A DNA stretch of 59,566 bases from a virus: positions 1-59,566 of IMG/VR virus record IMGVR_UViG_3300035034_003009; one strand, 5' to 3'. This document shows positions 1 to 59,566 of the stretch, piece by piece. The position numbers and the translations under genes are program-made. Below the pieces are notes generated by a model. That model saw nothing but the letters and a program-made list of their open reading frames with translations, had not been told where the DNA came from and did no database searches. Positions within the stretch are counted from its first letter, which is position 1, and the number at the start of each line of letters is the position of its first letter.

Positions 1-354
1 AATGCCCTTAAAAAAGATGTAGAAGTACAATTCTCCAATCAAAAATCACGTTGGGTAAAGAAGCGTCATGAGCTAAATACGGCTGGCGACGATGGTACTG
101 ACTGGATCGAATACAAAGCGTCCGAAGCTGACTGGCGGGCACGTGCTATCAAGTTCTTGATGGCTGTTGAAGATCAGATAGCTGCGGCAAAAGCACGCCG
201 TCGTGAACGCAATATAGTTGTTAATAACTCCAAGATAGATGAACTCATTGATGAAGTTTATACACACATGGAAGAAATTGGCAACAACGAAGCCTCCGAA
301 GCAGATCAGCGAGTGTGGGAGAAAGCCCGCGTCTTGCGCGAGGGAAGCAGTTGA
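1..354 (+). CDS. Hypothetical protein, 5' end outside window
   Basis: The frame is open from base 1 to the TGA at 352-354, so this is the last 117 residues of a longer protein. It is charged and largely helical, with a W-rich stretch (DWIEYKASEADWRARAIKF) and a basic patch (AAAKARRRER). Similar small proteins of unknown role occur in actinobacteriophage accessory regions; that is recollection, not a search. The next ORF starts 4 nt after the stop, so the two are probably co-transcribed. No function is assigned. Confidence 0.7.
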   Translation, partial: NALKKDVEVQFSNQKSRWVKKRHELNTAGDDGTDWIEYKASEADWRARAIKFLMAVEDQIAAAKARRRERNIVVNNSKIDELIDEVYTHMEEIGNNEASEADQRVWEKARVLREGSS

Positions 355-357
355 GAT

Positions 358-768
358 ATGACGTTGAACGATCTTTTAAGTAAAGAACCTACAATATCAG
401 AATTCTCCTCACGTAAACTTCTATTAGAAATATTCAACAAAGAAGAATGGCGGTGTTACGGTAGTAATGTCTACGAAGAAAGCGAAGATCTGGCAATCAA
501 ATACTTGAAAAACCATGCTAGAATCCCCGGTCTTATCTCTGCTGAAATGGTTGCCCATAATCCAGCTACTGTATTCTATTTCTCTGATGAAGACGATAAA
601 GAATCAGTTAAAGGTGGACTATTCAGCAATGGTGCCGTGATCATTAGTCATACAAATGGTCGGCGCTCTACATCTTTGTTCGTCGATGATGCTGCGGCCA
701 AGAGACTTGGTTATCCAGACGATGGATATGTTTATCTAAGCCAGGTCGAAAGCGAAGAAGACATTTAA
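358..768 (+). CDS. Hypothetical protein (136 aa)
   Basis: Complete ATG-to-stop ORF directly behind the previous gene; the purine-rich GGAAGCAG lies just upstream. It is acidic with no membrane segment or known motif that I recognise. A central hydrophobic strand pattern (GLFSNGAVIISHTNGR) suggests a small alpha/beta fold. Codon use matches its neighbours. Function unknown. Confidence 0.65.
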   Translation: MTLNDLLSKEPTISEFSSRKLLLEIFNKEEWRCYGSNVYEESEDLAIKYLKNHARIPGLISAEMVAHNPATVFYFSDEDDKESVKGGLFSNGAVIISHTNGRRSTSLFVDDAAAKRLGYPDDGYVYLSQVESEEDI

Positions 769-807
769 CCCCCGCTATCGCATATTCGACGGAAGCCGGA
801 TGGTCAA

Positions 808-1203
808 ATGCCAGAACTAAAAATACAACAAAAGGAATTACTCTGCGATTTCTGTGGTCAAACAGACACCTGCTGGGTATATCCTACCGATGACTTTTCG
901 CAAGAGTTAGACCCCGCTCAAGCGAACACGCATGACGTACACATGTTTGGTGGTTGGAATTCATGTCAACCGTGTTACGAACTGATAGAAACAGACGAGA
1001 GAGAAGAGTTGGTCGATCGCTCCTTGTCTATGTTTGGTATTCTCCCGAAAAGTAAAGTATATAAAGCAGTTCGATCTCGTGTTCAAAGAATTCATGATGA
1101 GTTCTTCTTCAATCGAGATGGAGAAGCTGTTGAGGAATCAGAGTACGAAGACGAACCTGGCTATGAACCCGGAATGATTAAAATTAAAGTAGAAGACCAA
1201 TAA
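808..1203 (+). CDS. Small zinc-ribbon protein (131 aa)
   Basis: The N-terminus has CDFC (residues about 13-16) and a second pair around CQPC (about 49-52), the spacing of a four-cysteine zinc knuckle. The C-terminal third is acidic. Such CxxC...CxxC proteins recur throughout this island and in actinobacteriophages. Its stop codon TAA touches the first base of the tRNA-like sequence at 1204. A nucleic-acid-binding role is only a guess from the zinc ribbon. Confidence 0.65.
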   Translation: MPELKIQQKELLCDFCGQTDTCWVYPTDDFSQELDPAQANTHDVHMFGGWNSCQPCYELIETDEREELVDRSLSMFGILPKSKVYKAVRSRVQRIHDEFFFNRDGEAVEESEYEDEPGYEPGMIKIKVEDQ

Positions 1204-1373
1204 GGGCGATTAGCTCAGCTTCGTCATGAGGAACTACCGCATGGGCCGTTAGCTTAGAGGCGAAAGCACCTGCTTTACACGCAGGGGATCAGAGGTTCGA
1301 GTCCTCTACGGCCCACTCGGACGAGCCCGCTTAACACGCAGAAGACCGGAGGACCAAGACCCTCATCGCCCAC
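1204..1373 (+). other. Separated tRNA-like acceptor halves flanking tRNA-Val
   Basis: GGGCGAT at 1204-1210 followed by TAGCTCAG looks like a tRNA 5' end (acceptor strand, bases 8-9, D-stem). ATCGCCC at 1366-1372, followed by A, is its exact complement and sits after a degraded T-arm. An intact tRNA-Val lies between the halves. The 3' half also aligns by eye with the 3' half of that tRNA-Val. The simplest reading is a tandem tRNA duplication in which one copy decayed around the other. Confidence 0.45.
1243..1315 (+). tRNA. tRNA-Val (anticodon TAC)
   Basis: Acceptor stem GGGCCGT/ACGGCCC with discriminator A. Anticodon stem CCTGC/GCAGG encloses loop TTTACAC (anticodon TAC). T-arm AGAGG-TTCGAGT-CCTCT is perfect. 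No 3' CCA is encoded. It reads Val GTA codons. Confidence 0.93.
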
Positions 1374-1390
1374 TAGAACAGGATACTAAT

Positions 1391-1816
1391 ATGCTTCCTC
1401 GTATCTATTATAAACAAGAAAATCTAGATACACCATCCCAAAAAGACAGAGCGGGTAACTACCTCCAACGACCAGAAGCAGAAGACGTTCCAGAAGAGGA
1501 AGCAAATCTCATCTCTTCAAAGCTAGAATATATCGGCGGCAATCTCCATGCTCCAGCTCTAGACATAGATTTCCCTGTCGAATGCTACGAGTCTTCTACT
1601 CCTGGCCACTATCACGTTTACATAGATGTACCCATGCCCTGGTGGAAATACAAAATAATGCTTTGGTGGATGGCTAAGTGTGGTGTGATCGAACACGGAT
1701 ATTACAAAGCATCTGTAAAACATAAAGCTACTTTCTTACGCAAAAAAGGCGTTTATAAGCTTGGATCACAAGCACAGCAGAACGTACACCAACCACAGTG
1801 GGCAAACTGGCAATAA
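1391..1816 (+). CDS. Hypothetical protein (141 aa)
   Basis: Starts at ATG 1391 after AGAACAGGATACTAAT, where AGGA is a plausible ribosome site. The middle is compact and aromatic (HYHVYIDVPMPWWKYKIML), then a basic C-terminus (KASVKHKATFLRKKGVYK). Proteins with this HVYID...PWWKY...HKATFLRKKGV pattern are, to my recollection, conserved among actinobacteriophages with no known role. It lies between tRNA-Val and the next hypothetical gene, 13 nt apart. Confidence 0.7.
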   Translation: MLPRIYYKQENLDTPSQKDRAGNYLQRPEAEDVPEEEANLISSKLEYIGGNLHAPALDIDFPVECYESSTPGHYHVYIDVPMPWWKYKIMLWWMAKCGVIEHGYYKASVKHKATFLRKKGVYKLGSQAQQNVHQPQWANWQ

Positions 1817-1829
1817 AGGGTAACCATAG

Positions 1830-2318
1830 ATGATGCAAATGCGTGTACTTAAATGGACGAGCGAATCATTTGGTGACAAGTACTATGACATCCGAACTAA
1901 TGAAATGCTCAATGCAGCAGCTCTATCCATACTGCAAACCCGGATGGAGCTAGAATTTTTCTCCCCACCTTCACCCCCAGAACGTGATAGGTCCTACCAA
2001 CGCAATAAAAAACGACGTGATACTCTACTCATTGCATTGAGTGGCAATAGCGATGCAGAAGCTTTTGAGGAGATGCGCTCAGAACTATTAAATATAAACA
2101 AACACATAGAACGCATAGAAAAAAGACACACTCAACGACAACAAGAGTATAACAAAATAAGACAGATACTAGACAACCAAGATGGGGAAAAAGCAATCAA
2201 TGTAATTGCCGGACGTACTCATCTGGAAGAGGAGAATATAGAAATTATAATTCCTCAGAACTGTGGAGAACTCGAAATAGAAGATGAAAACTCTGAAGAG
2301 CCTGCTACTATACAATAA
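1830..2318 (+). CDS. Hypothetical coiled-coil protein (162 aa)
   Basis: ATG at 1830, 13 nt after the previous stop (an alternative is the next-but-one Met). The N-terminal third has mixed structure. Residues about 50-120 are strongly charged with heptad-like hydrophobics (MRSELLNINKHIERIEKRH), typical of a coiled coil. The C-terminus is acidic. It ends 11 nt before tRNA-Phe. Function unknown. Confidence 0.65.
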   Translation: MMQMRVLKWTSESFGDKYYDIRTNEMLNAAALSILQTRMELEFFSPPSPPERDRSYQRNKKRRDTLLIALSGNSDAEAFEEMRSELLNINKHIERIEKRHTQRQQEYNKIRQILDNQDGEKAINVIAGRTHLEEENIEIIIPQNCGELEIEDENSEEPATIQ

Positions 2319-2329
2319 ACGAGAAACAA

Positions 2330-2402
2330 GGGATGATGGTGTGACTGGTGTGCACGCGAGTTTGAAGAACTTAAGGTTGGGGTTCGATTCCCTGTCATCC
2401 CA
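2330..2402 (+). tRNA. tRNA-Phe (anticodon GAA)
   Basis: Acceptor GGGATGA/TCATCCC with A73. Anticodon loop TTGAAGA in a CGAGT/ACTTA stem that has one mismatch and one G-U. T-arm TGGGG-TTCGATT-CCCTG. No encoded CCA. The weak anticodon stem lowers certainty slightly. Confidence 0.82.
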
Positions 2403-2417
2403 CAAAGAACACGCGTC

Positions 2418-2442
2418 ACAAGTTCGATTCTTGTCGGGACCG
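2418..2442 (+). other. Orphan tRNA 3' half (T-arm plus acceptor strand)
   Basis: A perfect T-arm ACAAG-TTCGATT-CTTGT (2418-2434) is followed by CGGGACC and G, exactly as in a tRNA 3' end. The expected 5' partner GGTCCCG and the D and anticodon arms are absent upstream. It is one of four such T-arms in the island. Confidence 0.5.
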
Positions 2443-2448
2443 CTTCAT

Positions 2449-2520
2449 TCCCTCTTGGTGTAACTGGCAACACACATGGTTCTGGTCTATGTATTCGAGG
2501 TTCGAATCCTTGAGAGGGAG
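2449..2520 (+). tRNA. tRNA-Gln (anticodon CTG)
   Basis: Acceptor TCCCTCT/AGAGGGA, discriminator G. Anticodon stem CATGG/CTATG (one G-U) with loop TTCTGGT gives CTG. T-arm CGAGG-TTCGAAT-CCTTG. No CCA encoded. The U1-A72 pair and G73 fit glutamine identity. Confidence 0.88.
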
Positions 2521-2568
2521 CTACGGCTAGAACGCCTTAACGAGAGAAGCCGACCCTCCCTCGCCAGG

Positions 2569-2604
2569 GTATAGAGCATCGCGAGTCAGCGTACCGCTCT
2601 GTAT
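2569..2604 (+). other. Intergenic hairpin
   Basis: GTATAGAGC (2569-2577) can pair with GCTCTGTAT (2596-2604) over 9 bp with two G-U pairs around an 18-nt loop. It lies in the 106-nt gap between tRNA-Gln and the next ORF, about 20 nt before that gene's ribosome site (TTTTTAGGAGAATATC). It may be a decayed tRNA arm, a processing signal or chance. Confidence 0.3.
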
Positions 2605-2626
2605 CCGCGTTTTTAGGAGAATATCA

Positions 2627-2848
2627 ATGGCTCTTAGAATAGAAGGCGATAACTACCGCATCGAATGGAACGAGTATAAGTGTGAATGGCTTGGCTACGT
2701 AAAAATGAATACAAAGCACAGTGACCGAACTAGCTATCCTGATGTCCAGGTGGCATCCGATTTTGAGCTAGACCAAGTGATGACCAGGGTAATTCACCAC
2801 CTAGATGATATGATTAATCACTACAAAGAAAAGAACCCGCAGATGTAG
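2627..2848 (+). CDS. Hypothetical protein (73 aa) ending inside tRNA-Gly
   Basis: ATG at 2627 with a clear AGGAG 8 nt upstream. Small mixed protein with a C-terminal helix; no motif recognised. Its last codons and TAG stop (2846-2848) lie within the acceptor strand and bases 8-10 of tRNA-Gly, a 10-nt overlap. Maturation of the tRNA would therefore cut the stop codon off this message. Confidence 0.65.
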   Translation: MALRIEGDNYRIEWNEYKCEWLGYVKMNTKHSDRTSYPDVQVASDFELDQVMTRVIHHLDDMINHYKEKNPQM

Positions 2849-2912
2849 CTCAAATGGCTAGAGCACTATCTTACCAAGATAGATGTTGAGGGTTCGAATC
2901 CCTTCATCTGCT
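2839..2912 (+). tRNA. tRNA-Gly (anticodon ACC)
   Basis: Acceptor GCAGATG/CATCTGC with discriminator T. Anticodon stem CTATC/GATAG is perfect and the loop TTACCAA gives anticodon ACC. T-arm GAGGG-TTCGAAT-CCCTT. G1-C72, C2-G71, U73 and C35C36 match glycine identity elements. A34 in a glycine tRNA is very unusual in bacteria, which normally use GCC, TCC or CCC. No CCA encoded. Confidence 0.82.
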
Positions 2913-2948
2913 CAGGAGGTTAGCTTAAAAACAGCCATCCTTTAACTC

Positions 2949-3020
2949 TGACCCGTAGCCAAGCGGTTAAGGCAGCTGCCCGATAAGCAGTGATCCCTGG
3001 TTCGATCCCAGGCGGGTCAA
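2949..3020 (+). tRNA. tRNA-Ile (anticodon GAT) with C33
   Basis: Acceptor TGACCCG/CGGGTCA (7 bp), A73. D-arm GCC...GGC. Anticodon stem GCTGC/GCAGT with loop CCGATAA gives GAT. T-arm CCTGG-TTCGATC-CCAGG. Position 33, almost always U, is C here. No CCA encoded. Isoleucine is the natural reading; the C33 makes function less certain. Confidence 0.78.
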
Positions 3021-3033
3021 CAGTCATAACTCT

Positions 3034-3105
3034 CCCCCCGTGGTCTATTGGATATGATTCTGCCCTTTCAAGGCAGCGAACCGAGTTCGATTCTCGGCGG
3101 AGGGA
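3034..3105 (+). tRNA. tRNA-Glu (anticodon TTC)
   Basis: Acceptor CCCCCCG pairs with CGGAGGG except for one C-A mismatch in the middle; A73. Anticodon stem CTGCC/GGCAG with loop CTTTCAA gives TTC. T-arm CCGAG-TTCGATT-CTCGG is perfect. No CCA encoded. Confidence 0.86.
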
Positions 3106-3157
3106 CCGAGTTCAACCCATCTGGACTACAAGGATAAATAATAGAATAGGATAATCA

Positions 3158-3499
3158 ATGAGTACCGTACATCGTCCTCACCCACTTAAGGGAATATGGA
3201 TGGAGGAAGAGTATAACGACCCAGATGAAGCTCTACTATTTGACAAGTGCGCACGCTGCAAAGAACACAGCAAAATAATACTTTCCGTTGATGACGACCG
3301 ACTTAAACTACTATGGGAAGAGATGCTCAGAGTGGAGTACGATCCAGCAGAACGTGATTATTACCGTACTTACACAGAAGCTCAATTATGTCACAAACTT
3401 TACAAGATGTCGATCTTTATGGAACGTATCCTGCACATCAAACCAAAAGAAATTCTAAACAATGCTCAGAGTCTCGGTGCCACACTCTCTACTGACTGA
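3158..3499 (+). CDS. Hypothetical protein with CxxC motif (113 aa)
   Basis: ATG at 3158 preceded by AATAGGATAATC. The N-terminal part has CARC (about 25-28) but I see only one clear cysteine pair, so full zinc-site geometry is not evident. The rest is helical and charged. Its 3' end overlaps the next ORF by 38 nt in another frame. Function unknown. Confidence 0.6.
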   Translation: MSTVHRPHPLKGIWMEEEYNDPDEALLFDKCARCKEHSKIILSVDDDRLKLLWEEMLRVEYDPAERDYYRTYTEAQLCHKLYKMSIFMERILHIKPKEILNNAQSLGATLSTD

Positions 3500-3695
3500 T
3501 GAGGTTTGGTATGATAACGAGAATCATAAAATGTATATCCATTTCTTACATACAGATACTATCTGGGTATACTATAATATTTCTGAACATACGTTCAAAA
3601 CTATGTTAGAAGCCCCATCAATTGGGAACTACTTTAACCATCACGTACGAAATAACTACACATGTGAAAGAATTGGGGTTGAATTTGCCGGGTAA
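3462..3695 (+). CDS. KTSC-domain protein (77 aa)
   Basis: The pattern SLLTDEVWYDNENHKMYIHF, then a short aromatic strand (WVYYNI), APSIGNYFN and VRNNY is that of the small KTSC domain (YD...L.V.F..G..Y.Y..V......L.A.S.G.YFN..IR..Y). Members are often found in phages and beside nucleic-acid enzymes; their activity is not established. It overlaps the upstream gene by 38 nt. Its TAA stop (3693-3695) lies inside the 5' end of tRNA-Thr, the second case of this arrangement. Confidence 0.75.
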   Translation: MLRVSVPHSLLTDEVWYDNENHKMYIHFLHTDTIWVYYNISEHTFKTMLEAPSIGNYFNHHVRNNYTCERIGVEFAG

Positions 3696-3758
3696 GCTTA
3701 AATGGTGAAGCAGGGCTCTTGTAAAGCTCAGAAGCGAGTTCGATTCTCGCACCTGGCT
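3687..3758 (+). tRNA. tRNA-Thr (anticodon TGT)
   Basis: Acceptor GCCGGGT/ACCTGGC (one G-U), discriminator T. Anticodon stem GGGCT/AGCTC with loop CTTGTAA gives TGT. T-arm GCGAG-TTCGATT-CTCGC is perfect. No CCA encoded. A degraded T-loop-like TTCGAAT follows at about 3774. Confidence 0.88.
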
Positions 3759-3806
3759 CTAACTAGTTGTCAATTCGAATCCCTCCGGTGCTCAAAGGGA
3801 GTAGAC

Positions 3807-4061
3807 ATGACTTGCACATGCCCTCACATCATGCTAGGGTCTAAACGCACTGAAAATAAGAATTGGAATCCTGACTGCGAAGAGCATGGGTTAGAGTCAG
3901 AGTGGTACAATAACCCAATTCAAATCCAACAACGTGAAGAAAGCAAGAATAGATCAATTCAGTTGCAAAGATTAGCACGACAAAGACGTGAAGACACCAT
4001 TACAAAAGAGGAAGCTTTGCGTCAATTAGATGAAATCTACACTAGGAGCAAACTTGAGTAA
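3807..4061 (+). CDS. Hypothetical cysteine-rich protein (84 aa)
   Basis: ATG 3807 is chosen because AAAGGGAG lies just upstream; a longer frame would begin inside tRNA-Thr. The N-terminus MTCTCPHIMLGSKR, then NWNPDCEEHG and SEWY, is a pattern I associate with actinobacteriophage proteins (C.C...NWNPDC.EHG..S.WY), probably a small zinc-binding fold. The C-terminal half is charged and helical. Its end overlaps the TTG start of the next peptide. Confidence 0.72.
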   Translation: MTCTCPHIMLGSKRTENKNWNPDCEEHGLESEWYNNPIQIQQREESKNRSIQLQRLARQRREDTITKEEALRQLDEIYTRSKLE

Positions 4062-4137
4062 CAGCAAGAAAAAAGGTAACAAGAAGAGCAAGTACAAGAA
4101 GAAGCAGCGCAAAGAACAGCGCAAGGGAAAATCTTGA
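4054..4137 (+). CDS. Lysine-rich 27-aa peptide, TTG start
   Basis: TTG at 4054 overlaps the TAA of the preceding gene and follows AGGAGCAAAC. The product is almost only Lys, Arg, Gln, Asn and Ser. It ends in TTGA, which supplies the TTG start of the next gene in the same fashion. A nucleic-acid-binding peptide is possible; it could also be non-coding. Confidence 0.45.
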   Translation: MSNSKKKGNKKSKYKKKQRKEQRKGKS

Positions 4138-4328
4138 GTAAAAAGAATAAAGGGAGAAAAGCTCGCCAGCGTTATCGTTGGCACGAAATTAAGCCAGAAG
4201 AGATAAATTCTGTTGCTATAAATGTTTTCGGCAGTCGATACTATTGTATCGGAGATGGCTTTGAACAAGAGCGAGAAATCTTACGGCAGAAAAACGGGGT
4301 GGTGCAACACACCCACCCCGAGCAATGA
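4134..4328 (+). CDS. Small basic protein, TTG start (64 aa)
   Basis: TTG 4134 overlaps the TGA stop of the previous peptide, with AAGGGAAA upstream. The N-terminus is highly basic (MSKKNKGRKARQRYRWHEI) like that of the preceding peptide, suggesting a duplicated start region. The rest is a short mixed domain of unknown function. It overlaps the next ORF by up to 107 nt. Confidence 0.5.
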   Translation: MSKKNKGRKARQRYRWHEIKPEEINSVAINVFGSRYYCIGDGFEQEREILRQKNGVVQHTHPEQ

Positions 4329-4593
4329 AAAGAAGTCCCATCAGAAATGCGATGGCATATGGTGGATAACTAAAGAAGATAAAACTCTCTGGTGTCCCTG
4401 TAAATGCCATGATCTAACAGCTACTAAGCTGGCAAACGCAGAGAAGAAAAAGAAGAGAACACAAAAAAAAGTTCAAGTGCCTTCATCCTGTGAAGAGCAC
4501 CCCAAGTACGGAGGCATTAGAAAGCCACGAACAGAGTGCGACACTTGCTGGAATATTTACTTATACAACAACCCCACAAAGAGTCGCTCTTAA
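4222..4593 (+). CDS. Cysteine/histidine-rich hypothetical protein (up to 123 aa)
   Basis: The well-supported part is GIWWITKEDKTLWCPCKCH (CxCxCH) followed by a C-terminal EEHPKYGGIRKPRTECDTC...Y motif, both seen in actinobacteriophage small proteins, probably as zinc sites. The start is uncertain: 4222 and 4255 (MALNKSEKSYG) are both in frame and overlap the previous gene. The stop at 4593 leaves 28 nt before the GTG start of the next gene. Confidence 0.62.
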   Translation: MFSAVDTIVSEMALNKSEKSYGRKTGWCNTPTPSNEKKSHQKCDGIWWITKEDKTLWCPCKCHDLTATKLANAEKKKKRTQKKVQVPSSCEEHPKYGGIRKPRTECDTCWNIYLYNNPTKSRS

Positions 4594-4621
4594 CTTCTTA
4601 AACACAAACTTTAGGAACGAG

Positions 4622-5215
4622 GTGGTCAAATCGCCAAACTGGTGCATAAACACACTATCCATTCAAGGCAAAAAAGAAGTAGTAGATGAAACAAGAGACT
4701 ACGTCAAGGATGAAGAGTCTCCACTATCTTTTAACAGTGTAATACCCATGCCGGAAGGTTTAGTGGGTACTCGCTCACCAGCTGAGAGTCAAGAAGTAGC
4801 TGACGTAATGATAGAACAGTATGGCTATCCATCATGGTATGAGTGGTCTATAGCTAACTGGGGTACAAAATGGGATCTTGACGAAGACGTAGAAGTAACC
4901 GAATGGCGTTTGCGTGACGTGGGTCTTACAGAAGATGATATAGCTGAAGAAATAAGCGGAATAACCTATAGGTTTAGCACAGCATGGGATCCTCCTATCC
5001 CTGTGATACAAACTCTTTCAGAAAAATTTCCCACGCTCCATATACAGTTAGAATACGATGATCCTGATATGGACTGCTGGGGATTTATAATTGTCAATCA
5101 TGGCGAAATAACTCACGAAGAAGAAGGTGCATCTCGAATGAATGAAGAAATGCCAGCAGAGGATGAAGAAACCTTCTTAGAAGTTGAAGAAGATATTGCG
5201 GACAATGATTTTTAA
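4622..5215 (+). CDS. Api92-like ferredoxin-fold protein (197 aa)
   Basis: I chose GTG 4622, which follows TTAGGAACGAG and gives the family-typical start (V)VKSPNWCINTLSIQG. Hallmarks of the Api92/YubB-like domain follow: FNSVIPMPEGL, YEWSIANWGTKWDL, FSTAWDPPIPVI and a C-terminal acidic tail. The family occurs in phages and plasmids; its function is not established. The open frame extends upstream to 4490 but would then overlap the preceding gene without a ribosome site. Confidence 0.82.
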   Translation: MVKSPNWCINTLSIQGKKEVVDETRDYVKDEESPLSFNSVIPMPEGLVGTRSPAESQEVADVMIEQYGYPSWYEWSIANWGTKWDLDEDVEVTEWRLRDVGLTEDDIAEEISGITYRFSTAWDPPIPVIQTLSEKFPTLHIQLEYDDPDMDCWGFIIVNHGEITHEEEGASRMNEEMPAEDEETFLEVEEDIADNDF

Positions 5216-5234
5216 TGTACTATAGATAAAACAT

Positions 5235-5306
5235 TCTGAGGTAGCTCAACGGTAGAGCTTTCCGCTGTTAACGGACAGGTTGGGGGTTCGAGTCCCTCCC
5301 TCAGAG
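5235..5306 (+). tRNA. tRNA-Asn (anticodon GTT)
   Basis: Acceptor TCTGAGG/CCTCAGA with G73. Anticodon loop CTGTTAA gives GTT, on a stem TTCCG/CGGAC with one outer mismatch. T-arm GGGGG-TTCGAGT-CCCTC. No CCA encoded. Confidence 0.88.
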
Positions 5307-5330
5307 CGGACAGAGGGGAAAAGTTACAAT

Positions 5331-5783
5331 ATGATCAACAACATGGCCCTAGCACGCGAACTTGCTCAACAGCACCATCGTGGCCAGTACGACAAGATAG
5401 GTAATGATTACTTCGTAAGTCATGTAGAACAAGTAGCAAATCTCACGCGCTTGTGGGGAGGCACTGAGTACCAGGTAACAGCAGCCTATTTGCATGACTT
5501 GGTAGAAGATACCTCCATCACAATCGAGTATCTTAAACAACAATTTCCTTTGCCAGTCGTGAACATAGTTGATAGACTGACCAGACCAAAGGGAATGCCC
5601 TACCAAAACTTTATAAATAACATTGTCATGTTTGAACCTGCAGTGTTGGTGAAATTAGCAGACATCACTTCAAACATGGACCCTGCGAGACTGTTCTATA
5701 TAGAACCAGATACACGATACAGACTCGTAGATAAATACACTACCGCTTTACCAACTCTTTGGAGAGCATATAACGGGCGGTAG
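5331..5783 (+). CDS. HD-domain (p)ppGpp hydrolase-like protein (150 aa)
   Basis: Start ATG 5331 follows GAGGGGAAAAGTTACAAT; an upstream in-frame start falls inside tRNA-Asn. The chain shows the SpoT/MESH1-type HD signature: a first His in HHRGQYDKIGNDYFVSHV, the HD pair in AAYLHDLVEDT, and the distal Asp in VLVKLADITSN. This family cleaves (p)ppGpp, or in Mesh1 NADPH, using a metal. About 150 residues is the usual size of a small alarmone hydrolase with no synthetase domain. A role in damping the host stringent response is inference. It ends 5 nt before tRNA-Met. Confidence 0.82.
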   Translation: MINNMALARELAQQHHRGQYDKIGNDYFVSHVEQVANLTRLWGGTEYQVTAAYLHDLVEDTSITIEYLKQQFPLPVVNIVDRLTRPKGMPYQNFINNIVMFEPAVLVKLADITSNMDPARLFYIEPDTRYRLVDKYTTALPTLWRAYNGR

Positions 5784-5788
5784 AACGG

Positions 5789-5861
5789 CGCGGGGTGGAG
5801 CAGTGGTCAGCTCGACAGTTTCATATGCTGTAGGTCGTCGGTTCGAATCCGGCCCCCGCAA
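5789..5861 (+). tRNA. tRNA-Met, initiator-like (anticodon CAT)
   Basis: The acceptor is CGCGGGG/CCCCGCA with an unpaired C1 and A72, the hallmark of bacterial initiator tRNA; A73 follows. D-arm and T-arm (GTCGG-TTCGAAT-CCGGC) resemble initiator tRNA. Loop TTCATAT gives CAT. The anticodon stem ACAGT/GCTGT lacks the three G-C pairs normally required in initiators. The 3' end is AACTA, so no CCA. Confidence 0.85.
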
Positions 5862-5900
5862 CTACGTTAGTCAAAACACATACGAAAAAAAGAGAATCAA

Positions 5901-6050
5901 ATGAGTCTGGTAATTCTTCTAATCCTCCTAGCTTTAATTCTGGGCGGAGTTAGCCTAGCAGTAGAGGGCCTAAAGTGGCTTCTCGTTATCGCGCTAGCAC
6001 TCCTTGTTGGCGGTGCCGTTGTTAGCGGAAGAGACAGGAGACGTTTATGA
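5901..6050 (+). CDS. Small membrane protein (49 aa)
   Basis: ATG 5901 follows AAAAAAAGAGAATCAA. The peptide is two hydrophobic segments (LVILLILLALILGGVSLAV and WLLVIALALLVGGAVV) ending in a basic SGRDRRRL, so probably a double-spanning inner membrane protein with its C-terminus in the cytoplasm. Such peptides are common in actinobacteriophages. Its TGA overlaps the ATG of the next gene (ATGA). Role unknown. Confidence 0.65.
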   Translation: MSLVILLILLALILGGVSLAVEGLKWLLVIALALLVGGAVVSGRDRRRL

Positions 6051-6205
6051 AACCCGGAGACAAAGTCTCCCTCAAGAATGCAATCAATCCCACTACTGGA
6101 ATTATCATGCGACCAGTAGCACCGAATGTAACTGACTCCTGGGTAATTAAGATAAACGATAAGACCGAAATTGTTGCCCCAGAGTCTAACCTCGTCCCCG
6201 TATAA
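6047..6205 (+). CDS. Small hypothetical protein (52 aa)
   Basis: ATG 6047 overlaps the preceding stop, and AGACAGGAG is its ribosome site. Starts MKPGDKVSLKNAINPTTGI, which looks like a small beta-barrel with alternating hydrophobic strands and ends SNLVPV. This resembles the KOW/SH3-like barrels of small phage proteins, but the match is weak. Coupled to the membrane protein gene. Confidence 0.55.
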   Translation: MKPGDKVSLKNAINPTTGIIMRPVAPNVTDSWVIKINDKTEIVAPESNLVPV

Positions 6206-6295
6206 ACTTCAAATCATCAACTGTCACACTTTGACTCCTACATCTGGCGCTTTGTCCAGGAATGAAATGTCAAAAGAAAGAATACATAGAATCTT

Positions 6296-6369
6296 GGTCC
6301 AGTGGCCTAGTCGGTCAAGGCAGCGGCTTGTCAAGCCGAAGATCGCCGGTTCGAGTCCGGTCTGGACCG
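6296..6369 (+). tRNA. tRNA-Asp (anticodon GTC)
   Basis: Acceptor GGTCCAG/CTGGACC with G73. Anticodon loop TTGTCAA gives GTC. T-arm GCCGG-TTCGAGT-CCGGT. No CCA encoded. G73 and GUC fit aspartate identity. The 127 nt after it, to 6496, hold no gene that I can see. Confidence 0.92.
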
Positions 6370-6496
6370 CAGAATACTAGGGTCGCAAGCCGGTAAGAAT
6401 TGGATGGGTACTCAACCCCTATAAACAGTCGTGTGGCGGGACACGCCAATCACCCTATTCAAGAAATCAATAAAACAATAAAGAAAGTGAACAACA

Positions 6497-6709
6497 GTGC
6501 GAAAAGCGGGACAATTAAAATTCAGTCATGATGCGTTAATGAAACTCTTACATCTTTCTGATGGAACAAGGATAAGAGATGTGTCTGTTGATCCTATAAC
6601 AGACACATTCAGTTTTGTTTTGGAGGGCGGAGACTGGCTACCAGAAGTAGCAGAAGGAGGCACACCAGTTATCCTAACATCCTACCCCACCGTTATACCA
6701 AAAGACTAA
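6497..6709 (+). CDS. Hypothetical protein (70 aa), GTG start
   Basis: GTG 6497 follows AAAGAAAGTGAACAACA. The sequence has an alternating strand pattern (RIRDVSVDPITDTFSFVLEG) consistent with a small beta domain. No motif recognised. It stands 38 nt before the DUF1876-like gene. Confidence 0.55.
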   Translation: MRKAGQLKFSHDALMKLLHLSDGTRIRDVSVDPITDTFSFVLEGGDWLPEVAEGGTPVILTSYPTVIPKD

Positions 6710-6747
6710 ATGACCTGCTAAACCAACAGCGAGAGAAAGCGCCTGAA

Positions 6748-7062
6748 ATGAGCAACATCGAACTCGAAATCCAACCCGCCATTCACGGTAGCCGTGCTAC
6801 CGTTGTCAAGCTATGGGCCGAAGTTGACAACGAAATCATTGAGGTCTCTGGCGAGGCACTGCGTCACCCTGAAGACAAAAATGATGAGCATCTAGCTACC
6901 CTACTAGCCAATGGCCGCGCCCTTGAAAGCATGGGGAAAAAACTACAGAAGCGTGCTCGTGGTCTAGTCAAACACAACGATGACCTGGCAGTACTCAAAG
7001 TTCAGAAGCGTAAAACAAAAGCGAAGGATAAGAAGAAGAATAAGAAGGCCGTATCTGTATGA
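6748..7062 (+). CDS. DUF1876-like protein (104 aa)
   Basis: ATG 6748 follows GCGAGAGAAAGCGCCTGAA. Residues about 10-70 (HGSRATVVKLWAEVDNEI, GEALRHPEDKNDE, LATLLANGRALESMGKKL) match the outline of DUF1876, a dsRBD-like small domain found mainly in actinobacteria. The C-terminus is a lysine-rich tail (KRKTKAKDKKKNKK). Function unknown; nucleic-acid binding is plausible. Its stop overlaps the ATG of the next gene. Confidence 0.65.
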   Translation: MSNIELEIQPAIHGSRATVVKLWAEVDNEIIEVSGEALRHPEDKNDEHLATLLANGRALESMGKKLQKRARGLVKHNDDLAVLKVQKRKTKAKDKKKNKKAVSV

Positions 7063-7214
7063 GCGTTACCACCCCTAAAGCAAAACCGTTCTTGCCAGTA
7101 TCTTTAGTGCTACAATTTATAGAATCTCGTATGCGGGAGCTGCAAGAGGGTGGAGATTTAGATATCCACATCACTCGCAAAGAGAGTGGCTTTTCTGTTA
7201 AGATAAGATACTAA
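7059..7214 (+). CDS. Small hypothetical protein (51 aa)
   Basis: ATG 7059 overlaps the TGA of the DUF1876-like gene (ATGA). It has a helix (LQFIESRMRELQEGG) then strands (DIHITRKESGFSVKIRY). The helix-strand-strand pattern resembles small phage proteins, but I do not recognise a family. It ends 9 nt before tRNA-Ala. Confidence 0.5.
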   Translation: MSVTTPKAKPFLPVSLVLQFIESRMRELQEGGDLDIHITRKESGFSVKIRY

Positions 7215-7223
7215 CAGAGGTAC

Positions 7224-7297
7224 GGGCCTGTAGTCTTAACTGGAAAAACATCACTCTTGCAAAGTGGAGGATGTCGGTTCGAATCCGATCGGGTCCA
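7224..7297 (+). tRNA. tRNA-Ala (anticodon TGC)
   Basis: Acceptor GGGCCTG/CGGGTCC with G3-U70, the alanine identity pair, and a U6-G67; A73. Anticodon stem TCACT/AGTGG with loop CTTGCAA gives TGC. T-arm GTCGG-TTCGAAT-CCGAT. No CCA encoded. Confidence 0.92.
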
Positions 7298-7300
7298 CAT

Positions 7301-7600
7301 ATGAATGAATACAACCTGTCCTGGTGTCTTTGCAACAAGAGATGGTACCGCATTCTATTTTTTAAAAATCCACTCCTCACGAATGGTTTCTACTGGTTTG
7401 GCTGGATAGATCCAGAGTCATGGCTAGAATGGCGGCATCTCGGAGTACCCGTTCGATTCTACTACTGGAAGAGGGATAAGTGGATTGATTTCCCTTTCAC
7501 TACCAGACGTGGGATAAAGATGTGGGAGAACGCTACACCAATTCAACTAGAACGACCTAAGAGGACCATCGATGGCGATGACACTAGAGGAAACCCGTGA
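7301..7600 (+). CDS. Hypothetical aromatic-rich protein (99 aa)
   Basis: ATG 7301 is the first start after tRNA-Ala; the longer frame begins inside the tRNA. Only 3 nt separate the tRNA from the ATG, so RNase processing would leave an essentially leaderless message. The product is rich in Trp and Tyr (WCLCNKRWYRILFF, WFGWIDPESWLEWRHL). No family recognised. It overlaps the next gene by 29 nt. Confidence 0.55.
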   Translation: MNEYNLSWCLCNKRWYRILFFKNPLLTNGFYWFGWIDPESWLEWRHLGVPVRFYYWKRDKWIDFPFTTRRGIKMWENATPIQLERPKRTIDGDDTRGNP

Positions 7601-8069
7601 TCGAGTTCGTATCTGCAACACAAATATACAAGCAGAAAAACATGGAAATAATTGGCGCTGTGCGAACTGTGGCGTAGGCCTCACTCCAGACAAACGCAAT
7701 AAATGTGGTTGGAGACACTACTACAATTCAGGCTATGAAAAAAAATGTATAACCTGCGATAAAATTAAAAGCATCGACAAGTTTTACTACAGCCATAACT
7801 GCATTGATCATAGAAAGTCACAGTGCAAAGAATGTGCTGAAAAAAATACAGCAAATATTAAGAAAGGACTACGCCTCAAAGGGCGCACTCGCAGGATGTG
7901 GATACCAGATAACCTGTGGGAAGCTATCAACAAAGTTAAAGGTAATCTGACATACAGAGACTTCATTGCATTAGCCGTTCGTAAAGAAGTCGAGAGACGA
8001 GCAAAAGATATATATCACCAGAGAATCGTCCAAGCAATACAAACAAGAAAGTCTACAGGGGTTAAATAA
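7572..8069 (+). CDS. Zinc-ribbon protein (165 aa)
   Basis: The N-terminal two thirds hold several cysteine pairs: CANC, CITC and CKEC, spaced like the zinc-finger region that precedes HNH domains in phage endonucleases (CITCDKIKSIDKFY...CKECAEKN). No HNH or GIY-YIG catalytic motif follows. The C-terminus is a helical basic segment with WIPDNLWEAINKVKG, perhaps a ribbon-helix-helix-like DNA-binding part. It may be a transcription factor or a nuclease remnant. Confidence 0.65.
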   Translation: MAMTLEETRDRVRICNTNIQAEKHGNNWRCANCGVGLTPDKRNKCGWRHYYNSGYEKKCITCDKIKSIDKFYYSHNCIDHRKSQCKECAEKNTANIKKGLRLKGRTRRMWIPDNLWEAINKVKGNLTYRDFIALAVRKEVERRAKDIYHQRIVQAIQTRKSTGVK

Positions 8070-8340
8070 TACCTAAAGCCTCGCCACAAAACGGACACGG
8101 CTTGTTTCCTTGGAAACGAAGACAAGAAGGACACTTCTCCCGTACCACTGCTATGTTCAACTTCTTGCCAGTTGAGCGGTAGAGGACTCCACAATTACCA
8201 GCTATAATTATTCCAGGTAGCAGATGTACTGCACAAGAATAATGAACGCTTCTAAAATGACTTTCCTTGTTAGAAAGTTCATTCTCAATATCATATTCAG
8301 ATTCAACATTTATAGCCGGTAATACTATAACATCAGACAT
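8062..8340 (-). CDS. Small zinc-ribbon protein on the opposite strand (92 aa)
   Basis: This is the only minus-strand gene in the plus-strand block. Upstream of ATG (8340) lies AGAGAGATAATATT. The C-terminal half has CPSC and CPFCGEALGII, a convincing rubredoxin-type zinc ribbon. There is no competing plus-strand ORF in 8070-8413, which supports it as real. It is convergent with the preceding gene, overlapping it by 8 nt. Confidence 0.58.
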   Translation of the reverse strand: MSDVIVLPAINVESEYDIENELSNKESHFRSVHYSCAVHLLPGIIIAGNCGVLYRSTGKKLNIAVVREKCPSCLRFQGNKPCPFCGEALGII

Positions 8341-8413
8341 AATATTATCTCTCTAGGACAGTAATATTGATATCAAGATAGTAGCGTAATCATTCCAAAC
8401 CAACACAAACCTT

Positions 8414-8486
8414 GCCCCTGTATTCCAATGGCAGAGAAAGCGAACTTAAAATTCGTACAGTGTGGGTTCGAGTCCCACCAGGGGCA
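8414..8486 (+). tRNA. tRNA with anticodon TAA (Leu), short variable loop
   Basis: Acceptor GCCCCTG/CAGGGGC, A73. Anticodon stem GCGAA/TTCGT with loop CTTAAAA gives TAA, a leucine anticodon. T-arm GTGGG-TTCGAGT-CCCAC is perfect. The variable region is only about 5 nt, although leucine tRNAs are normally class II with a long arm. No CCA encoded. Confidence 0.8.
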
Positions 8487-8575
8487 CTATCAGCAGAGGC
8501 ATCCCTGTAGCTCGAATCCTCTCATGTACCCACTAATGAAATCACCTAAGAACCAATAGAGACGATGGAGATAAA

Positions 8576-8788
8576 GTGATTCAGGTATCGGATACTCTGT
8601 GGTTAGAAATTGACCCGACGGGTAAAGTACTCTTAGGAAATGACTATCATGTCGTGCGGATTAATATAGATGAACGCGAACAAGTCATTAACTTCATTCA
8701 GAACGCAGATGAATATCTCAATATCGAGGTTGTAAAAGCAGAAGCTCAACAAGAAGAGGAGACAATCTATGAGAGAGATATATCATAG
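8576..8788 (+). CDS. Hypothetical protein (70 aa), GTG start
   Basis: GTG 8576 preceded by GATGGAGATAAA. Short beta-strands (IQVSDTLWLEID, GNDYHVVRINID) followed by an acidic C-terminus. It overlaps the next gene by 20 nt. No family recognised. The 89 nt before it contain a degraded tRNA-3'-like stretch near 8510-8526 that does not fold well. Confidence 0.55.
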   Translation: MIQVSDTLWLEIDPTGKVLLGNDYHVVRINIDEREQVINFIQNADEYLNIEVVKAEAQQEEETIYERDIS

Positions 8789-9041
8789 ACTAATGGCAAA
8801 ATTGCATGCATGGTGGCGCATCATCGTAAACATTCCAGCAGCTATTAGATGGGATGATGAAGATATCAATAGAGTCGAGATGCTCAGGCTTGTTGGTCGA
8901 ATCGGTCGAAGCAATTACTATCAGAAATACGCTAAAGAAGTAGCTTGCGGATGCTACGCAATAGGAACACATTATACCTCATATAGCAGCTCCTGCGAAT
9001 TGCATATGAAGTGGCTTTTCGAAATGGAACCTGATAACTAA
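8769..9041 (+). CDS. Hypothetical protein (90 aa)
   Basis: ATG 8769 overlaps the previous gene and is preceded by AAGAAGAGGAGACAATCT, a strong ribosome site. A helical N-terminus with Trp (LMAKLHAWWRIIVNIPAAIR) precedes a region with CGCYAIGTHYTSYSSSC. Not recognised. It ends 12 nt before tRNA-Lys. Confidence 0.58.
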   Translation: MREIYHRLMAKLHAWWRIIVNIPAAIRWDDEDINRVEMLRLVGRIGRSNYYQKYAKEVACGCYAIGTHYTSYSSSCELHMKWLFEMEPDN

Positions 9042-9053
9042 ACAACACAGCAG

Positions 9054-9124
9054 GGGCTCGTAGCTGAGGGGATTAGCATCTGTCTCTTAAACAGAAGACG
9101 CCAGTTCGATTCTGGCCGGGCCTA
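9054..9124 (+). tRNA. tRNA-Lys (anticodon CTT)
   Basis: Acceptor GGGCTCG/CGGGCCT includes a terminal G1-U72 and an internal U-G pair; A73. Anticodon stem TCTGT/ACAGA with loop CTCTTAA gives CTT. T-arm GCCAG-TTCGATT-CTGGC is perfect. No CCA encoded. Confidence 0.88.
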
Positions 9125-9142
9125 CAAACACTGAGGAATACA

Positions 9143-9388
9143 ATGCAAGCATCTAAACTGTCTCAAGTTTTCAAACAAACACAGGAAGAAGGCACAACCC
9201 TCGTCATTCAACACTACTATGAAGGCACACACTTTCCTACCACAATCCATGCTATTAGCGTAGTCACAGGATACAATGAAATAGGAGAAACTGTTATCGT
9301 CTTAGGAGAAGACCCAGCACGAATAGTAGAATACAAGCCAGAAGAAGACATTGAAGCATACAAAATGAAGATGATCTCGCTCGATTAG
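9143..9388 (+). CDS. Hypothetical protein (81 aa) ending inside tRNA-Val
   Basis: ATG 9143 follows CTGAGGAATACA. It has a beta-rich pattern (TTLVIQHYYEGTHF, TIHAISVVTGY, ETVIVLGEDPARIV) and no known motif. The last codons and TAG stop (9386-9388) form the acceptor strand and bases 8-10 of tRNA-Val(GAC), the third such overlap in this island. Confidence 0.6.
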   Translation: MQASKLSQVFKQTQEEGTTLVIQHYYEGTHFPTTIHAISVVTGYNEIGETVIVLGEDPARIVEYKPEEDIEAYKMKMISLD

Positions 9389-9450
9389 CTCAGAGGAAGA
9401 GCACCACGTCGACACCGTGGAGGCCGTTGGTTCGAATCCATCATCGAGCA
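9379..9450 (+). tRNA. tRNA-Val (anticodon GAC) with C33
   Basis: Acceptor GCTCGAT/ATCGAGC perfect, A73. Anticodon stem CCACG/CGTGG with loop TCGACAC gives GAC. Position 33 is C rather than U. T-arm GTTGG-TTCGAAT-CCATC has one T-T mismatch. No CCA encoded. Confidence 0.83.
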
Positions 9451-9459
9451 CGCCCTGCT

Positions 9460-9518
9460 GCTAGCCCAGGGACTTACCAAGTGATATGATAGGGTAAGCT
9501 GTCGTATCACGGCTAGCA
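9460..9518 (+). ncRNA. Candidate pseudoknotted tRNA-like RNA
   Basis: Three helices are visible. GCTAGCC 9460-9466 pairs perfectly with GGCTAGC 9511-9517, a 7-bp closing stem followed by A like a tRNA acceptor and discriminator. Bases 9481-9491 pair with 9500-9510 (11 bp, two G-U) around the loop GGGTAAGC. CTTACC 9473-9478 is exactly complementary to GGTAAG 9493-9498 in that loop, giving a pseudoknot. The hairpin abuts the closing stem as a T-arm abuts an acceptor stem. It lies between tRNA-Val and tRNA-His, so it would be transcribed with them. Known ribozyme cores (hammerhead, HDV, pistol) were not recognised. Confidence 0.5.
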
Positions 9519-9521
9519 CAC

Positions 9522-9597
9522 GGTACCTATAGCTCAGTCAGGTTAGAGCGTCTGTTTGTGGATCAGAAGGTCGTGGGTTCGATCCCCACTAGGTACC
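9522..9597 (+). tRNA. tRNA-His (anticodon GTG)
   Basis: An 8-bp acceptor GGTACCTA/TAGGTACC provides the extra G-1:C73 pair diagnostic of histidine tRNA. Anticodon loop TTGTGGA gives GTG. T-arm GTGGG-TTCGATC-CCCAC is perfect. No CCA encoded (ends CCCTA). Confidence 0.93.
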
Positions 9598-9624
9598 CTA
9601 AATAAATAATATCAAGGAGATATT

Positions 9625-9804
9625 ATGGCAGGAGAAATAGTAACCGAAGAACAATGGAAGAGAATAGCTATTGTTGCTCTGTCTGACTTGCAGGCTCTTG
9701 GAATGGATATAAACACATTTCTTAAGCATCAGTCTAACGCAGATAGCAAAACTGTTCTCAAGGAAGTAGATAGATATATGTGGGAACGCCATACCTATTC
9801 CTGA
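9625..9804 (+). CDS. Hypothetical helical protein (59 aa)
   Basis: ATG 9625 preceded by ATCAAGGAGATATT, an excellent ribosome site. The product is a short helical protein (TEEQWKRIAIVALSDLQALG; FLKHQSNADSK), ending RYMWERHTYS. No family recognised. It lies between tRNA-His and tRNA-Tyr. Confidence 0.65.
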   Translation: MAGEIVTEEQWKRIAIVALSDLQALGMDINTFLKHQSNADSKTVLKEVDRYMWERHTYS

Positions 9805-9812
9805 TACACTTT

Positions 9813-9899
9813 GGAGGTGTCGCATAGTCAGGTCAATTGCATGGCGCTGTAAACGCCACGGTTAATCCTACGTAGGTTCAAATCCTTCCACCTCCACCA
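9813..9899 (+). tRNA. tRNA-Tyr (anticodon GTA), CCA encoded
   Basis: Acceptor GGAGGTG/CACCTCC, A73, then an encoded CCA. Anticodon stem TGGCG/CGCCA with loop CTGTAAA gives GTA. A long variable arm makes it class II, as expected for bacterial tRNA-Tyr. T-arm has one T-T mismatch. It is one of three tRNAs here with encoded CCA, all class II. Confidence 0.92.
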
Positions 9900-9910
9900 T
9901 TAAGGCAGAC

Positions 9911-10219
9911 ATGAATGACTACGCTAAAGCCAGAAAGAAAATAGATACAGATGAGCCAGACGTAGCATTTAAACTCTACATGCAAGAAAGACTTATTAAA
10001 GATATAGTTGAAAGAATGGCAGAACACATAAAGGTAGAGGTCACAGTGCGTCGTAAAATGTCTGCTCAAGATTTTGCAGACAAAACCGGTCTATTGGTTT
10101 CTGTAGCAAACGATCTTCTACTCGATAAACATCCGTGGGATATCGCTTTATGTGTGCGTGCAGCTGACGCTCTACTATTACGTTTTGATGTACAACTTCG
10201 CGATAGGGACGAAGTATGA
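9911..10219 (+). CDS. Helix-turn-helix protein (102 aa)
   Basis: ATG 9911 preceded by TTAAGGCAGAC. The N-terminal half is helical and charged. Residues about 55-95 (KMSAQDFADKTGLLVSVAND, then DIALCVRAADAL) fit an XRE-like helix-turn-helix with the xxFAxxTGxxxxxAxxLL spacing. It is probably a DNA-binding regulator of phage genes. It overlaps the next ORF by 4 nt (ATGA), so the two are translationally coupled. Confidence 0.62.
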   Translation: MNDYAKARKKIDTDEPDVAFKLYMQERLIKDIVERMAEHIKVEVTVRRKMSAQDFADKTGLLVSVANDLLLDKHPWDIALCVRAADALLLRFDVQLRDRDEV

Positions 10220-10446
10220 GCTATGATGCAGCAGTATCAGTACAAAAAGAAGTAGAAAATCTATGCCATCATAATAAAAGTGTTGTTATGGTCGGAATTG
10301 AAAATGTGGGTGGTAAGTTCGGGATCATAGTCGGAGCAACACATCCTGCAGATATTGACCTTCCCAAAGAACTGGATGGAGTAAGTATCCGAATAATCCA
10401 GCAAGACATGCCAAGCACTCAAGAGTATAGGATAAGAGAATACTAG
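10216..10446 (+). CDS. Hypothetical protein (76 aa)
   Basis: ATG 10216 overlaps the stop of the helix-turn-helix gene. Strand pattern SVVMVGIENVGGKFGIIVGA and VSIRIIQQDM suggests a small alpha/beta domain. No family recognised. TAG stop at 10444-10446 abuts the first base of tRNA-Leu. Confidence 0.58.
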   Translation: MSYDAAVSVQKEVENLCHHNKSVVMVGIENVGGKFGIIVGATHPADIDLPKELDGVSIRIIQQDMPSTQEYRIREY

Positions 10447-10531
10447 GCCCCTCTATCCCAACAGGCATGAGGAAACCGTCTCAAAAGCGGTGGCGAAGGC
10501 CGTCTCGGTTCGAGTCCGAGGAGGGGCACCA
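10447..10531 (+). tRNA. tRNA-Leu (anticodon CAA), CCA encoded
   Basis: Acceptor GCCCCTC/GAGGGGC, A73, encoded CCA. Anticodon stem ACCGT/GCGGT with loop CTCAAAA gives CAA. A long variable arm (class II) and perfect T-arm CTCGG-TTCGAGT-CCGAG fit leucine tRNA. Confidence 0.92.
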
Positions 10532-10543
10532 AAATAAGTGTTT

Positions 10544-10568
10544 GTCGGTTCGAATCCGACCTCGCGCA
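10544..10568 (+). other. Orphan tRNA 3' half
   Basis: Perfect T-arm GTCGG-TTCGAAT-CCGAC followed by CTCGCGC and A, the layout of a tRNA 3' end. No 5' acceptor strand (GCGCGAG), D-arm or anticodon arm lies in the 12 nt that separate it from tRNA-Leu. Confidence 0.5.
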
Positions 10569-10580
10569 CTGCGTGAGAGT

Positions 10581-10605
10581 GTGAGTTCAAATCTCACCGG
10601 GGCTA
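10581..10605 (+). other. Orphan tRNA 3' half
   Basis: Perfect T-arm GTGAG-TTCAAAT-CTCAC followed by CGGGGCT and A. It sits only 12 nt after the previous orphan, so neither can be part of a full tRNA. Confidence 0.5.
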
Positions 10606-10632
10606 CTATGAGAACGCAATCCCAAAAACCTA

Positions 10633-10718
10633 GGAAGGTACCGCTGAATGGTCGGCAAGCGGACTTGAAATCCGTGGCAGGTGCAAGCCTGGGGGACCGA
10701 TTCCTCTACCTTCCGCCA
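10633..10718 (+). tRNA. tRNA-Ser (anticodon TGA), CCA encoded, altered T-loop
   Basis: Acceptor GGAAGGT/ACCTTCC, G73, encoded CCA. Anticodon stem GCGGA/TCCGT with loop CTTGAAA gives TGA. A long variable arm makes it class II. The T-loop is ACCGATT instead of TTCRANT, and the T-stem GGGGG/CCTCT uses two G-U pairs, so tertiary contacts may be impaired. Confidence 0.82.
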
Positions 10719-10731
10719 GGTGAGAGCCCAT

Positions 10732-10756
10732 GAGAGTTCGAATCTCTCCGTCTCCG
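10732..10756 (+). other. Orphan tRNA 3' half
   Basis: Perfect T-arm GAGAG-TTCGAAT-CTCTC followed by CGTCTCC and G. It resembles the 3' half of tRNA-Ser(GCT) at 12703 but has no 5' half; it lies 13 nt after tRNA-Ser(TGA). Confidence 0.5.
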
Positions 10757-10779
10757 CACATAAAAAAAAGGGAATAACA

Positions 10780-11130
10780 ATGGATGTCATCAAGGTAGAG
10801 AAACAGCAACTACTTAACAAGCTCCGCGAGAACCGTGAACATCATATCAATACATATCAAGAGATACTTCAAGCATATCAAGACAAATGTGTAGAGCTGC
10901 TAGAAGAGCACATCAAGCGCATTCGAAGTGGTGCAGTTGAAAAAGTAAATGTTTCCCTTCCTGCACCTGAGAACTATGAAGATGAGTATGATAGAGCCAT
11001 TGCTATGACTGAATGGCACCAAGATAAATACATTGAACTAGACTCCTTTCAGTTCGACAACTTTATTCGGGATAAGTGGCGTTGGAAGGATGAATTCATC
11101 GCAATGAGTCAGACCTATGGCGTTCGCTAA
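10780..11130 (+). CDS. Hypothetical protein (116 aa)
   Basis: ATG 10780 is chosen because AAAAAGGGAATAAC precedes it; a longer frame starts in tRNA-Ser. Long N-terminal helices (QQLLNKLRENREHHINTYQE) are followed by a region with DEYDRAIAMTEWHQDKYIEL and a C-terminal WRWKDEFIAMSQTY. Proteins ending in this W.DEF.AMS..Y pattern are, to my recollection, widespread in actinobacteriophages. Function unknown. The stop overlaps the next ATG. Confidence 0.72.
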   Translation: MDVIKVEKQQLLNKLRENREHHINTYQEILQAYQDKCVELLEEHIKRIRSGAVEKVNVSLPAPENYEDEYDRAIAMTEWHQDKYIELDSFQFDNFIRDKWRWKDEFIAMSQTYGVR

Positions 11131-11291
11131 TGGCTGGCCATATTGCTGCTGACTTCTGCAAGGTACCTATGCTCTTACTCCGCCGAAAAGGTTCTGTATG
11201 GGTGTGCACGTGCGGACAAGCGTGGGCGGTACAACCACATGGCCCATACGGAGAACGTACATGGGAAAGAGTAGGAAAGAGTAAAACATGA
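11130..11291 (+). CDS. Small hypothetical protein (53 aa)
   Basis: ATG 11130 overlaps the TAA of the preceding gene; its TGA (11289-11291) overlaps the ATG of the following one. It has a strand VWVCTCGQAWAV with CTC and a basic C-terminus. The tight overlaps at both ends support translation. Function unknown. Confidence 0.5.
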   Translation: MAGHIAADFCKVPMLLLRRKGSVWVCTCGQAWAVQPHGPYGERTWERVGKSKT

Positions 11292-11485
11292 GTCTGCCGG
11301 AAATTGACCCTGTATTTGGACAAACTCCAGAGATAGGCCATGAGATCTACGTAGACTTCGGAGACTCCTTCTATGCGCGTCCAGAGATGCGAGCTGAAGT
11401 AGAAGACATCAGTGACGATGGCATCAAGCTGGACGGTGAGTGGTTTCTCTGGGAAGAACTGGTACATATTGAAGTAGTTGGCTAA
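11288..11485 (+). CDS. Small hypothetical protein (65 aa)
   Basis: ATG 11288 with AAGAGTAGGAAAGAG upstream. The strand-rich sequence (GHEIYVDFGDSFYA, RAEVEDISDDGIKL, EWFLWEELVHIEVV) looks like a small SH3-like barrel. No family named. It is followed by tRNA-Arg after 7 nt. Confidence 0.58.
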   Translation: MSLPEIDPVFGQTPEIGHEIYVDFGDSFYARPEMRAEVEDISDDGIKLDGEWFLWEELVHIEVVG

Positions 11486-11492
11486 AACACTT

Positions 11493-11565
11493 GCCCCTGT
11501 AACTCAGCGAACAGAGTGACGGTCTTCTAAACCGTAAGTCGTAGGTTTGAATCCTACCAGGGGTG
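11493..11565 (+). tRNA. tRNA-Arg (anticodon TCT)
   Basis: Acceptor GCCCCTG/CAGGGGT with terminal G1-U72; G73. Anticodon stem ACGGT/ACCGT with loop CTTCTAA gives TCT. T-arm GTAGG-TTTGAAT-CCTAC. No CCA encoded. It reads AGA/AGG arginine codons. Confidence 0.9.
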
Positions 11566-11586
11566 CTTATAGACTAAGGAGCAACA

Positions 11587-12153
11587 ATGCGGTTTTATAC
11601 AAGTGACTTGCATCTAGGTCACAAACGAATTATTGAGCTGTCCAACCGTCCATTCCGTGACATTAATCACATGAACCATGTCATTATCAATAATATTAAT
11701 GAAATAGCGGGTCCCGATGATGAACTATGGATACTCGGTGACATGGCAATGGGTACTCTGGTTGAAACACTGGAACTCCTCAAACTGATCAATCCATCAG
11801 TACATCTTGTCAATGGAAACCACGACCGTACATGGCGTGGGGCTTCCCAAAAGACGAGAGAGAAAACATCCCTCTATATTGAAGCGGGAGTTCAATCTAT
11901 CCAAGACGAGACAATCCACAACATTGACAAAATACCTTTCAGGTTGAGCCATTTTCCCTACGAGGGTGATCACACAGATGAGGACCGCTACATTGAGTGG
12001 CGACCTCAAGACGATGGGATGTGGTTGCTCTGCGGTCACGTCCATGAAGCATGGATGCATAAAGATAAAATGATAAACGTCGGTGTAGATGTCCATAATT
12101 TCCATCCCGTATCAGAAGACGATATCATTGATTTCATAAGGAGAAACTCATAA
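11587..12153 (+). CDS. Metallophosphoesterase (188 aa)
   Basis: Calcineurin-like phosphoesterase with all metal-binding motifs in order: SDLHLGH (residues 6-12), GDMAMG, NGNHDR, a His in LSHFPYEG, and CGHVHEAW. The fold binds two metals and hydrolyses phosphomono- or diesters; phage members are thought to act on nucleotides or RNA ends, but the substrate here is unknown. Start ATG 11587 follows AAGGAGCAAC. It overlaps the next gene by one base and is not intein-bearing, unlike the second metallophosphoesterase at 13516. Confidence 0.9.
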   Translation: MRFYTSDLHLGHKRIIELSNRPFRDINHMNHVIINNINEIAGPDDELWILGDMAMGTLVETLELLKLINPSVHLVNGNHDRTWRGASQKTREKTSLYIEAGVQSIQDETIHNIDKIPFRLSHFPYEGDHTDEDRYIEWRPQDDGMWLLCGHVHEAWMHKDKMINVGVDVHNFHPVSEDDIIDFIRRNS

Positions 12154-12512
12154 TGCCACAAATAAGAAAAGGTCCACTCCTTGTCTCCTGGCCTAACGAA
12201 AAAGATATCATCAAGCTCGATGTTATCGAAGAAGAAGATGAACCAGCTATCGATATTCATCGTACTGCCGTTGATCTAATGGAAATATACTGGGGAACTA
12301 AAGTAGATTTTGGCGAACAAAAAAGCGTTGCTCTTGCTGAAATTGTTTATCCAGAGAGGATTCGATTCTACTACAACGGTAAACGAGTAAGCCTTACCAT
12401 TGCTCATGCTTCACTAGAGAATGGGCTCAACAAAGCCTTACGAGCTGCCCTTGACTATCTTGACAAACAAGTTGTAGACACAAACCAGGAAGCATCGCAT
12501 GGCCAGGCATAA
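12153..12512 (+). CDS. Hypothetical protein (119 aa) with tRNA-derived C-terminus
   Basis: ATG 12153 sits on the stop of the phosphoesterase gene, with ATAAGGAGAAACTCAT upstream. A beta-rich start, then acidic and helical parts. The last residues EASHGQA are encoded by an orphan tRNA-Ser 5' half (12488-12517), and the neighbouring protein ends EASHSQA for the same reason. Function unknown. Confidence 0.65.
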   Translation: MPQIRKGPLLVSWPNEKDIIKLDVIEEEDEPAIDIHRTAVDLMEIYWGTKVDFGEQKSVALAEIVYPERIRFYYNGKRVSLTIAHASLENGLNKALRAALDYLDKQVVDTNQEASHGQA

Positions 12513-12517
12513 TGTGC
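12488..12517 (+). other. Orphan tRNA-Ser 5' half
   Basis: GGAAGCATCGCATGGCCAGG and the following bases match, with few changes, the acceptor strand and D-arm of tRNA-Ser(GCT) at 12703 (GGAAGCGTCGCACAGTCAGG). No anticodon or T-arm follows. It overlaps the end and stop codon of the preceding ORF. Confidence 0.5.
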
Positions 12518-12535
12518 GTGCGAGAGGATATCTCC

Positions 12536-12727
12536 ATGGATAAATACTTGTACTTGATAGAAATCACTGCAGCTACCCAAGAAGAAGCTAATCAAGTCAT
12601 AGCTGAGAGAATCGAACACGAAGAAGACTATGGGTTTAACTACAATATCAACGAGTTAACTCTGGATTCGTTGCAAGTCTCTTTCCAGGAAGATGAAGAC
12701 GAGGAAGCGTCGCACAGTCAGGCCTAG
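12536..12727 (+). CDS. Small ferredoxin-like fold protein ending in tRNA-Ser (63 aa)
   Basis: ATG 12536 is preferred over 12512 because GAGAGGATATCTCC precedes it. The sequence (YLYLIEITAATQEEANQVIA, then LDSLQVSF) has the strand-helix-strand pattern of small ferredoxin-like domains. The last 25 nt, coding GSHSQA-type residues (EEASHSQA), are the 5' end of tRNA-Ser(GCT). Function unknown. Confidence 0.6.
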   Translation: MDKYLYLIEITAATQEEANQVIAERIEHEEDYGFNYNINELTLDSLQVSFQEDEDEEASHSQA

Positions 12728-12789
12728 TGCACCACTTTGCTAAAGTGGCGAGGTTGACCCCTCCGAGAGTTCAAATCTCTCCGCTTCCG
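12703..12789 (+). tRNA. tRNA-Ser (anticodon GCT)
   Basis: Acceptor GGAAGCG/CGCTTCC with G73. Anticodon stem CCACT/AGTGG with loop TTGCTAA gives GCT. Class II variable arm. T-arm GAGAG-TTCAAAT-CTCTC is perfect. No complete CCA (GCCG). The upstream ORF stop TAG (12725-12727) lies inside its D-arm. Confidence 0.92.
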
Positions 12790-12793
12790 CCGA

Positions 12794-12867
12794 CTCCCCG
12801 TGGTCCAATTGGAGAAGACACTCGGCTACGGACCGAGAGGCTGAAGGTTCAAGTCCTTCCGGGGAGA
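12794..12867 (+). tRNA. tRNA-Arg (anticodon ACG)
   Basis: Acceptor CTCCCCG/CGGGGAG with A73. Anticodon stem CTCGG/CCGAG with loop CTACGGA gives ACG, the normal inosine-modified arginine anticodon. T-arm GAAGG-TTCAAGT-CCTTC. No CCA encoded. Confidence 0.92.
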
Positions 12868-12882
12868 CTAGATGGAGAACGC

Positions 12883-13383
12883 GTGAACATTCACGAAATG
12901 CAGACTGATATTACACAGCGCATAGAGAACTTCGCAGCCAAAGAAGAACGTTTATTTGGTTTTCCTTTAATATCTCATATAACAAATAACCTCTGGATGG
13001 GCGGCTGTATTCATGACACACGCTTGCCCAAAGAGTTTGACTATGTAGTGTCTTTATATTCTTGGGAAAAATATTTGCTGCATGAGACCACAGTCAGATA
13101 CGCATATGAGATGTATGACCGAGCAGAAATGCCTGACCTTCCCACCCTATTTGCCGCAGCAGGAAATGTCTTAGGGTGTATTCAGTCGGGTGGCACGACT
13201 CTAGTGCACTGCCAAGGTGGATTCAACCGATCGGGCCTAGTTACAGGACTAGCTCTAGTACTATCCGGTACAGACCCCGAAGATGCAATTACGCTACTCA
13301 GAGAGCAACGCTCCGAAAATGTACTGTGCAATCCAATCTTTGCTGATTGGTTAAGAATCCTGAAAGTATCTCCGATTATATAG
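12883..13383 (+). CDS. Dual-specificity protein phosphatase (166 aa)
   Basis: The signature VHCQGGFNRSGLVTG is the HCxxGxxRS P-loop of cysteine-dependent phosphatases; Cys is the nucleophile and Arg binds phosphate. Upstream, DYVVSLYSWEKYL and YDRAEMPDL fit the fold, with Asp as the likely general acid. The length of about 166 residues fits an atypical dual-specificity phosphatase. Start GTG 12883 follows AGATGGAGAACGC; ATG 12898 is an alternative. The target, protein, RNA cap or nucleotide, cannot be read from sequence. Confidence 0.85.
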   Translation: MNIHEMQTDITQRIENFAAKEERLFGFPLISHITNNLWMGGCIHDTRLPKEFDYVVSLYSWEKYLLHETTVRYAYEMYDRAEMPDLPTLFAAAGNVLGCIQSGGTTLVHCQGGFNRSGLVTGLALVLSGTDPEDAITLLREQRSENVLCNPIFADWLRILKVSPII

Positions 13384-13391
13384 GATTAACT

Positions 13392-13523
13392 ATGGCTAAT
13401 CATAAACGCAAGAAACCTAAGAACGCACGAGCAGGTTGCCTTATGTGTAAACCACACAAGATGAACGGTGCTAAGAATAAAAATAAAGCATCGATACGAA
13501 GAAAGCTTCAAACTGATGGATGA
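13392..13523 (+). CDS. Conserved small basic phage protein (43 aa)
   Basis: ATG 13392 follows TATAGGATTAACT. Basic, with GCLMCKPHKMNG, a CxxCKPHK motif I recognise from very many actinobacteriophage peptides of 40-50 residues. It may bind a metal and RNA; no function is established. It overlaps the next gene's start (13516). Confidence 0.72.
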   Translation: MANHKRKKPKNARAGCLMCKPHKMNGAKNKNKASIRRKLQTDG

Positions 13524-15330
13524 TCAGGTAGTAGGATATCAAAAAGCAAAAGATATGGACACATTAAACCTAGAGATTGAAAATATCTTGATGCTTGGAG
13601 ATTCACACGGCAATAAACATTTCGTGCTCGAAGCTATAGATGCAGCTGTACGCTATAAGTGCCAGGTAATAATGCAGGTGGGAGACTTTGGCATCTGGGA
13701 TCACACTAAGGCTGGTGTAATCTTCCTTGATGACGTAGATGATGCCCTAGAAGATGCTGGCATCCCCTTAGTGTTTTGCGACGGAAATCATGAGTGTATA
13801 ACTAAACGTAGTCGAGCCGTTACGAAACGTGGTTTCATCGACGTGGAGAACCTCACAGGGGACGACGAAGTCCTGTCAGTTGACAACGCTGGTGCCCGTT
13901 GCTGGCTTCCCATACAGAAAATCATCTTGCAACCCCATCAAGGCACGTTGTACCGGTTCAGAAGCCGAGGAATCGACTTCGACGCAACGCCAGGTCACCG
14001 GATCGTTGGTCGTCGCAAGTCCAATGTCGGGAACTGGTGCGAAACGCTGGCAGAGAACGCCGATCAAGTCCACTACGACCTCGTAGTGTCCGCTCGGAAC
14101 GACGACCCCGATGCGAACATCAGCGACGACGAGATAAAGCTCATCGCTTGGTGTCTCACGGACAGTTACAAACGCACGAACGGTGGATGGCACTTCTATC
14201 AGCGGGAGTCAACGAGCTATCGCATCGAAGAACTCCTTACGCGGCTCGGAATCGCGTACACATCCTCCAGCCGCCATCGTAACATCAAAGTGATCACCGG
14301 GAATCCAGTCACCTCGACAGAACCCGAGACCACCATCCGCGTAGGTATGTCAGTTGGTCAAGAACGAACCAAGCACGATCACCACAACCTACCCGCCAGT
14401 GCACTGTCCTGGTCTCGCAGGCAGGTCGAGGTATTCCTCAACGAAATAGTGTTCACTGACGGGTCGAACGCGACATCAGGGACCGCTAAGGTTATCTATT
14501 GCTCACACAAGTTATTGCGAGAACAACTGATGCTCCTGTTCGTGGCAAACGGCTTCCGAACATCCACGACCGAATATCGCCCAGGACACTGGCGCATCAA
14601 TGTCGCTGATCGCACCACGCTCGACTTCGACACCAGGAGGGGGAAGGGCGTCATCAGGACAGAAGATGAGTCAGATGAAGACGTTTGGTGCCTCCAGGTC
14701 CCAAATGGTCGGTTCTTCATAGAAACCGACGGGAAAATGGTCCTCACTGGAAACTGTTTCGATTCACTCCTCAAACTACCAGTAAGCATCGATGGTTTCC
14801 GTCGTGTGCGCAAGAACATCCTCCATGCGCCACGAGGACACATCTGGAGCTGGTCTGACGTCACTTTCATGGCAATGGGTGGGGCACACTCCATCGACGG
14901 CCCTCGTGGCGTCTGGCAGCAAATGAGAGGCCCTCTACCTGTACGCCATGTGATGGATGCCCCGGTAGATCTTGGTTCATGGTGGCCACAAGAAACCATA
15001 ACTGCCACACAAACTGTGGAAGCTAGCGAAAAAGCACGCCAGCACCGTGAAAACACAGGAGAAATAGATGTGCTCATTGCGCACGACTGTCCTCTCGGTG
15101 TAAACATCCCCGGAATTAGTGGCTACCCAGCCGGAGATCAGAACCGACGATTGTTGGCGCAAGTGTGTGATGCAGCAAATCCTAAGTATATTTTCTGCGG
15201 ACACTTCCACAGAAGGTTACGAGGCAGCTACGGCGATGCTCGTGTCGAAATACTCGCAGCTGATATCAATGATAGAGATCAAGCTCTTGCCATCTCGGTT
15301 GATCAGTTAAAACAATGGCCCTCAGATTAA
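13516..15330 (+). CDS. Metallophosphoesterase interrupted by an intein (604 aa precursor)
   Basis: Exteins form a calcineurin-like phosphoesterase: GDSHGN, VGDFGIWDH and CDGNHE before the intein, then AMGGAHSIDG, IAHDCPLG and FCGHFHRR after it. The intein is inserted directly after the GNHE metal-binding motif, so the enzyme should be inactive until splicing. The spliced product is about 284 residues. Start is uncertain: ATG 13516 has no strong ribosome site; GTG 13468 is also in frame but overlaps the small basic gene more. The C-extein just after the intein is unusually GC-rich. Confidence 0.88.
   Translation: MDDQVVGYQKAKDMDTLNLEIENILMLGDSHGNKHFVLEAIDAAVRYKCQVIMQVGDFGIWDHTKAGVIFLDDVDDALEDAGIPLVFCDGNHECITKRSRAVTKRGFIDVENLTGDDEVLSVDNAGARCWLPIQKIILQPHQGTLYRFRSRGIDFDATPGHRIVGRRKSNVGNWCETLAENADQVHYDLVVSARNDDPDANISDDEIKLIAWCLTDSYKRTNGGWHFYQRESTSYRIEELLTRLGIAYTSSSRHRNIKVITGNPVTSTEPETTIRVGMSVGQERTKHDHHNLPASALSWSRRQVEVFLNEIVFTDGSNATSGTAKVIYCSHKLLREQLMLLFVANGFRTSTTEYRPGHWRINVADRTTLDFDTRRGKGVIRTEDESDEDVWCLQVPNGRFFIETDGKMVLTGNCFDSLLKLPVSIDGFRRVRKNILHAPRGHIWSWSDVTFMAMGGAHSIDGPRGVWQQMRGPLPVRHVMDAPVDLGSWWPQETITATQTVEASEKARQHRENTGEIDVLIAHDCPLGVNIPGISGYPAGDQNRRLLAQVCDAANPKYIFCGHFHRRLRGSYGDARVEILAADINDRDQALAISVDQLKQWPSD
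13795..14754 (+). mobile_element. Intein in metallophosphoesterase (320 aa)
   Basis: Starts Cys (CITKRSRAVTKRGFIDVENL) and has block-A/B-like LTGDDEVLSV and ATPGHRIVG; ends FFIETDGKMVLTGN before a Cys extein residue. The penultimate residue is Gly instead of His. Internal stretches IAWCLTDSYKRTNG and FLNEIVFTDGSNA resemble degenerate LAGLIDADG endonuclease motifs. GC is about 60 % in lines I counted, against about 43 % around it, implying recent arrival from a GC-rich source. Confidence 0.88.
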
Positions 15331-15344
15331 CTATAGGAGTTGAT

Positions 15345-15617
15345 ATGGAACTGGGCTGCCCCGAATGTGGAGGACAAGACTTCTGCAGCATCGAAGAAAA
15401 TGTGCGAATGGTTAATCCATTTGTGATGTGCGGAGAAGAACCCGAGTGGCACTCTGAACCAGAGATTCTATGGGATGGAGTAAAGATAGTTGGAATCACA
15501 TGCGAAGAGTGCAACTGGGAAGCCGAAATTGACAATGACAACATCAACGCTGCACTTGTGCAAATAACGCCTAAACTAGACAAGAATGAAGAGGATATAC
15601 CAGATGACGACTTCTAA
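15345..15617 (+). CDS. Zinc-ribbon protein (90 aa)
   Basis: ATG 15345 follows CTATAGGAGTTGAT. CPECGGQDF (residues 5-8 hold CPEC) and a distal CEECNWEAEI make a four-cysteine zinc ribbon with an inserted acidic loop. A longer frame (15315) overlaps the phosphoesterase and lacks a ribosome site. Probably a small nucleic-acid or protein adaptor. It ends overlapping the next ATG. Confidence 0.65.
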   Translation: MELGCPECGGQDFCSIEENVRMVNPFVMCGEEPEWHSEPEILWDGVKIVGITCEECNWEAEIDNDNINAALVQITPKLDKNEEDIPDDDF

Positions 15618-15831
15618 CAATGAAGAAATAGCCATCGTAGCAAACGCAATAGGATGGACTTTCTTCGGGGAAAAAAGCGAAGATGGAACTACTGTCGAAA
15701 TAGAAGAGAGAGACTCAGAAAAATGTGTAAAAGCTGCTAAACGAGCTCTAGAACATCTAGAAATACTTCGATACGACGATGATACAGAAGACGATGATGA
15801 TGCAGAAGAACATAAAGACAGTAACCTATAA
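15604..15831 (+). CDS. Acidic hypothetical protein (75 aa)
   Basis: ATG 15604 preceded by AAGAGGATATACCAG. One alpha/beta segment (IAIVANAIGWTFFGEK; CVKAAKRALEHLEIL), then a strongly acidic tail of Asp and Glu. It is the last gene of the plus-strand block. The 120 nt to the convergent endolysin gene hold T-rich sequence (TCTTTTTTTTATC near 15867) but no clear hairpin. Confidence 0.58.
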   Translation: MTTSNNEEIAIVANAIGWTFFGEKSEDGTTVEIEERDSEKCVKAAKRALEHLEILRYDDDTEDDDDAEEHKDSNL

Positions 15832-15951
15832 CCAAAACTAATCTTTACTATCCCTATTTAAAGCAAGTCTTTTTTTTATCTTCTTCTTGATGAGTAGTGG
15901 ATCCGTCCATATCAATAATACAATAACAATAAAATAGAATGCACCAAATTA

Positions 15952-16983
15952 TTATTTCAGCTTTCTCAACATTGCTCTACGTGTTTGAGGACCTACAATT
16001 CCATCTACAACAATTCCAGCAGCACTCTGGAATCGACGTGTCCAATCTCGAGTTTCTGGACCAAAGATACCATCAGCTCCACTTCTTGGTAGTGCTCTAT
16101 GAAGCCATCTTTGTAATGCTTTTTGCCACTCTTCAACAGCAGGTCCAGGGTCACCAAATTTCAGATACTCTGTCGATGTAAAAGTATATTGCGTAGCCAA
16201 TGCTTTCTTCATTGCATCACGTGTTTGAGGACCCACAATTCCATCTACAGCAATTCCAGTAGCACTCTGGAATTGACGGGTCCAATCCGCTGTCTCTGTA
16301 CCAAAATCACCATCAGCACCATAATGTGGTAATGCATTAGAATTCCACTTTAACAGATCATTTTGCCAAGAACGAACTCCGGCTCCTTCGTCTTCAGTAG
16401 TGATATAGTTCCGCTCCTTTGGCTCTTCGGGAGCATCAGGCTCTTTTGACCCTTTTCCGTCTCCCACCGATGGCAGAGTAGATTTCCCATCTAGATCCTT
16501 GACGTAGCCCCTTAAGAAGCTGCCCGGACAACCTGTAGATTTAAAGAAGCTATGTGGTTTAACAGCATTGCCTGCCTCAGCATTACGACGTGCATCTTCA
16601 ACAAGCCAATTCAATGCTTCTAACGCTGCGTCACTGGGTTGTTCGTCACCCCCACCCAGCCAAACAAATGCCAAATAATTCTGGTTACCAATGTTAGTGC
16701 CATTCGCGGCAGTACGTACTCCGTAGCCGCGACCAGCATAGACATTACCCCAGTTATCAAAACCTGCAGTATAGGCTATATCTACCCATCCATGAGAGTC
16801 CATGTGGTAGTTCTGCCAACTACGCCATACCTCACGAGCTCTCTTCTGGGAAGTAATTTTCTGCGCTTGTCCACCATAATGAACCGCAACCCCACCATCA
16901 CCTGGAGTGATATTAGAACTTATACTATCAGGTGGTCTAAGCTCTAGTTCTAAACGTGTGTAAAACTTTTTAATGGAAGCCAT
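15952..16983 (-). CDS. Endolysin: N-acetylmuramoyl-L-alanine amidase (343 aa)
   Basis: N-terminal Amidase_2/PGRP-type domain (about residues 1-170): zinc His in GVAVHYGG, GWVDIAYTAGFDNWGNVYAG, RGYGVRTAANG, and the distal His/Cys pair in VKPHSFFKSTGCPG. It cuts the lactyl-amide link between MurNAc and the stem peptide. Two PG_binding_1 repeats follow (VRSWQNDLL...GIVGPQTRDAM and VEEWQKALQ...GIVGPQTRRAM). No signal peptide, so release needs a holin; a holin-like gene lies 29 kb away at 45142. It shares a TAATG overlap with the small gene upstream. Confidence 0.93.
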   Translation of the reverse strand: MASIKKFYTRLELELRPPDSISSNITPGDGGVAVHYGGQAQKITSQKRAREVWRSWQNYHMDSHGWVDIAYTAGFDNWGNVYAGRGYGVRTAANGTNIGNQNYLAFVWLGGGDEQPSDAALEALNWLVEDARRNAEAGNAVKPHSFFKSTGCPGSFLRGYVKDLDGKSTLPSVGDGKGSKEPDAPEEPKERNYITTEDEGAGVRSWQNDLLKWNSNALPHYGADGDFGTETADWTRQFQSATGIAVDGIVGPQTRDAMKKALATQYTFTSTEYLKFGDPGPAVEEWQKALQRWLHRALPRSGADGIFGPETRDWTRRFQSAAGIVVDGIVGPQTRRAMLRKLK

Positions 16984-17126
16984 TAGTTATTTTCCTCCTG
17001 CAGCGCATCAACTTCGTCTACAGAAGCTTCGTGCGCTACATCCGCATCTTCTACTTCAGCTGTGTTATCTTCTACAATACCCAACTCATCCCACTCTGGG
17101 GTTAATGGGCTCTGTTCTTCACTCAT
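16983..17126 (-). CDS. Small acidic protein (47 aa)
   Basis: ATG (17126) is preceded on the minus strand by CTAGAGGAGGTTTTAG, a near-perfect ribosome site. The peptide is very acidic (MSEEQSPLTPEWDELGIVED). Its TAA overlaps the endolysin ATG (TAATG), so the pair is coupled. It could regulate lysis, but nothing in the sequence proves that. Confidence 0.62.
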   Translation of the reverse strand: MSEEQSPLTPEWDELGIVEDNTAEVEDADVAHEASVDEVDALQEENN

Positions 17127-17331
17127 CTAAAACCTCCTCTAGGACTCTGATAATTTGATTGTAATCATCAACACATTCTTGATGAAAATCTCGCGGACCC
17201 AATGCTTCTTCGATGGAGCCTGATTCTTTCAACCAGTCCCAAATCGTATAACCATTATCAAAGTACTGAACTACATCAACATGGGTGTCTCGACAAGCCT
17301 TAATGTAGTCAATTGTGTCTGTTAGATCCAT
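17119..17331 (-). CDS. Hypothetical protein (70 aa)
   Basis: ATG (17331) after GGTTGTTACTATC. Helical and acidic (MDLTDTIDYIKACRDTHVDV; HQECVDDYNQ; RVLEEVLDE). It overlaps the next gene downstream by 8 nt, which fits an operon. No family recognised. Confidence 0.6.
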   Translation of the reverse strand: MDLTDTIDYIKACRDTHVDVVQYFDNGYTIWDWLKESGSIEEALGPRDFHQECVDDYNQIIRVLEEVLDE

Positions 17332-17349
17332 GATAGTAACAACCTTTAA

Positions 17350-17664
17350 TCACTTGCCCCCAGATTGGAGCTCTTTGAGTTGTGTGTATCTTTCTCCTGT
17401 CGCACGCGAAGCAATTGAGAAACCTAAATCAGCTGCTGCTTCTGCTGCCTCCTTGAATGCTTCCAAATCTTCACTTGGAAACGCCATAATTGGCACTCCA
17501 ATTCCAGAAAAAACATCAATATTCTCAAAGTTACCTGTATTAATCTTTCTGTTCACACCACACATCATCACGGGAAATGGAATCATTCCTTCAGTAATCT
17601 TAATACCAGCAATCTCCATATGGTTGACTGACTGATCTTGATTGTCGGTTGGGACCTTAGGCAT
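17350..17664 (-). CDS. Hypothetical protein (104 aa)
   Basis: ATG (17664) overlaps the end of the dNMP kinase gene. Contains MMCGVNRKINTGNFENIDVF followed by SGIGVPIMAF, then an acidic helix rich in Ala. Proteins with the KINTGNFENIDV...G pattern occur near DNA metabolism genes of phages, as I recall, with no proven role. Confidence 0.66.
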   Translation of the reverse strand: MPKVPTDNQDQSVNHMEIAGIKITEGMIPFPVMMCGVNRKINTGNFENIDVFSGIGVPIMAFPSEDLEAFKEAAEAAADLGFSIASRATGERYTQLKELQSGGK

Positions 17665-18520
17665 TTACTACTCCTGTCATTTTGGTAATTAGATTGCGTA
17701 CGTAGTCTGTCTGTTCTTTTACGGACATATCTGTTGTATCTATAATTTTATTATACCACTCTTCTGGGATGCTGTCCCATTGATGTTCTGATTGATGACT
17801 CTTCTGTGTTCCATTCATTACATAGCCATCACGCTCGAATTGCCTACGATCCGCCTCCTCTATATCCGCAGTAAACTTCAACAGAACACCATTTGGATGT
17901 TCCGCTACCAACTGAGCTTCGTTTTGGAACCTGCAGTCAGATATAACCACACCATACATTGGTGGAACTACATCTAGATCCATCACCGGATTATCGCATT
18001 GATGCTCACAGCATGGTTCTATCTCTCTATGTTCCCACAAAAACTTACGATATTCCTCTTTAATTTTGCGGTCCATCCACTTAGTCCATATACCACCATC
18101 ATAGGCCCGCAGAATATCAGTGCCTATATGCTGCAAAAATGACCGGGGCTTACCTTCTTTCGGACATGGATATTCTGCTATCTCGTACACCATCTGTAAA
18201 AGATCATCGTAATTAGGCGCACCATAGAGAGGATTATTACCAAACACTTCTAACAGTGTTGCGTGAATCTCATAGTGCATTCTATCTCGGGCATATCGCC
18301 CTTCAATACTTTGGCGAGCAGTAGCCATACGATATAACGGCAGCGCAAAATACAGATGGTCCCATATAATACGATGGTCATCATTTTGTGCTCCCTCACG
18401 AAATGCCATGCGGACCGGAGGGGCTATACCGTTGGCCGTGCTGGTTTTGCCGGTGCAATAACCACCAGCGAAACCCAACACTACGGGCATATCTGGATCG
18501 AAATCTTTGTGTGTATTCAT
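17657..18520 (-). CDS. Deoxynucleoside monophosphate kinase-like protein (287 aa)
   Basis: P-loop GFAGGYCTGKTSTANGIA (residues about 16-33) is Walker A. The distal GVVISDCRFQNEAQLVAEHP matches the D(V/C)RFxNE motif of phage dNMP kinases (T4 gp1 type), which phosphorylate dNMPs with ATP. Cysteines EPCCEHQC may bind a metal. The gene has its own promoter (18528-18556) with the -10 box only 7 nt before the ATG and no ribosome site, so the mRNA is probably leaderless. It fits beside ThyX and dCMP deaminase in dNTP supply. Confidence 0.8.
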   Translation of the reverse strand: MNTHKDFDPDMPVVLGFAGGYCTGKTSTANGIAPPVRMAFREGAQNDDHRIIWDHLYFALPLYRMATARQSIEGRYARDRMHYEIHATLLEVFGNNPLYGAPNYDDLLQMVYEIAEYPCPKEGKPRSFLQHIGTDILRAYDGGIWTKWMDRKIKEEYRKFLWEHREIEPCCEHQCDNPVMDLDVVPPMYGVVISDCRFQNEAQLVAEHPNGVLLKFTADIEEADRRQFERDGYVMNGTQKSHQSEHQWDSIPEEWYNKIIDTTDMSVKEQTDYVRNLITKMTGVVNA

Positions 18521-18527
18521 AATCTAA

Positions 18528-18556
18528 AGTATAGCTATTATATGCATATAATGCAA
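18528..18556 (-). promoter_or_regulatory. Sigma70-like promoter giving a leaderless mRNA
   Basis: On the minus strand: -35 TTGCAT, 17-nt spacer, -10 TATACT. The -10 box ends 7 nt before the ATG of the dNMP kinase gene, so transcription would begin at or next to the start codon. Confidence 0.6.
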
Positions 18557-18580
18557 AAGAAAAGAGCCTCCGAAGAGGCC
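18552..18580 (-). terminator. Rho-independent terminator
   Basis: Minus strand: GCCTC-TTCG-GAGGC hairpin followed by TCTTTTCTTTT. It would end transcripts of the sigma/receiver/P-loop genes just before the dNMP kinase promoter, whose -35 box overlaps the T-tract. Confidence 0.7.
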
Positions 18581-18595
18581 CAATTCTGGAATTTC

Positions 18596-19063
18596 TTACT
18601 CGGGTAACAATTCTGACATTCGCCAACTTGAAACCTGACGAGCAACATCAGTAGCTAAATCTGTGTTACTCGTCAACGAATAAACCCGATTATAGGTTGA
18701 TGATGCCGCATCTGATACATCATCCCACCAATCTGTCTCATCCTGAATGAGGGGGAATGTGCAGGTGCATCCGTCGTGTTGAACTGTTTCTGCTGTCGCG
18801 GTTACGAGATCAACGGGTGCACCCAGCAAGTGGAACAACACCTCTTCCAGATCATCTACAAGCACCCTGCTAAAGCTCCGGCCACGCAATCCCACACTTC
18901 CTGTAGCCGATATGATTCTATCCGCCAGTTCTGGATATTCACGCGCTAACATTCTAGCTTGTTGATGAGATGGAACTATCAACACAGCATCATCATCTGC
19001 GTACAAGTAAGAAATGGCCTTTGTTGTTTTGCCCATCGCTCTACCAGTTGCAAAAATCTCCAT
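18596..19063 (-). CDS. P-loop NTPase-like protein (155 aa)
   Basis: Starts MEIFATGRAMGKTTKAISYL: GRAMGKTT is a Walker A-like loop at the very N-terminus. VLIVPSHQQARML and VLVDDLEEVLFHL (Walker B-like DD) follow. This is the size and order of a single RecA-like half, as in phage helicase- or packaging-related fragments; no helicase motifs IV-VI exist. ATG 19063 is chosen because GAAGGAAAAACA precedes it; an upstream in-frame start overlaps the neighbour. It ends before a terminator. Confidence 0.68.
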   Translation of the reverse strand: MEIFATGRAMGKTTKAISYLYADDDAVLIVPSHQQARMLAREYPELADRIISATGSVGLRGRSFSRVLVDDLEEVLFHLLGAPVDLVTATAETVQHDGCTCTFPLIQDETDWWDDVSDAASSTYNRVYSLTSNTDLATDVARQVSSWRMSELLPE

Positions 19064-19073
19064 TGTTTTTCCT

Positions 19074-19262
19074 TCAATAGATACTGCCTTCAAATGCTTC
19101 CTGAATATCTTCTACCGGCATTTTCAGAAAGTGAAGACCCTTCTCTCGGGCCTTGGATTTGCCGTTTTGAGCCTTGTACTGACGTAAGTGGTCTATCTTG
19201 CGGAGCCTCTTCTCTGTTGTTTTCTTCATCTTTGGCTTAGACTTTACTTTTTTTTCGGTCAA
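19074..19262 (-). CDS. Small basic protein, TTG start (62 aa)
   Basis: TTG (19262) overlaps the TGA of the receiver-like gene (TTTGA). The N-terminus is a run of Lys/Arg (TEKKVKSKPKMKKTTEKRLR), then a less charged C-terminus (FLKMPVEDIQEAFEGSIY). Possibly nucleic-acid binding. No family recognised. Confidence 0.58.
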   Translation of the reverse strand: MTEKKVKSKPKMKKTTEKRLRKIDHLRQYKAQNGKSKAREKGLHFLKMPVEDIQEAFEGSIY

Positions 19263-19651
19263 ACCATTTCTCCTTCGATGACACTATCAAGAACCTCGAA
19301 AAGTTCTGCATTCTTAAACGGTTTAGAGATAAAGTGATTAGCGCCGAGAGTATGAGCCTTCAAACTATCTTCCCACATAGAACCCTCTGTCACCATAACC
19401 ACAACCGGCAATCCAGGCCAGTTGTCCTCATCTTTGATGACATACAGAAGCTCCCATCCATCGGTTGTTGAAAGTTCAGTCCCAATTATTATCGCATCTA
19501 CGTAATCACCGTGTTCGGTGAGTGCTTTGATAGCCTCTTCACCATCATTTATTTCCGTAACCCTTGTATCAGGATAGCGTGACTGTAGAACGCCACCAAT
19601 AATCTCACAAGACACTGTATCAGAATCCACCACTAGAACATTGGTTGACAT
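19259..19651 (-). CDS. Receiver-like (pseudo-receiver) domain protein (130 aa)
   Basis: A stand-alone response-regulator receiver fold: acidic site VLVVDSD, then AIIIGTELSTTDGWELL, VVVMVTEGS and NHFISKPFKNAEL. The Lys (SKPF) and Thr positions are kept, but the phospho-acceptor Asp aligns to Gly in IIIGTEL. Such pseudo-receivers signal by protein contact rather than phosphorylation. It is directly downstream of the sigma factor gene, so a role in modulating that sigma factor is an attractive inference. Confidence 0.78.
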   Translation of the reverse strand: MSTNVLVVDSDTVSCEIIGGVLQSRYPDTRVTEINDGEEAIKALTEHGDYVDAIIIGTELSTTDGWELLYVIKDEDNWPGLPVVVMVTEGSMWEDSLKAHTLGANHFISKPFKNAELFEVLDSVIEGEMV

Positions 19652-19669
19652 TTTTTCTCCTAGCTCAGC

Positions 19670-19735
19670 CTATCTAGCTGAAGCTTCCTCGATTGCTATG
19701 CGTAGTTTAGCACAATTTTCGATGCACCGCTCACA
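19670..19735 (-). pseudogene. In-frame repeat of the sigma factor C-terminus
   Basis: After the sigma factor's TAG, the same frame continues 21 codons to another TAG and includes AKLRIAIEEASAR, close to the sigma tail NKLRIAIEEELER. It also has CERCIENC. This is either a decayed tail duplication or a stop-codon readthrough extension. Confidence 0.4.
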
Positions 19736-20590
19736 CTACATTGCTTCGCGCTCAAGCTCCTCTTCAATTGCGATTCTCAATTTGTTTCTGATCTTGTTGA
19801 AATGCTCTCTCACAGTATTTGGATGCTCTGTAATTCGATTCGCAATGTCACTTGAACGTTCGCCATCAGCAAACCTCCATTTCAATAATTGCCGTTCTTG
19901 AACGGTAAGGCAATCGTATGGAGGATGCGCAGTGTCACCGGCTACCCAGTACTCATCTATTTTCTCAGCGTGAAGCATATCCTCAACTCCAGGATCAGGA
20001 GGAGCAGTGAATCCAGCGGGCTTCTCGTCTTCGCCCATGCTGTTAGACGACTCATCATCAGAGATGAGCGGGAATGTCTTGCGCCCCAGTTGATCAATAA
20101 GAAACACATCAACATTCTTCTTCAGGAGGTAGAAATAGTAGCTATATAGATAACCACTAAAGGGAACGTATCCTCCTGCTTTCGACTCTGCACGCTCGTA
20201 ACGCTCTACACATTGTAAGAAAGTCATCTTAACTGTTTGGTCAATATCCTCTTCATCGCCATAGCGTTGAGCCATGTATTGAATGCCTCGCATCACTTCC
20301 AAAACGTGTTTGTATCCACCTGCATTAAGATTATTTTTCAATAAGAAAGATCGCACTCTCGGATCTTTAACAAAAAGAGCAACAAATCTGCGAATATCAT
20401 AATCTTTGAGGGAGAACCGAGCATAATATAACATCGCTGTATATTTAGAGAGAAAGTTACTGAATATCTCTAATAGCTCATTCTGTGCAGACCCATCTCC
20501 CTTTTTTGCTCGCTTTATAAGAGCCTGCATTTCATCTTCGCTTAAGTGATAATATTCTTCCTTATACATCTTCTTCTTAGATGCGCTCAT
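19736..20590 (-). CDS. Phage RNA polymerase sigma factor (284 aa)
   Basis: N-terminal region 2-like segment (AQNELLEIFSNFLSKYTAML; QTVKMTFLQCVERYE; GYVPFSGYLYSYYFYLLKK) and C-terminal region 4 (LTVQERQLLKWRFADGERSS, then NTVREHFNKIRNKLRIAI) with a helix-turn-helix for -35 recognition. The middle is acidic and phage-specific. Together they identify a sigma70-family factor without region 1, likely for late or middle promoters. It is transcribed with the nuclease upstream and the pseudo-receiver downstream from the promoter at 21314-21341. Confidence 0.85.
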   Translation of the reverse strand: MSASKKKMYKEEYYHLSEDEMQALIKRAKKGDGSAQNELLEIFSNFLSKYTAMLYYARFSLKDYDIRRFVALFVKDPRVRSFLLKNNLNAGGYKHVLEVMRGIQYMAQRYGDEEDIDQTVKMTFLQCVERYERAESKAGGYVPFSGYLYSYYFYLLKKNVDVFLIDQLGRKTFPLISDDESSNSMGEDEKPAGFTAPPDPGVEDMLHAEKIDEYWVAGDTAHPPYDCLTVQERQLLKWRFADGERSSDIANRITEHPNTVREHFNKIRNKLRIAIEEELEREAM

Positions 20591-21286
20591 TTATCTGCCC
20601 TCCCAGGTGTTGATGTTCGCTTTGAAGAGCTTGCTTAACTCTTCGTAGTGCAACACCTGCGGAACGCCCAGTTCTGCACAGAAATCCCGAGCCTTCTTGG
20701 AGGACTTTCCTATAATCATGGTAAGTTGCGCAAACTCATCTGGATAATATTTCTTGAATCTCTTAAGCTTAATCTCACTATTTTTATCAAGCCACCCCTT
20801 TACTTCTATCCACTCATCTGTTTTGAGGTAGATGTCAGGTGTATAAGCTCTATTGCCCCGCTTGATTGGGTAGTAGAAAACCTTTGGTTCAAAATCATAA
20901 GGGATATCATAACTTTTTAATACTCTCAAAACATTGGCTTCCCAACCTGACCGTACATTTATTCCTAAGTCGGCCCTAAAGCCTGAACGTGTGTGAGAGT
21001 AGGCATTTCCCCTTTTCTTCCAAGTAGATACCTTGGTCGTTTCAATTGCGCCTTTCTTCTTTCTTAGCTTCTTTGGTGTGGTTCTCTTTGCACGACTTAG
21101 AATATACTCAAGCTCTTTGGAAGGTTTCTCCTTCTCTTGCTGTACAAGTATCTTATGGTGTCTCGTAATGGCAGTCTCAGATCGCTCCAAAACTTTGGCC
21201 AGAAAAGAAACATCATGCTTGTTGTAATTAGCTAAGAGGTATTCGTCTTCTTCGGCGCTCCATTTAGTAGCCATATCCACCTTCAT
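20591..21286 (-). CDS. PD-(D/E)XK endonuclease with N-terminal HTH (231 aa)
   Basis: Residues about 8-45 (WSAEEDEYLLANYNKHDVSF, then LERSETAITRH) form a SANT/Myb-like helix-turn-helix. The C-terminal half has RSGWEANVLRVL, a Pro-Asp in AYTPDIYL and WIEVKGW, a PD-(D/E)XK active site. The layout resembles small phage nucleases and some homing enzymes. Its role could be recombination or host DNA degradation. Start is uncertain: MKVDMATKW or MATKW. Confidence 0.75.
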   Translation of the reverse strand: MKVDMATKWSAEEDEYLLANYNKHDVSFLAKVLERSETAITRHHKILVQQEKEKPSKELEYILSRAKRTTPKKLRKKKGAIETTKVSTWKKRGNAYSHTRSGFRADLGINVRSGWEANVLRVLKSYDIPYDFEPKVFYYPIKRGNRAYTPDIYLKTDEWIEVKGWLDKNSEIKLKRFKKYYPDEFAQLTMIIGKSSKKARDFCAELGVPQVLHYEELSKLFKANINTWEGR

Positions 21287-21313
21287 TAATGTATTGATAA
21301 GAATATATATATT

Positions 21314-21341
21314 AGTATAACCAAAAAATCATTCTTGTCAA
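21314..21341 (-). promoter_or_regulatory. Strong sigma70-like promoter
   Basis: Minus strand: -35 TTGACA (consensus), 16-nt spacer, -10 TATACT. It lies 27 nt before the ATG of the nuclease gene and should drive nuclease, sigma factor, pseudo-receiver and downstream genes to the terminator at 18552-18580. Confidence 0.72.
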
Positions 21342-21347
21342 AACAAC

Positions 21348-21376
21348 TTGCGCTAACCAGAAGTATGTGCTACTGT
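21348..21376 (+). promoter_or_regulatory. Possible plus-strand promoter
   Basis: TTGCGC (21348-21353), 17-nt spacer, TACTGT (21371-21376). It is weak at -35 but well spaced and lies 37 nt before the isolated plus-strand gene. It is divergent from the strong promoter at 21314-21341. Confidence 0.42.
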
Positions 21377-21379
21377 TTG

Positions 21380-21407
21380 CCCTATCAGTCACACTATCGA
21401 GATAGGG
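21380..21407 (+). promoter_or_regulatory. Inverted repeat at start of isolated gene
   Basis: CCCTATC (21380-21386) and GATAGGG (21401-21407) are perfect complements across 14 nt. The right arm contains the AGGG of the ribosome site for ATG 21414, and the left arm spans the expected transcription start. It could be an operator or a leader hairpin masking the ribosome site. Confidence 0.5.
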
Positions 21408-21413
21408 ATAAAC

Positions 21414-21581
21414 ATGGTTGGCGAGAATTCACCATCCCGCAAATTTCATCGCAGTAAGGTCATTGAGTATATGGTTGATGGCCTCCCTGAGGAAGAAGCA
21501 ATTGAGCGTGCAGATAAGAACCTGCTGGAATGGAGTAAGCCACTACCGCTTCCTGATGCGCCAGCAGATGCCTGGATTTGA
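21414..21581 (+). CDS. Isolated small protein (55 aa)
   Basis: ATG 21414 follows GATAGGGATAAAC. It is the only plus-strand gene in the minus-strand half. The sequence (RKFHRSKVIEYMVDGLPEEE, AIERADKNLLEWSKPL) is helical and charged, the size of a small DNA-binding or anti-factor protein. It has its own weak promoter, an inverted repeat and a terminator, like an independently controlled regulator. Family not recognised. Confidence 0.58.
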   Translation: MVGENSPSRKFHRSKVIEYMVDGLPEEEAIERADKNLLEWSKPLPLPDAPADAWI

Positions 21582-21681
21582 AGGGCTGCCATGTAACAGT
21601 GTGGCAACGTAAATATAAACCGTTCGCTACCACTGGAAAAATGTCAAAACACTATCGTCCGAGAATCAACGCAACATAACA

Positions 21682-21714
21682 AAGAACGGGTGCACATATG
21701 GTGCACCCGTTCTT
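21682..21714. terminator. Bidirectional hairpin terminator
   Basis: AAGAACGGGTGCAC (21682-21695) and GTGCACCCGTTCTT (21701-21714) form a perfect 14-bp stem with a 5-nt loop. It lies between the convergent ends of the isolated plus gene and the CAP-SLH gene. The A/T-flanked ends allow function in both directions. Confidence 0.72.
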
Positions 21715-21730
21715 GCTGAACTTAAATGAC

Positions 21731-22348
21731 TTATCTAGTCAATGCTTGATACAGAGTAGTTGCAAACTGCTCTCTTGTTAGTAAGTCTTGTGGTCCGAAG
21801 GAACCATCCTCATACCCCTGCATAATTCCCTCGTCATACATCCATTGGACAGCTTCTTTATGCGGGTCGGAGATTTCATCATCATCTGTGAACGAAGTAA
21901 CTATACCCATAACTTCTGAACCAGTGTCTGTAAATATCTGTGTGACCCACAGAATGCCATTACCATCCCGAACAACGCCAATCCCAATATACTCACGTGA
22001 TGGATAAACTATATTAACAAGATGGTCTGGTGAAGCAACCAGTGCAGTATTGATTGAGTCTACAGACGGTCCAGTACCAACATTTTCCCCCCACGCCTGA
22101 TAGTCCTCCATACCCGCATATTGATCCGGTCTATGGTAAAGCCTATCCTCGCTTGCCATTGCTTCGCTGTGCTCCCTCGCAAGCCCTTCGATATATGGGT
22201 CAATAACCAAACTATTAAGTCCTGCTGAAATGCGCTGCTCGTTAATGAGATCTAAAAACTGATTCTCGTAGTCCGAAGTTACTTCGACAACAAAAATAGA
22301 AGAAACTAATAATGGAATCATTATTATAGCAAAAGCAATCTTTCTCAT
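21731..22348 (-). CDS. Secreted CAP-domain protein with SLH domain (205 aa)
   Basis: A signal peptide (MRKIAFAIIMIPLLVSSIFV) precedes a CAP/SCP domain: FLDLINEQRISAGLN, GLAREHSEAMASEDRL, AWGENVG, and YIGIGVVRDGNGILWVTQIF. Residues about 155-205 form one S-layer homology module (DPHKEAVQWMYDEGIMQGYE, GSFGPQDLLTREQFATTLYQ). It should be exported and attach to the cell surface. A phage-made surface protein could block adsorption of other phages or alter the wall; that is inference. RBS AGGGGAAAAG. Confidence 0.87.
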   Translation of the reverse strand: MRKIAFAIIMIPLLVSSIFVVEVTSDYENQFLDLINEQRISAGLNSLVIDPYIEGLAREHSEAMASEDRLYHRPDQYAGMEDYQAWGENVGTGPSVDSINTALVASPDHLVNIVYPSREYIGIGVVRDGNGILWVTQIFTDTGSEVMGIVTSFTDDDEISDPHKEAVQWMYDEGIMQGYEDGSFGPQDLLTREQFATTLYQALTR

Positions 22349-22374
22349 CTTTTCCCCTGAAGTAATATATATTT

Positions 22375-22390
22375 AGAGGGCTTACCCTCT
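22375..22390 (-). terminator. Small hairpin, possible terminator
   Basis: Minus strand AGAGGG-TAAG-CCCTCT followed by AAATATATATT. It lies between the Cas4-like nuclease gene and the CAP-SLH gene. The stem is only 6 bp and the tract is A/T rather than pure T. Confidence 0.45.
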
Positions 22391-22434
22391 AATTTTGAGC
22401 TGTACAATCTGCCCAAACAGTTAAACAACCCGTG

Positions 22435-24225
22435 TCATCGTTTTCTTCTCATTCTCGCTACTCCCGTCTTACAGACGGGGTTATCTGGTTTAGCAAAATC
22501 ACAGAAAGTACATTGTCTTCTATCCTGGGTGGGACTAAAATTACGATTCCCTAAGATAGTACTAACCTTTTCCAAAACAGACTGATATGTTTCTTCCATA
22601 TTTTCAGGTGTAAAAAGATGTCCTTTTCTACGACCTGAACGCAAGTAGTACAGCTCCGCATATATCGGTGCATCAGGAAACATAAGGGAAGCCACCAAAG
22701 CATAAATTCCTATCTGCAAATTCGTTGGGGCAGCCTTTGCTGAAACCTCCCATTTTCCACTATTATGGGTAATGATGTAGTCATTCGTTACGTAAAGGCC
22801 ATCGTCGTTGCTGACCCTGATGCACTGCATTTGCAGGTCCGGGATTCTTTCGATGCCGCAAATGCGACGTAAATCATCTCGCTTTCGTTCCCTAAACTGG
22901 GCTAATTTCCTCGCCAGGTAGAAGGGGTTTTCCTTCATGCGAGTGTTCACGATGAACTTATCTCGACATAGAACCTTCTCTCCATCCTTCTCGTAATATG
23001 ATTCATGCTGAGACCACATAGGAAGACCGCCGAGGGACCTAATTAGCTCCACAATTCCGTCCCGAAGCTGATGTGACGTAGTCACAAAAGCTGTTCGAGT
23101 CGAGGTGCCACCGTCAGTATCCATGAGACCCTGCAGTAGTGCATACCGGTCATCAATTGATGCGCGCAGATATGATTCAGGAATAAACTTCTCCCAAGAA
23201 CGACACCCCATAAGCTCCATATCGTCAAGCGCTTGCTTGTACTCGTTCCTGCGACGACGGGAGGAAATGCGGTACACCTTAGGCTCATCCCACACTAGGC
23301 GTAGGTCCTCTGGCAAACTGCGATTAACGCGTTCCAGGATTTCACCGTCTTCTGCATGAATCTTTATCCTCCCGGAAGTGGTACCACCGTCACCCAAGAT
23401 TACTCCGAACACGTAAGGATCGATCGGGAGGGGTTCCTGCTTGTCGAACTCAACCGGTGCAACAGTTGGGATGGAAAACTTATAGTTAGAACGAACTCGC
23501 AGTCCTCGCTCTAAAATGTCAGTCGTTGTCAGCACCTCAGGATCTTTACCTAGGTCCTTTACTTGCCAGAGATGGCTATCCGAACAAACAGTAGAAGTAC
23601 CATCTGTAAATGAAACCCTGTAGGAAGGGACAACCCCTTGTGGATAAACACCAACAACGGAAACTCGTGAACCATTACCTCCTATAACCTCATCCCCTAC
23701 GTTGATATCTCCCATCTCCGTCCACCCCGTAGGTGTAAGAATTGGGGTATTCAAAGGTTGAGCTTTATAATCAACCACATGGATTGTCCCATCTGGCTCT
23801 CTTGTAACTAGGTCTATGTAGCCACGTACCAGAGCTGATCCAATTACGAGAGAAAATTCTTTTTCTTTACCGATTACATCAAATTTTTCATCTTCATGTC
23901 TATCTACAAACTCTCCTATCATCTGTCGGCCAGCAGATAATAAACCCTCATCTATAAGCATATCAGGGTCGTATATCTTTCGGTGATGCTCCATCCGCTC
24001 TAGCATGTGGTCGTATTTCAGGGGATCGCCCACAGTGTCCTCTAGCACACCGTGGATGACATTACCCAACGACGCGGGGGCACCAAATACCCTATCTTCC
24101 TTCTGTATGTATGTAAAATAATACTTACTAGGACACATATCGTATGTATTTAGCCGAGAGTATGACATGTTAATAAGGGCTAGTTTCTCTAGCTCGTCTA
24201 GATCATCTAGAGTTCGCAGTTTCAA
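22435..24225 (-). CDS. Cas4/RecB-like nuclease interrupted by an intein (596 aa precursor)
   Basis: Exteins form a PD-(D/E)XK nuclease of the Cas4/AddB type: first Cys in MSYSRLNTYDMCPSKYY, LGNVIHGVLED, GYIDLV, catalytic VVDYKA, QIGIYALV and a C-terminal CTFCDF...NPVC, so four cysteines may hold a [4Fe-4S] cluster. The intein splits the protein right after the catalytic DYK. Spliced length is 263 aa. It probably resects DNA ends during recombination or replication. TTG start with GGAAGGAAAG upstream, overlapping the small gene before it. Confidence 0.87.
   Translation of the reverse strand: MKLRTLDDLDELEKLALINMSYSRLNTYDMCPSKYYFTYIQKEDRVFGAPASLGNVIHGVLEDTVGDPLKYDHMLERMEHHRKIYDPDMLIDEGLLSAGRQMIGEFVDRHEDEKFDVIGKEKEFSLVIGSALVRGYIDLVTREPDGTIHVVDYKAQPLNTPILTPTGWTEMGDINVGDEVIGGNGSRVSVVGVYPQGVVPSYRVSFTDGTSTVCSDSHLWQVKDLGKDPEVLTTTDILERGLRVRSNYKFSIPTVAPVEFDKQEPLPIDPYVFGVILGDGGTTSGRIKIHAEDGEILERVNRSLPEDLRLVWDEPKVYRISSRRRRNEYKQALDDMELMGCRSWEKFIPESYLRASIDDRYALLQGLMDTDGGTSTRTAFVTTSHQLRDGIVELIRSLGGLPMWSQHESYYEKDGEKVLCRDKFIVNTRMKENPFYLARKLAQFRERKRDDLRRICGIERIPDLQMQCIRVSNDDGLYVTNDYIITHNSGKWEVSAKAAPTNLQIGIYALVASLMFPDAPIYAELYYLRSGRRKGHLFTPENMEETYQSVLEKVSTILGNRNFSPTQDRRQCTFCDFAKPDNPVCKTGVARMRRKR
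22762..23760 (-). mobile_element. Intein with Gln1 in Cas4-like nuclease (333 aa)
   Basis: Starts QPLNTPILTPTGWTEMGDIN, so residue 1 is Gln, not Cys/Ser. Block B has VCSDSHLWQVKD. LAGLIDADG motifs are FGVILGDGG and LLQGLMDTDG, both complete, so the endonuclease is probably active. It ends QCIRVSNDDGLYV and YIITHN, then Ser. Trp after the block-B His, Cys in block F and Thr in THN match the WCT triad of class 3 inteins. Confidence 0.88.
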
Positions 24226-24351
24226 TTACTTTCCTTCCGATAGAATGATCAACGGCATCTGATTTCTTGGCCAAGTATACTCACAAACCCTACAGTGCCA
24301 AATCATGTTTTCTTCGAGTCTCAATTTCTCATGCTTATTAGGTTGACACAT
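24226..24351 (-). CDS. Small cysteine-containing protein (41 aa)
   Basis: ATG (24351) directly follows the TAA of the upstream gene (TAAATG). It contains HCRVCEYTWPRNQ, one CxxC knuckle, and an early Cys. Its end overlaps the ribosome site of the nuclease gene. Tight packing supports translation; no function known. Confidence 0.5.
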   Translation of the reverse strand: MCQPNKHEKLRLEENMIWHCRVCEYTWPRNQMPLIILSEGK

Positions 24352-24543
24352 TTAAAGCTCCCCATCGAAATCGACTTCTATATCATCTCCAAACAGTTCT
24401 TCAAAAGCAGGTAAACCCAATTCATCAATCGGATTACCATCCTCATCGAGTTTGAACTTTGTATTTGTCTCTGTATCTAAGTACCAACCATTTTTCAGTG
24501 GGACAAGCGCTCCTACCTCCATGAAATCATCATCTGTATGCAT
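24352..24543 (-). CDS. Acidic hypothetical protein (63 aa)
   Basis: ATG (24543) overlaps the TGA of the upstream gene (TGATG). It is very acidic, with a hydrophobic strand part (VGALVPLKNGWYLDTETN) and DELGLPAFEELFGDD. No family recognised. Confidence 0.58.
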   Translation of the reverse strand: MHTDDDFMEVGALVPLKNGWYLDTETNTKFKLDEDGNPIDELGLPAFEELFGDDIEVDFDGEL

Positions 24544-24827
24544 CACAAAAACACTCCTTGTACGAATATTGCTACAATAAAGGCCACTACAGTCACAGAT
24601 AGTACTCTTGAAACCCATTTATATAGCGTACTCTTTCTTTTAATTACCTCTTTGTCGTAAGCCTTTAGAAGTTCACCAAGCGGACCGATATCGTCTTCTT
24701 TTAGCTCTATCGCTGCAACTGAAGAAAAAAGCCAATAATTGACATCACCATTAGGCTGATAATGTACTTCTAACCTTACTCGTCCCATCGGGATTGAGTA
24801 ATGCTCAACGTTTTCAGGCAAACCCAT
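24543..24827 (-). CDS. Membrane-anchored hypothetical protein (94 aa)
   Basis: ATG (24827) is preceded by AAGGGGAGGGAACA, a strong ribosome site; longer in-frame starts lack one. Strands (MGRVRLEVHYQPNGDVNYWL) are followed by a helix and a single C-terminal membrane segment (VLSVTVVAFIVAIFVQGVF), so it is probably a tail-anchored inner membrane protein. Role unknown. Confidence 0.62.
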   Translation of the reverse strand: MGLPENVEHYSIPMGRVRLEVHYQPNGDVNYWLFSSVAAIELKEDDIGPLGELLKAYDKEVIKRKSTLYKWVSRVLSVTVVAFIVAIFVQGVFL

Positions 24828-25236
24828 TGTTCCCTCCCCTTGCTCTATTGACGGAATCCTTAGTCGATGTACCATCATTAAAAGTGATTGGATCCCAGTT
24901 TGGATCATCAAATCTTTCGCGCTGTTCATCTACATACTGATTCCATTCTTTCTCATCCTGAGACTCAGCATCGGTTATCACCTTGCCCGCAAATGGATCA
25001 GAATGGAAATGACGCATTATAATGTGCCCATTCTTAAGACGGTACTGTAGTATTCCTTCACTACAACGACACTTATCATCAATATGATAAGGATCGCGCT
25101 GTCCTTCTGGGTCATATCTACCACTGCAACGATTGCATTTTGCATATTGTCCTTTGTTCTCACACCGAAAACAAGATGTACATGCACTCCAGCACGGAAG
25201 AGTGCTTGGATTTTCCCAATGAATTCCACTAAACAT
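24814..25236 (-). CDS. Cysteine-rich zinc protein (140 aa)
   Basis: ATG (25236) overlaps the DnaE C-terminal gene. The first 50 residues contain WSACTSCFRCENKG, CNRCSGRYDP and CRC, consistent with two zinc sites. The C-terminus is acidic and charged. This pattern of C..C..C....C..C is known to me from actinobacteriophages without function. Confidence 0.65.
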   Translation of the reverse strand: MFSGIHWENPSTLPCWSACTSCFRCENKGQYAKCNRCSGRYDPEGQRDPYHIDDKCRCSEGILQYRLKNGHIIMRHFHSDPFAGKVITDAESQDEKEWNQYVDEQRERFDDPNWDPITFNDGTSTKDSVNRARGGNNGFA

Positions 25237-28147
25237 GTGTAGCTATCCTTCCTATTGTTTGTAACTCTTCTTTAACTTTTCGATTGACGGGTCTCTTAAA
25301 CCGCAGTGAGATCTTAATATCATTCTCTGTGAGGTAGTAAATATACACCGGACAGTCTCCTGGATGCTTATGTATTAACTCCTTCATTCGTTCAATAGTA
25401 TCATAGTCAGGCTGTTCTGGAAACTCAATGATGATTGGATTCCCGGAACCAAACTGGGGAACCTCGGGCTTAGACATGCTAGAGAAGAATATTTTACTGA
25501 TAATGTGTTCATCATCTCCCTCCTGAGAAACACGTCCAGAGATTATTACGATATCTCCTTCCTCAAATTTGTTATCTCCGGCATTGCGCGGGAAAACTAA
25601 AACTTCCACGTTTCTAGTCATATCTTCTAAGGTCAGAAGAAACATCTTCTCTCCTCGACGCGTGATTTTAGGAGTTACTTTGGTCAGTATGCCACCTATA
25701 ACCACGTTCTCTCCATCAGACAAATCCTCCAACCCATCAATAGAACAGGTCACACTTGAACTGATATTGTGCCACACTCCAGCCAATGGGTGTTCGGTTA
25801 TATAGAGACCAAGCTCATCTCTCTCAGCGTCGAGCATCTCCATCTTCTGGTCTCTGTTCAAAACCTTATCTTCCTGCTTAGAAACCAGCTCATCAAACGC
25901 GCCTGAACTTAATAGGTGTTCTAAGGTTCCCTTGTTCAGAACCTCTTTACTGCATCTGCGCATAAAGTCATAAACACTTTGATATTTCTCTTCTGTCCGT
26001 GACTCCATAATTGCATGCACAACTGCAGGGCCTATTCCAGCTATTGAAGAAAGACCAAAAAGAATTGTGTCACTTGACTCTACTTTGAACTCAGAGAGTG
26101 AACGATTTATAGACGGTGGTAGCACATTAATGTCCATGTTTCTACATTCGTTAAGGTATGGACTAGCCTTCTCCTTGTTGTCGACAGAAGTCAGCAAAGC
26201 AGCCATATACTCTGCTGGGTAGTTAAACTTTAGATAGGCGGTGCAGTAACTGACCATGGCATAAGATGCAGCATGGGCTAGGTTGAAGGAGTAACCTCCA
26301 TGGTACTCAATGTCCGAGTAAACCTGGTTTGCTTCAGCTGATGAGAGGATGCCGACCTCGGCCGCGCCCGCCACGAAGCGTTCACGCATCTTCACAATCT
26401 TGTCTTGCAGCTTTTTCCCGACCGCTTTGCGTAGATCGTCTGCTTCGCCGGGAGTGAATCCGGCCAGTTCCCGACTAACCTTCAATACGTCTTCCTGATA
26501 GAGAAGGATCCCGCGACTCGAAGACAGCAACTCATCGAGCGCGGCGATGCCCTTCGCTTCACGCCCATGCCGACGCGCGATATACATCCTATCCATACCT
26601 GAGCCCAATGGCCCCGGACGGTACAGCGAAATGAGCGCCATAATATCTTCAATGGAATTGGGCTGCAGGGCAACCATCATTTGCCGCATGCCCCCACTGT
26701 TGTGTACAACAAATGAATTGGCAACATAATTGTGGTGCGGAGCATTCATCATGAGATCGTATGTGTCTTTATCCCCAAGATATTCTTTGTACTCAATCGG
26801 TACAAATTTAAAACCACTGGGGATTTTTGGGCATTCCCAATCTACGAGATTTTTATATTCAAAAGCAATCTCCGCCATATCCTCCTTACAGAAAACAGCC
26901 TTGTGTTTCTTCCCACCTTTTTTAGACACAAGAACAGAATCTCCCTCATTAATATCACCCATTTCCTTCCAACCATCTGGAGTCATGAACCTATGTTTCA
27001 AGGTACCTTTTATCATGCGACCATCTGCCACAAGCCCATAAACAGGCTTAATACCTGATTTGACCACCTTGATGATCCGGTTGTGAGTTACTTTTCCATC
27101 AGAGAAGGATAGAGACCTTGTTTTCTGGTCAAAGTCCCCTGATTCCTGCATGCTATAAAGCTCTTTAAGTGAGTAAGTACCCACTCGCGTGTCACCAGTG
27201 AGACACTCTAACTGGAACACCCCGAGCGAATAACCTTCGCACAGCTTCCGGTATGTAAGCTCATCGTCAAGAGGAATTGATTCAATATCTAGAGTAATAC
27301 CTTGACGCTCTTTGATGTTCTCAACACACACATTGATAACCCCTAGATTACGAAGTCCTAAGAAGTCGACCTTCAACTGGCCGCATTGTTCGACACGATG
27401 CATATCCCATTGAGTGACAATTGGACCAGGCTTATTCTTCTTAGGGCGTTGCATAACTGGAATAAAATTAGTTATGTCATCTTTAGCGATAACCACACCA
27501 GCAGCGTGAACACCACTTTGTCTTACCACTCCTTCGAGACCCCTTGCACCGTCAATTATTTCTTTGGTTGCAGCATCAGACTCATATGCTTTCCGCATGT
27601 CAGGCGTAGCTATAGACTGTGTTAGAGTCTTTGCTACTCCAAGTTTCGGCGGAGGCACCATCTTTGCGACATCATTACCCACACTATACTCATGGCCCAG
27701 CACACGAGCAGCATCTCTCACTGCTTGACGAGCGCCCACACGAGAAAACGTGCCAATATGAGCAACCTTCTCGTCACCGTACTTGCTACGCGCATAATCA
27801 ATTACTTCTTCGCGACGTGTGTCATCAAAATCCAGATCGATATCCGGTGGTGACTTCCTGCCTTCAAACTCTAAACCTATAGGTGGAGTAGTTGGTTCAG
27901 CATCTGTCACTCCAATCAGATAAGCTATTGAAGAAGCATTAGGGTTGTTATACTTAATCCCGGTACGTAGAAGATCCAAATACCTATCGGCCATCTCAAG
28001 ATACTGGACTGCTCGAAACTCATCTACTATCCATGCATTCGAAAGTACAGTTCTCTCCGATTGCTCGGTTAAACTCTTCAGTTCGGAAATCGAGTCCACT
28101 CTTTGACCCTTTCTTAATGTTACAACGCAAACACAACGGCTGCACAT
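25229..28147 (-). CDS. dnaE: DNA polymerase III alpha, C-terminal part, with intein (972 aa precursor)
   Basis: Carries the catalytic palm: SPPDIDLDFDDTRREEVIDY (two metal Asp) and KVDFLGLRNLG (third Asp), then fingers (YRPGPLGSGM, GYSFNLAHAASYAMVSY), a helix-hairpin-helix (GIAGIGPAVV) and an OB fold (GGILTKVTPKITRRG). A mini-intein sits in VFQLE|SGGM. Residues 1-96 are not DnaE-like and overlap an HNH remnant; the N-terminal half is in the next gene upstream. Stop of that gene and ATG here are 3 nt apart, so the halves are translationally coupled and must assemble or be joined at RNA level. Confidence 0.9.
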   Translation of the reverse strand: MCSRCVCVVTLRKGQRVDSISELKSLTEQSERTVLSNAWIVDEFRAVQYLEMADRYLDLLRTGIKYNNPNASSIAYLIGVTDAEPTTPPIGLEFEGRKSPPDIDLDFDDTRREEVIDYARSKYGDEKVAHIGTFSRVGARQAVRDAARVLGHEYSVGNDVAKMVPPPKLGVAKTLTQSIATPDMRKAYESDAATKEIIDGARGLEGVVRQSGVHAAGVVIAKDDITNFIPVMQRPKKNKPGPIVTQWDMHRVEQCGQLKVDFLGLRNLGVINVCVENIKERQGITLDIESIPLDDELTYRKLCEGYSLGVFQLECLTGDTRVGTYSLKELYSMQESGDFDQKTRSLSFSDGKVTHNRIIKVVKSGIKPVYGLVADGRMIKGTLKHRFMTPDGWKEMGDINEGDSVLVSKKGGKKHKAVFCKEDMAEIAFEYKNLVDWECPKIPSGFKFVPIEYKEYLGDKDTYDLMMNAPHHNYVANSFVVHNSGGMRQMMVALQPNSIEDIMALISLYRPGPLGSGMDRMYIARRHGREAKGIAALDELLSSSRGILLYQEDVLKVSRELAGFTPGEADDLRKAVGKKLQDKIVKMRERFVAGAAEVGILSSAEANQVYSDIEYHGGYSFNLAHAASYAMVSYCTAYLKFNYPAEYMAALLTSVDNKEKASPYLNECRNMDINVLPPSINRSLSEFKVESSDTILFGLSSIAGIGPAVVHAIMESRTEEKYQSVYDFMRRCSKEVLNKGTLEHLLSSGAFDELVSKQEDKVLNRDQKMEMLDAERDELGLYITEHPLAGVWHNISSSVTCSIDGLEDLSDGENVVIGGILTKVTPKITRRGEKMFLLTLEDMTRNVEVLVFPRNAGDNKFEEGDIVIISGRVSQEGDDEHIISKIFFSSMSKPEVPQFGSGNPIIIEFPEQPDYDTIERMKELIHKHPGDCPVYIYYLTENDIKISLRFKRPVNRKVKEELQTIGRIATHV
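26699..27205 (-). mobile_element. Mini-intein in DnaE (169 aa)
   Basis: Begins CLTGDTRVGTYSLKELYSMQ with a nucleophilic Cys, has GTLKHRFMTPDGWKEMGDIN (block B) and ends DKDTYDLMM and NSFVVHN, followed by Ser. No LAGLIDADG motifs fit in 169 aa, so it lost or never had an endonuclease. The C-extein next to it (26341-26640) is about 60 % GC, higher than the rest of the gene. Confidence 0.9.
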
Positions 28148-28199
28148 TCTCTATAACATTCCAACCACCGTGCTTATAGGAGAAAATTGAGGATCCCAC
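28020..28199 (-). pseudogene. HNH endonuclease C-terminal remnant at the DnaE break
   Basis: A third frame across the junction reads SYKHGGWNVIENVQPLCLRC then NIKKGSKSGLDFR, the typical C-terminal half of an HNH enzyme (KGG...IENVQPLC..CN.KKG.K..DFR). The 5' half with the catalytic His is missing and a stop lies just upstream. It overlaps the start of the DnaE C-terminal gene and the end of the N-terminal gene in other frames. Confidence 0.65.
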
Positions 28200-29425
28200 T
28201 TATAGGTGGGCGGAACTAAGAACCGCTCAAAAAGAAGACCAAACTTCAACGGATCTAGGTTTGTGATACGTAGGGCGTAAGACAAAATAGAGCCAGCTGC
28301 ACTCCCTCTCCCCCACCCGGTTCTGACTCCGTTATCCCGTGCCCATCGAGTTAAGTCCGACACAACAAGGAAGTATCCCTGGAAGCCGCTTTCTTTAACT
28401 ACGCGTAATTCATAATTGACTCTGTCGACAACCTCTTGACTTAATGAGTCTCCATACCTCTCCTTGATTCCTTCCCATACCTTCTCTTCCAAGAAATCAT
28501 CTACTGTTCTATCTTCTGGGATGGGGAAATCAGGGAAATGGAACTCATTGAAAGACAGATCTATGTCAACCATGTCAGCTATTTGTAATGTATTGTCTAG
28601 CCATTCCGGTTCAAATCGCTTAACCATCTCATCGTATGGTTTAAGATAGAACTCTTCTGGACGAAACTTAAACCGTTTTTCTTCATCTACTCTTGAGTTT
28701 GTAGCGACACAAAGAGTTACATCGTGATAATGAGAGTCCTCTTTATTGACGTAATGACAGTCAGCTGTAGGGACAACGGGTGCTCCTATCTTCTTTGCTA
28801 TCTCAACAAGCTGAGGAAGTACAAACTTCTCTTCCTCAATGCCATGATCCATAACCTCAATGAAATAGTTCTCTTTGCCAACAATATCTTGCATGGTGGC
28901 TGCATGCTTGAGAGCAACGTCGAAATTATCTGCCATCAAAGCCTGTGCAACCTCACTACTTAAACATCCGCTCAGAATGATGAGACCATCTGCATGATCA
29001 GCAAGAAGATTATGGTCAATACGAGGCTTTACGTAGAACCCTTCAAGGAAGGCAAGCGAGGACAACTTAATTAAGTTGTGGTACCCCTTCATGTTCTTGG
29101 CTAGAATGCTTAGGTGGTAGGGCCCACGCTGAGCTAGCTCATCATTAGCCGGACCAGCACGCTCCTCATCATCTCTGTCGAAGCGAGTCTTGCGTGCCTG
29201 GTATGCCTCACAGCCAAGAATTGGCTTTACTCCACACTCTTGTCCTGCTTCATAGAAATCTAACCAGCCATGGATGTTGCCATGGTCTGTGATTGCCAAA
29301 GCTGACATATCAAGTTCAGCAGCACGTTGCATGTAAGCATCAATCTGCCCATGACCATCAAGCATACTAAAAGCTGTATGGTTATGTAGATTTATCCAAT
29401 TCTTAGTCACGAAACGCCTTTCCAC
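28151..29425 (-). CDS. dnaE: DNA polymerase III alpha, N-terminal part (424 aa)
   Basis: PHP domain with INLHNHTAFSMLDGHG, LAITDHGNIHG and HYVNKEDSHYH, then the start of the polymerase core (GVRTGWGRGSAAGSILSYAL, LLFERFLVP). The protein stops 17 residues after the point where other DnaE proteins continue with RxxPDIDLDF, which is in the next gene. GTG at 29410 is an alternative start, since it follows GGAAAGGCG. It overlaps the thymidine kinase remnant. Without the downstream part it has no polymerase Asp residues. Confidence 0.9.
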   Translation of the reverse strand: MERRFVTKNWINLHNHTAFSMLDGHGQIDAYMQRAAELDMSALAITDHGNIHGWLDFYEAGQECGVKPILGCEAYQARKTRFDRDDEERAGPANDELAQRGPYHLSILAKNMKGYHNLIKLSSLAFLEGFYVKPRIDHNLLADHADGLIILSGCLSSEVAQALMADNFDVALKHAATMQDIVGKENYFIEVMDHGIEEEKFVLPQLVEIAKKIGAPVVPTADCHYVNKEDSHYHDVTLCVATNSRVDEEKRFKFRPEEFYLKPYDEMVKRFEPEWLDNTLQIADMVDIDLSFNEFHFPDFPIPEDRTVDDFLEEKVWEGIKERYGDSLSQEVVDRVNYELRVVKESGFQGYFLVVSDLTRWARDNGVRTGWGRGSAAGSILSYALRITNLDPLKFGLLFERFLVPPTYKWDPQFSPISTVVGML

Positions 29426-29642
29426 TCATAAAATGCATACGACACAACAAAACATAAGCAACACGGGATTTATTGGTGTCGCCAACAACTACTGTATCGC
29501 CTTCCGTGGTTATTGTTCCATCTATTGTTCTAGCATTGTGCGTAGCTTTGCTTCCGCACCAACAATAGTTTTCAACCTGAAGTTCATGAATCTTATCGGC
29601 TAGCTCCATTAGTTTCTTCGTTCCAGGGAATAGTTCTCCCCG
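29403..29642 (-). pseudogene. Thymidine kinase C-terminal remnant
   Basis: RGELFPGTKKLMELADKIHE, CWCGSKATHNARTIDG, VVVGDTNKSR and LCRMHF match the C-terminal zinc lobe of type II thymidine kinase. The Walker A, Walker B and thymidine-binding segments are missing upstream, where another gene lies. An ATG at 29609 gives a 68-aa ORF without a clear ribosome site. It probably represents a deleted tdk gene; a stand-alone zinc-lobe protein is possible. Confidence 0.65.
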
Positions 29643-29684
29643 GCTTCGGCCAGGGAGTAAGGAAAATTATGTAGGTTTTTAAGG

Positions 29685-29918
29685 CTATATCTTATTGAAT
29701 TTTATCTTTGAGATGGATCCATCCTCGAAATAATCGATACTCTTTACACGAGGACAAATTTCTGGCTTATCAGAATGCCACCAACCATCGCAATAACGAC
29801 AACGGTCTGGAGTGTTTGTAAGGGTGGTCGTATAGGAGTAAGGCCCATAAATATAGTCAGGCCAATAATTAAATGGTTGATAATAATTGGAACTATTAAA
29901 AGTTGATATTGAATTCAT
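29685..29918 (-). CDS. Small zinc-knuckle protein (77 aa)
   Basis: ATG (29918) overlaps the stop of the FmdB-like gene (ATGA). N-terminal Tyr/Asn-rich stretch, then DRCRYCDGWWHSDKPEICPR and VKSIDYFEDGSISKIKF. The C..C...H....CPRVK.I.Y..DG...... .F pattern is frequent in actinobacteriophage proteins. Function unknown. Confidence 0.68.
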   Translation of the reverse strand: MNSISTFNSSNYYQPFNYWPDYIYGPYSYTTTLTNTPDRCRYCDGWWHSDKPEICPRVKSIDYFEDGSISKIKFNKI

Positions 29919-30070
29919 GATTTTCTCTCATAATCAGTTTTATAAAAACCGCTACCTGCAAGTGAAAAGATTCTGATCAACTCTTCACCGCAATGATATG
30001 TATTTTTCATGCGTGTTTTATATTCAAATTTGTCATCACATACTCGACATCTATATTCGTAGATTAGCAC
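29915..30070 (-). CDS. FmdB-like zinc ribbon (51 aa)
   Basis: GTG (30070) directly follows the upstream TAA. YEYRCRVCDDKFEYKTRM, HCGEELIRIFS and AGSGFYKTDYER match the FmdB regulatory family (YEY.C..C...FE......C......R..S..GSGFY.TD). In bacteria such proteins are small zinc ribbons of unclear role. Overlaps the next start by 4 nt. Confidence 0.68.
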   Translation of the reverse strand: MLIYEYRCRVCDDKFEYKTRMKNTYHCGEELIRIFSLAGSGFYKTDYERKS

Positions 30071-30277
30071 TTATAACCCGCGTTCTCTATCTGCCTGCTT
30101 AAGGGCCCTATCACGTCTATCTTTACTGACTATTTTGACTATACCTCCACAAAACTGACAAGGGATATTACCCCCTTGCTGGAAAAAGGGATTCCTAATT
30201 AATTTTTGGACATTTTGATCAGAATGACATTCGGTACATGTTGCAATCTCATTGTCTTCTTCTGAACGATTACTCAT
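30071..30277 (-). CDS. Zinc-ribbon protein (68 aa)
   Basis: ATG (30277) overlaps the primase stop. CTEC and CQFCGGIVKIV form a four-cysteine ribbon; the C-terminus is basic (SKDRRDRALKQADRERGL). Its place after a primase suggests a role in nucleic-acid binding, unproven. Confidence 0.62.
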   Translation of the reverse strand: MSNRSEEDNEIATCTECHSDQNVQKLIRNPFFQQGGNIPCQFCGGIVKIVSKDRRDRALKQADRERGL

Positions 30278-31296
30278 ATTGCCTCCTCATACTTGCGACG
30301 GGCAGCACGTTCTGCGCTTTTCAGGGTTGCTTGTACTTCACGCTCTTCGAGTCCCATTCCAATACCGATATTATACAGCTTATCAGTCAAAGAATCAATA
30401 TCTCTATCAGCTTCTAGTAGCGTGATATAAAGCCTATAAGCCTGACGGCTAAGAGTGTTATTTCTATCCTTACCTGGCTTTGCTGAATGCAAAGCATCCA
30501 ACGCTGACTTCCAGACAATCTTTATGTACTTTTTAGACGGACCATCGAGTAAAGAAGAACCGTACTTATTGAACGCCTCTATCCGACGCCTGGCTATCTC
30601 TTGTGCTTTCTGGTCGTTTATCTCATCTTGTTTTGTTAGCCAATATTTTAACCACTCGTTAGCAGTTACGCTAAACTTGTGAATTGTGTTATCCAACTCC
30701 CTGGGTGCTTTAGATATGCCCAAGATAACATTCAAAGGAGACAGAAGTTCACTTTCGGTCAACCACACCTTGAACAATCCCGTCTCTTGATGTTGCGAAT
30801 TGGCCATACGCCACATCCTGCGAGGTTCGTATACATTCCAATCAATTGTCTCCAGAGTCAATCTATCTGCAATGTATTCAGCTATCAATTTGAATACACT
30901 CGTTAACTCCATGGAAGAACTTACCCCAAGTGCATTGCTGTCTACCTCAATATGAAATCCCTTTAACCCTGTGAAATAAACCATTACTATTTCCGGAGGC
31001 ACCACGCTCCCAAGATATTGATATAGGAGTCGAGCCTCTTGATGTGAATGTTCCAAATCAGCAGCATCAAGATCAAAGTAAAGAGGACTTATACGACGCG
31101 AGTCTAAACTACGATCTTCATATCTGAAAATAGAAGTATAGACACCAACATTCTTGTGCTTTTGTCGATACTTTTCTGTTTCTATTCCCAGCTTAAGCAT
31201 CACAGATTCATCATTACGCTTCTCGCGAATGACGGCTTTTATATTGGGAACGTAATGAGCTACCTCTACGTAGTTCCAATCAAGGTAATAGCTCAC
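30274..31296 (-). CDS. AEP-type DNA primase (340 aa)
   Basis: GTG (31296) is chosen because GAGGAGGAGGGTTCAA precedes it. Archaeo-eukaryotic primase motifs appear in order: PLYFDLDAADLEH (DxD metal site), YFTGLKGFHIEV (the sxH-type nucleotide site) and ETIDWNVYEPRRMWRM (hD). The C-terminus (KDRNNTLSRQAYRLY, ATLKSAERAARRKYE) resembles PriCT-like helices. It would make primers for the phage DnaE. Followed by several small zinc-ribbon genes in the operon. Confidence 0.82.
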   Translation of the reverse strand: MSYYLDWNYVEVAHYVPNIKAVIREKRNDESVMLKLGIETEKYRQKHKNVGVYTSIFRYEDRSLDSRRISPLYFDLDAADLEHSHQEARLLYQYLGSVVPPEIVMVYFTGLKGFHIEVDSNALGVSSSMELTSVFKLIAEYIADRLTLETIDWNVYEPRRMWRMANSQHQETGLFKVWLTESELLSPLNVILGISKAPRELDNTIHKFSVTANEWLKYWLTKQDEINDQKAQEIARRRIEAFNKYGSSLLDGPSKKYIKIVWKSALDALHSAKPGKDRNNTLSRQAYRLYITLLEADRDIDSLTDKLYNIGIGMGLEEREVQATLKSAERAARRKYEEAI

Positions 31297-31447
31297 TTGA
31301 ACCCTCCTCCTCGTCCCATTCCCAGATGATATGTCCCGGCAATGCTTCTGCCTCATCATTAGCGCGATGATAATTGGACTCACGCAAAAAAATCTCCATG
31401 TTTTCATTTAGATAGAACCGACGCAAAAATCTTTGTTGAGCATCCAT
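31280..31447 (-). CDS. Small hypothetical protein (55 aa)
   Basis: ATG (31447) lies just before the HD gene's stop region and the ORF overlaps the primase start by 17 nt. Starts MDAQQRFLRRFYLNENMEIF and ends in an acidic stretch (WEWDEEEGSSELLP). Its own GAGGAGGAGG codons serve as the primase ribosome site. Function unknown. Confidence 0.5.
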   Translation of the reverse strand: MDAQQRFLRRFYLNENMEIFLRESNYHRANDEAEALPGHIIWEWDEEEGSSELLP

Positions 31448-31449
31448 GA

Positions 31450-32121
31450 TTATTTAAGACCATCCTCCCAACGCCAATCTTTTTGATTGTCACCATCAAG
31501 CATAATATGCAGTTTACTCGCAAGCAAGTCTGCCAGATGTAAAGTCAATTCTATGCTAGTAACTGGCATAGTCTCCGGAATGGGACTCCACGATCCTAGA
31601 TGGCAGCGAACTATACGCAAAATAACGGCCAAATCCTCATCACTTATCCAAAGAGTAGACGAATGAATCTCATCGCTATATTTATTGTCTTCTAATCGGA
31701 CAAACGCAACGAAAGCATCTACCGTATACGGATGCATGGGATCGTATATCATCTCCCCATTGGGCTGCTCATGTCCTTTGGTAATGTCATGAATAAGAGC
31801 TGCTGCAGTTATCTGGTCTAACTCATCAGATGATCTATCCTGCGCTACAGTCATCTCTCTTGCTAATCTAACAACTCGCTGCGTGTGTAACACAGAACCA
31901 CCCGACTGCCGCTCATCTGGGGGATGATAGTTGCCGGTGAAACTAGAAGGATGAGACCAAAAATACTTTGGAGCTTTGATCAAAACAGCTCGCACAAATG
32001 ACAAAATGCTCGGGTCCTCGATAAGATCTATCTCATCAAGTAAAGGAGTCAGAATTTTATCTTCTTCTATATAAGGCTCAGACTCGTCATTGAGAATTTC
32101 ATTGAAGACATCATCCTTCAT
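31450..32121 (-). CDS. HD-domain phosphohydrolase (223 aa)
   Basis: Metal ligands of the HD superfamily appear in order: GGSVLHTQRVVRL (H), AALIHDITKGH (HD), RIVRCHLGSWSP (H) and LHLADLLASKLH (D). The family includes dNTPases and cyclic-nucleotide phosphodiesterases; the substrate is not deducible. Sitting between primase and nuclease genes, a nucleotide-pool or nucleic-acid role is likely. ATG overlaps the upstream small gene by 11 nt. Confidence 0.78.
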   Translation of the reverse strand: MKDDVFNEILNDESEPYIEEDKILTPLLDEIDLIEDPSILSFVRAVLIKAPKYFWSHPSSFTGNYHPPDERQSGGSVLHTQRVVRLAREMTVAQDRSSDELDQITAAALIHDITKGHEQPNGEMIYDPMHPYTVDAFVAFVRLEDNKYSDEIHSSTLWISDEDLAVILRIVRCHLGSWSPIPETMPVTSIELTLHLADLLASKLHIMLDGDNQKDWRWEDGLK

Positions 32122-32275
32122 CTTTATCCATCCTATCCCAAATTATTTCGATACAGTGACTCACAAATTCATGAGGAGGCTTATCCACATAATCCATGAT
32201 AGCAACCACTTTTTCTGTCTCCTCTTCACTTAAAAGATATCCTAATCGGTTACCGTCAAAATGAGCTTTTGTCAT
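32111..32275 (-). CDS. Small hypothetical protein (54 aa)
   Basis: ATG (32275) overlaps the TGA of the Cas4-like gene (ATGA); a longer frame exists but lacks this coupling. MTKAHFDGNRLGYLLSEEET, then a helix (VVAIMDYVDKPPHEFVSHCI). No family recognised. Confidence 0.55.
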   Translation of the reverse strand: MTKAHFDGNRLGYLLSEEETEKVVAIMDYVDKPPHEFVSHCIEIIWDRMDKDEG

Positions 32276-33081
32276 TTTACTACCTCTGGCCATGCGTCGA
32301 ACTCTGCACAAGGAGCATCAAACGGACAAGCCTTACAATATGCCGTAAAACCGCGACGCGGAACAAAAATATCTGTATCCGCAACCTGTTGTACCCAATA
32401 CAACAAAGCATTCATATCAGCTTTTGTAGGTTGCTCTACATCCAGATAACCGCCTTTAGCTGAAGATAGATCATAACATTCATAACGAACATTATTTTTA
32501 AATGAATCATTTCTATACTCAAAAGCTAATCGCATCGCCGCTAAGTCTAACGTTAACGAATCAACTCCGGGGCGTTGTTTGTTTATCCATTTGATGACAC
32601 GATAATTATCATCTTCACGTAAAACCAGATCAATTGATCCTTCGATTCTTAAATTGTCTCTCACTGAGACCACATATGATTCATCTATTAGAAGTGCATC
32701 ACCAACGTCTTCAGCAAACTCTTCGTAAAATCGCTCTAATGATGCAGCTGCAATATTACTGTAAGATGCCATGTTACCATGAGAAACTTCATGTTGCTCA
32801 ACCGCCATATCATATGCTGTCATGTTTTTAGGAAACCAAAGTTTTTCCCAACGGTTGAGTATAGCAATATATGATGGCACAATATCAGCCTGCTTTTTAT
32901 AAAAGAAAAAAGAAGCCACTTTCTTTAAAGTGTTTCCAAATTTATTGGTCATTATTTCGCGACTGTAAATTGGTATGTTTCTATTCTCTAGATATTTGTA
33001 TTTATAATATAATTCACAAACCTGGAAATCTCTTATAGATTCTACATTCAATGTGAGGATATCTGTTTCAGTGGCAGGCAT
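32272..33081 (-). CDS. Cas4/RecB-like nuclease-fold protein, perhaps inactive (269 aa)
   Basis: Overall layout is Cas4-like: an early Cys in FQVCELYYKYKYL, IEGSIDLVLREDDNYRVIKW, and a terminal YCKACPFDAPCAEF giving four cysteines for an Fe-S cluster. At the site where active members have (D)xK, here there is RVIKWINKQ; the Asp-x-Lys pattern (as DYK in the other Cas4-like protein at 22435) is not obvious. It may be a structural partner or have a shifted active site. It directly follows the helicase gene (stop and start share 33081). Confidence 0.66.
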   Translation of the reverse strand: MPATETDILTLNVESIRDFQVCELYYKYKYLENRNIPIYSREIMTNKFGNTLKKVASFFFYKKQADIVPSYIAILNRWEKLWFPKNMTAYDMAVEQHEVSHGNMASYSNIAAASLERFYEEFAEDVGDALLIDESYVVSVRDNLRIEGSIDLVLREDDNYRVIKWINKQRPGVDSLTLDLAAMRLAFEYRNDSFKNNVRYECYDLSSAKGGYLDVEQPTKADMNALLYWVQQVADTDIFVPRRGFTAYCKACPFDAPCAEFDAWPEVVK

Positions 33082-35345
33082 CAGTATGGCTCTCCTATAT
33101 CTTCTACCGTCAAATCTGATTGGTACATCGATAGAGGTGGTAGCTCTAATTCTTGATATGACTTAGACTCATCATGATATTTCACCAAAGGTGGGTCCAT
33201 CATAAAAGCAATACCCGTTATGCGGTTTTTGGGTATCTGTAATTGCATCACACTATCGTCTATTGAGTCGTCACCGTTTTCCGTCTTAGCGTCGGTAATA
33301 AAGATTGTCACCGAACTTTTCTGAGCAATAGACAATGAACCACCAATATCAGACTGTTGAACTACTTCCCGCTTTTCTTTCATACGATTTGAATTCTCTT
33401 GTGCAGTTATAATTACAGCAGCATCTAAATCTTTAGCCAGCTTTTCTAATCTAACCATCATCTCTTCATACTGACCCCAACGAGGAAGACTTTTGCCACC
33501 ACCTTTTAAAAACATGGATTGGATAGTATCAATTATCACAACATCCGGTGCTCCATTGCGGCTTGCTACATCACGGACCCATATCTCCATATCTTCATAA
33601 TATGAAGTCTCTGGATCGTGTTTCACCAGGAAACGACCATTCCATTCACGCATTTTCTTCTTGAAGATTTCAGTGTAGTGTTTTCTGTCCACTTCAGATA
33701 ATTCTTTACCTTTATAGATATTCTGTTCCGTTATCTGTGTAAAAAGAATTCGTTCCCAGTGTGTTTTCGCCTCTTCGTAGTTGATATACAGAACAGTTCT
33801 GCCCTCATCAACCCAATGGTTCATAAGGTTCTTAGCCATCGTCGAGTTATGAACTACAAAATCTCTCACTAGGAAGGTGTGATCATCCTCCACCGTAAGG
33901 CAGCGACACAACGCATCCCCATCTGATGCGACTGAAACGATAGTGTCATAAATGCACTCTCTAGTATCGGGTGCATTAGGCGCCCAATCATCCATAATAT
34001 CACGCTTGACACCTACAAAATCAATTCGTCTATTGAAGTTCGCCACATCCTCAATAGCGCCAATGCGTAAACGCCAGGACCAGTGAACCTCACCTTTGTA
34101 TCGACCCTTCTTCGGGGAGATGCGGGAATGGATTCCAAGTCTCACCAAAAGTGATTGAGTACCCTCAAGAAGTTTTTTAGAGACTGAATAAAACTCAAGT
34201 ACTGGAGTAGATTGGAAACCACGACCATATCCACGCCTTGTCGTGTTAGAAATGGTTCCATCACTCATGAAATATCGGCCCAAAAAGGCAGAAATTTGCT
34301 CGTCATCTCCTTGGAACACCCAATCAGGAACTTTCTTGTGGTGAGCGGTACCAATATCACCCACAGAGAAACCAGCAAGCCTGAACTGGTCTATGGACCT
34401 ATCTGAACTGGATTCAGTAGTGATATTCGCAGGGATGACCAATAGATCCTCATTTGTTAGGTCTTCAGCGTTTTTCCACCCAGAATCCGTGAGAAATGGA
34501 TGGTCAAGAGCGGCAACTATCTTTCGCCCCGAACGGGATATGATACGCACCGTTGGAAGAACACCCTGTTCATGTACCTGAGTTACTAGGTCGGGTTTGC
34601 CCTTGCTGTTGATCACTCGTTCACCAACAATGATGTCACCTAAACGCTTATAATTTCCGCCGGCCATAAGAACCGGAGTATCAACGTGCAAAGGCTTTCC
34701 CTTTCCTGAAGCTGCCAATATTGCATGCACCGCCCCCTTCATGAAGCCACCCTCATCACTGTATGACATTGCCCTGTTCAGTGATTTAAATGGTGTCGGT
34801 AGAAAGTTAGGCAACTCCCACAAACTCTCTGCGGTGTCCGCTATCCTCTCCCCGTCGAAAACAGACTTAAGAGGATCGACACCCGTCTGATTAAGCTGCC
34901 TAACCTCATCCGTTAAAGCGTTAACCCGCTCCACATAATCATCTGTGTGATCAATATTCTGAACAGTCTCATTTAATTCTTGAACTGTCAGAACCTGCTT
35001 TGCCTTATTGTATCGATAACGCAACAAAGAAGAAACAGCCTCAGGGGTGGAGGGCTCAACCTCATCCAGAGACCTCAGATAGAGGTTGACGCTTTCTTCA
35101 CCCCCGAGAGCATCGTATAATTCTGTTTCATTACTCAACCACGACTTGAATGCAACCCTGTCTACCGGGTCGCATCCTGTCTTGCTGTAGAAGTCAAGTA
35201 GTGTCTGATAGAACTCTGAATGACCTTTGCCACCCTCCTTTAACACCTCAACGGGGAGGTGTTCTAAGAAGTAATCAATTGCTCCTTCCTTGTGCATCGA
35301 AAGTGCAAAAACTTGGTACTCAAGATCATTCTCTGCCACCATCAC
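33081..35345 (-). CDS. DnaB-like replicative helicase interrupted by an intein (754 aa precursor)
   Basis: N-terminal helical domain, then a RecA core: ILAASGKGK|STMAKNLMNHWV is Walker A, VVIIDTIQSMFLKGG Walker B, and AAVIITAQENSNRMKEKREV with SDIGGSLSIAQKSS match later DnaB/RecA motifs. The intein splits the P-loop between GKGK and ST, so ATPase activity needs splicing. Spliced length is 471 aa, typical of phage DnaB proteins. It should unwind the fork for the phage DnaE. In an operon with the second Cas4-like gene. Confidence 0.9.
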   Translation of the reverse strand: MMVAENDLEYQVFALSMHKEGAIDYFLEHLPVEVLKEGGKGHSEFYQTLLDFYSKTGCDPVDRVAFKSWLSNETELYDALGGEESVNLYLRSLDEVEPSTPEAVSSLLRYRYNKAKQVLTVQELNETVQNIDHTDDYVERVNALTDEVRQLNQTGVDPLKSVFDGERIADTAESLWELPNFLPTPFKSLNRAMSYSDEGGFMKGAVHAILAASGKGKPLHVDTPVLMAGGNYKRLGDIIVGERVINSKGKPDLVTQVHEQGVLPTVRIISRSGRKIVAALDHPFLTDSGWKNAEDLTNEDLLVIPANITTESSSDRSIDQFRLAGFSVGDIGTAHHKKVPDWVFQGDDEQISAFLGRYFMSDGTISNTTRRGYGRGFQSTPVLEFYSVSKKLLEGTQSLLVRLGIHSRISPKKGRYKGEVHWSWRLRIGAIEDVANFNRRIDFVGVKRDIMDDWAPNAPDTRECIYDTIVSVASDGDALCRCLTVEDDHTFLVRDFVVHNSTMAKNLMNHWVDEGRTVLYINYEEAKTHWERILFTQITEQNIYKGKELSEVDRKHYTEIFKKKMREWNGRFLVKHDPETSYYEDMEIWVRDVASRNGAPDVVIIDTIQSMFLKGGGKSLPRWGQYEEMMVRLEKLAKDLDAAVIITAQENSNRMKEKREVVQQSDIGGSLSIAQKSSVTIFITDAKTENGDDSIDDSVMQLQIPKNRITGIAFMMDPPLVKYHDESKSYQELELPPLSMYQSDLTVEDIGEPY
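33846..34694 (-). mobile_element. Intein with Pro1 in DnaB-like helicase (283 aa)
   Basis: Begins PLHVDTPVLMAGGNYKRLGD; residue 1 is Pro. Block B is AALDHPFLTDSGW. It ends CRCLTVEDDHTFLVRDFVVHN minus nothing further, then Ser; block F has Cys where class 1 inteins have Asp. Endonuclease motifs RLAGFSVGDIG and AFLGRYFMSDG are partly degenerate. Non-nucleophilic start plus block F Cys suggests class 3 chemistry, although Phe replaces Trp two residues after the block-B His. Confidence 0.87.
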
Positions 35346-35355
35346 ACCTTTTTAG

Positions 35356-35979
35356 TCAACCACGGCCACGTCTCGTTTTCATTTTCTGATATTGCTGTTT
35401 ACGGTATTCACGATGCATTATCTTGCGCTCTTCATAGAAAGGATTACCTTTGTAGGTTGGAATCTTCTCTGTTTCTACAATAGGCGTGTTGCGAAACGCG
35501 TCGAGCATCCTCTCGTAAACAACCTCTTCAGTAAGAGTATCATTATACCGGAATACTACAAGTGCAATACCTAGATTCTTACAAATTTCTTCCTTCTTCT
35601 CATCACGTGCCTGCGACTCGTGAAAACCTCGCTTGTCACCATGAAAATGTTCGGTATAAAAGAAGTGTTGACGACCATGATATTCGGCTGCCAAATCATA
35701 ACGAGGACAGTAAACATCCAACCGTAGCCTGTCTCCAATGGGCTCCTCAGCTCGTATCTCCTCTCCGGGTAGCAGCTTCTGCATGATAGCTGTCAATGCG
35801 CCTTGACCTCGGGAGATATTCCCCTTCTTCCGGCGCACCCAACTAAGACCCAGTTCTCTGATCTCGCGGGTTACCTCCAACTCCGTCCTACCCAACTCCA
35901 TACCTATCTCATGGTTAGAGAAGTTAGTTTCGAATAGAAGGTCAGTTAGACGATCATCTTCATACTCGTCCCAAATCAT
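35356..35979 (-). CDS. VSR/EDxHD-like endonuclease (207 aa)
   Basis: N-terminal helix-turn-helix (SNHEIGMELGRTELEVTREI) and a nuclease domain RLRLDVYCPRYDLAAEYHGR, then QHFFY, ARDEKKEEICKNLGIALVVF. The D...E.HG.QHF...D..K pattern fits the VSR-like EDxHD family, which includes homing nucleases of phages. A basic tail ends the protein. It may be a free-standing homing endonuclease or a recombination nuclease. Confidence 0.72.
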   Translation of the reverse strand: MIWDEYEDDRLTDLLFETNFSNHEIGMELGRTELEVTREIRELGLSWVRRKKGNISRGQGALTAIMQKLLPGEEIRAEEPIGDRLRLDVYCPRYDLAAEYHGRQHFFYTEHFHGDKRGFHESQARDEKKEEICKNLGIALVVFRYNDTLTEEVVYERMLDAFRNTPIVETEKIPTYKGNPFYEERKIMHREYRKQQYQKMKTRRGRG

Positions 35980-36099
35980 TTTAAGTTTTCCTTTCGAGCG
36001 GGTGATTGTCTATTGAGAAGTTTAGATTTATATCACGAATCACCGCCTTTGCTGGAAACTATAGCAGAATAGTACCAGGATATCCACCAAGAGACCAAC

Positions 36100-36136
36100 A
36101 AAAAAAGAGGCAGGAGCACCTATGGCTCCTGCCTCT
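36100..36136 (-). terminator. Strong Rho-independent terminator
   Basis: Minus strand: GAGGCAGGAGC and GCTCCTGCCTC form an 11-bp stem with a 7-nt loop, followed directly by TTTTTTT. It ends the transcript of the small gene 36167-36370. Confidence 0.9.
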
Positions 36137-36166
36137 AATAGGCGGTTAGCTAATCCGCCCCAAAAC

Positions 36167-36370
36167 TCATGCAGTCATGACCTTTCCGTCGCTGTGAGCT
36201 GTGCCCTTTGCCTCCGTGGCTGAAATACGAACCGTATCCGCCTGCTCGCTGATGAGCTTACCAGTTACACCACGACGTCCGCGCGCAATTGCCATAGCAT
36301 CTGTCTTACTGTTAGTTGCTACTACGGAAGTCTGAGTGACTACAAAGTACTTTAGCTTGTTGCTGGACAT
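36167..36370 (-). CDS. Small monocistronic protein (67 aa)
   Basis: ATG (36370) after GAGATAAGGAATATC. It has its own promoter (36407-36434) and terminator, so it is expressed alone and probably strongly. Sequence NKLKYFVVTQTSVVATNSKT, IARGRRGVTGKLISE, TVRISATEAKG looks like a small beta-rich domain. Function unknown; a host-takeover or DNA-binding peptide is conceivable. Confidence 0.68.
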   Translation of the reverse strand: MSSNKLKYFVVTQTSVVATNSKTDAMAIARGRRGVTGKLISEQADTVRISATEAKGTAHSDGKVMTA

Positions 36371-36406
36371 GATATTCCTTATCTCGAATGAGTGCTTACA
36401 TGGATA

Positions 36407-36434
36407 AGTTTACCTCACGGCCACAATTTGTCAA
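36407..36434 (-). promoter_or_regulatory. Sigma70-like promoter
   Basis: Minus strand: -35 TTGACA, 16-nt spacer, -10 TAAACT, 36 nt before the ATG of 36167-36370. It shares the perfect -35 and 16-nt spacing of the promoter at 21314-21341. Confidence 0.68.
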
Positions 36435-36458
36435 ACCACAGTCGTAAGTTGTACAGCT

Positions 36459-36605
36459 TTATATATGAATTACCATCTCAAAAGCTTCCTCGGGAGGGAA
36501 ACCGTGATTAACGATATCATGAAATGTCTCTACCGCTTCTGGCATTTTCTCTGAAGGTACCCATTCTATGAGTCTATTAAGATACTGTTCAGACGTCACC
36601 ATCAT
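36459..36605 (-). CDS. Small hypothetical protein (48 aa)
   Basis: ATG (36605) overlaps the TGA of the methylase gene; a second ATG follows at once. AGAAGGA is the ribosome site. Sequence has SEQYLNRLIEWVPSEKMPEA, then HDIVNHGFPPEEAFEMV. Helical; no family recognised. Confidence 0.5.
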   Translation of the reverse strand: MMVTSEQYLNRLIEWVPSEKMPEAVETFHDIVNHGFPPEEAFEMVIHI

Positions 36606-37381
36606 TCCTTCTTCCAAACGACTTCTACTGCTTTAGGCTTCTTCTTGTCTTTAGTACTGGCAGAAGTCTTGTGAGTCTCGAATTCATAAACTTCCCATTG
36701 ACTAAAGATATCCTCATACAGCGGCGAACGATAACCCGATACAAGCACTGTAGCTTTTGATTTGGAAAGAAGTTTTGCCAACTCTCGGTGATGGGTGTCA
36801 TCTTGCTCGTGCCTGTATGCCTCTCCTCCACTTCTCGAATCAAGAACATAAGGAGGGTCGCAATATATGACTGCATCTGTCCTATCGAACTGTTTAATAA
36901 TCTGAAACGCATCTCTCTTAGCAACTGCTACGTATTTCATGCGTTCCGCCAAAGCATGCAAGCGCATAGCTGAATTATTAAAAGATGAAGGAGCCCAACC
37001 TCCCTCCGTCAAAGACAAACTCCAAGAAGACGCCTTAGTGCCACCGCCATTGTATGTCTGCGTACATAAAACAAAATAACGCCTAGCATCCTCAATGGGA
37101 TCGCTTGCCTGCTCTTGCGCAGCCAATACTTCCTCTTCTGCGTATGGAGTCATCAGGAGTTTATATGTCAACTCCTGAGGGTTGTCTCTTAAGATACGCC
37201 AAAAATTGACAAGTCTCCCATCAATATCATTGATTACTTCGCGTTCTGCAGGTTCTTTAGCCAACAAAACAGCAGCAGAACCCGAGTAAGGCTCCGCGTA
37301 GAACCTGTGCTTTGGCATAAGTGCCGCTATCTTTTTCGCCAACCTTGCTTTACCCCCATAGTAGGGGATTACCGTTCTCAT
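36602..37381 (-). CDS. DNA adenine methyltransferase, D12 class (259 aa)
   Basis: MRTVIPYYGGKARLAKKI (motif X), AEPYSGSAAVLLAKEP (motif I, AdoMet) and AVIYCDPPYVLDSR (motif IV, DPPY) are the alpha-type N6-adenine methylase signature of Dam/D12 enzymes. It would methylate adenine in a short site and could protect phage DNA from restriction. Start at the M of MRTVIPYY (37381) is preferred, with AAAGGGCGTGAC upstream; an earlier start overlaps the neighbour. Confidence 0.92.
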   Translation of the reverse strand: MRTVIPYYGGKARLAKKIAALMPKHRFYAEPYSGSAAVLLAKEPAEREVINDIDGRLVNFWRILRDNPQELTYKLLMTPYAEEEVLAAQEQASDPIEDARRYFVLCTQTYNGGGTKASSWSLSLTEGGWAPSSFNNSAMRLHALAERMKYVAVAKRDAFQIIKQFDRTDAVIYCDPPYVLDSRSGGEAYRHEQDDTHHRELAKLLSKSKATVLVSGYRSPLYEDIFSQWEVYEFETHKTSASTKDKKKPKAVEVVWKKE

Positions 37382-37382
37382 G

Positions 37383-37577
37383 TCACGCCCTTTTATCACG
37401 GGTCTTCTCTCGCCATTCGGCGATGTGATCTGCTGCTTCTAACCAACCAATTGCCTGCTCGGGGAACTCTTCTGCACTAATGCAACAATTTTCATGCAAC
37501 TGATCCCAAAACTCAACAGGAGCTATTACAGCAGCTTCATCTGATTCTAAACGAAAACTTAAACGACGCTTCTTCAC
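37383..37577 (-). CDS. Hypothetical protein (64 aa)
   Basis: ATG (37577) immediately follows the stop of the next upstream gene. Contains a basic start (KKRRLSFRLESDEAAVIAPV) and a Trp-rich helix region (FWDQLHENCC; QAIGWLEAADHIAEWREK). No family recognised. Upstream of and touching the methylase gene. Confidence 0.6.
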   Translation of the reverse strand: MKKRRLSFRLESDEAAVIAPVEFWDQLHENCCISAEEFPEQAIGWLEAADHIAEWREKTRDKRA

Positions 37578-37823
37578 TTATTCCACCTTCTTTTTGCTAG
37601 GTTTCTTATTTTTGATTTCTGCATTAACCACTTCTTCTTGTGGCACCTGATGCACTGAAAGTATCTCGTTATCTGGCTGATAGGTAATAAAAAAAACACG
37701 CTTCTCATCTAAAGGAACCCCTGGTGGCGGTGGAGTTTCTAAAGCCACATCTTTTGATGCAGTACCAAATACTTGACTCTCATTCTGATAGAGAATGATG
37801 TAGTTACAACGCTGAGCTGGCAT
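37578..37823 (-). CDS. Hypothetical protein (81 aa)
   Basis: ATG (37823) with AAGGGTGGAA upstream; GTG (37829) is an alternative. MPAQRCNYIILYQNESQVFG and VFFITYQPDNEILSVHQV give a strand pattern, ending in a lysine-rich tail (KNKKPSKKKVE). Overlaps the SNase-like gene. Function unknown. Confidence 0.6.
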   Translation of the reverse strand: MPAQRCNYIILYQNESQVFGTASKDVALETPPPPGVPLDEKRVFFITYQPDNEILSVHQVPQEEVVNAEIKNKKPSKKKVE

Positions 37824-38142
37824 TTCCACCCTTCCATGTTAGATCATTCTCGGCTAGCAAATGAGCAACATTATACCAACGATTATTATCTCTGCTGAAT
37901 GTTATGTCTGCAGAAAACTGCTCCGGTCTAGAGCGGATGGTTTTAATAAGTATTGATTCAGCAGCACTCAACCATTCCTCGATTGCATCCCATGCACATC
38001 CATAAAGGTAGATCCCTTCACCCACAAATAATCTAAACACTCGTTCATTACGGATGCCGAAACCCAAATCTACATTCAACAAAATACGTCCATTTTCAAG
38101 AACACGAATAAACTCTGCATCGTAAACATAAGTTCTATTCAT
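37804..38142 (-). CDS. SNase-like (thermonuclease-fold) protein (112 aa)
   Basis: TYVYDAEFIRVLENGRILLN, VDLGFGIRNERVFRLFV, AESILIKTIRSRPEQF and NNRWYNVAHLLAENDL follow the order of staphylococcal nuclease domains (V.DGDT....DLGF...R.RL...A........V........R..A.L...DL). Some catalytic residues differ from the classic Asp-Arg set, so activity is uncertain. Overlaps the dCMP deaminase stop by ATGA. Confidence 0.7.
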   Translation of the reverse strand: MNRTYVYDAEFIRVLENGRILLNVDLGFGIRNERVFRLFVGEGIYLYGCAWDAIEEWLSAAESILIKTIRSRPEQFSADITFSRDNNRWYNVAHLLAENDLTWKGGNASSAL

Positions 38143-38642
38143 ATTGGGTACACCAGTCTTTCTATCCCAAAAGCCTGTAGGACCTTAGAGCACCAATCGC
38201 ATGGTGCTCGGGTGATATACATGGTACCACCACGAGCTTCATCACGCGCATAAGCCAGGCAGTTGACCTCAGCATGCAACGCAACACATGAACTATAGTC
38301 GGACCCAGGAGGCAGCTCCTCGTAACTCAGGAGCCCCCTAGGGCAGCCGCCATCGGTACAGTGTACCTCACCTGCCGGAGCGCCATTGTAACCAGTAGAA
38401 ACGATTCTATTACCCTTCACAAGCACTGCACCCACACGCGATCGAGTGCACGCCGCTCGCTTTGCTACCACCATAGCTATCTCTGCAAAATATTGGTCCC
38501 AAGTTGGCCTTTGTGATTGCGATATGAGACACAACGGGTCTTCTGCTTTATCTTTTTCTTTTGCTTGTTCCTCAGTAAGATGCGGTTCTGGACAGTCTGA
38601 ATAACAGCCTTCATATGGTTTGTGCAGATGAACATCAGACAT
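38139..38642 (-). CDS. dCMP deaminase (167 aa)
   Basis: Zinc-dependent deaminase with ALHAEVNCLAYARDEA (HxE) and RAPCDWCSKVLQAFG (PCxxC). WDQYFAEIAMVVAKRAACTR and STGYNGAP are dCMP-deaminase hallmarks (ComEB/T4 Cd type). An extra CTDGGCPRG segment is the usual structural zinc loop. It converts dCMP to dUMP, which ThyX, encoded two genes upstream, methylates to dTMP. Confidence 0.93.
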   Translation of the reverse strand: MSDVHLHKPYEGCYSDCPEPHLTEEQAKEKDKAEDPLCLISQSQRPTWDQYFAEIAMVVAKRAACTRSRVGAVLVKGNRIVSTGYNGAPAGEVHCTDGGCPRGLLSYEELPPGSDYSSCVALHAEVNCLAYARDEARGGTMYITRAPCDWCSKVLQAFGIERLVYPI

Positions 38643-38787
38643 TGATTATTCCAAACGCTCCAATTAGAAGGATGAATGCTAGCACACGCTGGATCCAGAA
38701 TATTTTAGGGTCATCTATCTGAAAGGACACTAACACCAATATGATGGCCCACAACATTAAGAAGGTAGGAACTATCACTGCGATCAA
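38635..38787 (-). CDS. Small membrane protein (50 aa), TTG start
   Basis: TTG (38787) overlaps the TGA of thyX. Two hydrophobic segments (VIVPTFLMLWAIILVLVSF and VLAFILLIGAFGIINV) separated by QIDDPKIFWIQR suggest a double-spanning membrane hairpin. It fills the only gap between thyX and dCMP deaminase, with overlaps at both ends. Function unknown. Confidence 0.55.
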   Translation of the reverse strand: MIAVIVPTFLMLWAIILVLVSFQIDDPKIFWIQRVLAFILLIGAFGIINV

Positions 38788-39605
38788 AAAGTCCACTTTA
38801 ATCCGCCTCCATCATTTAGCTCATGTCTGAATTGCTTCCATCCCAAAAGATTACCGAGGCACTTTGCACTGTATGGAGTAGCTACGTGTTCCATGGGGCT
38901 AGCATGCATTGGATCTGCAGAACTAAGTCGATCAAAAAGTACTAAATCTTTCTCCATATTTCTTACGCCATCATGTGTCAGATAAGATACGCGTGCGCAC
39001 CTTGCTGAGCTAACTCTCTTAAGTAGCTCTACGTCCTCAGTATCAAACTCATCCTCTTGAATATAAGGAAGGTGCCAATCACCATAATTTAACTTTTCTG
39101 GCACTGACCCTAAGTAAGCATAGCGTATAGCCTCTGCCACTGCCTTTATCTCTGGCTGAGCCATCTCGTTACATCTAAGACCGAAAAAATTCTGCCACTC
39201 GGTTGCTGTAACAATGACTGTATGCCACATAAAGGGCTCTAAGATTCGGTTGACGACAGACTTGTGCACACCGATTTCATGCATACTCTTTGCAGCCTTA
39301 ATAGCCGCATTTCGCGCGTTGTACCATTCTTCTTTCGCCATAGCCCTGTCGTCTGGATGTAACTCCTCTCCGCCCTGCATCCCCCGCCGTTCAGCGGGGA
39401 ACGACACGGGGATAGCAGGATCATTAATCACTTTTTCTAATTGCTTTCCAAAAGGAATAGCTCTACTAGATGCACTATTACGACTAAACATTCTGTGGGT
39501 ATTGAATTCAGGCAACACAAATCTATGCATCGTTGCCTCTATAGTTGTCAATCTATCCCCATTCGAACTTATGCTGTCTTTTATAACTCTTGCTTCACTA
39601 CTCAC
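38784..39605 (-). CDS. thyX: FAD-dependent thymidylate synthase (273 aa)
   Basis: The ThyX signature appears as FNTHRMFSRNSASSRAIP (family RHRxxSxNxxSxR). Supporting parts are EWQNFFGLRCNEMAQPEI, ARCARVSYLTHDG and SPMEHVATP. The enzyme makes dTMP from dUMP using methylene-tetrahydrofolate, NADPH and FAD. The length is close to the family norm. ThyX replaces ThyA in many actinobacteria and their phages. The 52 nt after its start hold no other gene. Confidence 0.95.
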   Translation of the reverse strand: MSSEARVIKDSISSNGDRLTTIEATMHRFVLPEFNTHRMFSRNSASSRAIPFGKQLEKVINDPAIPVSFPAERRGMQGGEELHPDDRAMAKEEWYNARNAAIKAAKSMHEIGVHKSVVNRILEPFMWHTVIVTATEWQNFFGLRCNEMAQPEIKAVAEAIRYAYLGSVPEKLNYGDWHLPYIQEDEFDTEDVELLKRVSSARCARVSYLTHDGVRNMEKDLVLFDRLSSADPMHASPMEHVATPYSAKCLGNLLGWKQFRHELNDGGGLKWTF

Positions 39606-39657
39606 TTTTTATGCCTATCGGTCGAGTTTTCTAATACATAAATCTTATCAGATAATA

Positions 39658-40017
39658 TCAGAAATCGCCTTCTTCTAATCGATGCACACAGTCTTCACAC
39701 ATGTATTCATCTGTGCATTCGTCACAGTCTTCTCCCATGCACTCAGGACAAGTACATGCTGACAGCACTGTGGATATTGTATCAGTCAATTGAATCAATT
39801 CGCGCACATATACACTTAGCTCATCTGGAAACTGTGTTTCTGGATCGAACATACATTGCATTAAATATCTACCCAGATAGGTAGCAGATTCATTCATACC
39901 CAGGATTGCTCGGCTGACTTCTTCTGTAGTCAATTTGTCGAATCTTGGGTCTTTCAAGTCCTGCATATCTAATCCATCAACGATAACGTTGAACTCTTTT
40001 TCCCAATCTTCATTCAT
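39658..40017 (-). CDS. Hypothetical protein with C-terminal cysteine cluster (119 aa)
   Basis: ATG (40017) after AGGTTTTAGT. Helical N-terminus (EKEFNVIVDGLDMQDLKDPR; ILGMNESATYLGRYLMQCM) and a C-terminal cluster CTCPECMGEDCDECTDEYMC, CEDC and H that would bind one or two zinc ions. No family recognised. Confidence 0.63.
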   Translation of the reverse strand: MNEDWEKEFNVIVDGLDMQDLKDPRFDKLTTEEVSRAILGMNESATYLGRYLMQCMFDPETQFPDELSVYVRELIQLTDTISTVLSACTCPECMGEDCDECTDEYMCEDCVHRLEEGDF

Positions 40018-40039
40018 ACTAAAACCTTTGTGAGTTAGA

Positions 40040-40070
40040 GGGCGGAGTATTTCTCCCCGCCCCCATTATA
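40040..40070 (-). promoter_or_regulatory. Hairpin and -10-like box between nrdJ and next gene
   Basis: Minus strand reads TATAAT (40070-40065) and then GGGCGG...CCGCCC-type inverted repeat (40062-40040). A -35-like TTGTGC lies upstream with a long 19-nt spacer. It may be a promoter with a structured start, or a terminator for nrdJ; there is no T-run directly after the stem. Confidence 0.4.
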
Positions 40071-40109
40071 GTACTATTATCTACTTGTTGCACAATAGGT
40101 ACTTAACTT

Positions 40110-43100
40110 CTATTTGATTGGGCATGCGCCTTGGGCACAGTTTTCATCTATTCCATCTCCAATAAGCACCAAATGACCTCCGTTCATCAGTGTCTCATAC
40201 TCTTCCTTAGACAAGGACTCATACGGGCTCTGAGGACGAGATCCATCAACCATCAGGGTTGTCCCCTTCAATTGAGGAAGATAGTTGATTAAGGTACTCA
40301 TTGTCTTGTCTATTTCTTTTTCAGGTGGAGCTGTATTGGTGATTTCCCATGCGGGCACACCTGCATCGACCTGGAGTTGTACATGATCTAATTGCTGTTG
40401 GTGCGGCTTAACGTTCACCGTAAAACTTACGGCATTATCCGCATAATACTCCTGGTACATTGCTTGTACGGCCAACATATCCGGAAGAGAGATATCAGCT
40501 GCTGCCTCGATTAGGTAGTCAGCATCAAAACCTAGTTCTGCTACTTCATTGAGTAGATTGTTCTTAGCAATAAAGGAAACAACCTTTGTATTTGGGGTGT
40601 AAATGTCATCTTCTATGTGATAACCCTCACGCTCGAACTCTTCGAGTTGAAGAATCTGCCCAGGGTCAACTGTTGAGAAACGCACACGGTTGATGTAATA
40701 CTTGAACAATGCTGGATGAATACCTTCTGTGCGGCCAGCCAGTTTCGCAATGGTTCCAGTAGGAGCAACCGTTGTTACCTTAATGGGCTCAGGGATACGC
40801 AGGTGGAACGCATAACGACGAGCCTCCTTGCGTACTGCATTATGAAAATCGCGCAATGTCTTGCGTACCAATGGATCGCGATGGCTATCGCTATAACGGA
40901 TGCCCTGCTTAACCAGCCATCCCTGGAACCCAAAGTGCCCTACACCAATTCGCCTATTTAATGAACCTATCTGCTTAGAGCGTTCATTTGGTATATCACC
41001 AAAAGTTGCACGCATAAGAAATCGAGTCATCAATCTATGGGCTTCTATAGCACCTTCGAAATCGTCGCAATAGGCATCAAGGTTAACATGGCCCAAGCAA
41101 CAATATTCCCACTCCTCAAGGGCAATTTCACCACAATTAGATACGTTTATACCACCTGTCCAGTAGGTGTGAACAGAGTTATCGACAGTAATATCAAACA
41201 CCTCTTCAGTCGAAACGTATTCAATTCCGATGACTTCATAGGAGTCCTTGCGATGACCGCGAATATGCGACAGAGTGCTTGACAAGTTCTCTCGCTTGTA
41301 GTCCTGCAAGAATGACACGAGCACACTAAATTTATCACGATCTGACGTGATATTGACATCGTATGACTCTTTGCAGACATAATCGCCATTTGCAAATGTT
41401 ACGGGCTTACTCTTGTTGGTCGTGTAGTAGGACCTGATACCGATGGAGGACAGCATGAGCTGAACTTGATCTCTCATGACGGGAGACGTCAGCTTCAGCG
41501 TTACCCGGTTATCGACAACCGACCCGTTTGCGGAATACAGCCCACGCAATACAGAAGCAACCGTCGCCTGACTAGCGTAAACATAGTGGTCAGGCAACTC
41601 GCGGTCATGAATTGGAACCATCTGTTCTGCGTTTATATCTGTCTTAACCTCGTAAGCATAGTCCTTGATTCCTGGCCGGTGATCTCCGATGAGATTTGCA
41701 ACTTCACTATCAAAGTAGTCATGATCATTACTGCCGATACACAGAAGCACCAAATTATTACTCGCCTTGTGCACCATGCCATCACCGATGACCAAACCGG
41801 CCATAACAGCATCTAGATCCCAGCCATGAGAAGCGTTGTCCGGTCCGGAAAGCGCGTCGAGACTCGTAGCATACTGCACCTCCATCTTTTCTCTATCAGA
41901 GAGAACACGATGGCTTTCCGTTCCATAGAATACGCCCGCAATCGTGCGATAACTATTAACATCCTTGATGCCATTCGACCACTTATTCGTAACAGTGGTC
42001 CACCCCGTTTCTGACCATATCTTGTCGCCGATTTCAACATCATCGAGCGTTCGCAAACCATCCGGAGTCACGATGGGGGCCCATCCCGGCTGACATGGAT
42101 TTGTAGACGCAACCTCACCAACTTCACCGACCTGTGCAAGACTACGGTTATAGAAACCAGGCTCACCATTGGTGAGCATTCCAACTATAGCTGCCTTGTA
42201 GACGTCTCTAGCATGCTCGTCGTCTCTCTTGAGAGCTTTAAAGAAATCGTCATCGATCTCAATAGAAATGTTTGTAGACCAATGCTCACCGCTATCAGCT
42301 TTGCAGTTAATGAAATCAAAGATGTCAGCATCTGCCCAATTCTTGATTGACATACGAGCTGAATTATGAACGAGAATTCCATCAACAAAGAACTCGTTAC
42401 GATCTTCTACTTCGATATCGTAGGTTTCGCCGCTGCTCCCTCCTTCTATGGTCTTGACCCTCAGGGGTAAATAATCCCATTTAACAACGAAGTGCTCTCG
42501 TACTGATTTAATCGCAGAGCGAGTACCACGAAAATGAAACACTTTGCCCGTCTGATGGGTAAAAAGATTATCGATACTATAAATTGATTTATCTTTCTCC
42601 GATGTCAGTACATGTGTCAAAACTTTCACCGTTTTATCGAATACTACCTGTGCAGCAGAAAGCTGTGAAGGCGTATTAGCCAAGTTCAAGTACCAACTCT
42701 GTCGATGGCTCTCGGAGACGGGTGCTGATCCACGCTTCAGTACGGGATAGATACCTAGCGAGAAATACATTCGTTGAACCGATCGTATAAACGATTCACA
42801 CGATGACCACAAAACAGTGCGGGTATTCTTTTCGCCATCGGTATCCCACAAACCAGCGAGGAAGGATGCTCTCTCACCTGCTGATGCACCCCAAAGATAA
42901 TGAGGAATCCGAACTTCACCAAATGGTTCTTTCAATTCAACAAAAGCATCCAGAGAATTGTCAGCAACATGCATGCGCAGTTGTCCACTATTGTCATTTT
43001 TGTACTCTTTTACCGCATAACCATTATTGCGCAGAACGTCTAACATGCGATCTTTTACTTCAGGTTCGTTTTGATTGAACGAAAAGCTCCATTCTTTTAA

Positions 43101-44309
43101 AACCTTATTCCATCTTTGACGCGTGTAAAGAGATCCATCCCCACAGTATGCACCATACATCCAGGCCTTCTTGTCTAGCCCATTATCGGTCGTATCGCCG
43201 GTAACGGTTTCTATACCTAAAAGAATGTCACCTTCCTCTATGTCTGCAGCTTGCACCCATTCGTAATCACCTTCTGCTGAAGATAGAATCGCGACTCTAT
43301 GGTTTGGAGTGCACTCCAACTCTGATCCGTTCGCAACAGTTATCTTAAGTGTATTCTGTACACCCTGTTCAAATTTTTCCACAACGGATCTGTAACCATC
43401 TGCGGTAAGTACATTGTCGCCCACTTCAACATCTTCTATCGGCTTCATCCCTTCGCTTGTGTGCACCTGCGCAGCACCTAAGAGGCATCGGCGGACGTTT
43501 CCACTGACGACACATTCACCAATCCAGTGGTCAACAAGCATGGCATCAAGGAATGATATCTTCTGACCTACGCGGTCAGTAAGTAATGCTGCTGTCTGTC
43601 GTAGCAATTTAGCCAACGGCATAGGACCTGCTGCCGTTCCACCAAACGACTTAATCTTGGCACCCTTGTGACGAACAAGACTTACATCCAACACCAATAA
43701 CTCTGTGCAATTCCAGAACGAAGTCAATAAAGTAGCAAGGGCCTCACTCCACCCTTCTCGCGAATCGTCAACACGAGTAGCACCGTCCCACTCGTAAGAA
43801 TATTCAGAGCTCAGAACACCCATGTTGAGAAGCTCGTAATAGTCAGGGTGATCGGGATCACAAACAATGTGAACGTCCACTCCATGCTTTATTGGTTCAT
43901 ACTGGTCGACATACTGAGAAGAATAGTTGGCACCAACACCGCCCCCCTGCATTAATTGATCAAACGTGAACGAGAAATGTTCGGTTATATCTTCCGCGTC
44001 CCAGCCTGCTACGTGGCAATTGAACAGGAATTGTCTACCAGGGACTCCACTCATCCAAAGATGTCTTCCGGCAGGAAGTGCTTTGAAGTTGTAGAACATA
44101 TCAATGAGCTTGTCTCTTTCATCCTTCTCGTGATATTTACTATCTACAAGTCCTAGGTTGCCATCAACAACTCGTGTTACAGTATCCAACCACTGCTCAG
44201 GTTGACCATCTTCTTTAATGCGACGATATGTACGCTCGTACACAGATTTCCCATTCGGACCCCATGTCGGTTCATTCATAAAAATTAGCCTCTCAGTTTC
44301 TTTATCCAT
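40110..44309 (-). CDS. nrdJ: Class II ribonucleotide reductase with two inteins (1399 aa precursor)
   Basis: Exteins resemble the monomeric adenosylcobalamin-dependent RTPR (Lactobacillus leichmannii type): YERTYRRIKEDGQPEQWLD, FNCHVAGW (active-site Cys), QGGGVGANYSSQY, GGTAAGPMPLAKLL, GNVRR|SARMS, STNP|CGEIALEEWEYCCL, TVAPTGTIAKLAGRTEGIHP and the terminal CAQGACPIK redox pair. Spliced length is 704 aa. It reduces ribonucleoside triphosphates using B12 and so works without oxygen or an R2 subunit. The inteins interrupt two active-site loops, so the enzyme is off until both splice. Confidence 0.94.
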   Translation of the reverse strand: MDKETERLIFMNEPTWGPNGKSVYERTYRRIKEDGQPEQWLDTVTRVVDGNLGLVDSKYHEKDERDKLIDMFYNFKALPAGRHLWMSGVPGRQFLFNCHVAGWDAEDITEHFSFTFDQLMQGGGVGANYSSQYVDQYEPIKHGVDVHIVCDPDHPDYYELLNMGVLSSEYSYEWDGATRVDDSREGWSEALATLLTSFWNCTELLVLDVSLVRHKGAKIKSFGGTAAGPMPLAKLLRQTAALLTDRVGQKISFLDAMLVDHWIGECVVSGNVRRCLLGAAQVHTSEGMKPIEDVEVGDNVLTADGYRSVVEKFEQGVQNTLKITVANGSELECTPNHRVAILSSAEGDYEWVQAADIEEGDILLGIETVTGDTTDNGLDKKAWMYGAYCGDGSLYTRQRWNKVLKEWSFSFNQNEPEVKDRMLDVLRNNGYAVKEYKNDNSGQLRMHVADNSLDAFVELKEPFGEVRIPHYLWGASAGERASFLAGLWDTDGEKNTRTVLWSSCESFIRSVQRMYFSLGIYPVLKRGSAPVSESHRQSWYLNLANTPSQLSAAQVVFDKTVKVLTHVLTSEKDKSIYSIDNLFTHQTGKVFHFRGTRSAIKSVREHFVVKWDYLPLRVKTIEGGSSGETYDIEVEDRNEFFVDGILVHNSARMSIKNWADADIFDFINCKADSGEHWSTNISIEIDDDFFKALKRDDEHARDVYKAAIVGMLTNGEPGFYNRSLAQVGEVGEVASTNPCQPGWAPIVTPDGLRTLDDVEIGDKIWSETGWTTVTNKWSNGIKDVNSYRTIAGVFYGTESHRVLSDREKMEVQYATSLDALSGPDNASHGWDLDAVMAGLVIGDGMVHKASNNLVLLCIGSNDHDYFDSEVANLIGDHRPGIKDYAYEVKTDINAEQMVPIHDRELPDHYVYASQATVASVLRGLYSANGSVVDNRVTLKLTSPVMRDQVQLMLSSIGIRSYYTTNKSKPVTFANGDYVCKESYDVNITSDRDKFSVLVSFLQDYKRENLSSTLSHIRGHRKDSYEVIGIEYVSTEEVFDITVDNSVHTYWTGGINVSNCGEIALEEWEYCCLGHVNLDAYCDDFEGAIEAHRLMTRFLMRATFGDIPNERSKQIGSLNRRIGVGHFGFQGWLVKQGIRYSDSHRDPLVRKTLRDFHNAVRKEARRYAFHLRIPEPIKVTTVAPTGTIAKLAGRTEGIHPALFKYYINRVRFSTVDPGQILQLEEFEREGYHIEDDIYTPNTKVVSFIAKNNLLNEVAELGFDADYLIEAAADISLPDMLAVQAMYQEYYADNAVSFTVNVKPHQQQLDHVQLQVDAGVPAWEITNTAPPEKEIDKTMSTLINYLPQLKGTTLMVDGSRPQSPYESLSKEEYETLMNGGHLVLIGDGIDENCAQGACPIK
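41136..42095 (-). mobile_element. Intein 2 in NrdJ (320 aa)
   Basis: Begins CQPGWAPIVTPDGLRTLDDV, with TESHRVLSD as block B; ends VFDITVDNSVHTYWTG and INVSN before extein Cys of CGEIA. The penultimate residue is Ser rather than His. Endonuclease motifs are VMAGLVIGDGM and VLRGLYSANGS; the second lost its Asp, so the endonuclease may be inactive. Confidence 0.9.
42363..43487 (-). mobile_element. Intein 1 in NrdJ (375 aa)
   Basis: Begins CLLGAAQVHTSEGMKPIEDV, block B CTPNHRVAILS, and ends TYDIEVEDRNEFFVDGILVHN-type block F/G before Ser (SARMS). LAGLIDADG motifs WMYGAYCGDGSL and FLAGLWDTDGE are intact, so the homing endonuclease is likely active. Confidence 0.92.
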
Positions 44310-45061
44310 TTAGAATTCGTTTTCTCTAATTCTGCTTTCTTAATTTTGAGCACCTGATCCAGACTATAAACATCAAAGATCGTTCTTTCAAAGAAATATC
44401 CACTTCTCCAATTGACGATTTTATCTACAGCACCACGGTGATTCTCGAAGATATATGAAACAACCGCTCCGCCATATGTCATTACCAACTGTCGAAACTT
44501 GTTCTTCAGATCTGGAGTTAGCTCTACACCTGAGTCTTCTGCCTTGCCACATAACCACTTAAATGCCTGCCTACTATACGGCTGGTAATCTATTGGATCT
44601 ATAACTCCTAAACTTAAAGCTTTACGCCTATACTCTGTTATCTCTTGATCTCTTCTTATTACTTTTTGCAACTCTGCAAACCAATCTCTATCGTTGAATT
44701 GATGAAACTTTTGTCCCCAAAACAAATGATTTTCTGGATTCTCCATATCGATACGAGTAGTTCTGTCAAAAGCTGGAAGCAGTATCGTGAAAGCAACTGC
44801 TCTTCTTACCAGATTCTTAGCCTCCTCGGGACCGTGTTTGCGTTCTAGCTGCTTATATAATCTCCCAACATGTGGCCACCAATCGTTCTCGGCCACGTAA
44901 ATGGTTAGCAGCTTTTCGGCAACAGGTTGTGTTATCTGATCGTTTTCGAGGACCTTCTTGACTTCTTCCTCGGGAAACACAATGCACCTCTTGTTCTCTT
45001 TGGGGTGGAAGATTAATACTATACCACCAGCCATCAAGAGGCAACTCGCTAAACGTATCAA
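44285..45061 (-). CDS. Hypothetical protein (up to 258 aa)
   Basis: A long helical protein with ENDWWPHVGRLYKQLERKHG, ENHLFWGQKFHQFNDRDWF and a basic C-terminus. No family recognised. The start is uncertain: TTG 45061, ATG 45034 or GTG 44980; the last follows AAGAGGTGCATT. Its 3' end overlaps nrdJ by 25 nt, so the two are coupled. Confidence 0.62.
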   Translation of the reverse strand: MIRLASCLLMAGGIVLIFHPKENKRCIVFPEEEVKKVLENDQITQPVAEKLLTIYVAENDWWPHVGRLYKQLERKHGPEEAKNLVRRAVAFTILLPAFDRTTRIDMENPENHLFWGQKFHQFNDRDWFAELQKVIRRDQEITEYRRKALSLGVIDPIDYQPYSRQAFKWLCGKAEDSGVELTPDLKNKFRQLVMTYGGAVVSYIFENHRGAVDKIVNWRSGYFFERTIFDVYSLDQVLKIKKAELEKTNSKWIKKLRG

Positions 45062-45100
45062 TTGGTCTCAAAACCCGTAAAACTCCCCATACAATGCCGA

Positions 45101-45120
45101 ATCCCGCCCAAGGGCGGGAT
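45101..45120 (-). terminator. GC-rich hairpin, possible terminator
   Basis: ATCCCGCC and GGCGGGAT form an 8-bp stem with a 4-nt loop between the holin-like gene and the gene at 44285. No T-run follows on the minus strand, so it may instead be a Rho-type or processing element. Confidence 0.5.
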
Positions 45121-45141
45121 CGACAGAAGCGAATTAAATGC

Positions 45142-45360
45142 TCATTCTGTGGTTTTATTTTGCTCATATACTGTTACTGGACCATCAACATTTCTTCGAA
45201 CCAAGAACCAAATACCAATAGCTCCCAGCGAAGTCGCTGCACTTATCCATGCTTCTTGCTGCTCTACTCCTATGTCAATACCAATCGCATTCAATACAGC
45301 CCAGGCAGCTACAGCAATCGTTGGGATTTCGTTAACAAGTTTCTTCAAAATATCAATCAT
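45142..45360 (-). CDS. Holin-like membrane protein (72 aa)
   Basis: Two predicted membrane segments (IPTIAVAAWAVLNAIGI and ISAATSLGAIGIWFLV) separated by a short turn, and a charged C-terminus (RRNVDGPVTVYEQNKTTE). Size and topology fit a class II-type holin that would release the endolysin encoded at 15952-16983. It lies next to the tail module, as is common, while the endolysin is far away. RBS AAGGAGTCTAA. Confidence 0.7.
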   Translation of the reverse strand: MIDILKKLVNEIPTIAVAAWAVLNAIGIDIGVEQQEAWISAATSLGAIGIWFLVRRNVDGPVTVYEQNKTTE

Positions 45361-45369
45361 TTAGACTCC

Positions 45370-46314
45370 TTAAACACTAAGCGCTTCAGAAACACCAAAA
45401 TACTCTTTGGTTCTTTGGAAAGCATTTGCGTTACTTTCCTCTGCCTGAGCATATTTCACAGAAAGCAGCTCACCAGGATCTTCTACGATATCGTCTCCGA
45501 CACCCTTATACTCATAAGGGGCGTGACGATATGCGTAACTTGGCAGGTTGGGGTCATCCCAAGCAAGGAGAGCTTGACCATCGAAAGATGCATCAGCAGC
45601 AGGGACCCCATAGAAGTACCAATTGCTATGACGTGAGAAAGTAAACTCACGAGTCTTAGCATCCTCAACTGTGTAACCCCACAACATACCGATAGCATCA
45701 GTACCATTCGCAGTTTCAGCTGGAACAGCTATCTCTACTGCAGCAGTAGTTATTACCTCAGCAACAACCCCAGTAGCAGTTGAAGTGAAAGCAACACCAT
45801 CTCCAGCAGTATTTTCCCCAACTGTTACACCAACACCCAACTGCCCATCGATGTCTGAGATAAGAACACTCAGTGAAGATAAAGTATAGTCAAAATCAAT
45901 ACTAACGGTTGTAGCATTTACATCAAAAGCAAAAGGAGCACCTGTAGCTGTTGACCAGTCCCCAAGGGTTACAGCATCACCTTCAACGACCGCAGTCGTA
46001 GCAGCCGTGTAACTTGGGAACATATTTGCTACACCTTGGTACTCCCAGTAAGGATTGCGAAGATAGGGAGCATTCTGTCCGCCATGACTATACTTCGCCA
46101 ATTCCATAGGAGCATATGCATGACTTCCTGTGAACATTTGTGTCAGCAAAATACCGTTTGGATGAGCCCCTGTTCCAGGAACATAATCGATAAGGGGAGC
46201 ATCTTCTAATAGATGAGTCGAGCTTTGCAGTGACCAATTCGAGTAGACACCCAGCTCACCCGTTACGTTGTGCTTCCAATCGTTTGTATTCTGACCCTTG
46301 TATGTCATCTTCAA
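45370..46314 (-). CDS. Probable structural protein (314 aa)
   Basis: Rich in Ala, Thr, Val and aromatic residues with no membrane segment. The middle (about 105-210) is low-complexity beta sequence (TTAAVEIAVPAETANGTDAI), with Tyr/Trp-rich flanks (NAPYLRNPYWEYQGVANMF; NWYFYGVPAAD). Its place beside tail genes and strong AAGGAGTTTGAAG ribosome site suggest an abundant virion protein such as a decoration or tail protein. A structured 126-nt leader precedes it. Confidence 0.62.
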   Translation of the reverse strand: MKMTYKGQNTNDWKHNVTGELGVYSNWSLQSSTHLLEDAPLIDYVPGTGAHPNGILLTQMFTGSHAYAPMELAKYSHGGQNAPYLRNPYWEYQGVANMFPSYTAATTAVVEGDAVTLGDWSTATGAPFAFDVNATTVSIDFDYTLSSLSVLISDIDGQLGVGVTVGENTAGDGVAFTSTATGVVAEVITTAAVEIAVPAETANGTDAIGMLWGYTVEDAKTREFTFSRHSNWYFYGVPAADASFDGQALLAWDDPNLPSYAYRHAPYEYKGVGDDIVEDPGELLSVKYAQAEESNANAFQRTKEYFGVSEALSV

Positions 46315-46339
46315 ACTCCTTGTTATGTAAGCTTAGGTG

Positions 46340-46419
46340 GGGCCGTCAGTAAGTAACTATAAGGTCCTAAGGCCAAAATTCATCGTGCACATAGCCGGGG
46401 GATGAATACCTGACGGCCC
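46340..46419 (-). promoter_or_regulatory. Structured leader with 23S rRNA helix 69-like segment
   Basis: GGGCCGTCAG (46340-46349) and CTGACGGCCC (46410-46419) form a 10-bp closing stem. ATTCATC (46378-46384) pairs with GATGAAT (46401-46407) inside it. Read on the plus strand, 46354-46372 is TAACTATAAGGTCCTAAGG, one base short of the conserved 23S rRNA TAACTATAACGGTCCTAAGG. The element is the 5' leader of the gene ending at 46314. No promoter or T-run was found. Confidence 0.55.
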
Positions 46420-46440
46420 TTGTTCCTATAGTAACTACCA

Positions 46441-47697
46441 TCAGCTATAATCCACGATCAGACCAGACAATGCTGGAGTCCAACTATCAGTGTTTTTTAA
46501 TGTGACTTCTATCCAAACACTTTCTGAATTGGGGATTGGAACTATACTAAAATCACCTGAGACATTCTGCCACAACACTCTGTATTCAAAAACACTGCTT
46601 AATTCTGCCGGATGTACATTCCATATCTCGGGTTGAACGTCATCCACTTGACTAATTGTACCGGCAACGGGTGCATCCACTCGTATCATAACTTTTCCTT
46701 CTTGAAGATACTTGTTGTACCTCAGGTCAAGTTGAGACAAGCCATATGAATAGATATACTTGCCTGCTTCTTGATAATAATTATCTTGATGCAGTCTTAT
46801 CTTAAAAGCTGTAACCGCTTTTGGAGAAAAGTGATATGAACGTGGCCCCGTATTTAGAGCTGCATCGTCTCCTTCGTTAACGCCAGTCCAACCCCCAGGG
46901 ATGACCCAGCCCTTAGCAGCATCTTCTCCAGAATAATGCTCCAGACTGTTAAATGGTTCATACCCGTCAGACTCCCTCAACACAGGATCAGGACGCAACG
47001 TATAAGATATTTCTCTAATTGTTGTTCCAAAATACGGAAATGGATGGACAATAATATTGTTTGAATTCGCAGTGGTGAACAGATCTGTAGGTGCCTTGAC
47101 GTAAAGGGTCAATTCGGCGCCTTCTGCATTAATGCTTTCTACAACTACATTCCTCTCCCAGATAAGACCGGGCTTTCTAAACAAAGCGTACTGCGGTTCA
47201 GAAGAATCAATATACGCAGTAGGACTATCCGCTGTAGTATCACTGCCCATAACCCTCATTTCCAATGAGGACGGAATCACTTCCCTGCCATCTGTGTCCG
47301 TGTGAAAGAGTTTGGACATACTGCTTGAAGTGATATGCGGCAAAGTAAGGATACCATGCTGTACATCATATGTGCATCTATCTTCAGCAAGTATCTCAAA
47401 AGGTGTGGCATCAAATAAATCGTTGTCTATCTGATCTGTAGAATAAAGACTAAATCGATTATTACTTGCTTCCAAAGCATCAATTCTTGCTTCCATATCA
47501 CTAACAACACGGCTAAAGGACAAGTTTTCTTTTACAAGCCTACGGAAGAGTTCATCCAGTTCAACATCTGCAATTCTAGCTTTATTCATGAGCACAACAA
47601 TATCTTTATAATTCTCTTCTACACGCTTGTTGTAATCTCCACTAGTACTTGGACCCCGATACTGCGCAGATCTTTTTTGGGTGTACATCGAACTCAT
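46441..47697 (-). CDS. Tail/baseplate structural protein (418 aa)
   Basis: An N-terminal coiled-coil-like region (YKDIVVLMNKARIADVELDE, SRVVSDMEARIDALEASNN) then beta-rich domains. The segment TTIREISYTLRPDPVL resembles the discoidin-like strand SIEF.PYG in the three larger upstream proteins, so it likely belongs to the same baseplate complex. No enzymatic motif. RBS AAAAGGAATCACAATT. Confidence 0.7.
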   Translation of the reverse strand: MSSMYTQKRSAQYRGPSTSGDYNKRVEENYKDIVVLMNKARIADVELDELFRRLVKENLSFSRVVSDMEARIDALEASNNRFSLYSTDQIDNDLFDATPFEILAEDRCTYDVQHGILTLPHITSSSMSKLFHTDTDGREVIPSSLEMRVMGSDTTADSPTAYIDSSEPQYALFRKPGLIWERNVVVESINAEGAELTLYVKAPTDLFTTANSNNIIVHPFPYFGTTIREISYTLRPDPVLRESDGYEPFNSLEHYSGEDAAKGWVIPGGWTGVNEGDDAALNTGPRSYHFSPKAVTAFKIRLHQDNYYQEAGKYIYSYGLSQLDLRYNKYLQEGKVMIRVDAPVAGTISQVDDVQPEIWNVHPAELSSVFEYRVLWQNVSGDFSIVPIPNSESVWIEVTLKNTDSWTPALSGLIVDYS

Positions 47698-47746
47698 AAT
47701 TGTGATTCCTTTTCATATATAACGGCCATGTATGTTTTGATGCTTA

Positions 47747-48133
47747 TCATGCCACATATGTTCCGGTAGCGACAACCGTATCGTCAGCTTCGGTGGCGGC
47801 TAGCTGCCCGACGAATATCGGCGGAACAGCGACCTCTAAGGCTTTCGTTCTTCTTTGAAGTTTATCTAATCTCTCTGTCAGATTCACTATTCCCGACAAA
47901 TCGGGATCCAGTTGCAAATCTCCATCTAGAAGAATATTCGCATTCTCAACAAACTTAATCTGAAACTCTTCGTGTGTGTAATATAATTTGCTTATTGAAT
48001 AGTAAAGCTGATCAATCTCTAGATTGATCTTTTGGCTTTCTCTAGCCCCCCGGAAACGATGCCTAAATTTAACGAATTGAGGTGTGCTAAAATAGGTTCT
48101 TCGACTATCGGCAGTATAATACTCTAATGCCAT
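47747..48133 (-). CDS. Small structural-module protein (128 aa)
   Basis: ATG (48133) overlaps the stop of the 725-aa gene. Helical with heptads (ESQKINLEIDQLYYSISKLY; LTERLDKLQRRTKALEVAV) and a flexible C-terminus. It is probably a connector or chaperone in the baseplate operon. No family recognised. Confidence 0.62.
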   Translation of the reverse strand: MALEYYTADSRRTYFSTPQFVKFRHRFRGARESQKINLEIDQLYYSISKLYYTHEEFQIKFVENANILLDGDLQLDPDLSGIVNLTERLDKLQRRTKALEVAVPPIFVGQLAATEADDTVVATGTYVA

Positions 48134-50310
48134 TATCCCTCCGCATACGAGTAGCGCACTCGATACTTCCGCAATTCAGGGCTAACATTTGGATTGTTGT
48201 TAGCACGACTCAGTTCAGCTCGTAACAACACAGCAGTGGGGCCCTGACCCGTTCCGGCAGTATATTGTAGTTGATAATTAGTGGTTGGTTTTCTTCTGGA
48301 TATGAGTTCATCCTCGTGAACCGTAAAGGTTTTAGGTGAACCTGATTCATTATACTTCATAGTAAACAGATCAACGTAAGACCAACGAGACAGATACACA
48401 GATCCGTAATTATAAAGGTTATCCCTACCGAAGAGGCTCACTGCCCCCATAAAGAGATCTGTAAGCTCAGAACTGGTAGGTATCCTAATAAGTAAAACAA
48501 TATGATTCAAGCCTTCCGCAAAATTCCACGGCAACTGCATCTTATCGGTGCCAGATGGCAAATGACCCAAAGGCTTACCGTTCAGGTAGATGTGAATATC
48601 CCAAGTCCTCGAACGTGGGTCCACCTTCTGAAATTCAGCCAAGAAAGTAGACCAGGATGTGTCGGTATGCAGATATGTCTCTACGAATATGTCTTTACCG
48701 ACAGCACCGATATCTCCACCATAAAAGAACTCATTACCAGTATCTATACGTCCAAAATCTAGTGTTGGGTTCTGAGTGGCAAATACCTGAGACCAATAAG
48801 GCAAATCAATCTCATCAAACGAAATGATTTCGTCTATGCTCTTTGAATATATTCGAGTGGTATTGACACCCTCTAGGAGAATCATCGAATTACTAAATGG
48901 CTGATCGTCTAACTCTGCTATACGATATATATCTACTCCAGGCATAATTGAAGGAGTGGGATTACGCTCTTGTATGGGTCCCGAATTTTTCATTGGGATT
49001 ATCTGCATATCGTTATTATGAGGATTATTTCGAATCATTCGTGTATTGGTTATAGCTCCACCAAAACGGATTATCTTATCTCCAGGTTCACTTGAATCAA
49101 TTGGGACTACTTCTTGCCAAACATAGTCTTCTACCTTAGGCAACTTTGGCAATGCTTCTTCAAAATCAAGGTACTCTGACATATCAGAAGGAGCAATATA
49201 GTAATGAATTTGACAATCTCCCGGGATGTCTGAATCTATTGACAACGAAACCGCATCAATAGCTGCATCTCCAGCATAATCTTCTGGCATCTGCAAAGGC
49301 TCAGATACTATTCTCGCATTACGTTCATAAACCTGGTAGATGAATCTGATTTCACGAGCGCCAAAGATGTACTTGTAACGCATAGACCCGTTCTTGTTTT
49401 CTGAATAATCTGGATCTACTTTTCGCAACGTCATTCTAATGTCTCTTACTTCCTCCAGCGAAGAGCCAAATGACATCTTGCTTGTACTACGCTCTATTTT
49501 CGATCCAAAACCCTGCCAATCTGCTCCACTACGTGTTTCAAAGAACACTTGAACCGCAGTAGAGCCATAAGGAACCAAATCTATTCTTGAGAGATGAACT
49601 GGATACTCGTTACCAAGACGTAATTCAACTTGAACAACAACTTCGCCTGGTTGTTCAGATTCAACCTCAAAAGCCCATACCATATTGTCAAGCGAATCTT
49701 CCAATGCACCATTAAAAGACGATAATTCGGTATACTGAGCAATCGATCCATTAGCTTGAACAGATATACTCGGACGAGACACCCATTCTTTGGGAACGGT
49801 AGAAGTGGTTTCACTGCTCGTCGGTAGTATTACGGTACCAGAATCCGTATCGACCTCGGCAGAGGTAAGATAAAGATTGACAAGACCTAGATCACTGAAG
49901 TTGTCTGAAATACTATAAAAATATCCATCTGTATTATTTTGAGATAGAAGAAAATCATCGATTTTTGTTTCAACACGTTTTCTTTTATGGTTCAGCCTAT
50001 CCAAATCTGTCTGCATTGAAGATGTTAACATTAATATCTCTTCAACCTGCCGTAACGATGTCTCATATAGAACATCAATATTTACAGAAACATGCCTCAG
50101 AAGTGTGTTGTATTTGTGTGGATCAGAAACCATCCCACCTAAAATGTCAGTCAGTGGCATCGGCAATGGTTTACCAGCTGGATATATAGAGAAGTATTTT
50201 GCAATTTTCCCCATGATAGAATCCAGCAAAGGCTGAGTGCCAGAAGAATAAAGAATCCGAACCACATCTTGCAATAAGCGTTCTGTCTGTACTGTTCTGA
50301 TACTACTCAT
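48133..50310 (-). CDS. Baseplate/tail protein with discoidin-like domain (725 aa)
   Basis: The start (TERLLQDVVRILYSSGTQPL) and a coiled coil (SMQTDLDRLNHKRKRVETKI) are followed by a beta-sandwich with LSRIDLVPYGSTAVQVFFET, resembling F5/8-type C (discoidin) carbohydrate-binding domains. Later parts are beta-rich (FQKVDPRSRTWDIHIYLNGK). The same plan recurs in the next two genes, so these are paralogs. Probably tail-fibre or baseplate wedge proteins that touch the cell surface. Overlaps the next gene by 4 nt. Confidence 0.75.
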   Translation of the reverse strand: MSSIRTVQTERLLQDVVRILYSSGTQPLLDSIMGKIAKYFSIYPAGKPLPMPLTDILGGMVSDPHKYNTLLRHVSVNIDVLYETSLRQVEEILMLTSSMQTDLDRLNHKRKRVETKIDDFLLSQNNTDGYFYSISDNFSDLGLVNLYLTSAEVDTDSGTVILPTSSETTSTVPKEWVSRPSISVQANGSIAQYTELSSFNGALEDSLDNMVWAFEVESEQPGEVVVQVELRLGNEYPVHLSRIDLVPYGSTAVQVFFETRSGADWQGFGSKIERSTSKMSFGSSLEEVRDIRMTLRKVDPDYSENKNGSMRYKYIFGAREIRFIYQVYERNARIVSEPLQMPEDYAGDAAIDAVSLSIDSDIPGDCQIHYYIAPSDMSEYLDFEEALPKLPKVEDYVWQEVVPIDSSEPGDKIIRFGGAITNTRMIRNNPHNNDMQIIPMKNSGPIQERNPTPSIMPGVDIYRIAELDDQPFSNSMILLEGVNTTRIYSKSIDEIISFDEIDLPYWSQVFATQNPTLDFGRIDTGNEFFYGGDIGAVGKDIFVETYLHTDTSWSTFLAEFQKVDPRSRTWDIHIYLNGKPLGHLPSGTDKMQLPWNFAEGLNHIVLLIRIPTSSELTDLFMGAVSLFGRDNLYNYGSVYLSRWSYVDLFTMKYNESGSPKTFTVHEDELISRRKPTTNYQLQYTAGTGQGPTAVLLRAELSRANNNPNVSPELRKYRVRYSYAEG

Positions 50311-52043
50311 CGACGCTTCACCTTCAAAACATAAGACTTGAGAATGGGGGTAGTTGTATTGTAATCAGGCGGACGTGTGAATTCCACCTTCAGCCTTAGG
50401 GATGTAACCGGCATTTCAGTATCATAGTTTACAACATTTGCTTCTTGTAAAGACTCATGTATAGGATCATTAAAGGCTATCTGTTCGGGTATGCCATTGT
50501 AGTTGTCTTCTATTCGAGATATCTGATACCAATTCTCTCCGTCGTCTGGTGTAATGTAAAACTTAACCCAATGCTCTGTTGAAGAGTAGATATCCGGAAC
50601 CTGAATATCAGCGCTTTCAAGCATGACCCTATCGATAAGTCCACTTACTCGCATTGGTTTTGTGATAAACATACTGTTGGTCTTGTATTCAACTTGCTGC
50701 ATCAACAAATCTCTTATACCAATAGCCCATCTTTTACCCTCAAAGTACTCACGTCTTTGCAGGTATTCACCAATAGCTCTAACTTCGAGATAACGTGTTG
50801 GATCATCCTCTGGAGGAACAGGGCCTTCAACTCGTGCGTCTGTATTATTACGACGCACCCAATAAATATGACCTACATTAGCTTGTATCGAATTGTGCTG
50901 CTCCACGAAGAAACGCACATAACGTACATCCTTGGCCTCAAAAGCCCACAAAGCTCTACGGGTTACCATGTTATCTGCGGTACGAGCCGACCTTAAGTTA
51001 ACATTATTGCCAACCCAAACATTAGTCGGGAATACTCTAGCCCAATCAGTTCCGTCTGATGATATTTGTATCTGACGTACAAGAACCGGATAATTTGCAT
51101 TATTGTCCAGACCATATGGAATGAATTCAATAGAGTTTAATGTCTTTATATTACCAAAATCAAACTCTAGCCCTAGCTTTAGAACTCCATCATCAGGAGC
51201 TGTAGCCCAGTCCACCAGCTCTTGATTATCCTCAGCATCAGTTCTCATATATGTGAAATTGTAGTTCTTAACCGATAGCTTCTGAGATTCTGTCAGATGA
51301 TGTAGCTCATATTCTATCCAGGTATCTGGTGCATCATCAACTACTGAACTCATATCCGAATAATTACGACTCTCCGCCTTAAAGGTATAAAGGCTATCAC
51401 CCGATTCGGCATCAACTAAGGCTTGACCAGGATCTTCTATCTCGTGATTATTACCCAGAAATCCATTTGACGTTGTAAGGATTCTTACAGATGCATCTTC
51501 AGAAAGGTTGATCATTTGACCGTCTTGGCCAAGCGTCACATTACCCGGACTGAATAGGGCTGCCCTCTGCGCCGGAGGTGTCATCTCTATATCTACAAAC
51601 TCGAAGCTATTAAAAGTATCTCCGAAACTTACAACACTTGAATCAATAGCATTAGAATATAGCTGCAGTGTCTTGAGTTTATTGTTTACTCTGTCATTAT
51701 CGTTCTGGGCATGTTTCAATTCTGTTGCAATAAGATTATGAGAAAAGATGGTTGCAGCTCTTAGAATATCAACCTGCTGCTGTAGGAGATTAATGTCTTT
51801 TTCTACACGAGCCCAGAATCGATTTGTTTTTTCACTCAACGGAGGTTCTGTTTCATCAACAGGCTCATATTCCAGCATAGGTCTGCCAGCACTATCAGAA
51901 AAATTAGTAAGAACTGCCGCTAGCTCCCTAATCAGATCGGCAGTGTCTTTGACTGCACCAGAATTTTGTGCTTCTTTCAATTCTTTTAAAAGATTTGCTG
52001 CTTGACCGTAAAGCAGAACACTCGGTACTAATTCGCCCATCAA
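50307..52043 (-). CDS. Baseplate/tail protein with discoidin-like domain (578 aa)
   Basis: N-terminal coiled coil (FWARVEKDINLLQQQVDILR; ELKHAQNDNDRVNNKLKTLQ), then a domain with TLNSIEFIPYGLDNNANYPV and VRQIQISSDGTDWARVF, a clear discoidin-like pattern, and WAFEAKDVRYVRFFVEQHNS. It ends in another beta domain (VTSLRLKVEFTRPPDY). Paralog of its two neighbours. RBS region upstream of MMGELVPS is weak. Confidence 0.75.
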   Translation of the reverse strand: MMGELVPSVLLYGQAANLLKELKEAQNSGAVKDTADLIRELAAVLTNFSDSAGRPMLEYEPVDETEPPLSEKTNRFWARVEKDINLLQQQVDILRAATIFSHNLIATELKHAQNDNDRVNNKLKTLQLYSNAIDSSVVSFGDTFNSFEFVDIEMTPPAQRAALFSPGNVTLGQDGQMINLSEDASVRILTTSNGFLGNNHEIEDPGQALVDAESGDSLYTFKAESRNYSDMSSVVDDAPDTWIEYELHHLTESQKLSVKNYNFTYMRTDAEDNQELVDWATAPDDGVLKLGLEFDFGNIKTLNSIEFIPYGLDNNANYPVLVRQIQISSDGTDWARVFPTNVWVGNNVNLRSARTADNMVTRRALWAFEAKDVRYVRFFVEQHNSIQANVGHIYWVRRNNTDARVEGPVPPEDDPTRYLEVRAIGEYLQRREYFEGKRWAIGIRDLLMQQVEYKTNSMFITKPMRVSGLIDRVMLESADIQVPDIYSSTEHWVKFYITPDDGENWYQISRIEDNYNGIPEQIAFNDPIHESLQEANVVNYDTEMPVTSLRLKVEFTRPPDYNTTTPILKSYVLKVKRR

Positions 52044-52054
52044 AAAATCCTAAC

Positions 52055-54439
52055 TTATATCGATCGGACATCTGGATAGCGTGTTTTCGCTTTCAGATGT
52101 ACATAGTCTACCTTGGGGCTAACATAATCCTTCACATTACATCTTAACACAACTCTGAATCTTACGTTATTTTGTAGATATTGATAGTAGACACGGAAAG
52201 GGGTAGTTATTGCCTGATTAAACATAATAGTCGAACCAGAATGAATATAATAGTAACCGTCCGAAGGCATAGCTACTGATACATTATTCTCGTAATCGGT
52301 AATATTCTGCGCAACGGTACCATCATTCAACTGAATTGTTATCGGCTGATAACCGCCTTCAGATGCTAAATTGGGATCAACATATGGCCGACTACTCAGT
52401 GTTATTGTGTTCCTGTCCTTAGTTGATAAGAACTGTTCACCAGAACCTGTTGAATCATACGCAAAAACTAGAGGTGGCAATTCATAATTGTCTCCTTCAA
52501 ATGAAACAACAGTCCTATCAGTGTGTGGATAATAATCACACGTGAATATGTCGTCATCTGTAATTGCAGCCAGATTGATATCCACCCCAGCAGCACTATC
52601 GGGCTGGTTCCCTGAAATGACTTCCATTACTGACCCAAAACTCATCAAATATCCATTACGGTATATCGCCATTCGCTGACTTGCACTAGCCAAAAAGCGA
52701 AACCTAGCTCTACCTTCCGAGTTCGCGAAAAGACGCTCTCCTTCAACCATGTTTGTATTGACGGGAAGTATTGGTTTCCAATCAATTTCATCAACCGGAT
52801 TAGATTGGTTTGAAACAGAATACTCAACAGAAGTTAATTGACCAGAGTGTCTTGCTGATTGACTTACAAAATAATTGCTCTCATCCACCTTAATTCTAAC
52901 AACGCCAATATCTCCCGGAGCAGGCAAAGGCTTTGAAACATATACCCCCTTAAAGCCCGGGCTCTCAACACCAATACCCACATAATGCAGGCCCATGTTG
53001 TAGTAGTAGGTAAAACCTGACTCAACGACTTGTGTATTAATTGCCTTGTCAACAATCTGTGATATCGGGTTGTCTGTAGCAAGCATTTTCACATTGCGAG
53101 TGACATTGAAATCGCCATCATACCTACGAATGTCATTCAAATTAGTATCGGTTTGTTGTAGCACGTCAAATACAATAAATGAATTCTGATCTGTTTTTTC
53201 ATCCCAGATACTGAGCCTATCAAAGCGAAATGCCAAAAGCAGATTCGCTTCATCCATAGAACCTCTATTAGCATCAAAGTTGGTAGCGGGCAACGAGATA
53301 GATTGATTACCCTCTCCCATCGCCTCTAATAGGATGGCTTGCTCAATAGAGTTAACAAAGAAAACTCGCTGATAGACATCACTACCGCCAGCCTCCCTGC
53401 GTTGATTAATACTCTCTAACATCTGATTGTAACGATACTCAATGACATCTTGATGCTGGGTGACGCGGTTGTATGCTGGTTGATTAAGTATTACATGAAA
53501 TTTACTAACAGGCTTCATTGGGAAATGGAGCGTAAGAGGTCTGTCTAGGCGGGTTGGCTGGAAGATTTCATTAGTACCATACACATCATCTTCAGAAGTG
53601 AATGTTGTGACTTGCAATAAGTCCATCAACATATTGGCATAAGGCACGATTCTTATCTCTGAACAGGGAGCTGGTTGTGTGAGCCTGAATTCGAGAACCA
53701 TCTGTGCTCCCGCGCGCCCTTGTGTCTCTCCAGCTCCAATGCCACTTCCGATTGGAGCATTGACAGGACCACCAGTTAGCATGGTTCGCTTCCACCCAGA
53801 AGCAATCCCCTTCTGCAATAGGTTATTAACTCCAGTATCTTTGATGGTAAAGGCACCCGCGTTGGTGTTAACGACCTCAACGCTCATTCCATGACTATTC
53901 ATCAAGGATTTCGATAGGGCTAATGACCCTTCATCTGAGTGAATCTGGGCATGATCAGAAAGACCAAAAGGCAATGATGATCTATCCGGAATAGACGTTA
54001 ATTCATTATCTCTATTCAATTCGTTAACAAAAGACTCCAAATATGCATAATCATATGCTTGATTATCTGCAAGCAAGAAAGCAAAGTTGTTGACCATCTT
54101 CTCCATCATGAGCAACTCATCTTCTATTGCTTTCACATCAGAAGAAAGAACTGCCGTGTGACTACTCAGTAGTATGGCAATAGTATTTGATACATCAAAT
54201 AATTCTTCTATTCGTTCATTAATATTACGCGAGTTGGATCCAACTGTCTGTGCCCTAATTAGGGTCTCAGATCGATGCTTATTCAGAACCAGTGAATGTG
54301 GGCTACTCCGTGCCTCCAACCGAGTCATAAGGGTGGAGAGTTGTTCTTTTCCGGTACGAGCTTCTTCTAATAAATCCCCAACACGCTCCTGCTTACGACT
54401 GGTCAAGGTATTCATGAAGCTGCTTAAATAAGGGCGCAT
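52055..54439 (-). CDS. Baseplate/tail protein with discoidin-like domain (794 aa)
   Basis: ATG (54439) is chosen because CGAGGATTGGTAAT precedes it; the frame extends further but into the 1705-aa gene. MRPYLSSFMNTLTSRKQERV and a long coiled coil (DLLEEARTGKEQLSTLMTRL) lead to PCSEIRIVPYANMLMDLLQV, the same discoidin-like strand, and then beta domains with VFFVNSIEQAILLEAMG. Third paralog in the series. Likely forms part of a surface-binding baseplate. Confidence 0.75.
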   Translation of the reverse strand: MRPYLSSFMNTLTSRKQERVGDLLEEARTGKEQLSTLMTRLEARSSPHSLVLNKHRSETLIRAQTVGSNSRNINERIEELFDVSNTIAILLSSHTAVLSSDVKAIEDELLMMEKMVNNFAFLLADNQAYDYAYLESFVNELNRDNELTSIPDRSSLPFGLSDHAQIHSDEGSLALSKSLMNSHGMSVEVVNTNAGAFTIKDTGVNNLLQKGIASGWKRTMLTGGPVNAPIGSGIGAGETQGRAGAQMVLEFRLTQPAPCSEIRIVPYANMLMDLLQVTTFTSEDDVYGTNEIFQPTRLDRPLTLHFPMKPVSKFHVILNQPAYNRVTQHQDVIEYRYNQMLESINQRREAGGSDVYQRVFFVNSIEQAILLEAMGEGNQSISLPATNFDANRGSMDEANLLLAFRFDRLSIWDEKTDQNSFIVFDVLQQTDTNLNDIRRYDGDFNVTRNVKMLATDNPISQIVDKAINTQVVESGFTYYYNMGLHYVGIGVESPGFKGVYVSKPLPAPGDIGVVRIKVDESNYFVSQSARHSGQLTSVEYSVSNQSNPVDEIDWKPILPVNTNMVEGERLFANSEGRARFRFLASASQRMAIYRNGYLMSFGSVMEVISGNQPDSAAGVDINLAAITDDDIFTCDYYPHTDRTVVSFEGDNYELPPLVFAYDSTGSGEQFLSTKDRNTITLSSRPYVDPNLASEGGYQPITIQLNDGTVAQNITDYENNVSVAMPSDGYYYIHSGSTIMFNQAITTPFRVYYQYLQNNVRFRVVLRCNVKDYVSPKVDYVHLKAKTRYPDVRSI

Positions 54440-54440
54440 A

Positions 54441-57400
54441 TTACCAATCCTCGCCTTGTAATGTTTCCAACTTAAACCCAACACCTGCACCAATATTACG
54501 CTTAACCACTTCAACTATATCTTGTTCACTGAATTCTGCTCGTAATGCATTGGGCAATCTAATAACTATGTAACCCGACTTCTGATATGAGCTACCAGTC
54601 GCATAACCCACATCCCAATATGTCGAAGCATCATTGACAAGACGAGTGATCTCTTTCACGTTAGCACTATCGATGATACCTCCGCCTCTCTTCCTGGTAT
54701 CCAGTATACCAAGACGAGCAATATCCAAAGCCGTTGATATATAAATAACACCAAGCTGGATGGCAAGCGGATCATACTCAGGGCGCATCGGATCAAAAAC
54801 GCTAGGATCTAACGTAACTCTCAATGTTCTTTGCTGCAGAGATTCGGGGATAACCCTACCCGAATCATCTTTCACGTAATGGGGAACGATGTATACATAT
54901 AGAGTCTCACCGATTAGATCCCGTGAATGGCCAGAGTATGCATTCAGATTGAGCATTAGATCTGCATCTTTCTTGAATGCATAATATCCAGCTGTTGTAG
55001 TGTAATCCACACGAAGTAACGAATTATCGTTCGATTGCAAACGCTGACGCAGAAATATTTCACCTGTTGCAGCCTTGTAATCTCTTATTTGACTAAACGG
55101 CACCTCTACCCATGGTGCGTTTTGATCTGCTCTTTGAGAGACTGTGAATACCGGTCGAACAGGATCAGACTGATTAGGATAAAGTGTTGGATATCTTGCA
55201 AGAAGTATTGGAGCCTGTCTCACTCTTATCAGATCATCATCAAGAATAATAGGTTGTTCGTTTACAACATCCATATTTGGTGGGCCAAAATTTCGGGAAT
55301 AACCACCCATATCCGCTTCTGGTATCGAGTAGAAAGCCTGTACAGATATACCCTGATAATCTTTCAAGTAAGTGGTGATACCACCTTGCCAACGCTCTCT
55401 TGCCATAATCTCCCGGTTGAAACGACCAGGACGAACGGCAATAGGCCAAATATCTCTTGGCCCCAATCTGTCAGGTAATGACTCCAGTGTTATCTTAGAA
55501 CCTGCACGAGTTTCAACACCATATACGGGCATAGCCCAACGATAAGGCAATCGTGGTGCATCATTATCATCTGGAATTATTTTCTCGACCATATTCTCAT
55601 AGTCAGTAATCACTGCAATGTAAACATTATGCGGACCACGTAAGAGATACTCGACAAACGACATCTCTGGCTTCCCATCTGCAGAGAGGATGAATTCTTT
55701 CTTATTAAAATCATAAAATCCCATCTGAACAGATGAAGAGGTTCCACTGGTACCTAAAGCTAATTTAACATAATGTCTCTGAGCATCGTAATCACTTACC
55801 CCAGTAGGCATACCCGGGAAACCAACGGGCTTCTTCTTGATGTCGCACAGAAGTTTCATACCACCCCTCTTAGAGACCCAACCTGTTTCTTGTCCGGGAT
55901 TTATAATACCATTCTCGTTCATCGAGTAGTACTCAAACCCAGCTAATGGGAATTGTTCTCCCTGAAGGATTTCTGCTCCAGTATTTGAAGTAATAGCTTG
56001 AGTAGTAAAATTAGCAAGTCCTGTGCTGCTTATGCTAGCAATAACATCCGGGTTGCCGACGGTTATGCCCGTAAACCTGATCTGATTCACACTGTGATAA
56101 TTTGGCCAATTCGATGGTTGCATCTGTATTGATTTACTCTGTAAAGACTCTACCGCTGTATTGCCTGTTACTGTAAAAGTAATATCTTTCTGCTGATGGC
56201 TAACAACCATAGAAGATGGAATAGAGCTTGAAGTAGTCACACGAGTGTGCCCTCGGATATCGCGGAGACCAAATACACGAGCATCACCCCAACCGCTCGA
56301 TTTATCCTGACCTACTCCAAGTGTCATTGTATTACCAAGATGTGGCCCAAAAGGAATATAGAGCCTTTCTCCATCTTTAGGCCTATAGGGTAGATACTTC
56401 AATTGGCTTCTAGTCAAATTAAAGTTATGCATATCTGTATTATCACCAATATGCACAGACCGAACCATAATGCTATTCGCATCTCCAGGCGCATAAGGTA
56501 CTACAGTAATACCGCGCCAATTATAAGTTTCGGGAAAACGAATAGCGTATAACTCCCAGATGATACTAGGTCCACCGCTATACCACGAACGTTTAGCTAT
56601 CCAATCATTATTGCTATTAGACATCCTGTGTGGCTGTAAATAGATGTGATCGGCAAACCATTTAGTGTAATCGTTGTTATTTATCGAACCAAGTTTCCCA
56701 TTAGCAGCAAGCCTATGAACCTGAATACCAATTAGTGAATAAGTCTCAGCATCTACTACACCATCTTTCCATCGAGCTTGCATTTCCTCCTGAAAATCCA
56801 TCACTCGCTGCCGGGTGTTTGAACCAAAATTACCATCAACCGCAAGCATGGAGCCATTGAAATATTTAGCACTCATAAAACGATTCAATGCTTCTTGCAC
56901 AAACCGAACTCTATCGCCTGTATTGCCCTGTTGTAGCTTACCTTGAGGCCCCCAATACGGGAAGCAAAGGTGTCCAGGACCCCAGTCGTTGGTGTAGTAG
57001 TTACTGTCCGCCCATGGAGTAATACCAATTGGTTTACGATGCCCCTTGTGAGCTGGAGGCTCAGTTAAATTAACTCCCCATAACGTACCAGAGGTCAAAG
57101 GATCACCTCTTGAATCATCAGTAACAGCCTGCCAAGCATCCCACCAACTAATATCAATATCACTGGTTTTTGTTGTAGTTTCCACAGGAGTAGTTGTTGT
57201 GATACGTGTTGTCGCAATAGCAGTACCAGTTACCGTATAATTTGTTGTATTACGCTTGCCCATGTCTTCTGATGCCATATACGATACAGTAACTTGTCCA
57301 CCATAGGGCTCTTCGGGAAACTCGCGATGCATATAAGTAACATCATCATCATACTCTGCTACACGACCAGTCCTACCTGTTTCATCCACCTCTTCCTTAA

Positions 57401-59566
57401 CAATATGAGGTCCAAGTTCTGGTGGCACTGTAAACTTTGGAGTATATGCTTCAGTCCATGCTTGAGGATAACCAGATTCAATAACGGTTGAAGCAGTATC
57501 TACATAAGGATTAGTTATCTCTAATTCGTATGTTCTAGCAGTACCGTTAACACGCCATCTTGTAGCGGTATCATTCATAACCGGTTCAATAGCCTCGTCC
57601 ATCAGCTCTTTGATGGTTTTATTAGAGAGACGACGCTTCCAAACTGGAGTAGAGTCTCCCACTTGGATATCGCGAGGCTCAATCAAAAAGCTATAATCCG
57701 CCTTCTCTTGTTCATCAAGCGTATCATCGCTGGCATTAATAGCCCAAGAAGCTCGCCAAGGAGTAGAGTACGACCATTCAGAAGTGAAAGTCTCCTGATC
57801 AGCAGAGTCAAGAGCCCTTGCACGAACAGCCAACAACGCTGAGTTGTAGAGCAGTTTCATTGCCCCATCAACACCTCGACCATTAATATCTTTGCTGTAG
57901 TTAGAATTACTGGCTAAAGTTGAACCCGTATTGCTAGATACAATACTGTTATTTTGATTATCCAAATACATATTACAAGTATGCAGATGACCAAAAGTGC
58001 TAAGTATCTTGTATCCTTTGCCGATTTTCTTAGCAATCGTTACAGCTCTATGTACATTTGATTCAGGCGCAACACGACACTCTAAGATGGTCGCATAACC
58101 TGAAGGCTTCTTATGAAAATTCTGAGAATACTTTCTATTACCAGACTGTGTATAGGAAACAAAGTAGATATTCTTTGTTGGATCAATTGCAGAGACAAAA
58201 TCTGAAGTTTGATTCTGCATATACGCAATCATATTAGAAAGAGTATTCGCCAACTGTTGATGGCTAATTGTGTTCTGCAATCCAAAATATGTCCCTTGCG
58301 AAAAACCCCATCCAGGCAATGGAGTACCAATGCTGTTGGTGGCATCATTTTCAGCGTGATTTCGAATCCAGCCAAAATAACTGGTCCCATCGTCTTTGAC
58401 TCGCTGAACCTGAGCTTCGAAATTGCCAGGAACTTGTAGACCCCGGTGACCATAAATATCAGTTATGCGTTGACGAATCTGTGCATCAGTTGTGTAGATA
58501 GCATCACCTGGCACAGGACCACGTTGTCCTGTTGGCCTAACAACCTGAAGTCCCGTGCTAGCAATACTGGCATAACCAATCATGATTCCGGCACGATTCA
58601 TTCTTCGTAAAATGTCTGCCCACATTGAATTTGCTGAGACGTCAGTATAATGATTAATACTACCCGTTGGAATGGATGAGATGTCGACGAATTGTGCATC
58701 AACAGCACTATAGAAAGCATCTACAAAAGCAGCAACATGCACACGACGGGCTATCGTGTTGGGTTCAAACATGCCACCACTTCCACCACGTGCTATTCCC
58801 ATTGCAGCCATAACTTCAATAGCTTCCCCATATGGCGTTCCTGCATTAACGTCCGGGAAAGCTCCGGTTCTGGGTAGAGGCATTTCAAATCCATCAATAC
58901 CTTGACCTATTACGTATAGTGCACCCAAAACACCGGCCCTGGTTATGCCAAGGCTACCATTGTAATTATCTATCTGCATAGCTCCAACGAAGAGGCGTTC
59001 TTCTACATCGGTATCATAATCCCAACCCCCCAGAATGGCATTTGCATTCAATAGTGGGTGAATATCCTCACCCCATCGAGGGAAGTCTGCTCGAACCGGA
59101 GTAATTTGACTATTATTTGTGATAGTAGTTCTGCGCGATCCAGAGGTAGGATTGATACCCATGGTTGTCTGGCCACCAAAAGAGGTATAAGGATCAGCAT
59201 AAGTATTTGTATCAATGAATACAGTTCCACCATAATTACTGACAAAATTATCTATCTTTGCTGAGTAGGGACTCAGATCAAAATTATGTCCAGGAGGAGA
59301 CCAAATCAATACATCATATTGAGACAGATCTGCAGTATCGATATTAACAAACCAATAATCTCTGGTCTCTTTTTCCGCAGAACCATGATTGCTACGAGTA
59401 GGATTCTCGAACTCAATATGAGCAGCATTATAACGACTTCTCTGTAAATTGAGAAAAGCATAAGGAGACAACGATGGTGTACCCTTAGCCAAATCGCTAT
59501 CTGTTACAAGAACTCCACACTTAATTTTATCGAAATTGCGACTGGGATCAACAGTCACACTCTGCT
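54441..59566 (-). CDS. Giant tail protein with SLH and peptidoglycan-binding domains (partial, at least 1708 aa)
   Basis: The frame is open to the window edge; GTG 59558 is only one possible start. The N-terminal 160 residues look like a GATase/ThuA-like fold (VLIWSPPGHNFDLSPYSAKI). SLH modules follow (AFPDVNAGTPYGEAIEVMAA; DVSANSMWADILRRMNRAGI). Near residues 860-940 there is a PG_binding_1 domain (GDRVRFVQEALNRFM, VDGNFGSNTRQRVMDFQEEM). Later parts are beta-rich with discoidin-like GITVVPYAPGDANSIMV. It is probably a tail tip or fibre that anchors to the host wall and S-layer. Its stop TAA is coupled to the next gene. Confidence 0.8.
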   Translation of the reverse strand, partial: QSVTVDPSRNFDKIKCGVLVTDSDLAKGTPSLSPYAFLNLQRSRYNAAHIEFENPTRSNHGSAEKETRDYWFVNIDTADLSQYDVLIWSPPGHNFDLSPYSAKIDNFVSNYGGTVFIDTNTYADPYTSFGGQTTMGINPTSGSRRTTITNNSQITPVRADFPRWGEDIHPLLNANAILGGWDYDTDVEERLFVGAMQIDNYNGSLGITRAGVLGALYVIGQGIDGFEMPLPRTGAFPDVNAGTPYGEAIEVMAAMGIARGGSGGMFEPNTIARRVHVAAFVDAFYSAVDAQFVDISSIPTGSINHYTDVSANSMWADILRRMNRAGIMIGYASIASTGLQVVRPTGQRGPVPGDAIYTTDAQIRQRITDIYGHRGLQVPGNFEAQVQRVKDDGTSYFGWIRNHAENDATNSIGTPLPGWGFSQGTYFGLQNTISHQQLANTLSNMIAYMQNQTSDFVSAIDPTKNIYFVSYTQSGNRKYSQNFHKKPSGYATILECRVAPESNVHRAVTIAKKIGKGYKILSTFGHLHTCNMYLDNQNNSIVSSNTGSTLASNSNYSKDINGRGVDGAMKLLYNSALLAVRARALDSADQETFTSEWSYSTPWRASWAINASDDTLDEQEKADYSFLIEPRDIQVGDSTPVWKRRLSNKTIKELMDEAIEPVMNDTATRWRVNGTARTYELEITNPYVDTASTVIESGYPQAWTEAYTPKFTVPPELGPHIVKEEVDETGRTGRVAEYDDDVTYMHREFPEEPYGGQVTVSYMASEDMGKRNTTNYTVTGTAIATTRITTTTPVETTTKTSDIDISWWDAWQAVTDDSRGDPLTSGTLWGVNLTEPPAHKGHRKPIGITPWADSNYYTNDWGPGHLCFPYWGPQGKLQQGNTGDRVRFVQEALNRFMSAKYFNGSMLAVDGNFGSNTRQRVMDFQEEMQARWKDGVVDAETYSLIGIQVHRLAANGKLGSINNNDYTKWFADHIYLQPHRMSNSNNDWIAKRSWYSGGPSIIWELYAIRFPETYNWRGITVVPYAPGDANSIMVRSVHIGDNTDMHNFNLTRSQLKYLPYRPKDGERLYIPFGPHLGNTMTLGVGQDKSSGWGDARVFGLRDIRGHTRVTTSSSIPSSMVVSHQQKDITFTVTGNTAVESLQSKSIQMQPSNWPNYHSVNQIRFTGITVGNPDVIASISSTGLANFTTQAITSNTGAEILQGEQFPLAGFEYYSMNENGIINPGQETGWVSKRGGMKLLCDIKKKPVGFPGMPTGVSDYDAQRHYVKLALGTSGTSSSVQMGFYDFNKKEFILSADGKPEMSFVEYLLRGPHNVYIAVITDYENMVEKIIPDDNDAPRLPYRWAMPVYGVETRAGSKITLESLPDRLGPRDIWPIAVRPGRFNREIMARERWQGGITTYLKDYQGISVQAFYSIPEADMGGYSRNFGPPNMDVVNEQPIILDDDLIRVRQAPILLARYPTLYPNQSDPVRPVFTVSQRADQNAPWVEVPFSQIRDYKAATGEIFLRQRLQSNDNSLLRVDYTTTAGYYAFKKDADLMLNLNAYSGHSRDLIGETLYVYIVPHYVKDDSGRVIPESLQQRTLRVTLDPSVFDPMRPEYDPLAIQLGVIYISTALDIARLGILDTRKRGGGIIDSANVKEITRLVNDASTYWDVGYATGSSYQKSGYIVIRLPNALRAEFSEQDIVEVVKRNIGAGVGFKLETLQGEDW

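Follow-up and report, generated by a model that had tools for sequence, protein, structure and literature searches.

Six mutually dissimilar inteins in five genes of a phage fragment, probably acquired by separate homing events

A phage fragment of 59,566 nt, the whole of which is called the window here, carries six inteins in five genes: one each in the genes for a metallophosphoesterase (MPE), a Cas4-like nuclease, DnaE and DnaB, and two in the gene for NrdJ. We propose, with a probability of roughly 85%, that these inteins represent separate invasions of replication and nucleotide genes by homing elements, which are selfish and whose splicing is vital to the phage, but which are not a designed switch. 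All six are open, in-frame inserts that together comprise 5,403 nt, or 18% of the 29.7-kb span they occupy. Judging from their sequences, all six probably splice, and each would excise itself from its host protein after translation; splicing would begin at Cys1 in the four class 1 inteins and at an internal Cys, F:4, in the Cas4 intein.

What is the evidence that these inserts are inteins? With the inserts taken out, the exteins match intein-free homologs across the junctions, the check that the initial annotation had proposed, and the boundaries agree with those first drawn with the exception of the start of the Cas4 intein, which moves by one residue. The MPE, DnaE, NrdJ-1 and NrdJ-2 inteins belong to class 1, having Cys1, a block B His, a terminal Asn, and Cys, Ser or Thr at position +1, and being absent as inserts from homologs. 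The penultimate residue is Gly in the MPE intein and Ser in NrdJ-2, both of which are known from phage inteins (PMC5050341). A LAGLIDADG domain is found in five of the six, the DnaE intein being the exception; by reading, both acidic residues are present in the MPE, Cas4, DnaB and NrdJ-1 inteins and one is lost in NrdJ-2, and profile support is confined to Cas4, DnaB, NrdJ-1 and NrdJ-2. These endonucleases are presumably active now or were so formerly. The Pfam intein model alone detects three of the six, and thus the initial annotation saw more inteins than a profile search. The window gives three PF14890 and four PF14528 matches, and no further inteins were found in it by PF14890, TIGR01445 or PF14528, models that miss divergent inteins.

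The MPE gene (13468..15330, + strand; extein of 300 aa; Pfam Metallophos 7e-8) has actinophage homologs that align unbroken across the junction. Its 320-aa intein (13795..14754, +) lies at GNHE|C, starts with Cys1 and ends, with the penultimate Gly, in GN|C+1. Mycobacteriophage Nhonho has a phosphoesterase intein at the same GNH position, and the two share 39% identity over all 320 aa; the inteins of Nhonho and other mycobacteriophages have the gene family and the GNH|C site in common with ours, from which only their diverged sequence and their phage background set them apart. The NrdJ gene encodes an adenosylcobalamin-dependent RTPR (40110..44309, − strand; extein of 704 aa; TIGR02505 5.7e-146; 1L1L 1.6e-75). 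NrdJ intein 1 (375 aa; 42363..43487, −) lies at GNVRR|S, runs from Cys1 to VHN|Ser+1 and matches Pfam Intein_splicing and LAGLIDADG_3. Intein 2 (320 aa; 41136..42095, −; LAGLIDADG_3 1.4e-10) lies at NP|CGE and runs from Cys1 to VSN|Cys+1; the residue lost from it is in the second LAGLIDADG motif, which reads SANG. Both junctions, RR|S and NP|CGE, are spanned by the alignment to Rhodococcus phage Natosaleda, with 50% identity. The +1 Cys of NrdJ-2 aligns with Cys408 of the Lactobacillus leichmannii RTPR (1L1L), the thiyl-radical cysteine. A Nodularia phage has an RNR intein, 30% identical to NrdJ-2, in this same NP|CGE position, and Thermus phage TSP4 is likewise interrupted at NP|C.

The Cas4-like PD-(D/E)XK nuclease gene (22435..24225, −; Pfam PDDEXK_1 4e-21; DYKTGK in 70 relatives) contains a 334-aa intein with a LAGLIDADG endonuclease (22762..23763, −). 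The initial annotation had correctly recognized an intein here but placed it after DYKA; since homologs read DYK-T/S-GK, the intein begins with Ala, giving DYK|AQPL...THN|SGK. At this DYK|TGK junction, 70 loci span the site, 33 of them without a gap within 10 residues. The intein residues are Ala1, His64, Trp66 (B:12), Cys314 (F:4), Thr332 (G:5) and Asn334|Ser+1; position 1 is thus free of a nucleophile, and the WCT triplet (Trp B:12, Cys F:4, Thr G:5) is complete. The intein falls inside the WCT clade with support of 100/100, its best PDB matches are the class 3 DnaB-1 inteins 6rix and 6bs8, and it shares up to 40% identity with class 3 inteins found in helicases and terminases of jumbo phages. 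By its sequence, it belongs to class 3 in the canonical form, a point initially overlooked. The placement of every intein at an active-site motif, as first claimed, holds for the MPE GNH, the Cas4 D-x-K, the DnaB Walker A motif and the NrdJ-2 Cys; the DnaE and NrdJ-1 sites are conserved motifs that are not demonstrated to be catalytic.

Several observations indicate that the inteins arrived separately. The six have low mutual identity and are unrelated beyond the general intein fold, which rules out expansion of a single intein within this genome; they represent at least three splicing types, and the nearest relatives of each are found in different phages and genes. GC3 is higher in the MPE, Cas4 and NrdJ-2 inteins than in their exteins (0.641 versus 0.439 for MPE). 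The sites in DnaE, Cas4 and DnaB are empty in up to 80 relatives, and NrdJ is a single uninterrupted open frame of 612-706 aa in 13. No intein signal was found in 80 related viral loci, and 14 related records totalling 1.28 Mb gave no PF14890 or PF14528 match; since half of the window inteins escape PF14890, this zero rests also on syntenic alignments and PF14528. The relatives compared have only part of the window in common with it, and no MPE turned up among them. When viral contigs were scanned with single proteins, neither the Cas4 nor the DnaB intein had a close relative there, and a viral contig scan gave one weak match for NrdJ. We propose that LAGLIDADG homing would have carried the inteins into conserved positions within essential genes. 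The intein-rich mycobacteriophages, such as ET08 of cluster C1, similarly carry several unrelated inteins per phage at functional motifs of essential genes, some of them missing from close relatives and with classes 1 and 3 together, as here (PMC3029335, PMC5050341). The density and the ties to replication or dNTP genes remarked on initially are both upheld: the six inteins of the window lie within 30 kb and mostly in genes for replication and dNTP supply, whereas for ET08, whose genome is about 155 kb, "at least five" were reported, then the most of any mycobacteriophage (PMC3029335), and zeta crAss-like phages have up to 3 inteins and 14 introns (PMC7886860).

The DnaB intein differs from the other five, which are of known types. 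The gene encodes a DnaB-like replicative helicase (33081..35345, −; Pfam DnaB_C 2.6e-12), and its GKGK|ST junction, in the Walker A motif, is matched in 46 of 46 viral loci. The intein (283 aa; 33846..34694, −) has a LAGLIDADG endonuclease and the residues Pro1, His65, Phe67 (B:12), Cys263 (F:2), Cys265 (F:4), Val281 (G:5) and Asn283|Ser+1; an AF2 model (pLDDT 87.7) matches intein folds and predicts a complete intein. It is class 3-like in lacking a nucleophile at position 1 and in having Cys265 at F:4 and Ser+1, but Phe67 and Val281 replace Trp B:12 and Thr G:5, a departure that its lineage shares. The WCT clade excludes it with support of 100/100, and of 100/99 with the signature residues masked, while a grouping of its lineage with the WCT inteins is not rejected (p-AU 0.47), in trees of 29 short, divergent sequences in which several class 1 rows sit on long branches.

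At least 15 further phage inteins, all or most of them within terminases, carry the same signature (position 1 is Pro or Asp, followed by Phe or Ile, Cys, and Val or Ile), in each case at a Walker A motif. All lineage members read have Pro or Asp at position 1, His B:10, Cys F:4, a terminal Asn and Ser or Thr at +1, and in all the Pro1 members read another Cys precedes Cys F:4 by two residues; one member of 134 aa lacks an endonuclease yet retains the same conserved residues. For example, the phiCbK-type TerL intein of Caulobacter phages (PMC3556154) shares with the DnaB intein Pro1, Phe B:12, Cys F:4, Val G:5, VVHN|ST and the Walker A site, and is 36% identical over the entire DnaB intein, but its host protein is the terminase large subunit. 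The DnaB copy evidently reflects a move of a terminase-type intein into dnaB, in which it would have passed from the Walker A lysine-serine bond to the corresponding dnaB bond. The phiCbK paper remarked only on the unusual Pro1 (PMC3556154); we found no literature description of the signature as a lineage, and the lineage is apparently undescribed. A first scan of bacterial genomes confirmed no Phe-Cys-Val-type inteins, and a second yielded three distant relatives starting with Cys or Ser, not of this type.

How would such an intein splice? In class 3 inteins the first nucleophile is the F:4 Cys (PMC5222942), and on its residue pattern and model, Cys265 would most likely play this part in the DnaB intein, initiating splicing despite the missing Trp and Thr. 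Departures from the triplet are known: the split class 3 AceL NrdHF intein also deviates at the Trp position, with Met-Cys-Thr, and splices by Cys F:4 (PMC7891396), but it keeps the Thr and belongs to another lineage. The M. smegmatis class 3 DnaB-1 intein (6bs8; PMC6195587) is like the DnaB intein in family, P-loop site b, Cys F:4, Ser+1 and the lack of Cys1, but has Trp-Cys-Thr and no endonuclease. Conversely, three mutated class 3 inteins all needed Trp B:12 (PMC5222942), and Trp-Cys-Thr grafted onto a class 1 intein with a natural Phe B:12 gave no splicing (PMC7664689); the class 3 route is thus not a given for a Phe-Cys-Val intein. The lineage might instead splice by direct attack of Ser+1, as in class 2, or be impaired, in which case Cys F:4 would not be the first nucleophile; the missing Trp and Thr, a block B resembling that of class 1 inteins and the position outside the WCT clade in masked trees would fit this alternative. 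We consider it unlikely: every member read keeps Cys F:4, including the Asp1 and endonuclease-free forms, while F:4 is Asp in the class 1 DnaE, NrdJ-1 and NrdJ-2 inteins of the window, and +1 is Ser or Thr in the lineage where known class 2 inteins use Cys. We tentatively suggest, as a possible reading that we hold with less than even confidence, that the lineage is a second, phage-borne group of F:4-Cys inteins with class 1-like residues at the Trp and Thr positions, either the nearest branch to the class 3 origin or an independent conversion of class 1, and that the triplet may be dispensable for the class 3 route.

The dnaE gene is interrupted twice. Its class 1 mini-intein (169 aa; 26699..27205, −; Cys1...VHN|Ser+1; Pfam Intein_splicing 1.7e-13) lies at VFQLE|S, a junction matched in 80 of 80 viral loci and equivalent to E671|S672 of Thermus aquaticus Pol III alpha. 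In addition, a 348-nt insert between FERFLV and EGRKS (27866..28213, −), where 80 of 80 relatives are uninterrupted, splits dnaE in two: part 1 (28151..29425, −; Pfam PHP 3.5e-51) encodes the PHP domain and the start of the palm, and part 2 (25229..28147, −), with the intein, extends from the palm active site to the C-terminus and likely starts at GTG 28099 after AAAGGG. This split was overlooked initially. The insert has one in-frame TAG and, in another frame, a truncated HNH nuclease (28101-28181; Pfam 1.3e-6, profile positions 21-47 of 47). It is not a seventh intein, having no Cys1-type start, block B or terminal Asn in frame and containing a stop. Because the insert breaks dnaE, DnaE does not rely on protein splicing alone; the initial statement that protein splicing is required for the entire replication programme was therefore too strong, and other replication-module genes in the window are intein-free.

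Such an insert, with its stop and its nuclease remnant, is what would be expected if the phage or the assembly were defective, with dnaE broken, the locus decaying and the inteins mere relics. This is quite improbable given that the six inteins and five exteins are otherwise open with catalytic residues kept, no other broken genes were seen, and a fair ribosome-binding site precedes GTG 28099. Functional split phage genes also exist: in Aeh1 nrdA and phage 25 gene 43 a nuclease insert has likewise turned an essential gene into two open frames (PMC2988022), but their nuclease genes are either complete or missing altogether, whereas that in dnaE is a truncated remnant. Still less credible is a self-splicing intron, by which dnaE would need both RNA and protein splicing: excision of exactly 348 nt recreates the FERFLV|EGRKS of the relatives, and group I introns often host HNH genes, but there is no covariance-model match (none in Rfam up to E = 5), the RNA fold is not unusual (z −0.81), and the borders permit neither group I U|...G| ends nor group II ends.

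Finally, the initial suggestion that the six inteins answer one signal (redox, metal or temperature) and hold replication until splicing is allowed finds no support and is scarcely tenable, for although a Cys, at position 1 or F:4, would start splicing in all six, oxidation reversibly blocks the class 3 intein that M. smegmatis DnaB carries at this P-loop site (PMC6195587), and the second Cys of the Pro1 forms stands near the nucleophile, inteins with a Cys nucleophile are the commonest type, the mycobacterial toggle partner Cys48 has no counterpart among the DnaB intein cysteines (247, 263 and 265), and inteins that are unrelated in type and nearest relatives, evidently acquired separately and absent from all relatives examined show no conserved regulatory role. 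By analogy with that oxidation block, a redox effect on single inteins is possible.

Six separately acquired inteins in 30 kb, with intein-free relatives and empty sites at known identity, give a clear example from nature of replication genes invaded by homing time after time. The DnaB intein bears furthermore on the open question of class 3 origin: where the Trp-Cys-Thr graft onto a Phe B:12 intein failed, its lineage apparently has Cys F:4, without Cys1 and with the Phe kept. If the DnaB intein splices through Cys F:4, then the Trp-Cys-Thr definition of class 3 would be too narrow, and a workable intermediate would exist.

What are the six in-frame inserts that interrupt five genes of this 59,566-base viral record, and where did they come from? 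They lie in a calcineurin-like phosphoesterase (the MPE intein, 13795-14754, 320 residues), a PD-(D/E)XK nuclease (Cas4 intein, 22762-23763, 334 residues), DNA polymerase III alpha (DnaE intein, 26699-27205, 169 residues), a DnaB-like helicase (DnaB intein, 33846-34694, 283 residues) and an adenosylcobalamin-dependent ribonucleoside-triphosphate reductase, which holds two (NrdJ-2 intein, 41136-42095, 320 residues; NrdJ-1 intein, 42363-43487, 375 residues); all but the first are on the minus strand. The six inteins reported in the initial annotation are genuine and were well recognised there, with exact coordinates; the sole wrong boundary is that of Cas4, placed after DYKA. Because all Cas4 homologs read DYKTGK, or DYKSGK in the nearest one (viral locus L004), the N-extein ends at DYK and intein residue 1 is Ala. 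Four of the inteins (MPE, DnaE, NrdJ-1 and NrdJ-2) belong to class 1, their first residue being Cys. The Cas4 intein has no nucleophile at position 1 and carries Trp66, Cys314 and Thr332 at block positions B:12, F:4 and G:5, the triplet (WCT) that defines class 3 (PMC3196547, PMC5222942); its top matches among solved structures are the class 3 DnaB-1 inteins 6rix and 6bs8, and in our tree it falls inside the WCT clade.

Alignment to intein-free homologs, the check proposed with that annotation, bears out the insertions. Searching with DnaE recovered 80 viral loci in which the window's replication module recurs (genes for a nuclease, a primase-like protein, HD, DnaE, Cas4 and often DnaB). DnaE identity is 73-79% and Cas4 identity 66-77% for the closest locus, L004; DnaE identity of the remainder is about 60%. 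VFQLES is uninterrupted in 80/80 loci, GKGKST is intact in all 46 loci that have the DnaB site, DYK-T/S-GK is continuous in those carrying Cas4, and no segment resembling any of the six inteins occurs in the 80. Likewise, 14 whole relative records (1.28 Mb in total) gave no match to PF14890 (intein) or PF14528 (LAGLIDADG), which match the window three and four times, respectively; in 13 of these records NrdJ is a single unbroken frame of 612-706 residues, close to the 704 residues of the spliced window protein. The density, described earlier as very high, is conspicuous beside the published phages we found, namely mycobacteriophage ET08 with at least five inteins (PMC3029335) and zeta crAss-like phages with three inteins and 14 introns (PMC7886860); this is a difference of degree.

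The window dnaE is also split. Between FERFLV and EGRKS, a junction continuous in 80/80 relatives, it carries 348 extra nucleotides (27866-28213), a length divisible by three and holding a single TAG in frame; this insert divides the gene into two open frames, the second with a fair predicted start (GTG 28099). Another frame retains an HNH nuclease reduced to its C-terminal half (28101-28181, profile positions 21-47 of 47). An intron is very unlikely given the lack of a match to Rfam families, an ordinary RNA fold and unfitting borders, and the insert is best read, from its sequence, as the remnant of a gene-splitting HNH element. Split phage enzymes of similar history, such as Aeh1 NrdA and the phage 25 polymerase, can be active (PMC2988022). 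Elsewhere in the window, 20 plus-strand tRNA genes span 11.6 kb (1243-12868), and by eye SLH-like segments are seen in the tail of a CAP/SCP-like secreted protein (21731-22348) and as repeats in a 1,705-residue tail-region protein (54441-59558); these two proteins perhaps bind the wall of a Gram-positive or S-layered host.

The six inteins have little in common beyond their fold, their best mutual similarity being about 25-34% over partial lengths, and their nearest known relatives differ from one to the next. The MPE intein is 39% identical over its full length to a mycobacteriophage phosphoesterase intein at the identical GNH site; the Cas4 intein reaches at most 40% to jumbo-phage helicase and terminase inteins, the DnaB intein 36% to terminase inteins of Caulobacter and Brevundimonas phages, and the NrdJ-2 intein 30% to a Nodularia phage reductase intein at the identical bond between NP and CGE. 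For the NrdJ-1 intein and the DnaE mini-intein all known relatives are weak, those of NrdJ-1 lying in other genes wherever the gene could be named. GC3 is higher in intein than in extein for MPE (0.64 versus 0.44), Cas4 (0.49 versus 0.36) and NrdJ-2 (0.53 versus 0.42), and does not differ for DnaE, DnaB and NrdJ-1. Such a pattern would be the expected trace of homing events that recurred over time and drew on several sources, and is not what is expected of a conserved regulatory set. The nrdJ gene itself (40110-44309) may have been exchanged, since its extein is 49.5% identical to Rhodococcus phage reductases versus 32-37% to NrdJ of the module-sharing phages. We also note that "DarB-like antirestriction" is a RefSeq name given to intein-containing helicases and terminases (NC_048668, NC_070936, NC_028999, NC_054727, NC_070998, NC_055832, NC_048709), several of whose GenBank copies are called helicase or terminase; this label was apparently propagated through the intein they share.

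Could splicing nevertheless act as a common switch, by redox or temperature, as first proposed? For the five host proteins the dependence on splicing stands: the sites are catalytic or conserved, so that host-protein activity waits for splicing, and because the +1 nucleophile of the NrdJ-2 intein aligns with Cys408 of L. leichmannii RTPR, no NrdJ activity is possible before it is excised. No sign of a shared signal is seen. The DnaB intein alone may be subject to a redox effect, by analogy with a class 3 intein at the same DnaB site of M. smegmatis, reversibly blocked by a Cys48-Cys118 disulfide (PMC6195587); in the window intein no Cys lies near position 48, but Cys263 stands two residues ahead of Cys265. 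A CxC ending at the F:4 Cys is found in every Pro1 intein of its lineage that was read, including this one (the others in loci L085, L086, L091, L092, L096, L097, L099, L102, L104, L129, L132, L140 and L142), and is replaced by Thr-x-Cys in three Asp1 inteins (L094, L100, L101). This is an observation and no evidence for a switch.

The DnaB intein and its lineage are the most interesting single element of the window. Inserted at the Walker A lysine-serine bond, it has Pro1, His65, Phe67 (B:12), Cys265 (F:4), Val281 (G:5), Asn283 and Ser+1. This residue set is shared by terminase inteins of phiCbK, Brevundimonas, Bertelyvirus and Mesorhizobium phages and by inteins of environmental viral contigs (L096, L097, L099, L100, L102, L104, L129, L132, L140, L142); where the contigs are unannotated, the host proteins look, from their flanks, like terminases. 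Members of this non-WCT lineage have Pro or Asp at position 1, Phe or Ile at B:12, Cys at F:4 inside CL-x-V, Val, Ile or Ala at G:5 and Ser or Thr at +1; in those read, the site is without exception a Walker A-like bond between Lys and Ser or Thr. In the splicing-domain tree the WCT clade (100/100) leaves the whole lineage outside, also with the four signature residues masked (100/99). With all residues used, the two group together against class 1 (95/95); in the masked tree the grouping is no longer supported, but it is not rejected either (p-AU 0.47), nor is monophyly of the lineage (p 0.21). Modelled in AlphaFold2 together with five flanking residues per side (mean pLDDT 87.7), the intein matched first complete endonuclease-bearing inteins such as PI-SceI, and also both class 1 and class 3 mini-inteins; structure 6riz was among the matches.

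Such sequences have already been counted, because among 1,701 surveyed inteins that have Cys at F:4 and lack Cys1, 6.1% depart from Trp and 4.6% from Thr (PMC7891396), and the Pro1 terminase intein was remarked on in the phiCbK paper (PMC3556154); a literature search covering the main texts of openly readable papers found no publication describing the lineage. Three class 3 inteins require Trp at B:12 (PMC5222942), yet Met takes this position in an intein that does splice (PMC7891396). The lineage resembles the engineered gp41-1 C1A/F65W/D107C, which does not splice (PMC7664689; structure 6riz), minus the Phe-to-Trp change. The closest relative of the window intein is that of L096, at a PPRHGKS motif between Lys and Ser (94/85); so the intein has apparently passed from one P-loop ATPase to a different one, inserting at an identical bond. 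Finally, a 134-residue Pro1 terminase intein (L142:1193-1612), possibly a small working copy of the lineage, keeps the lineage residues without an endonuclease domain, which suggests that splicing is maintained for itself.
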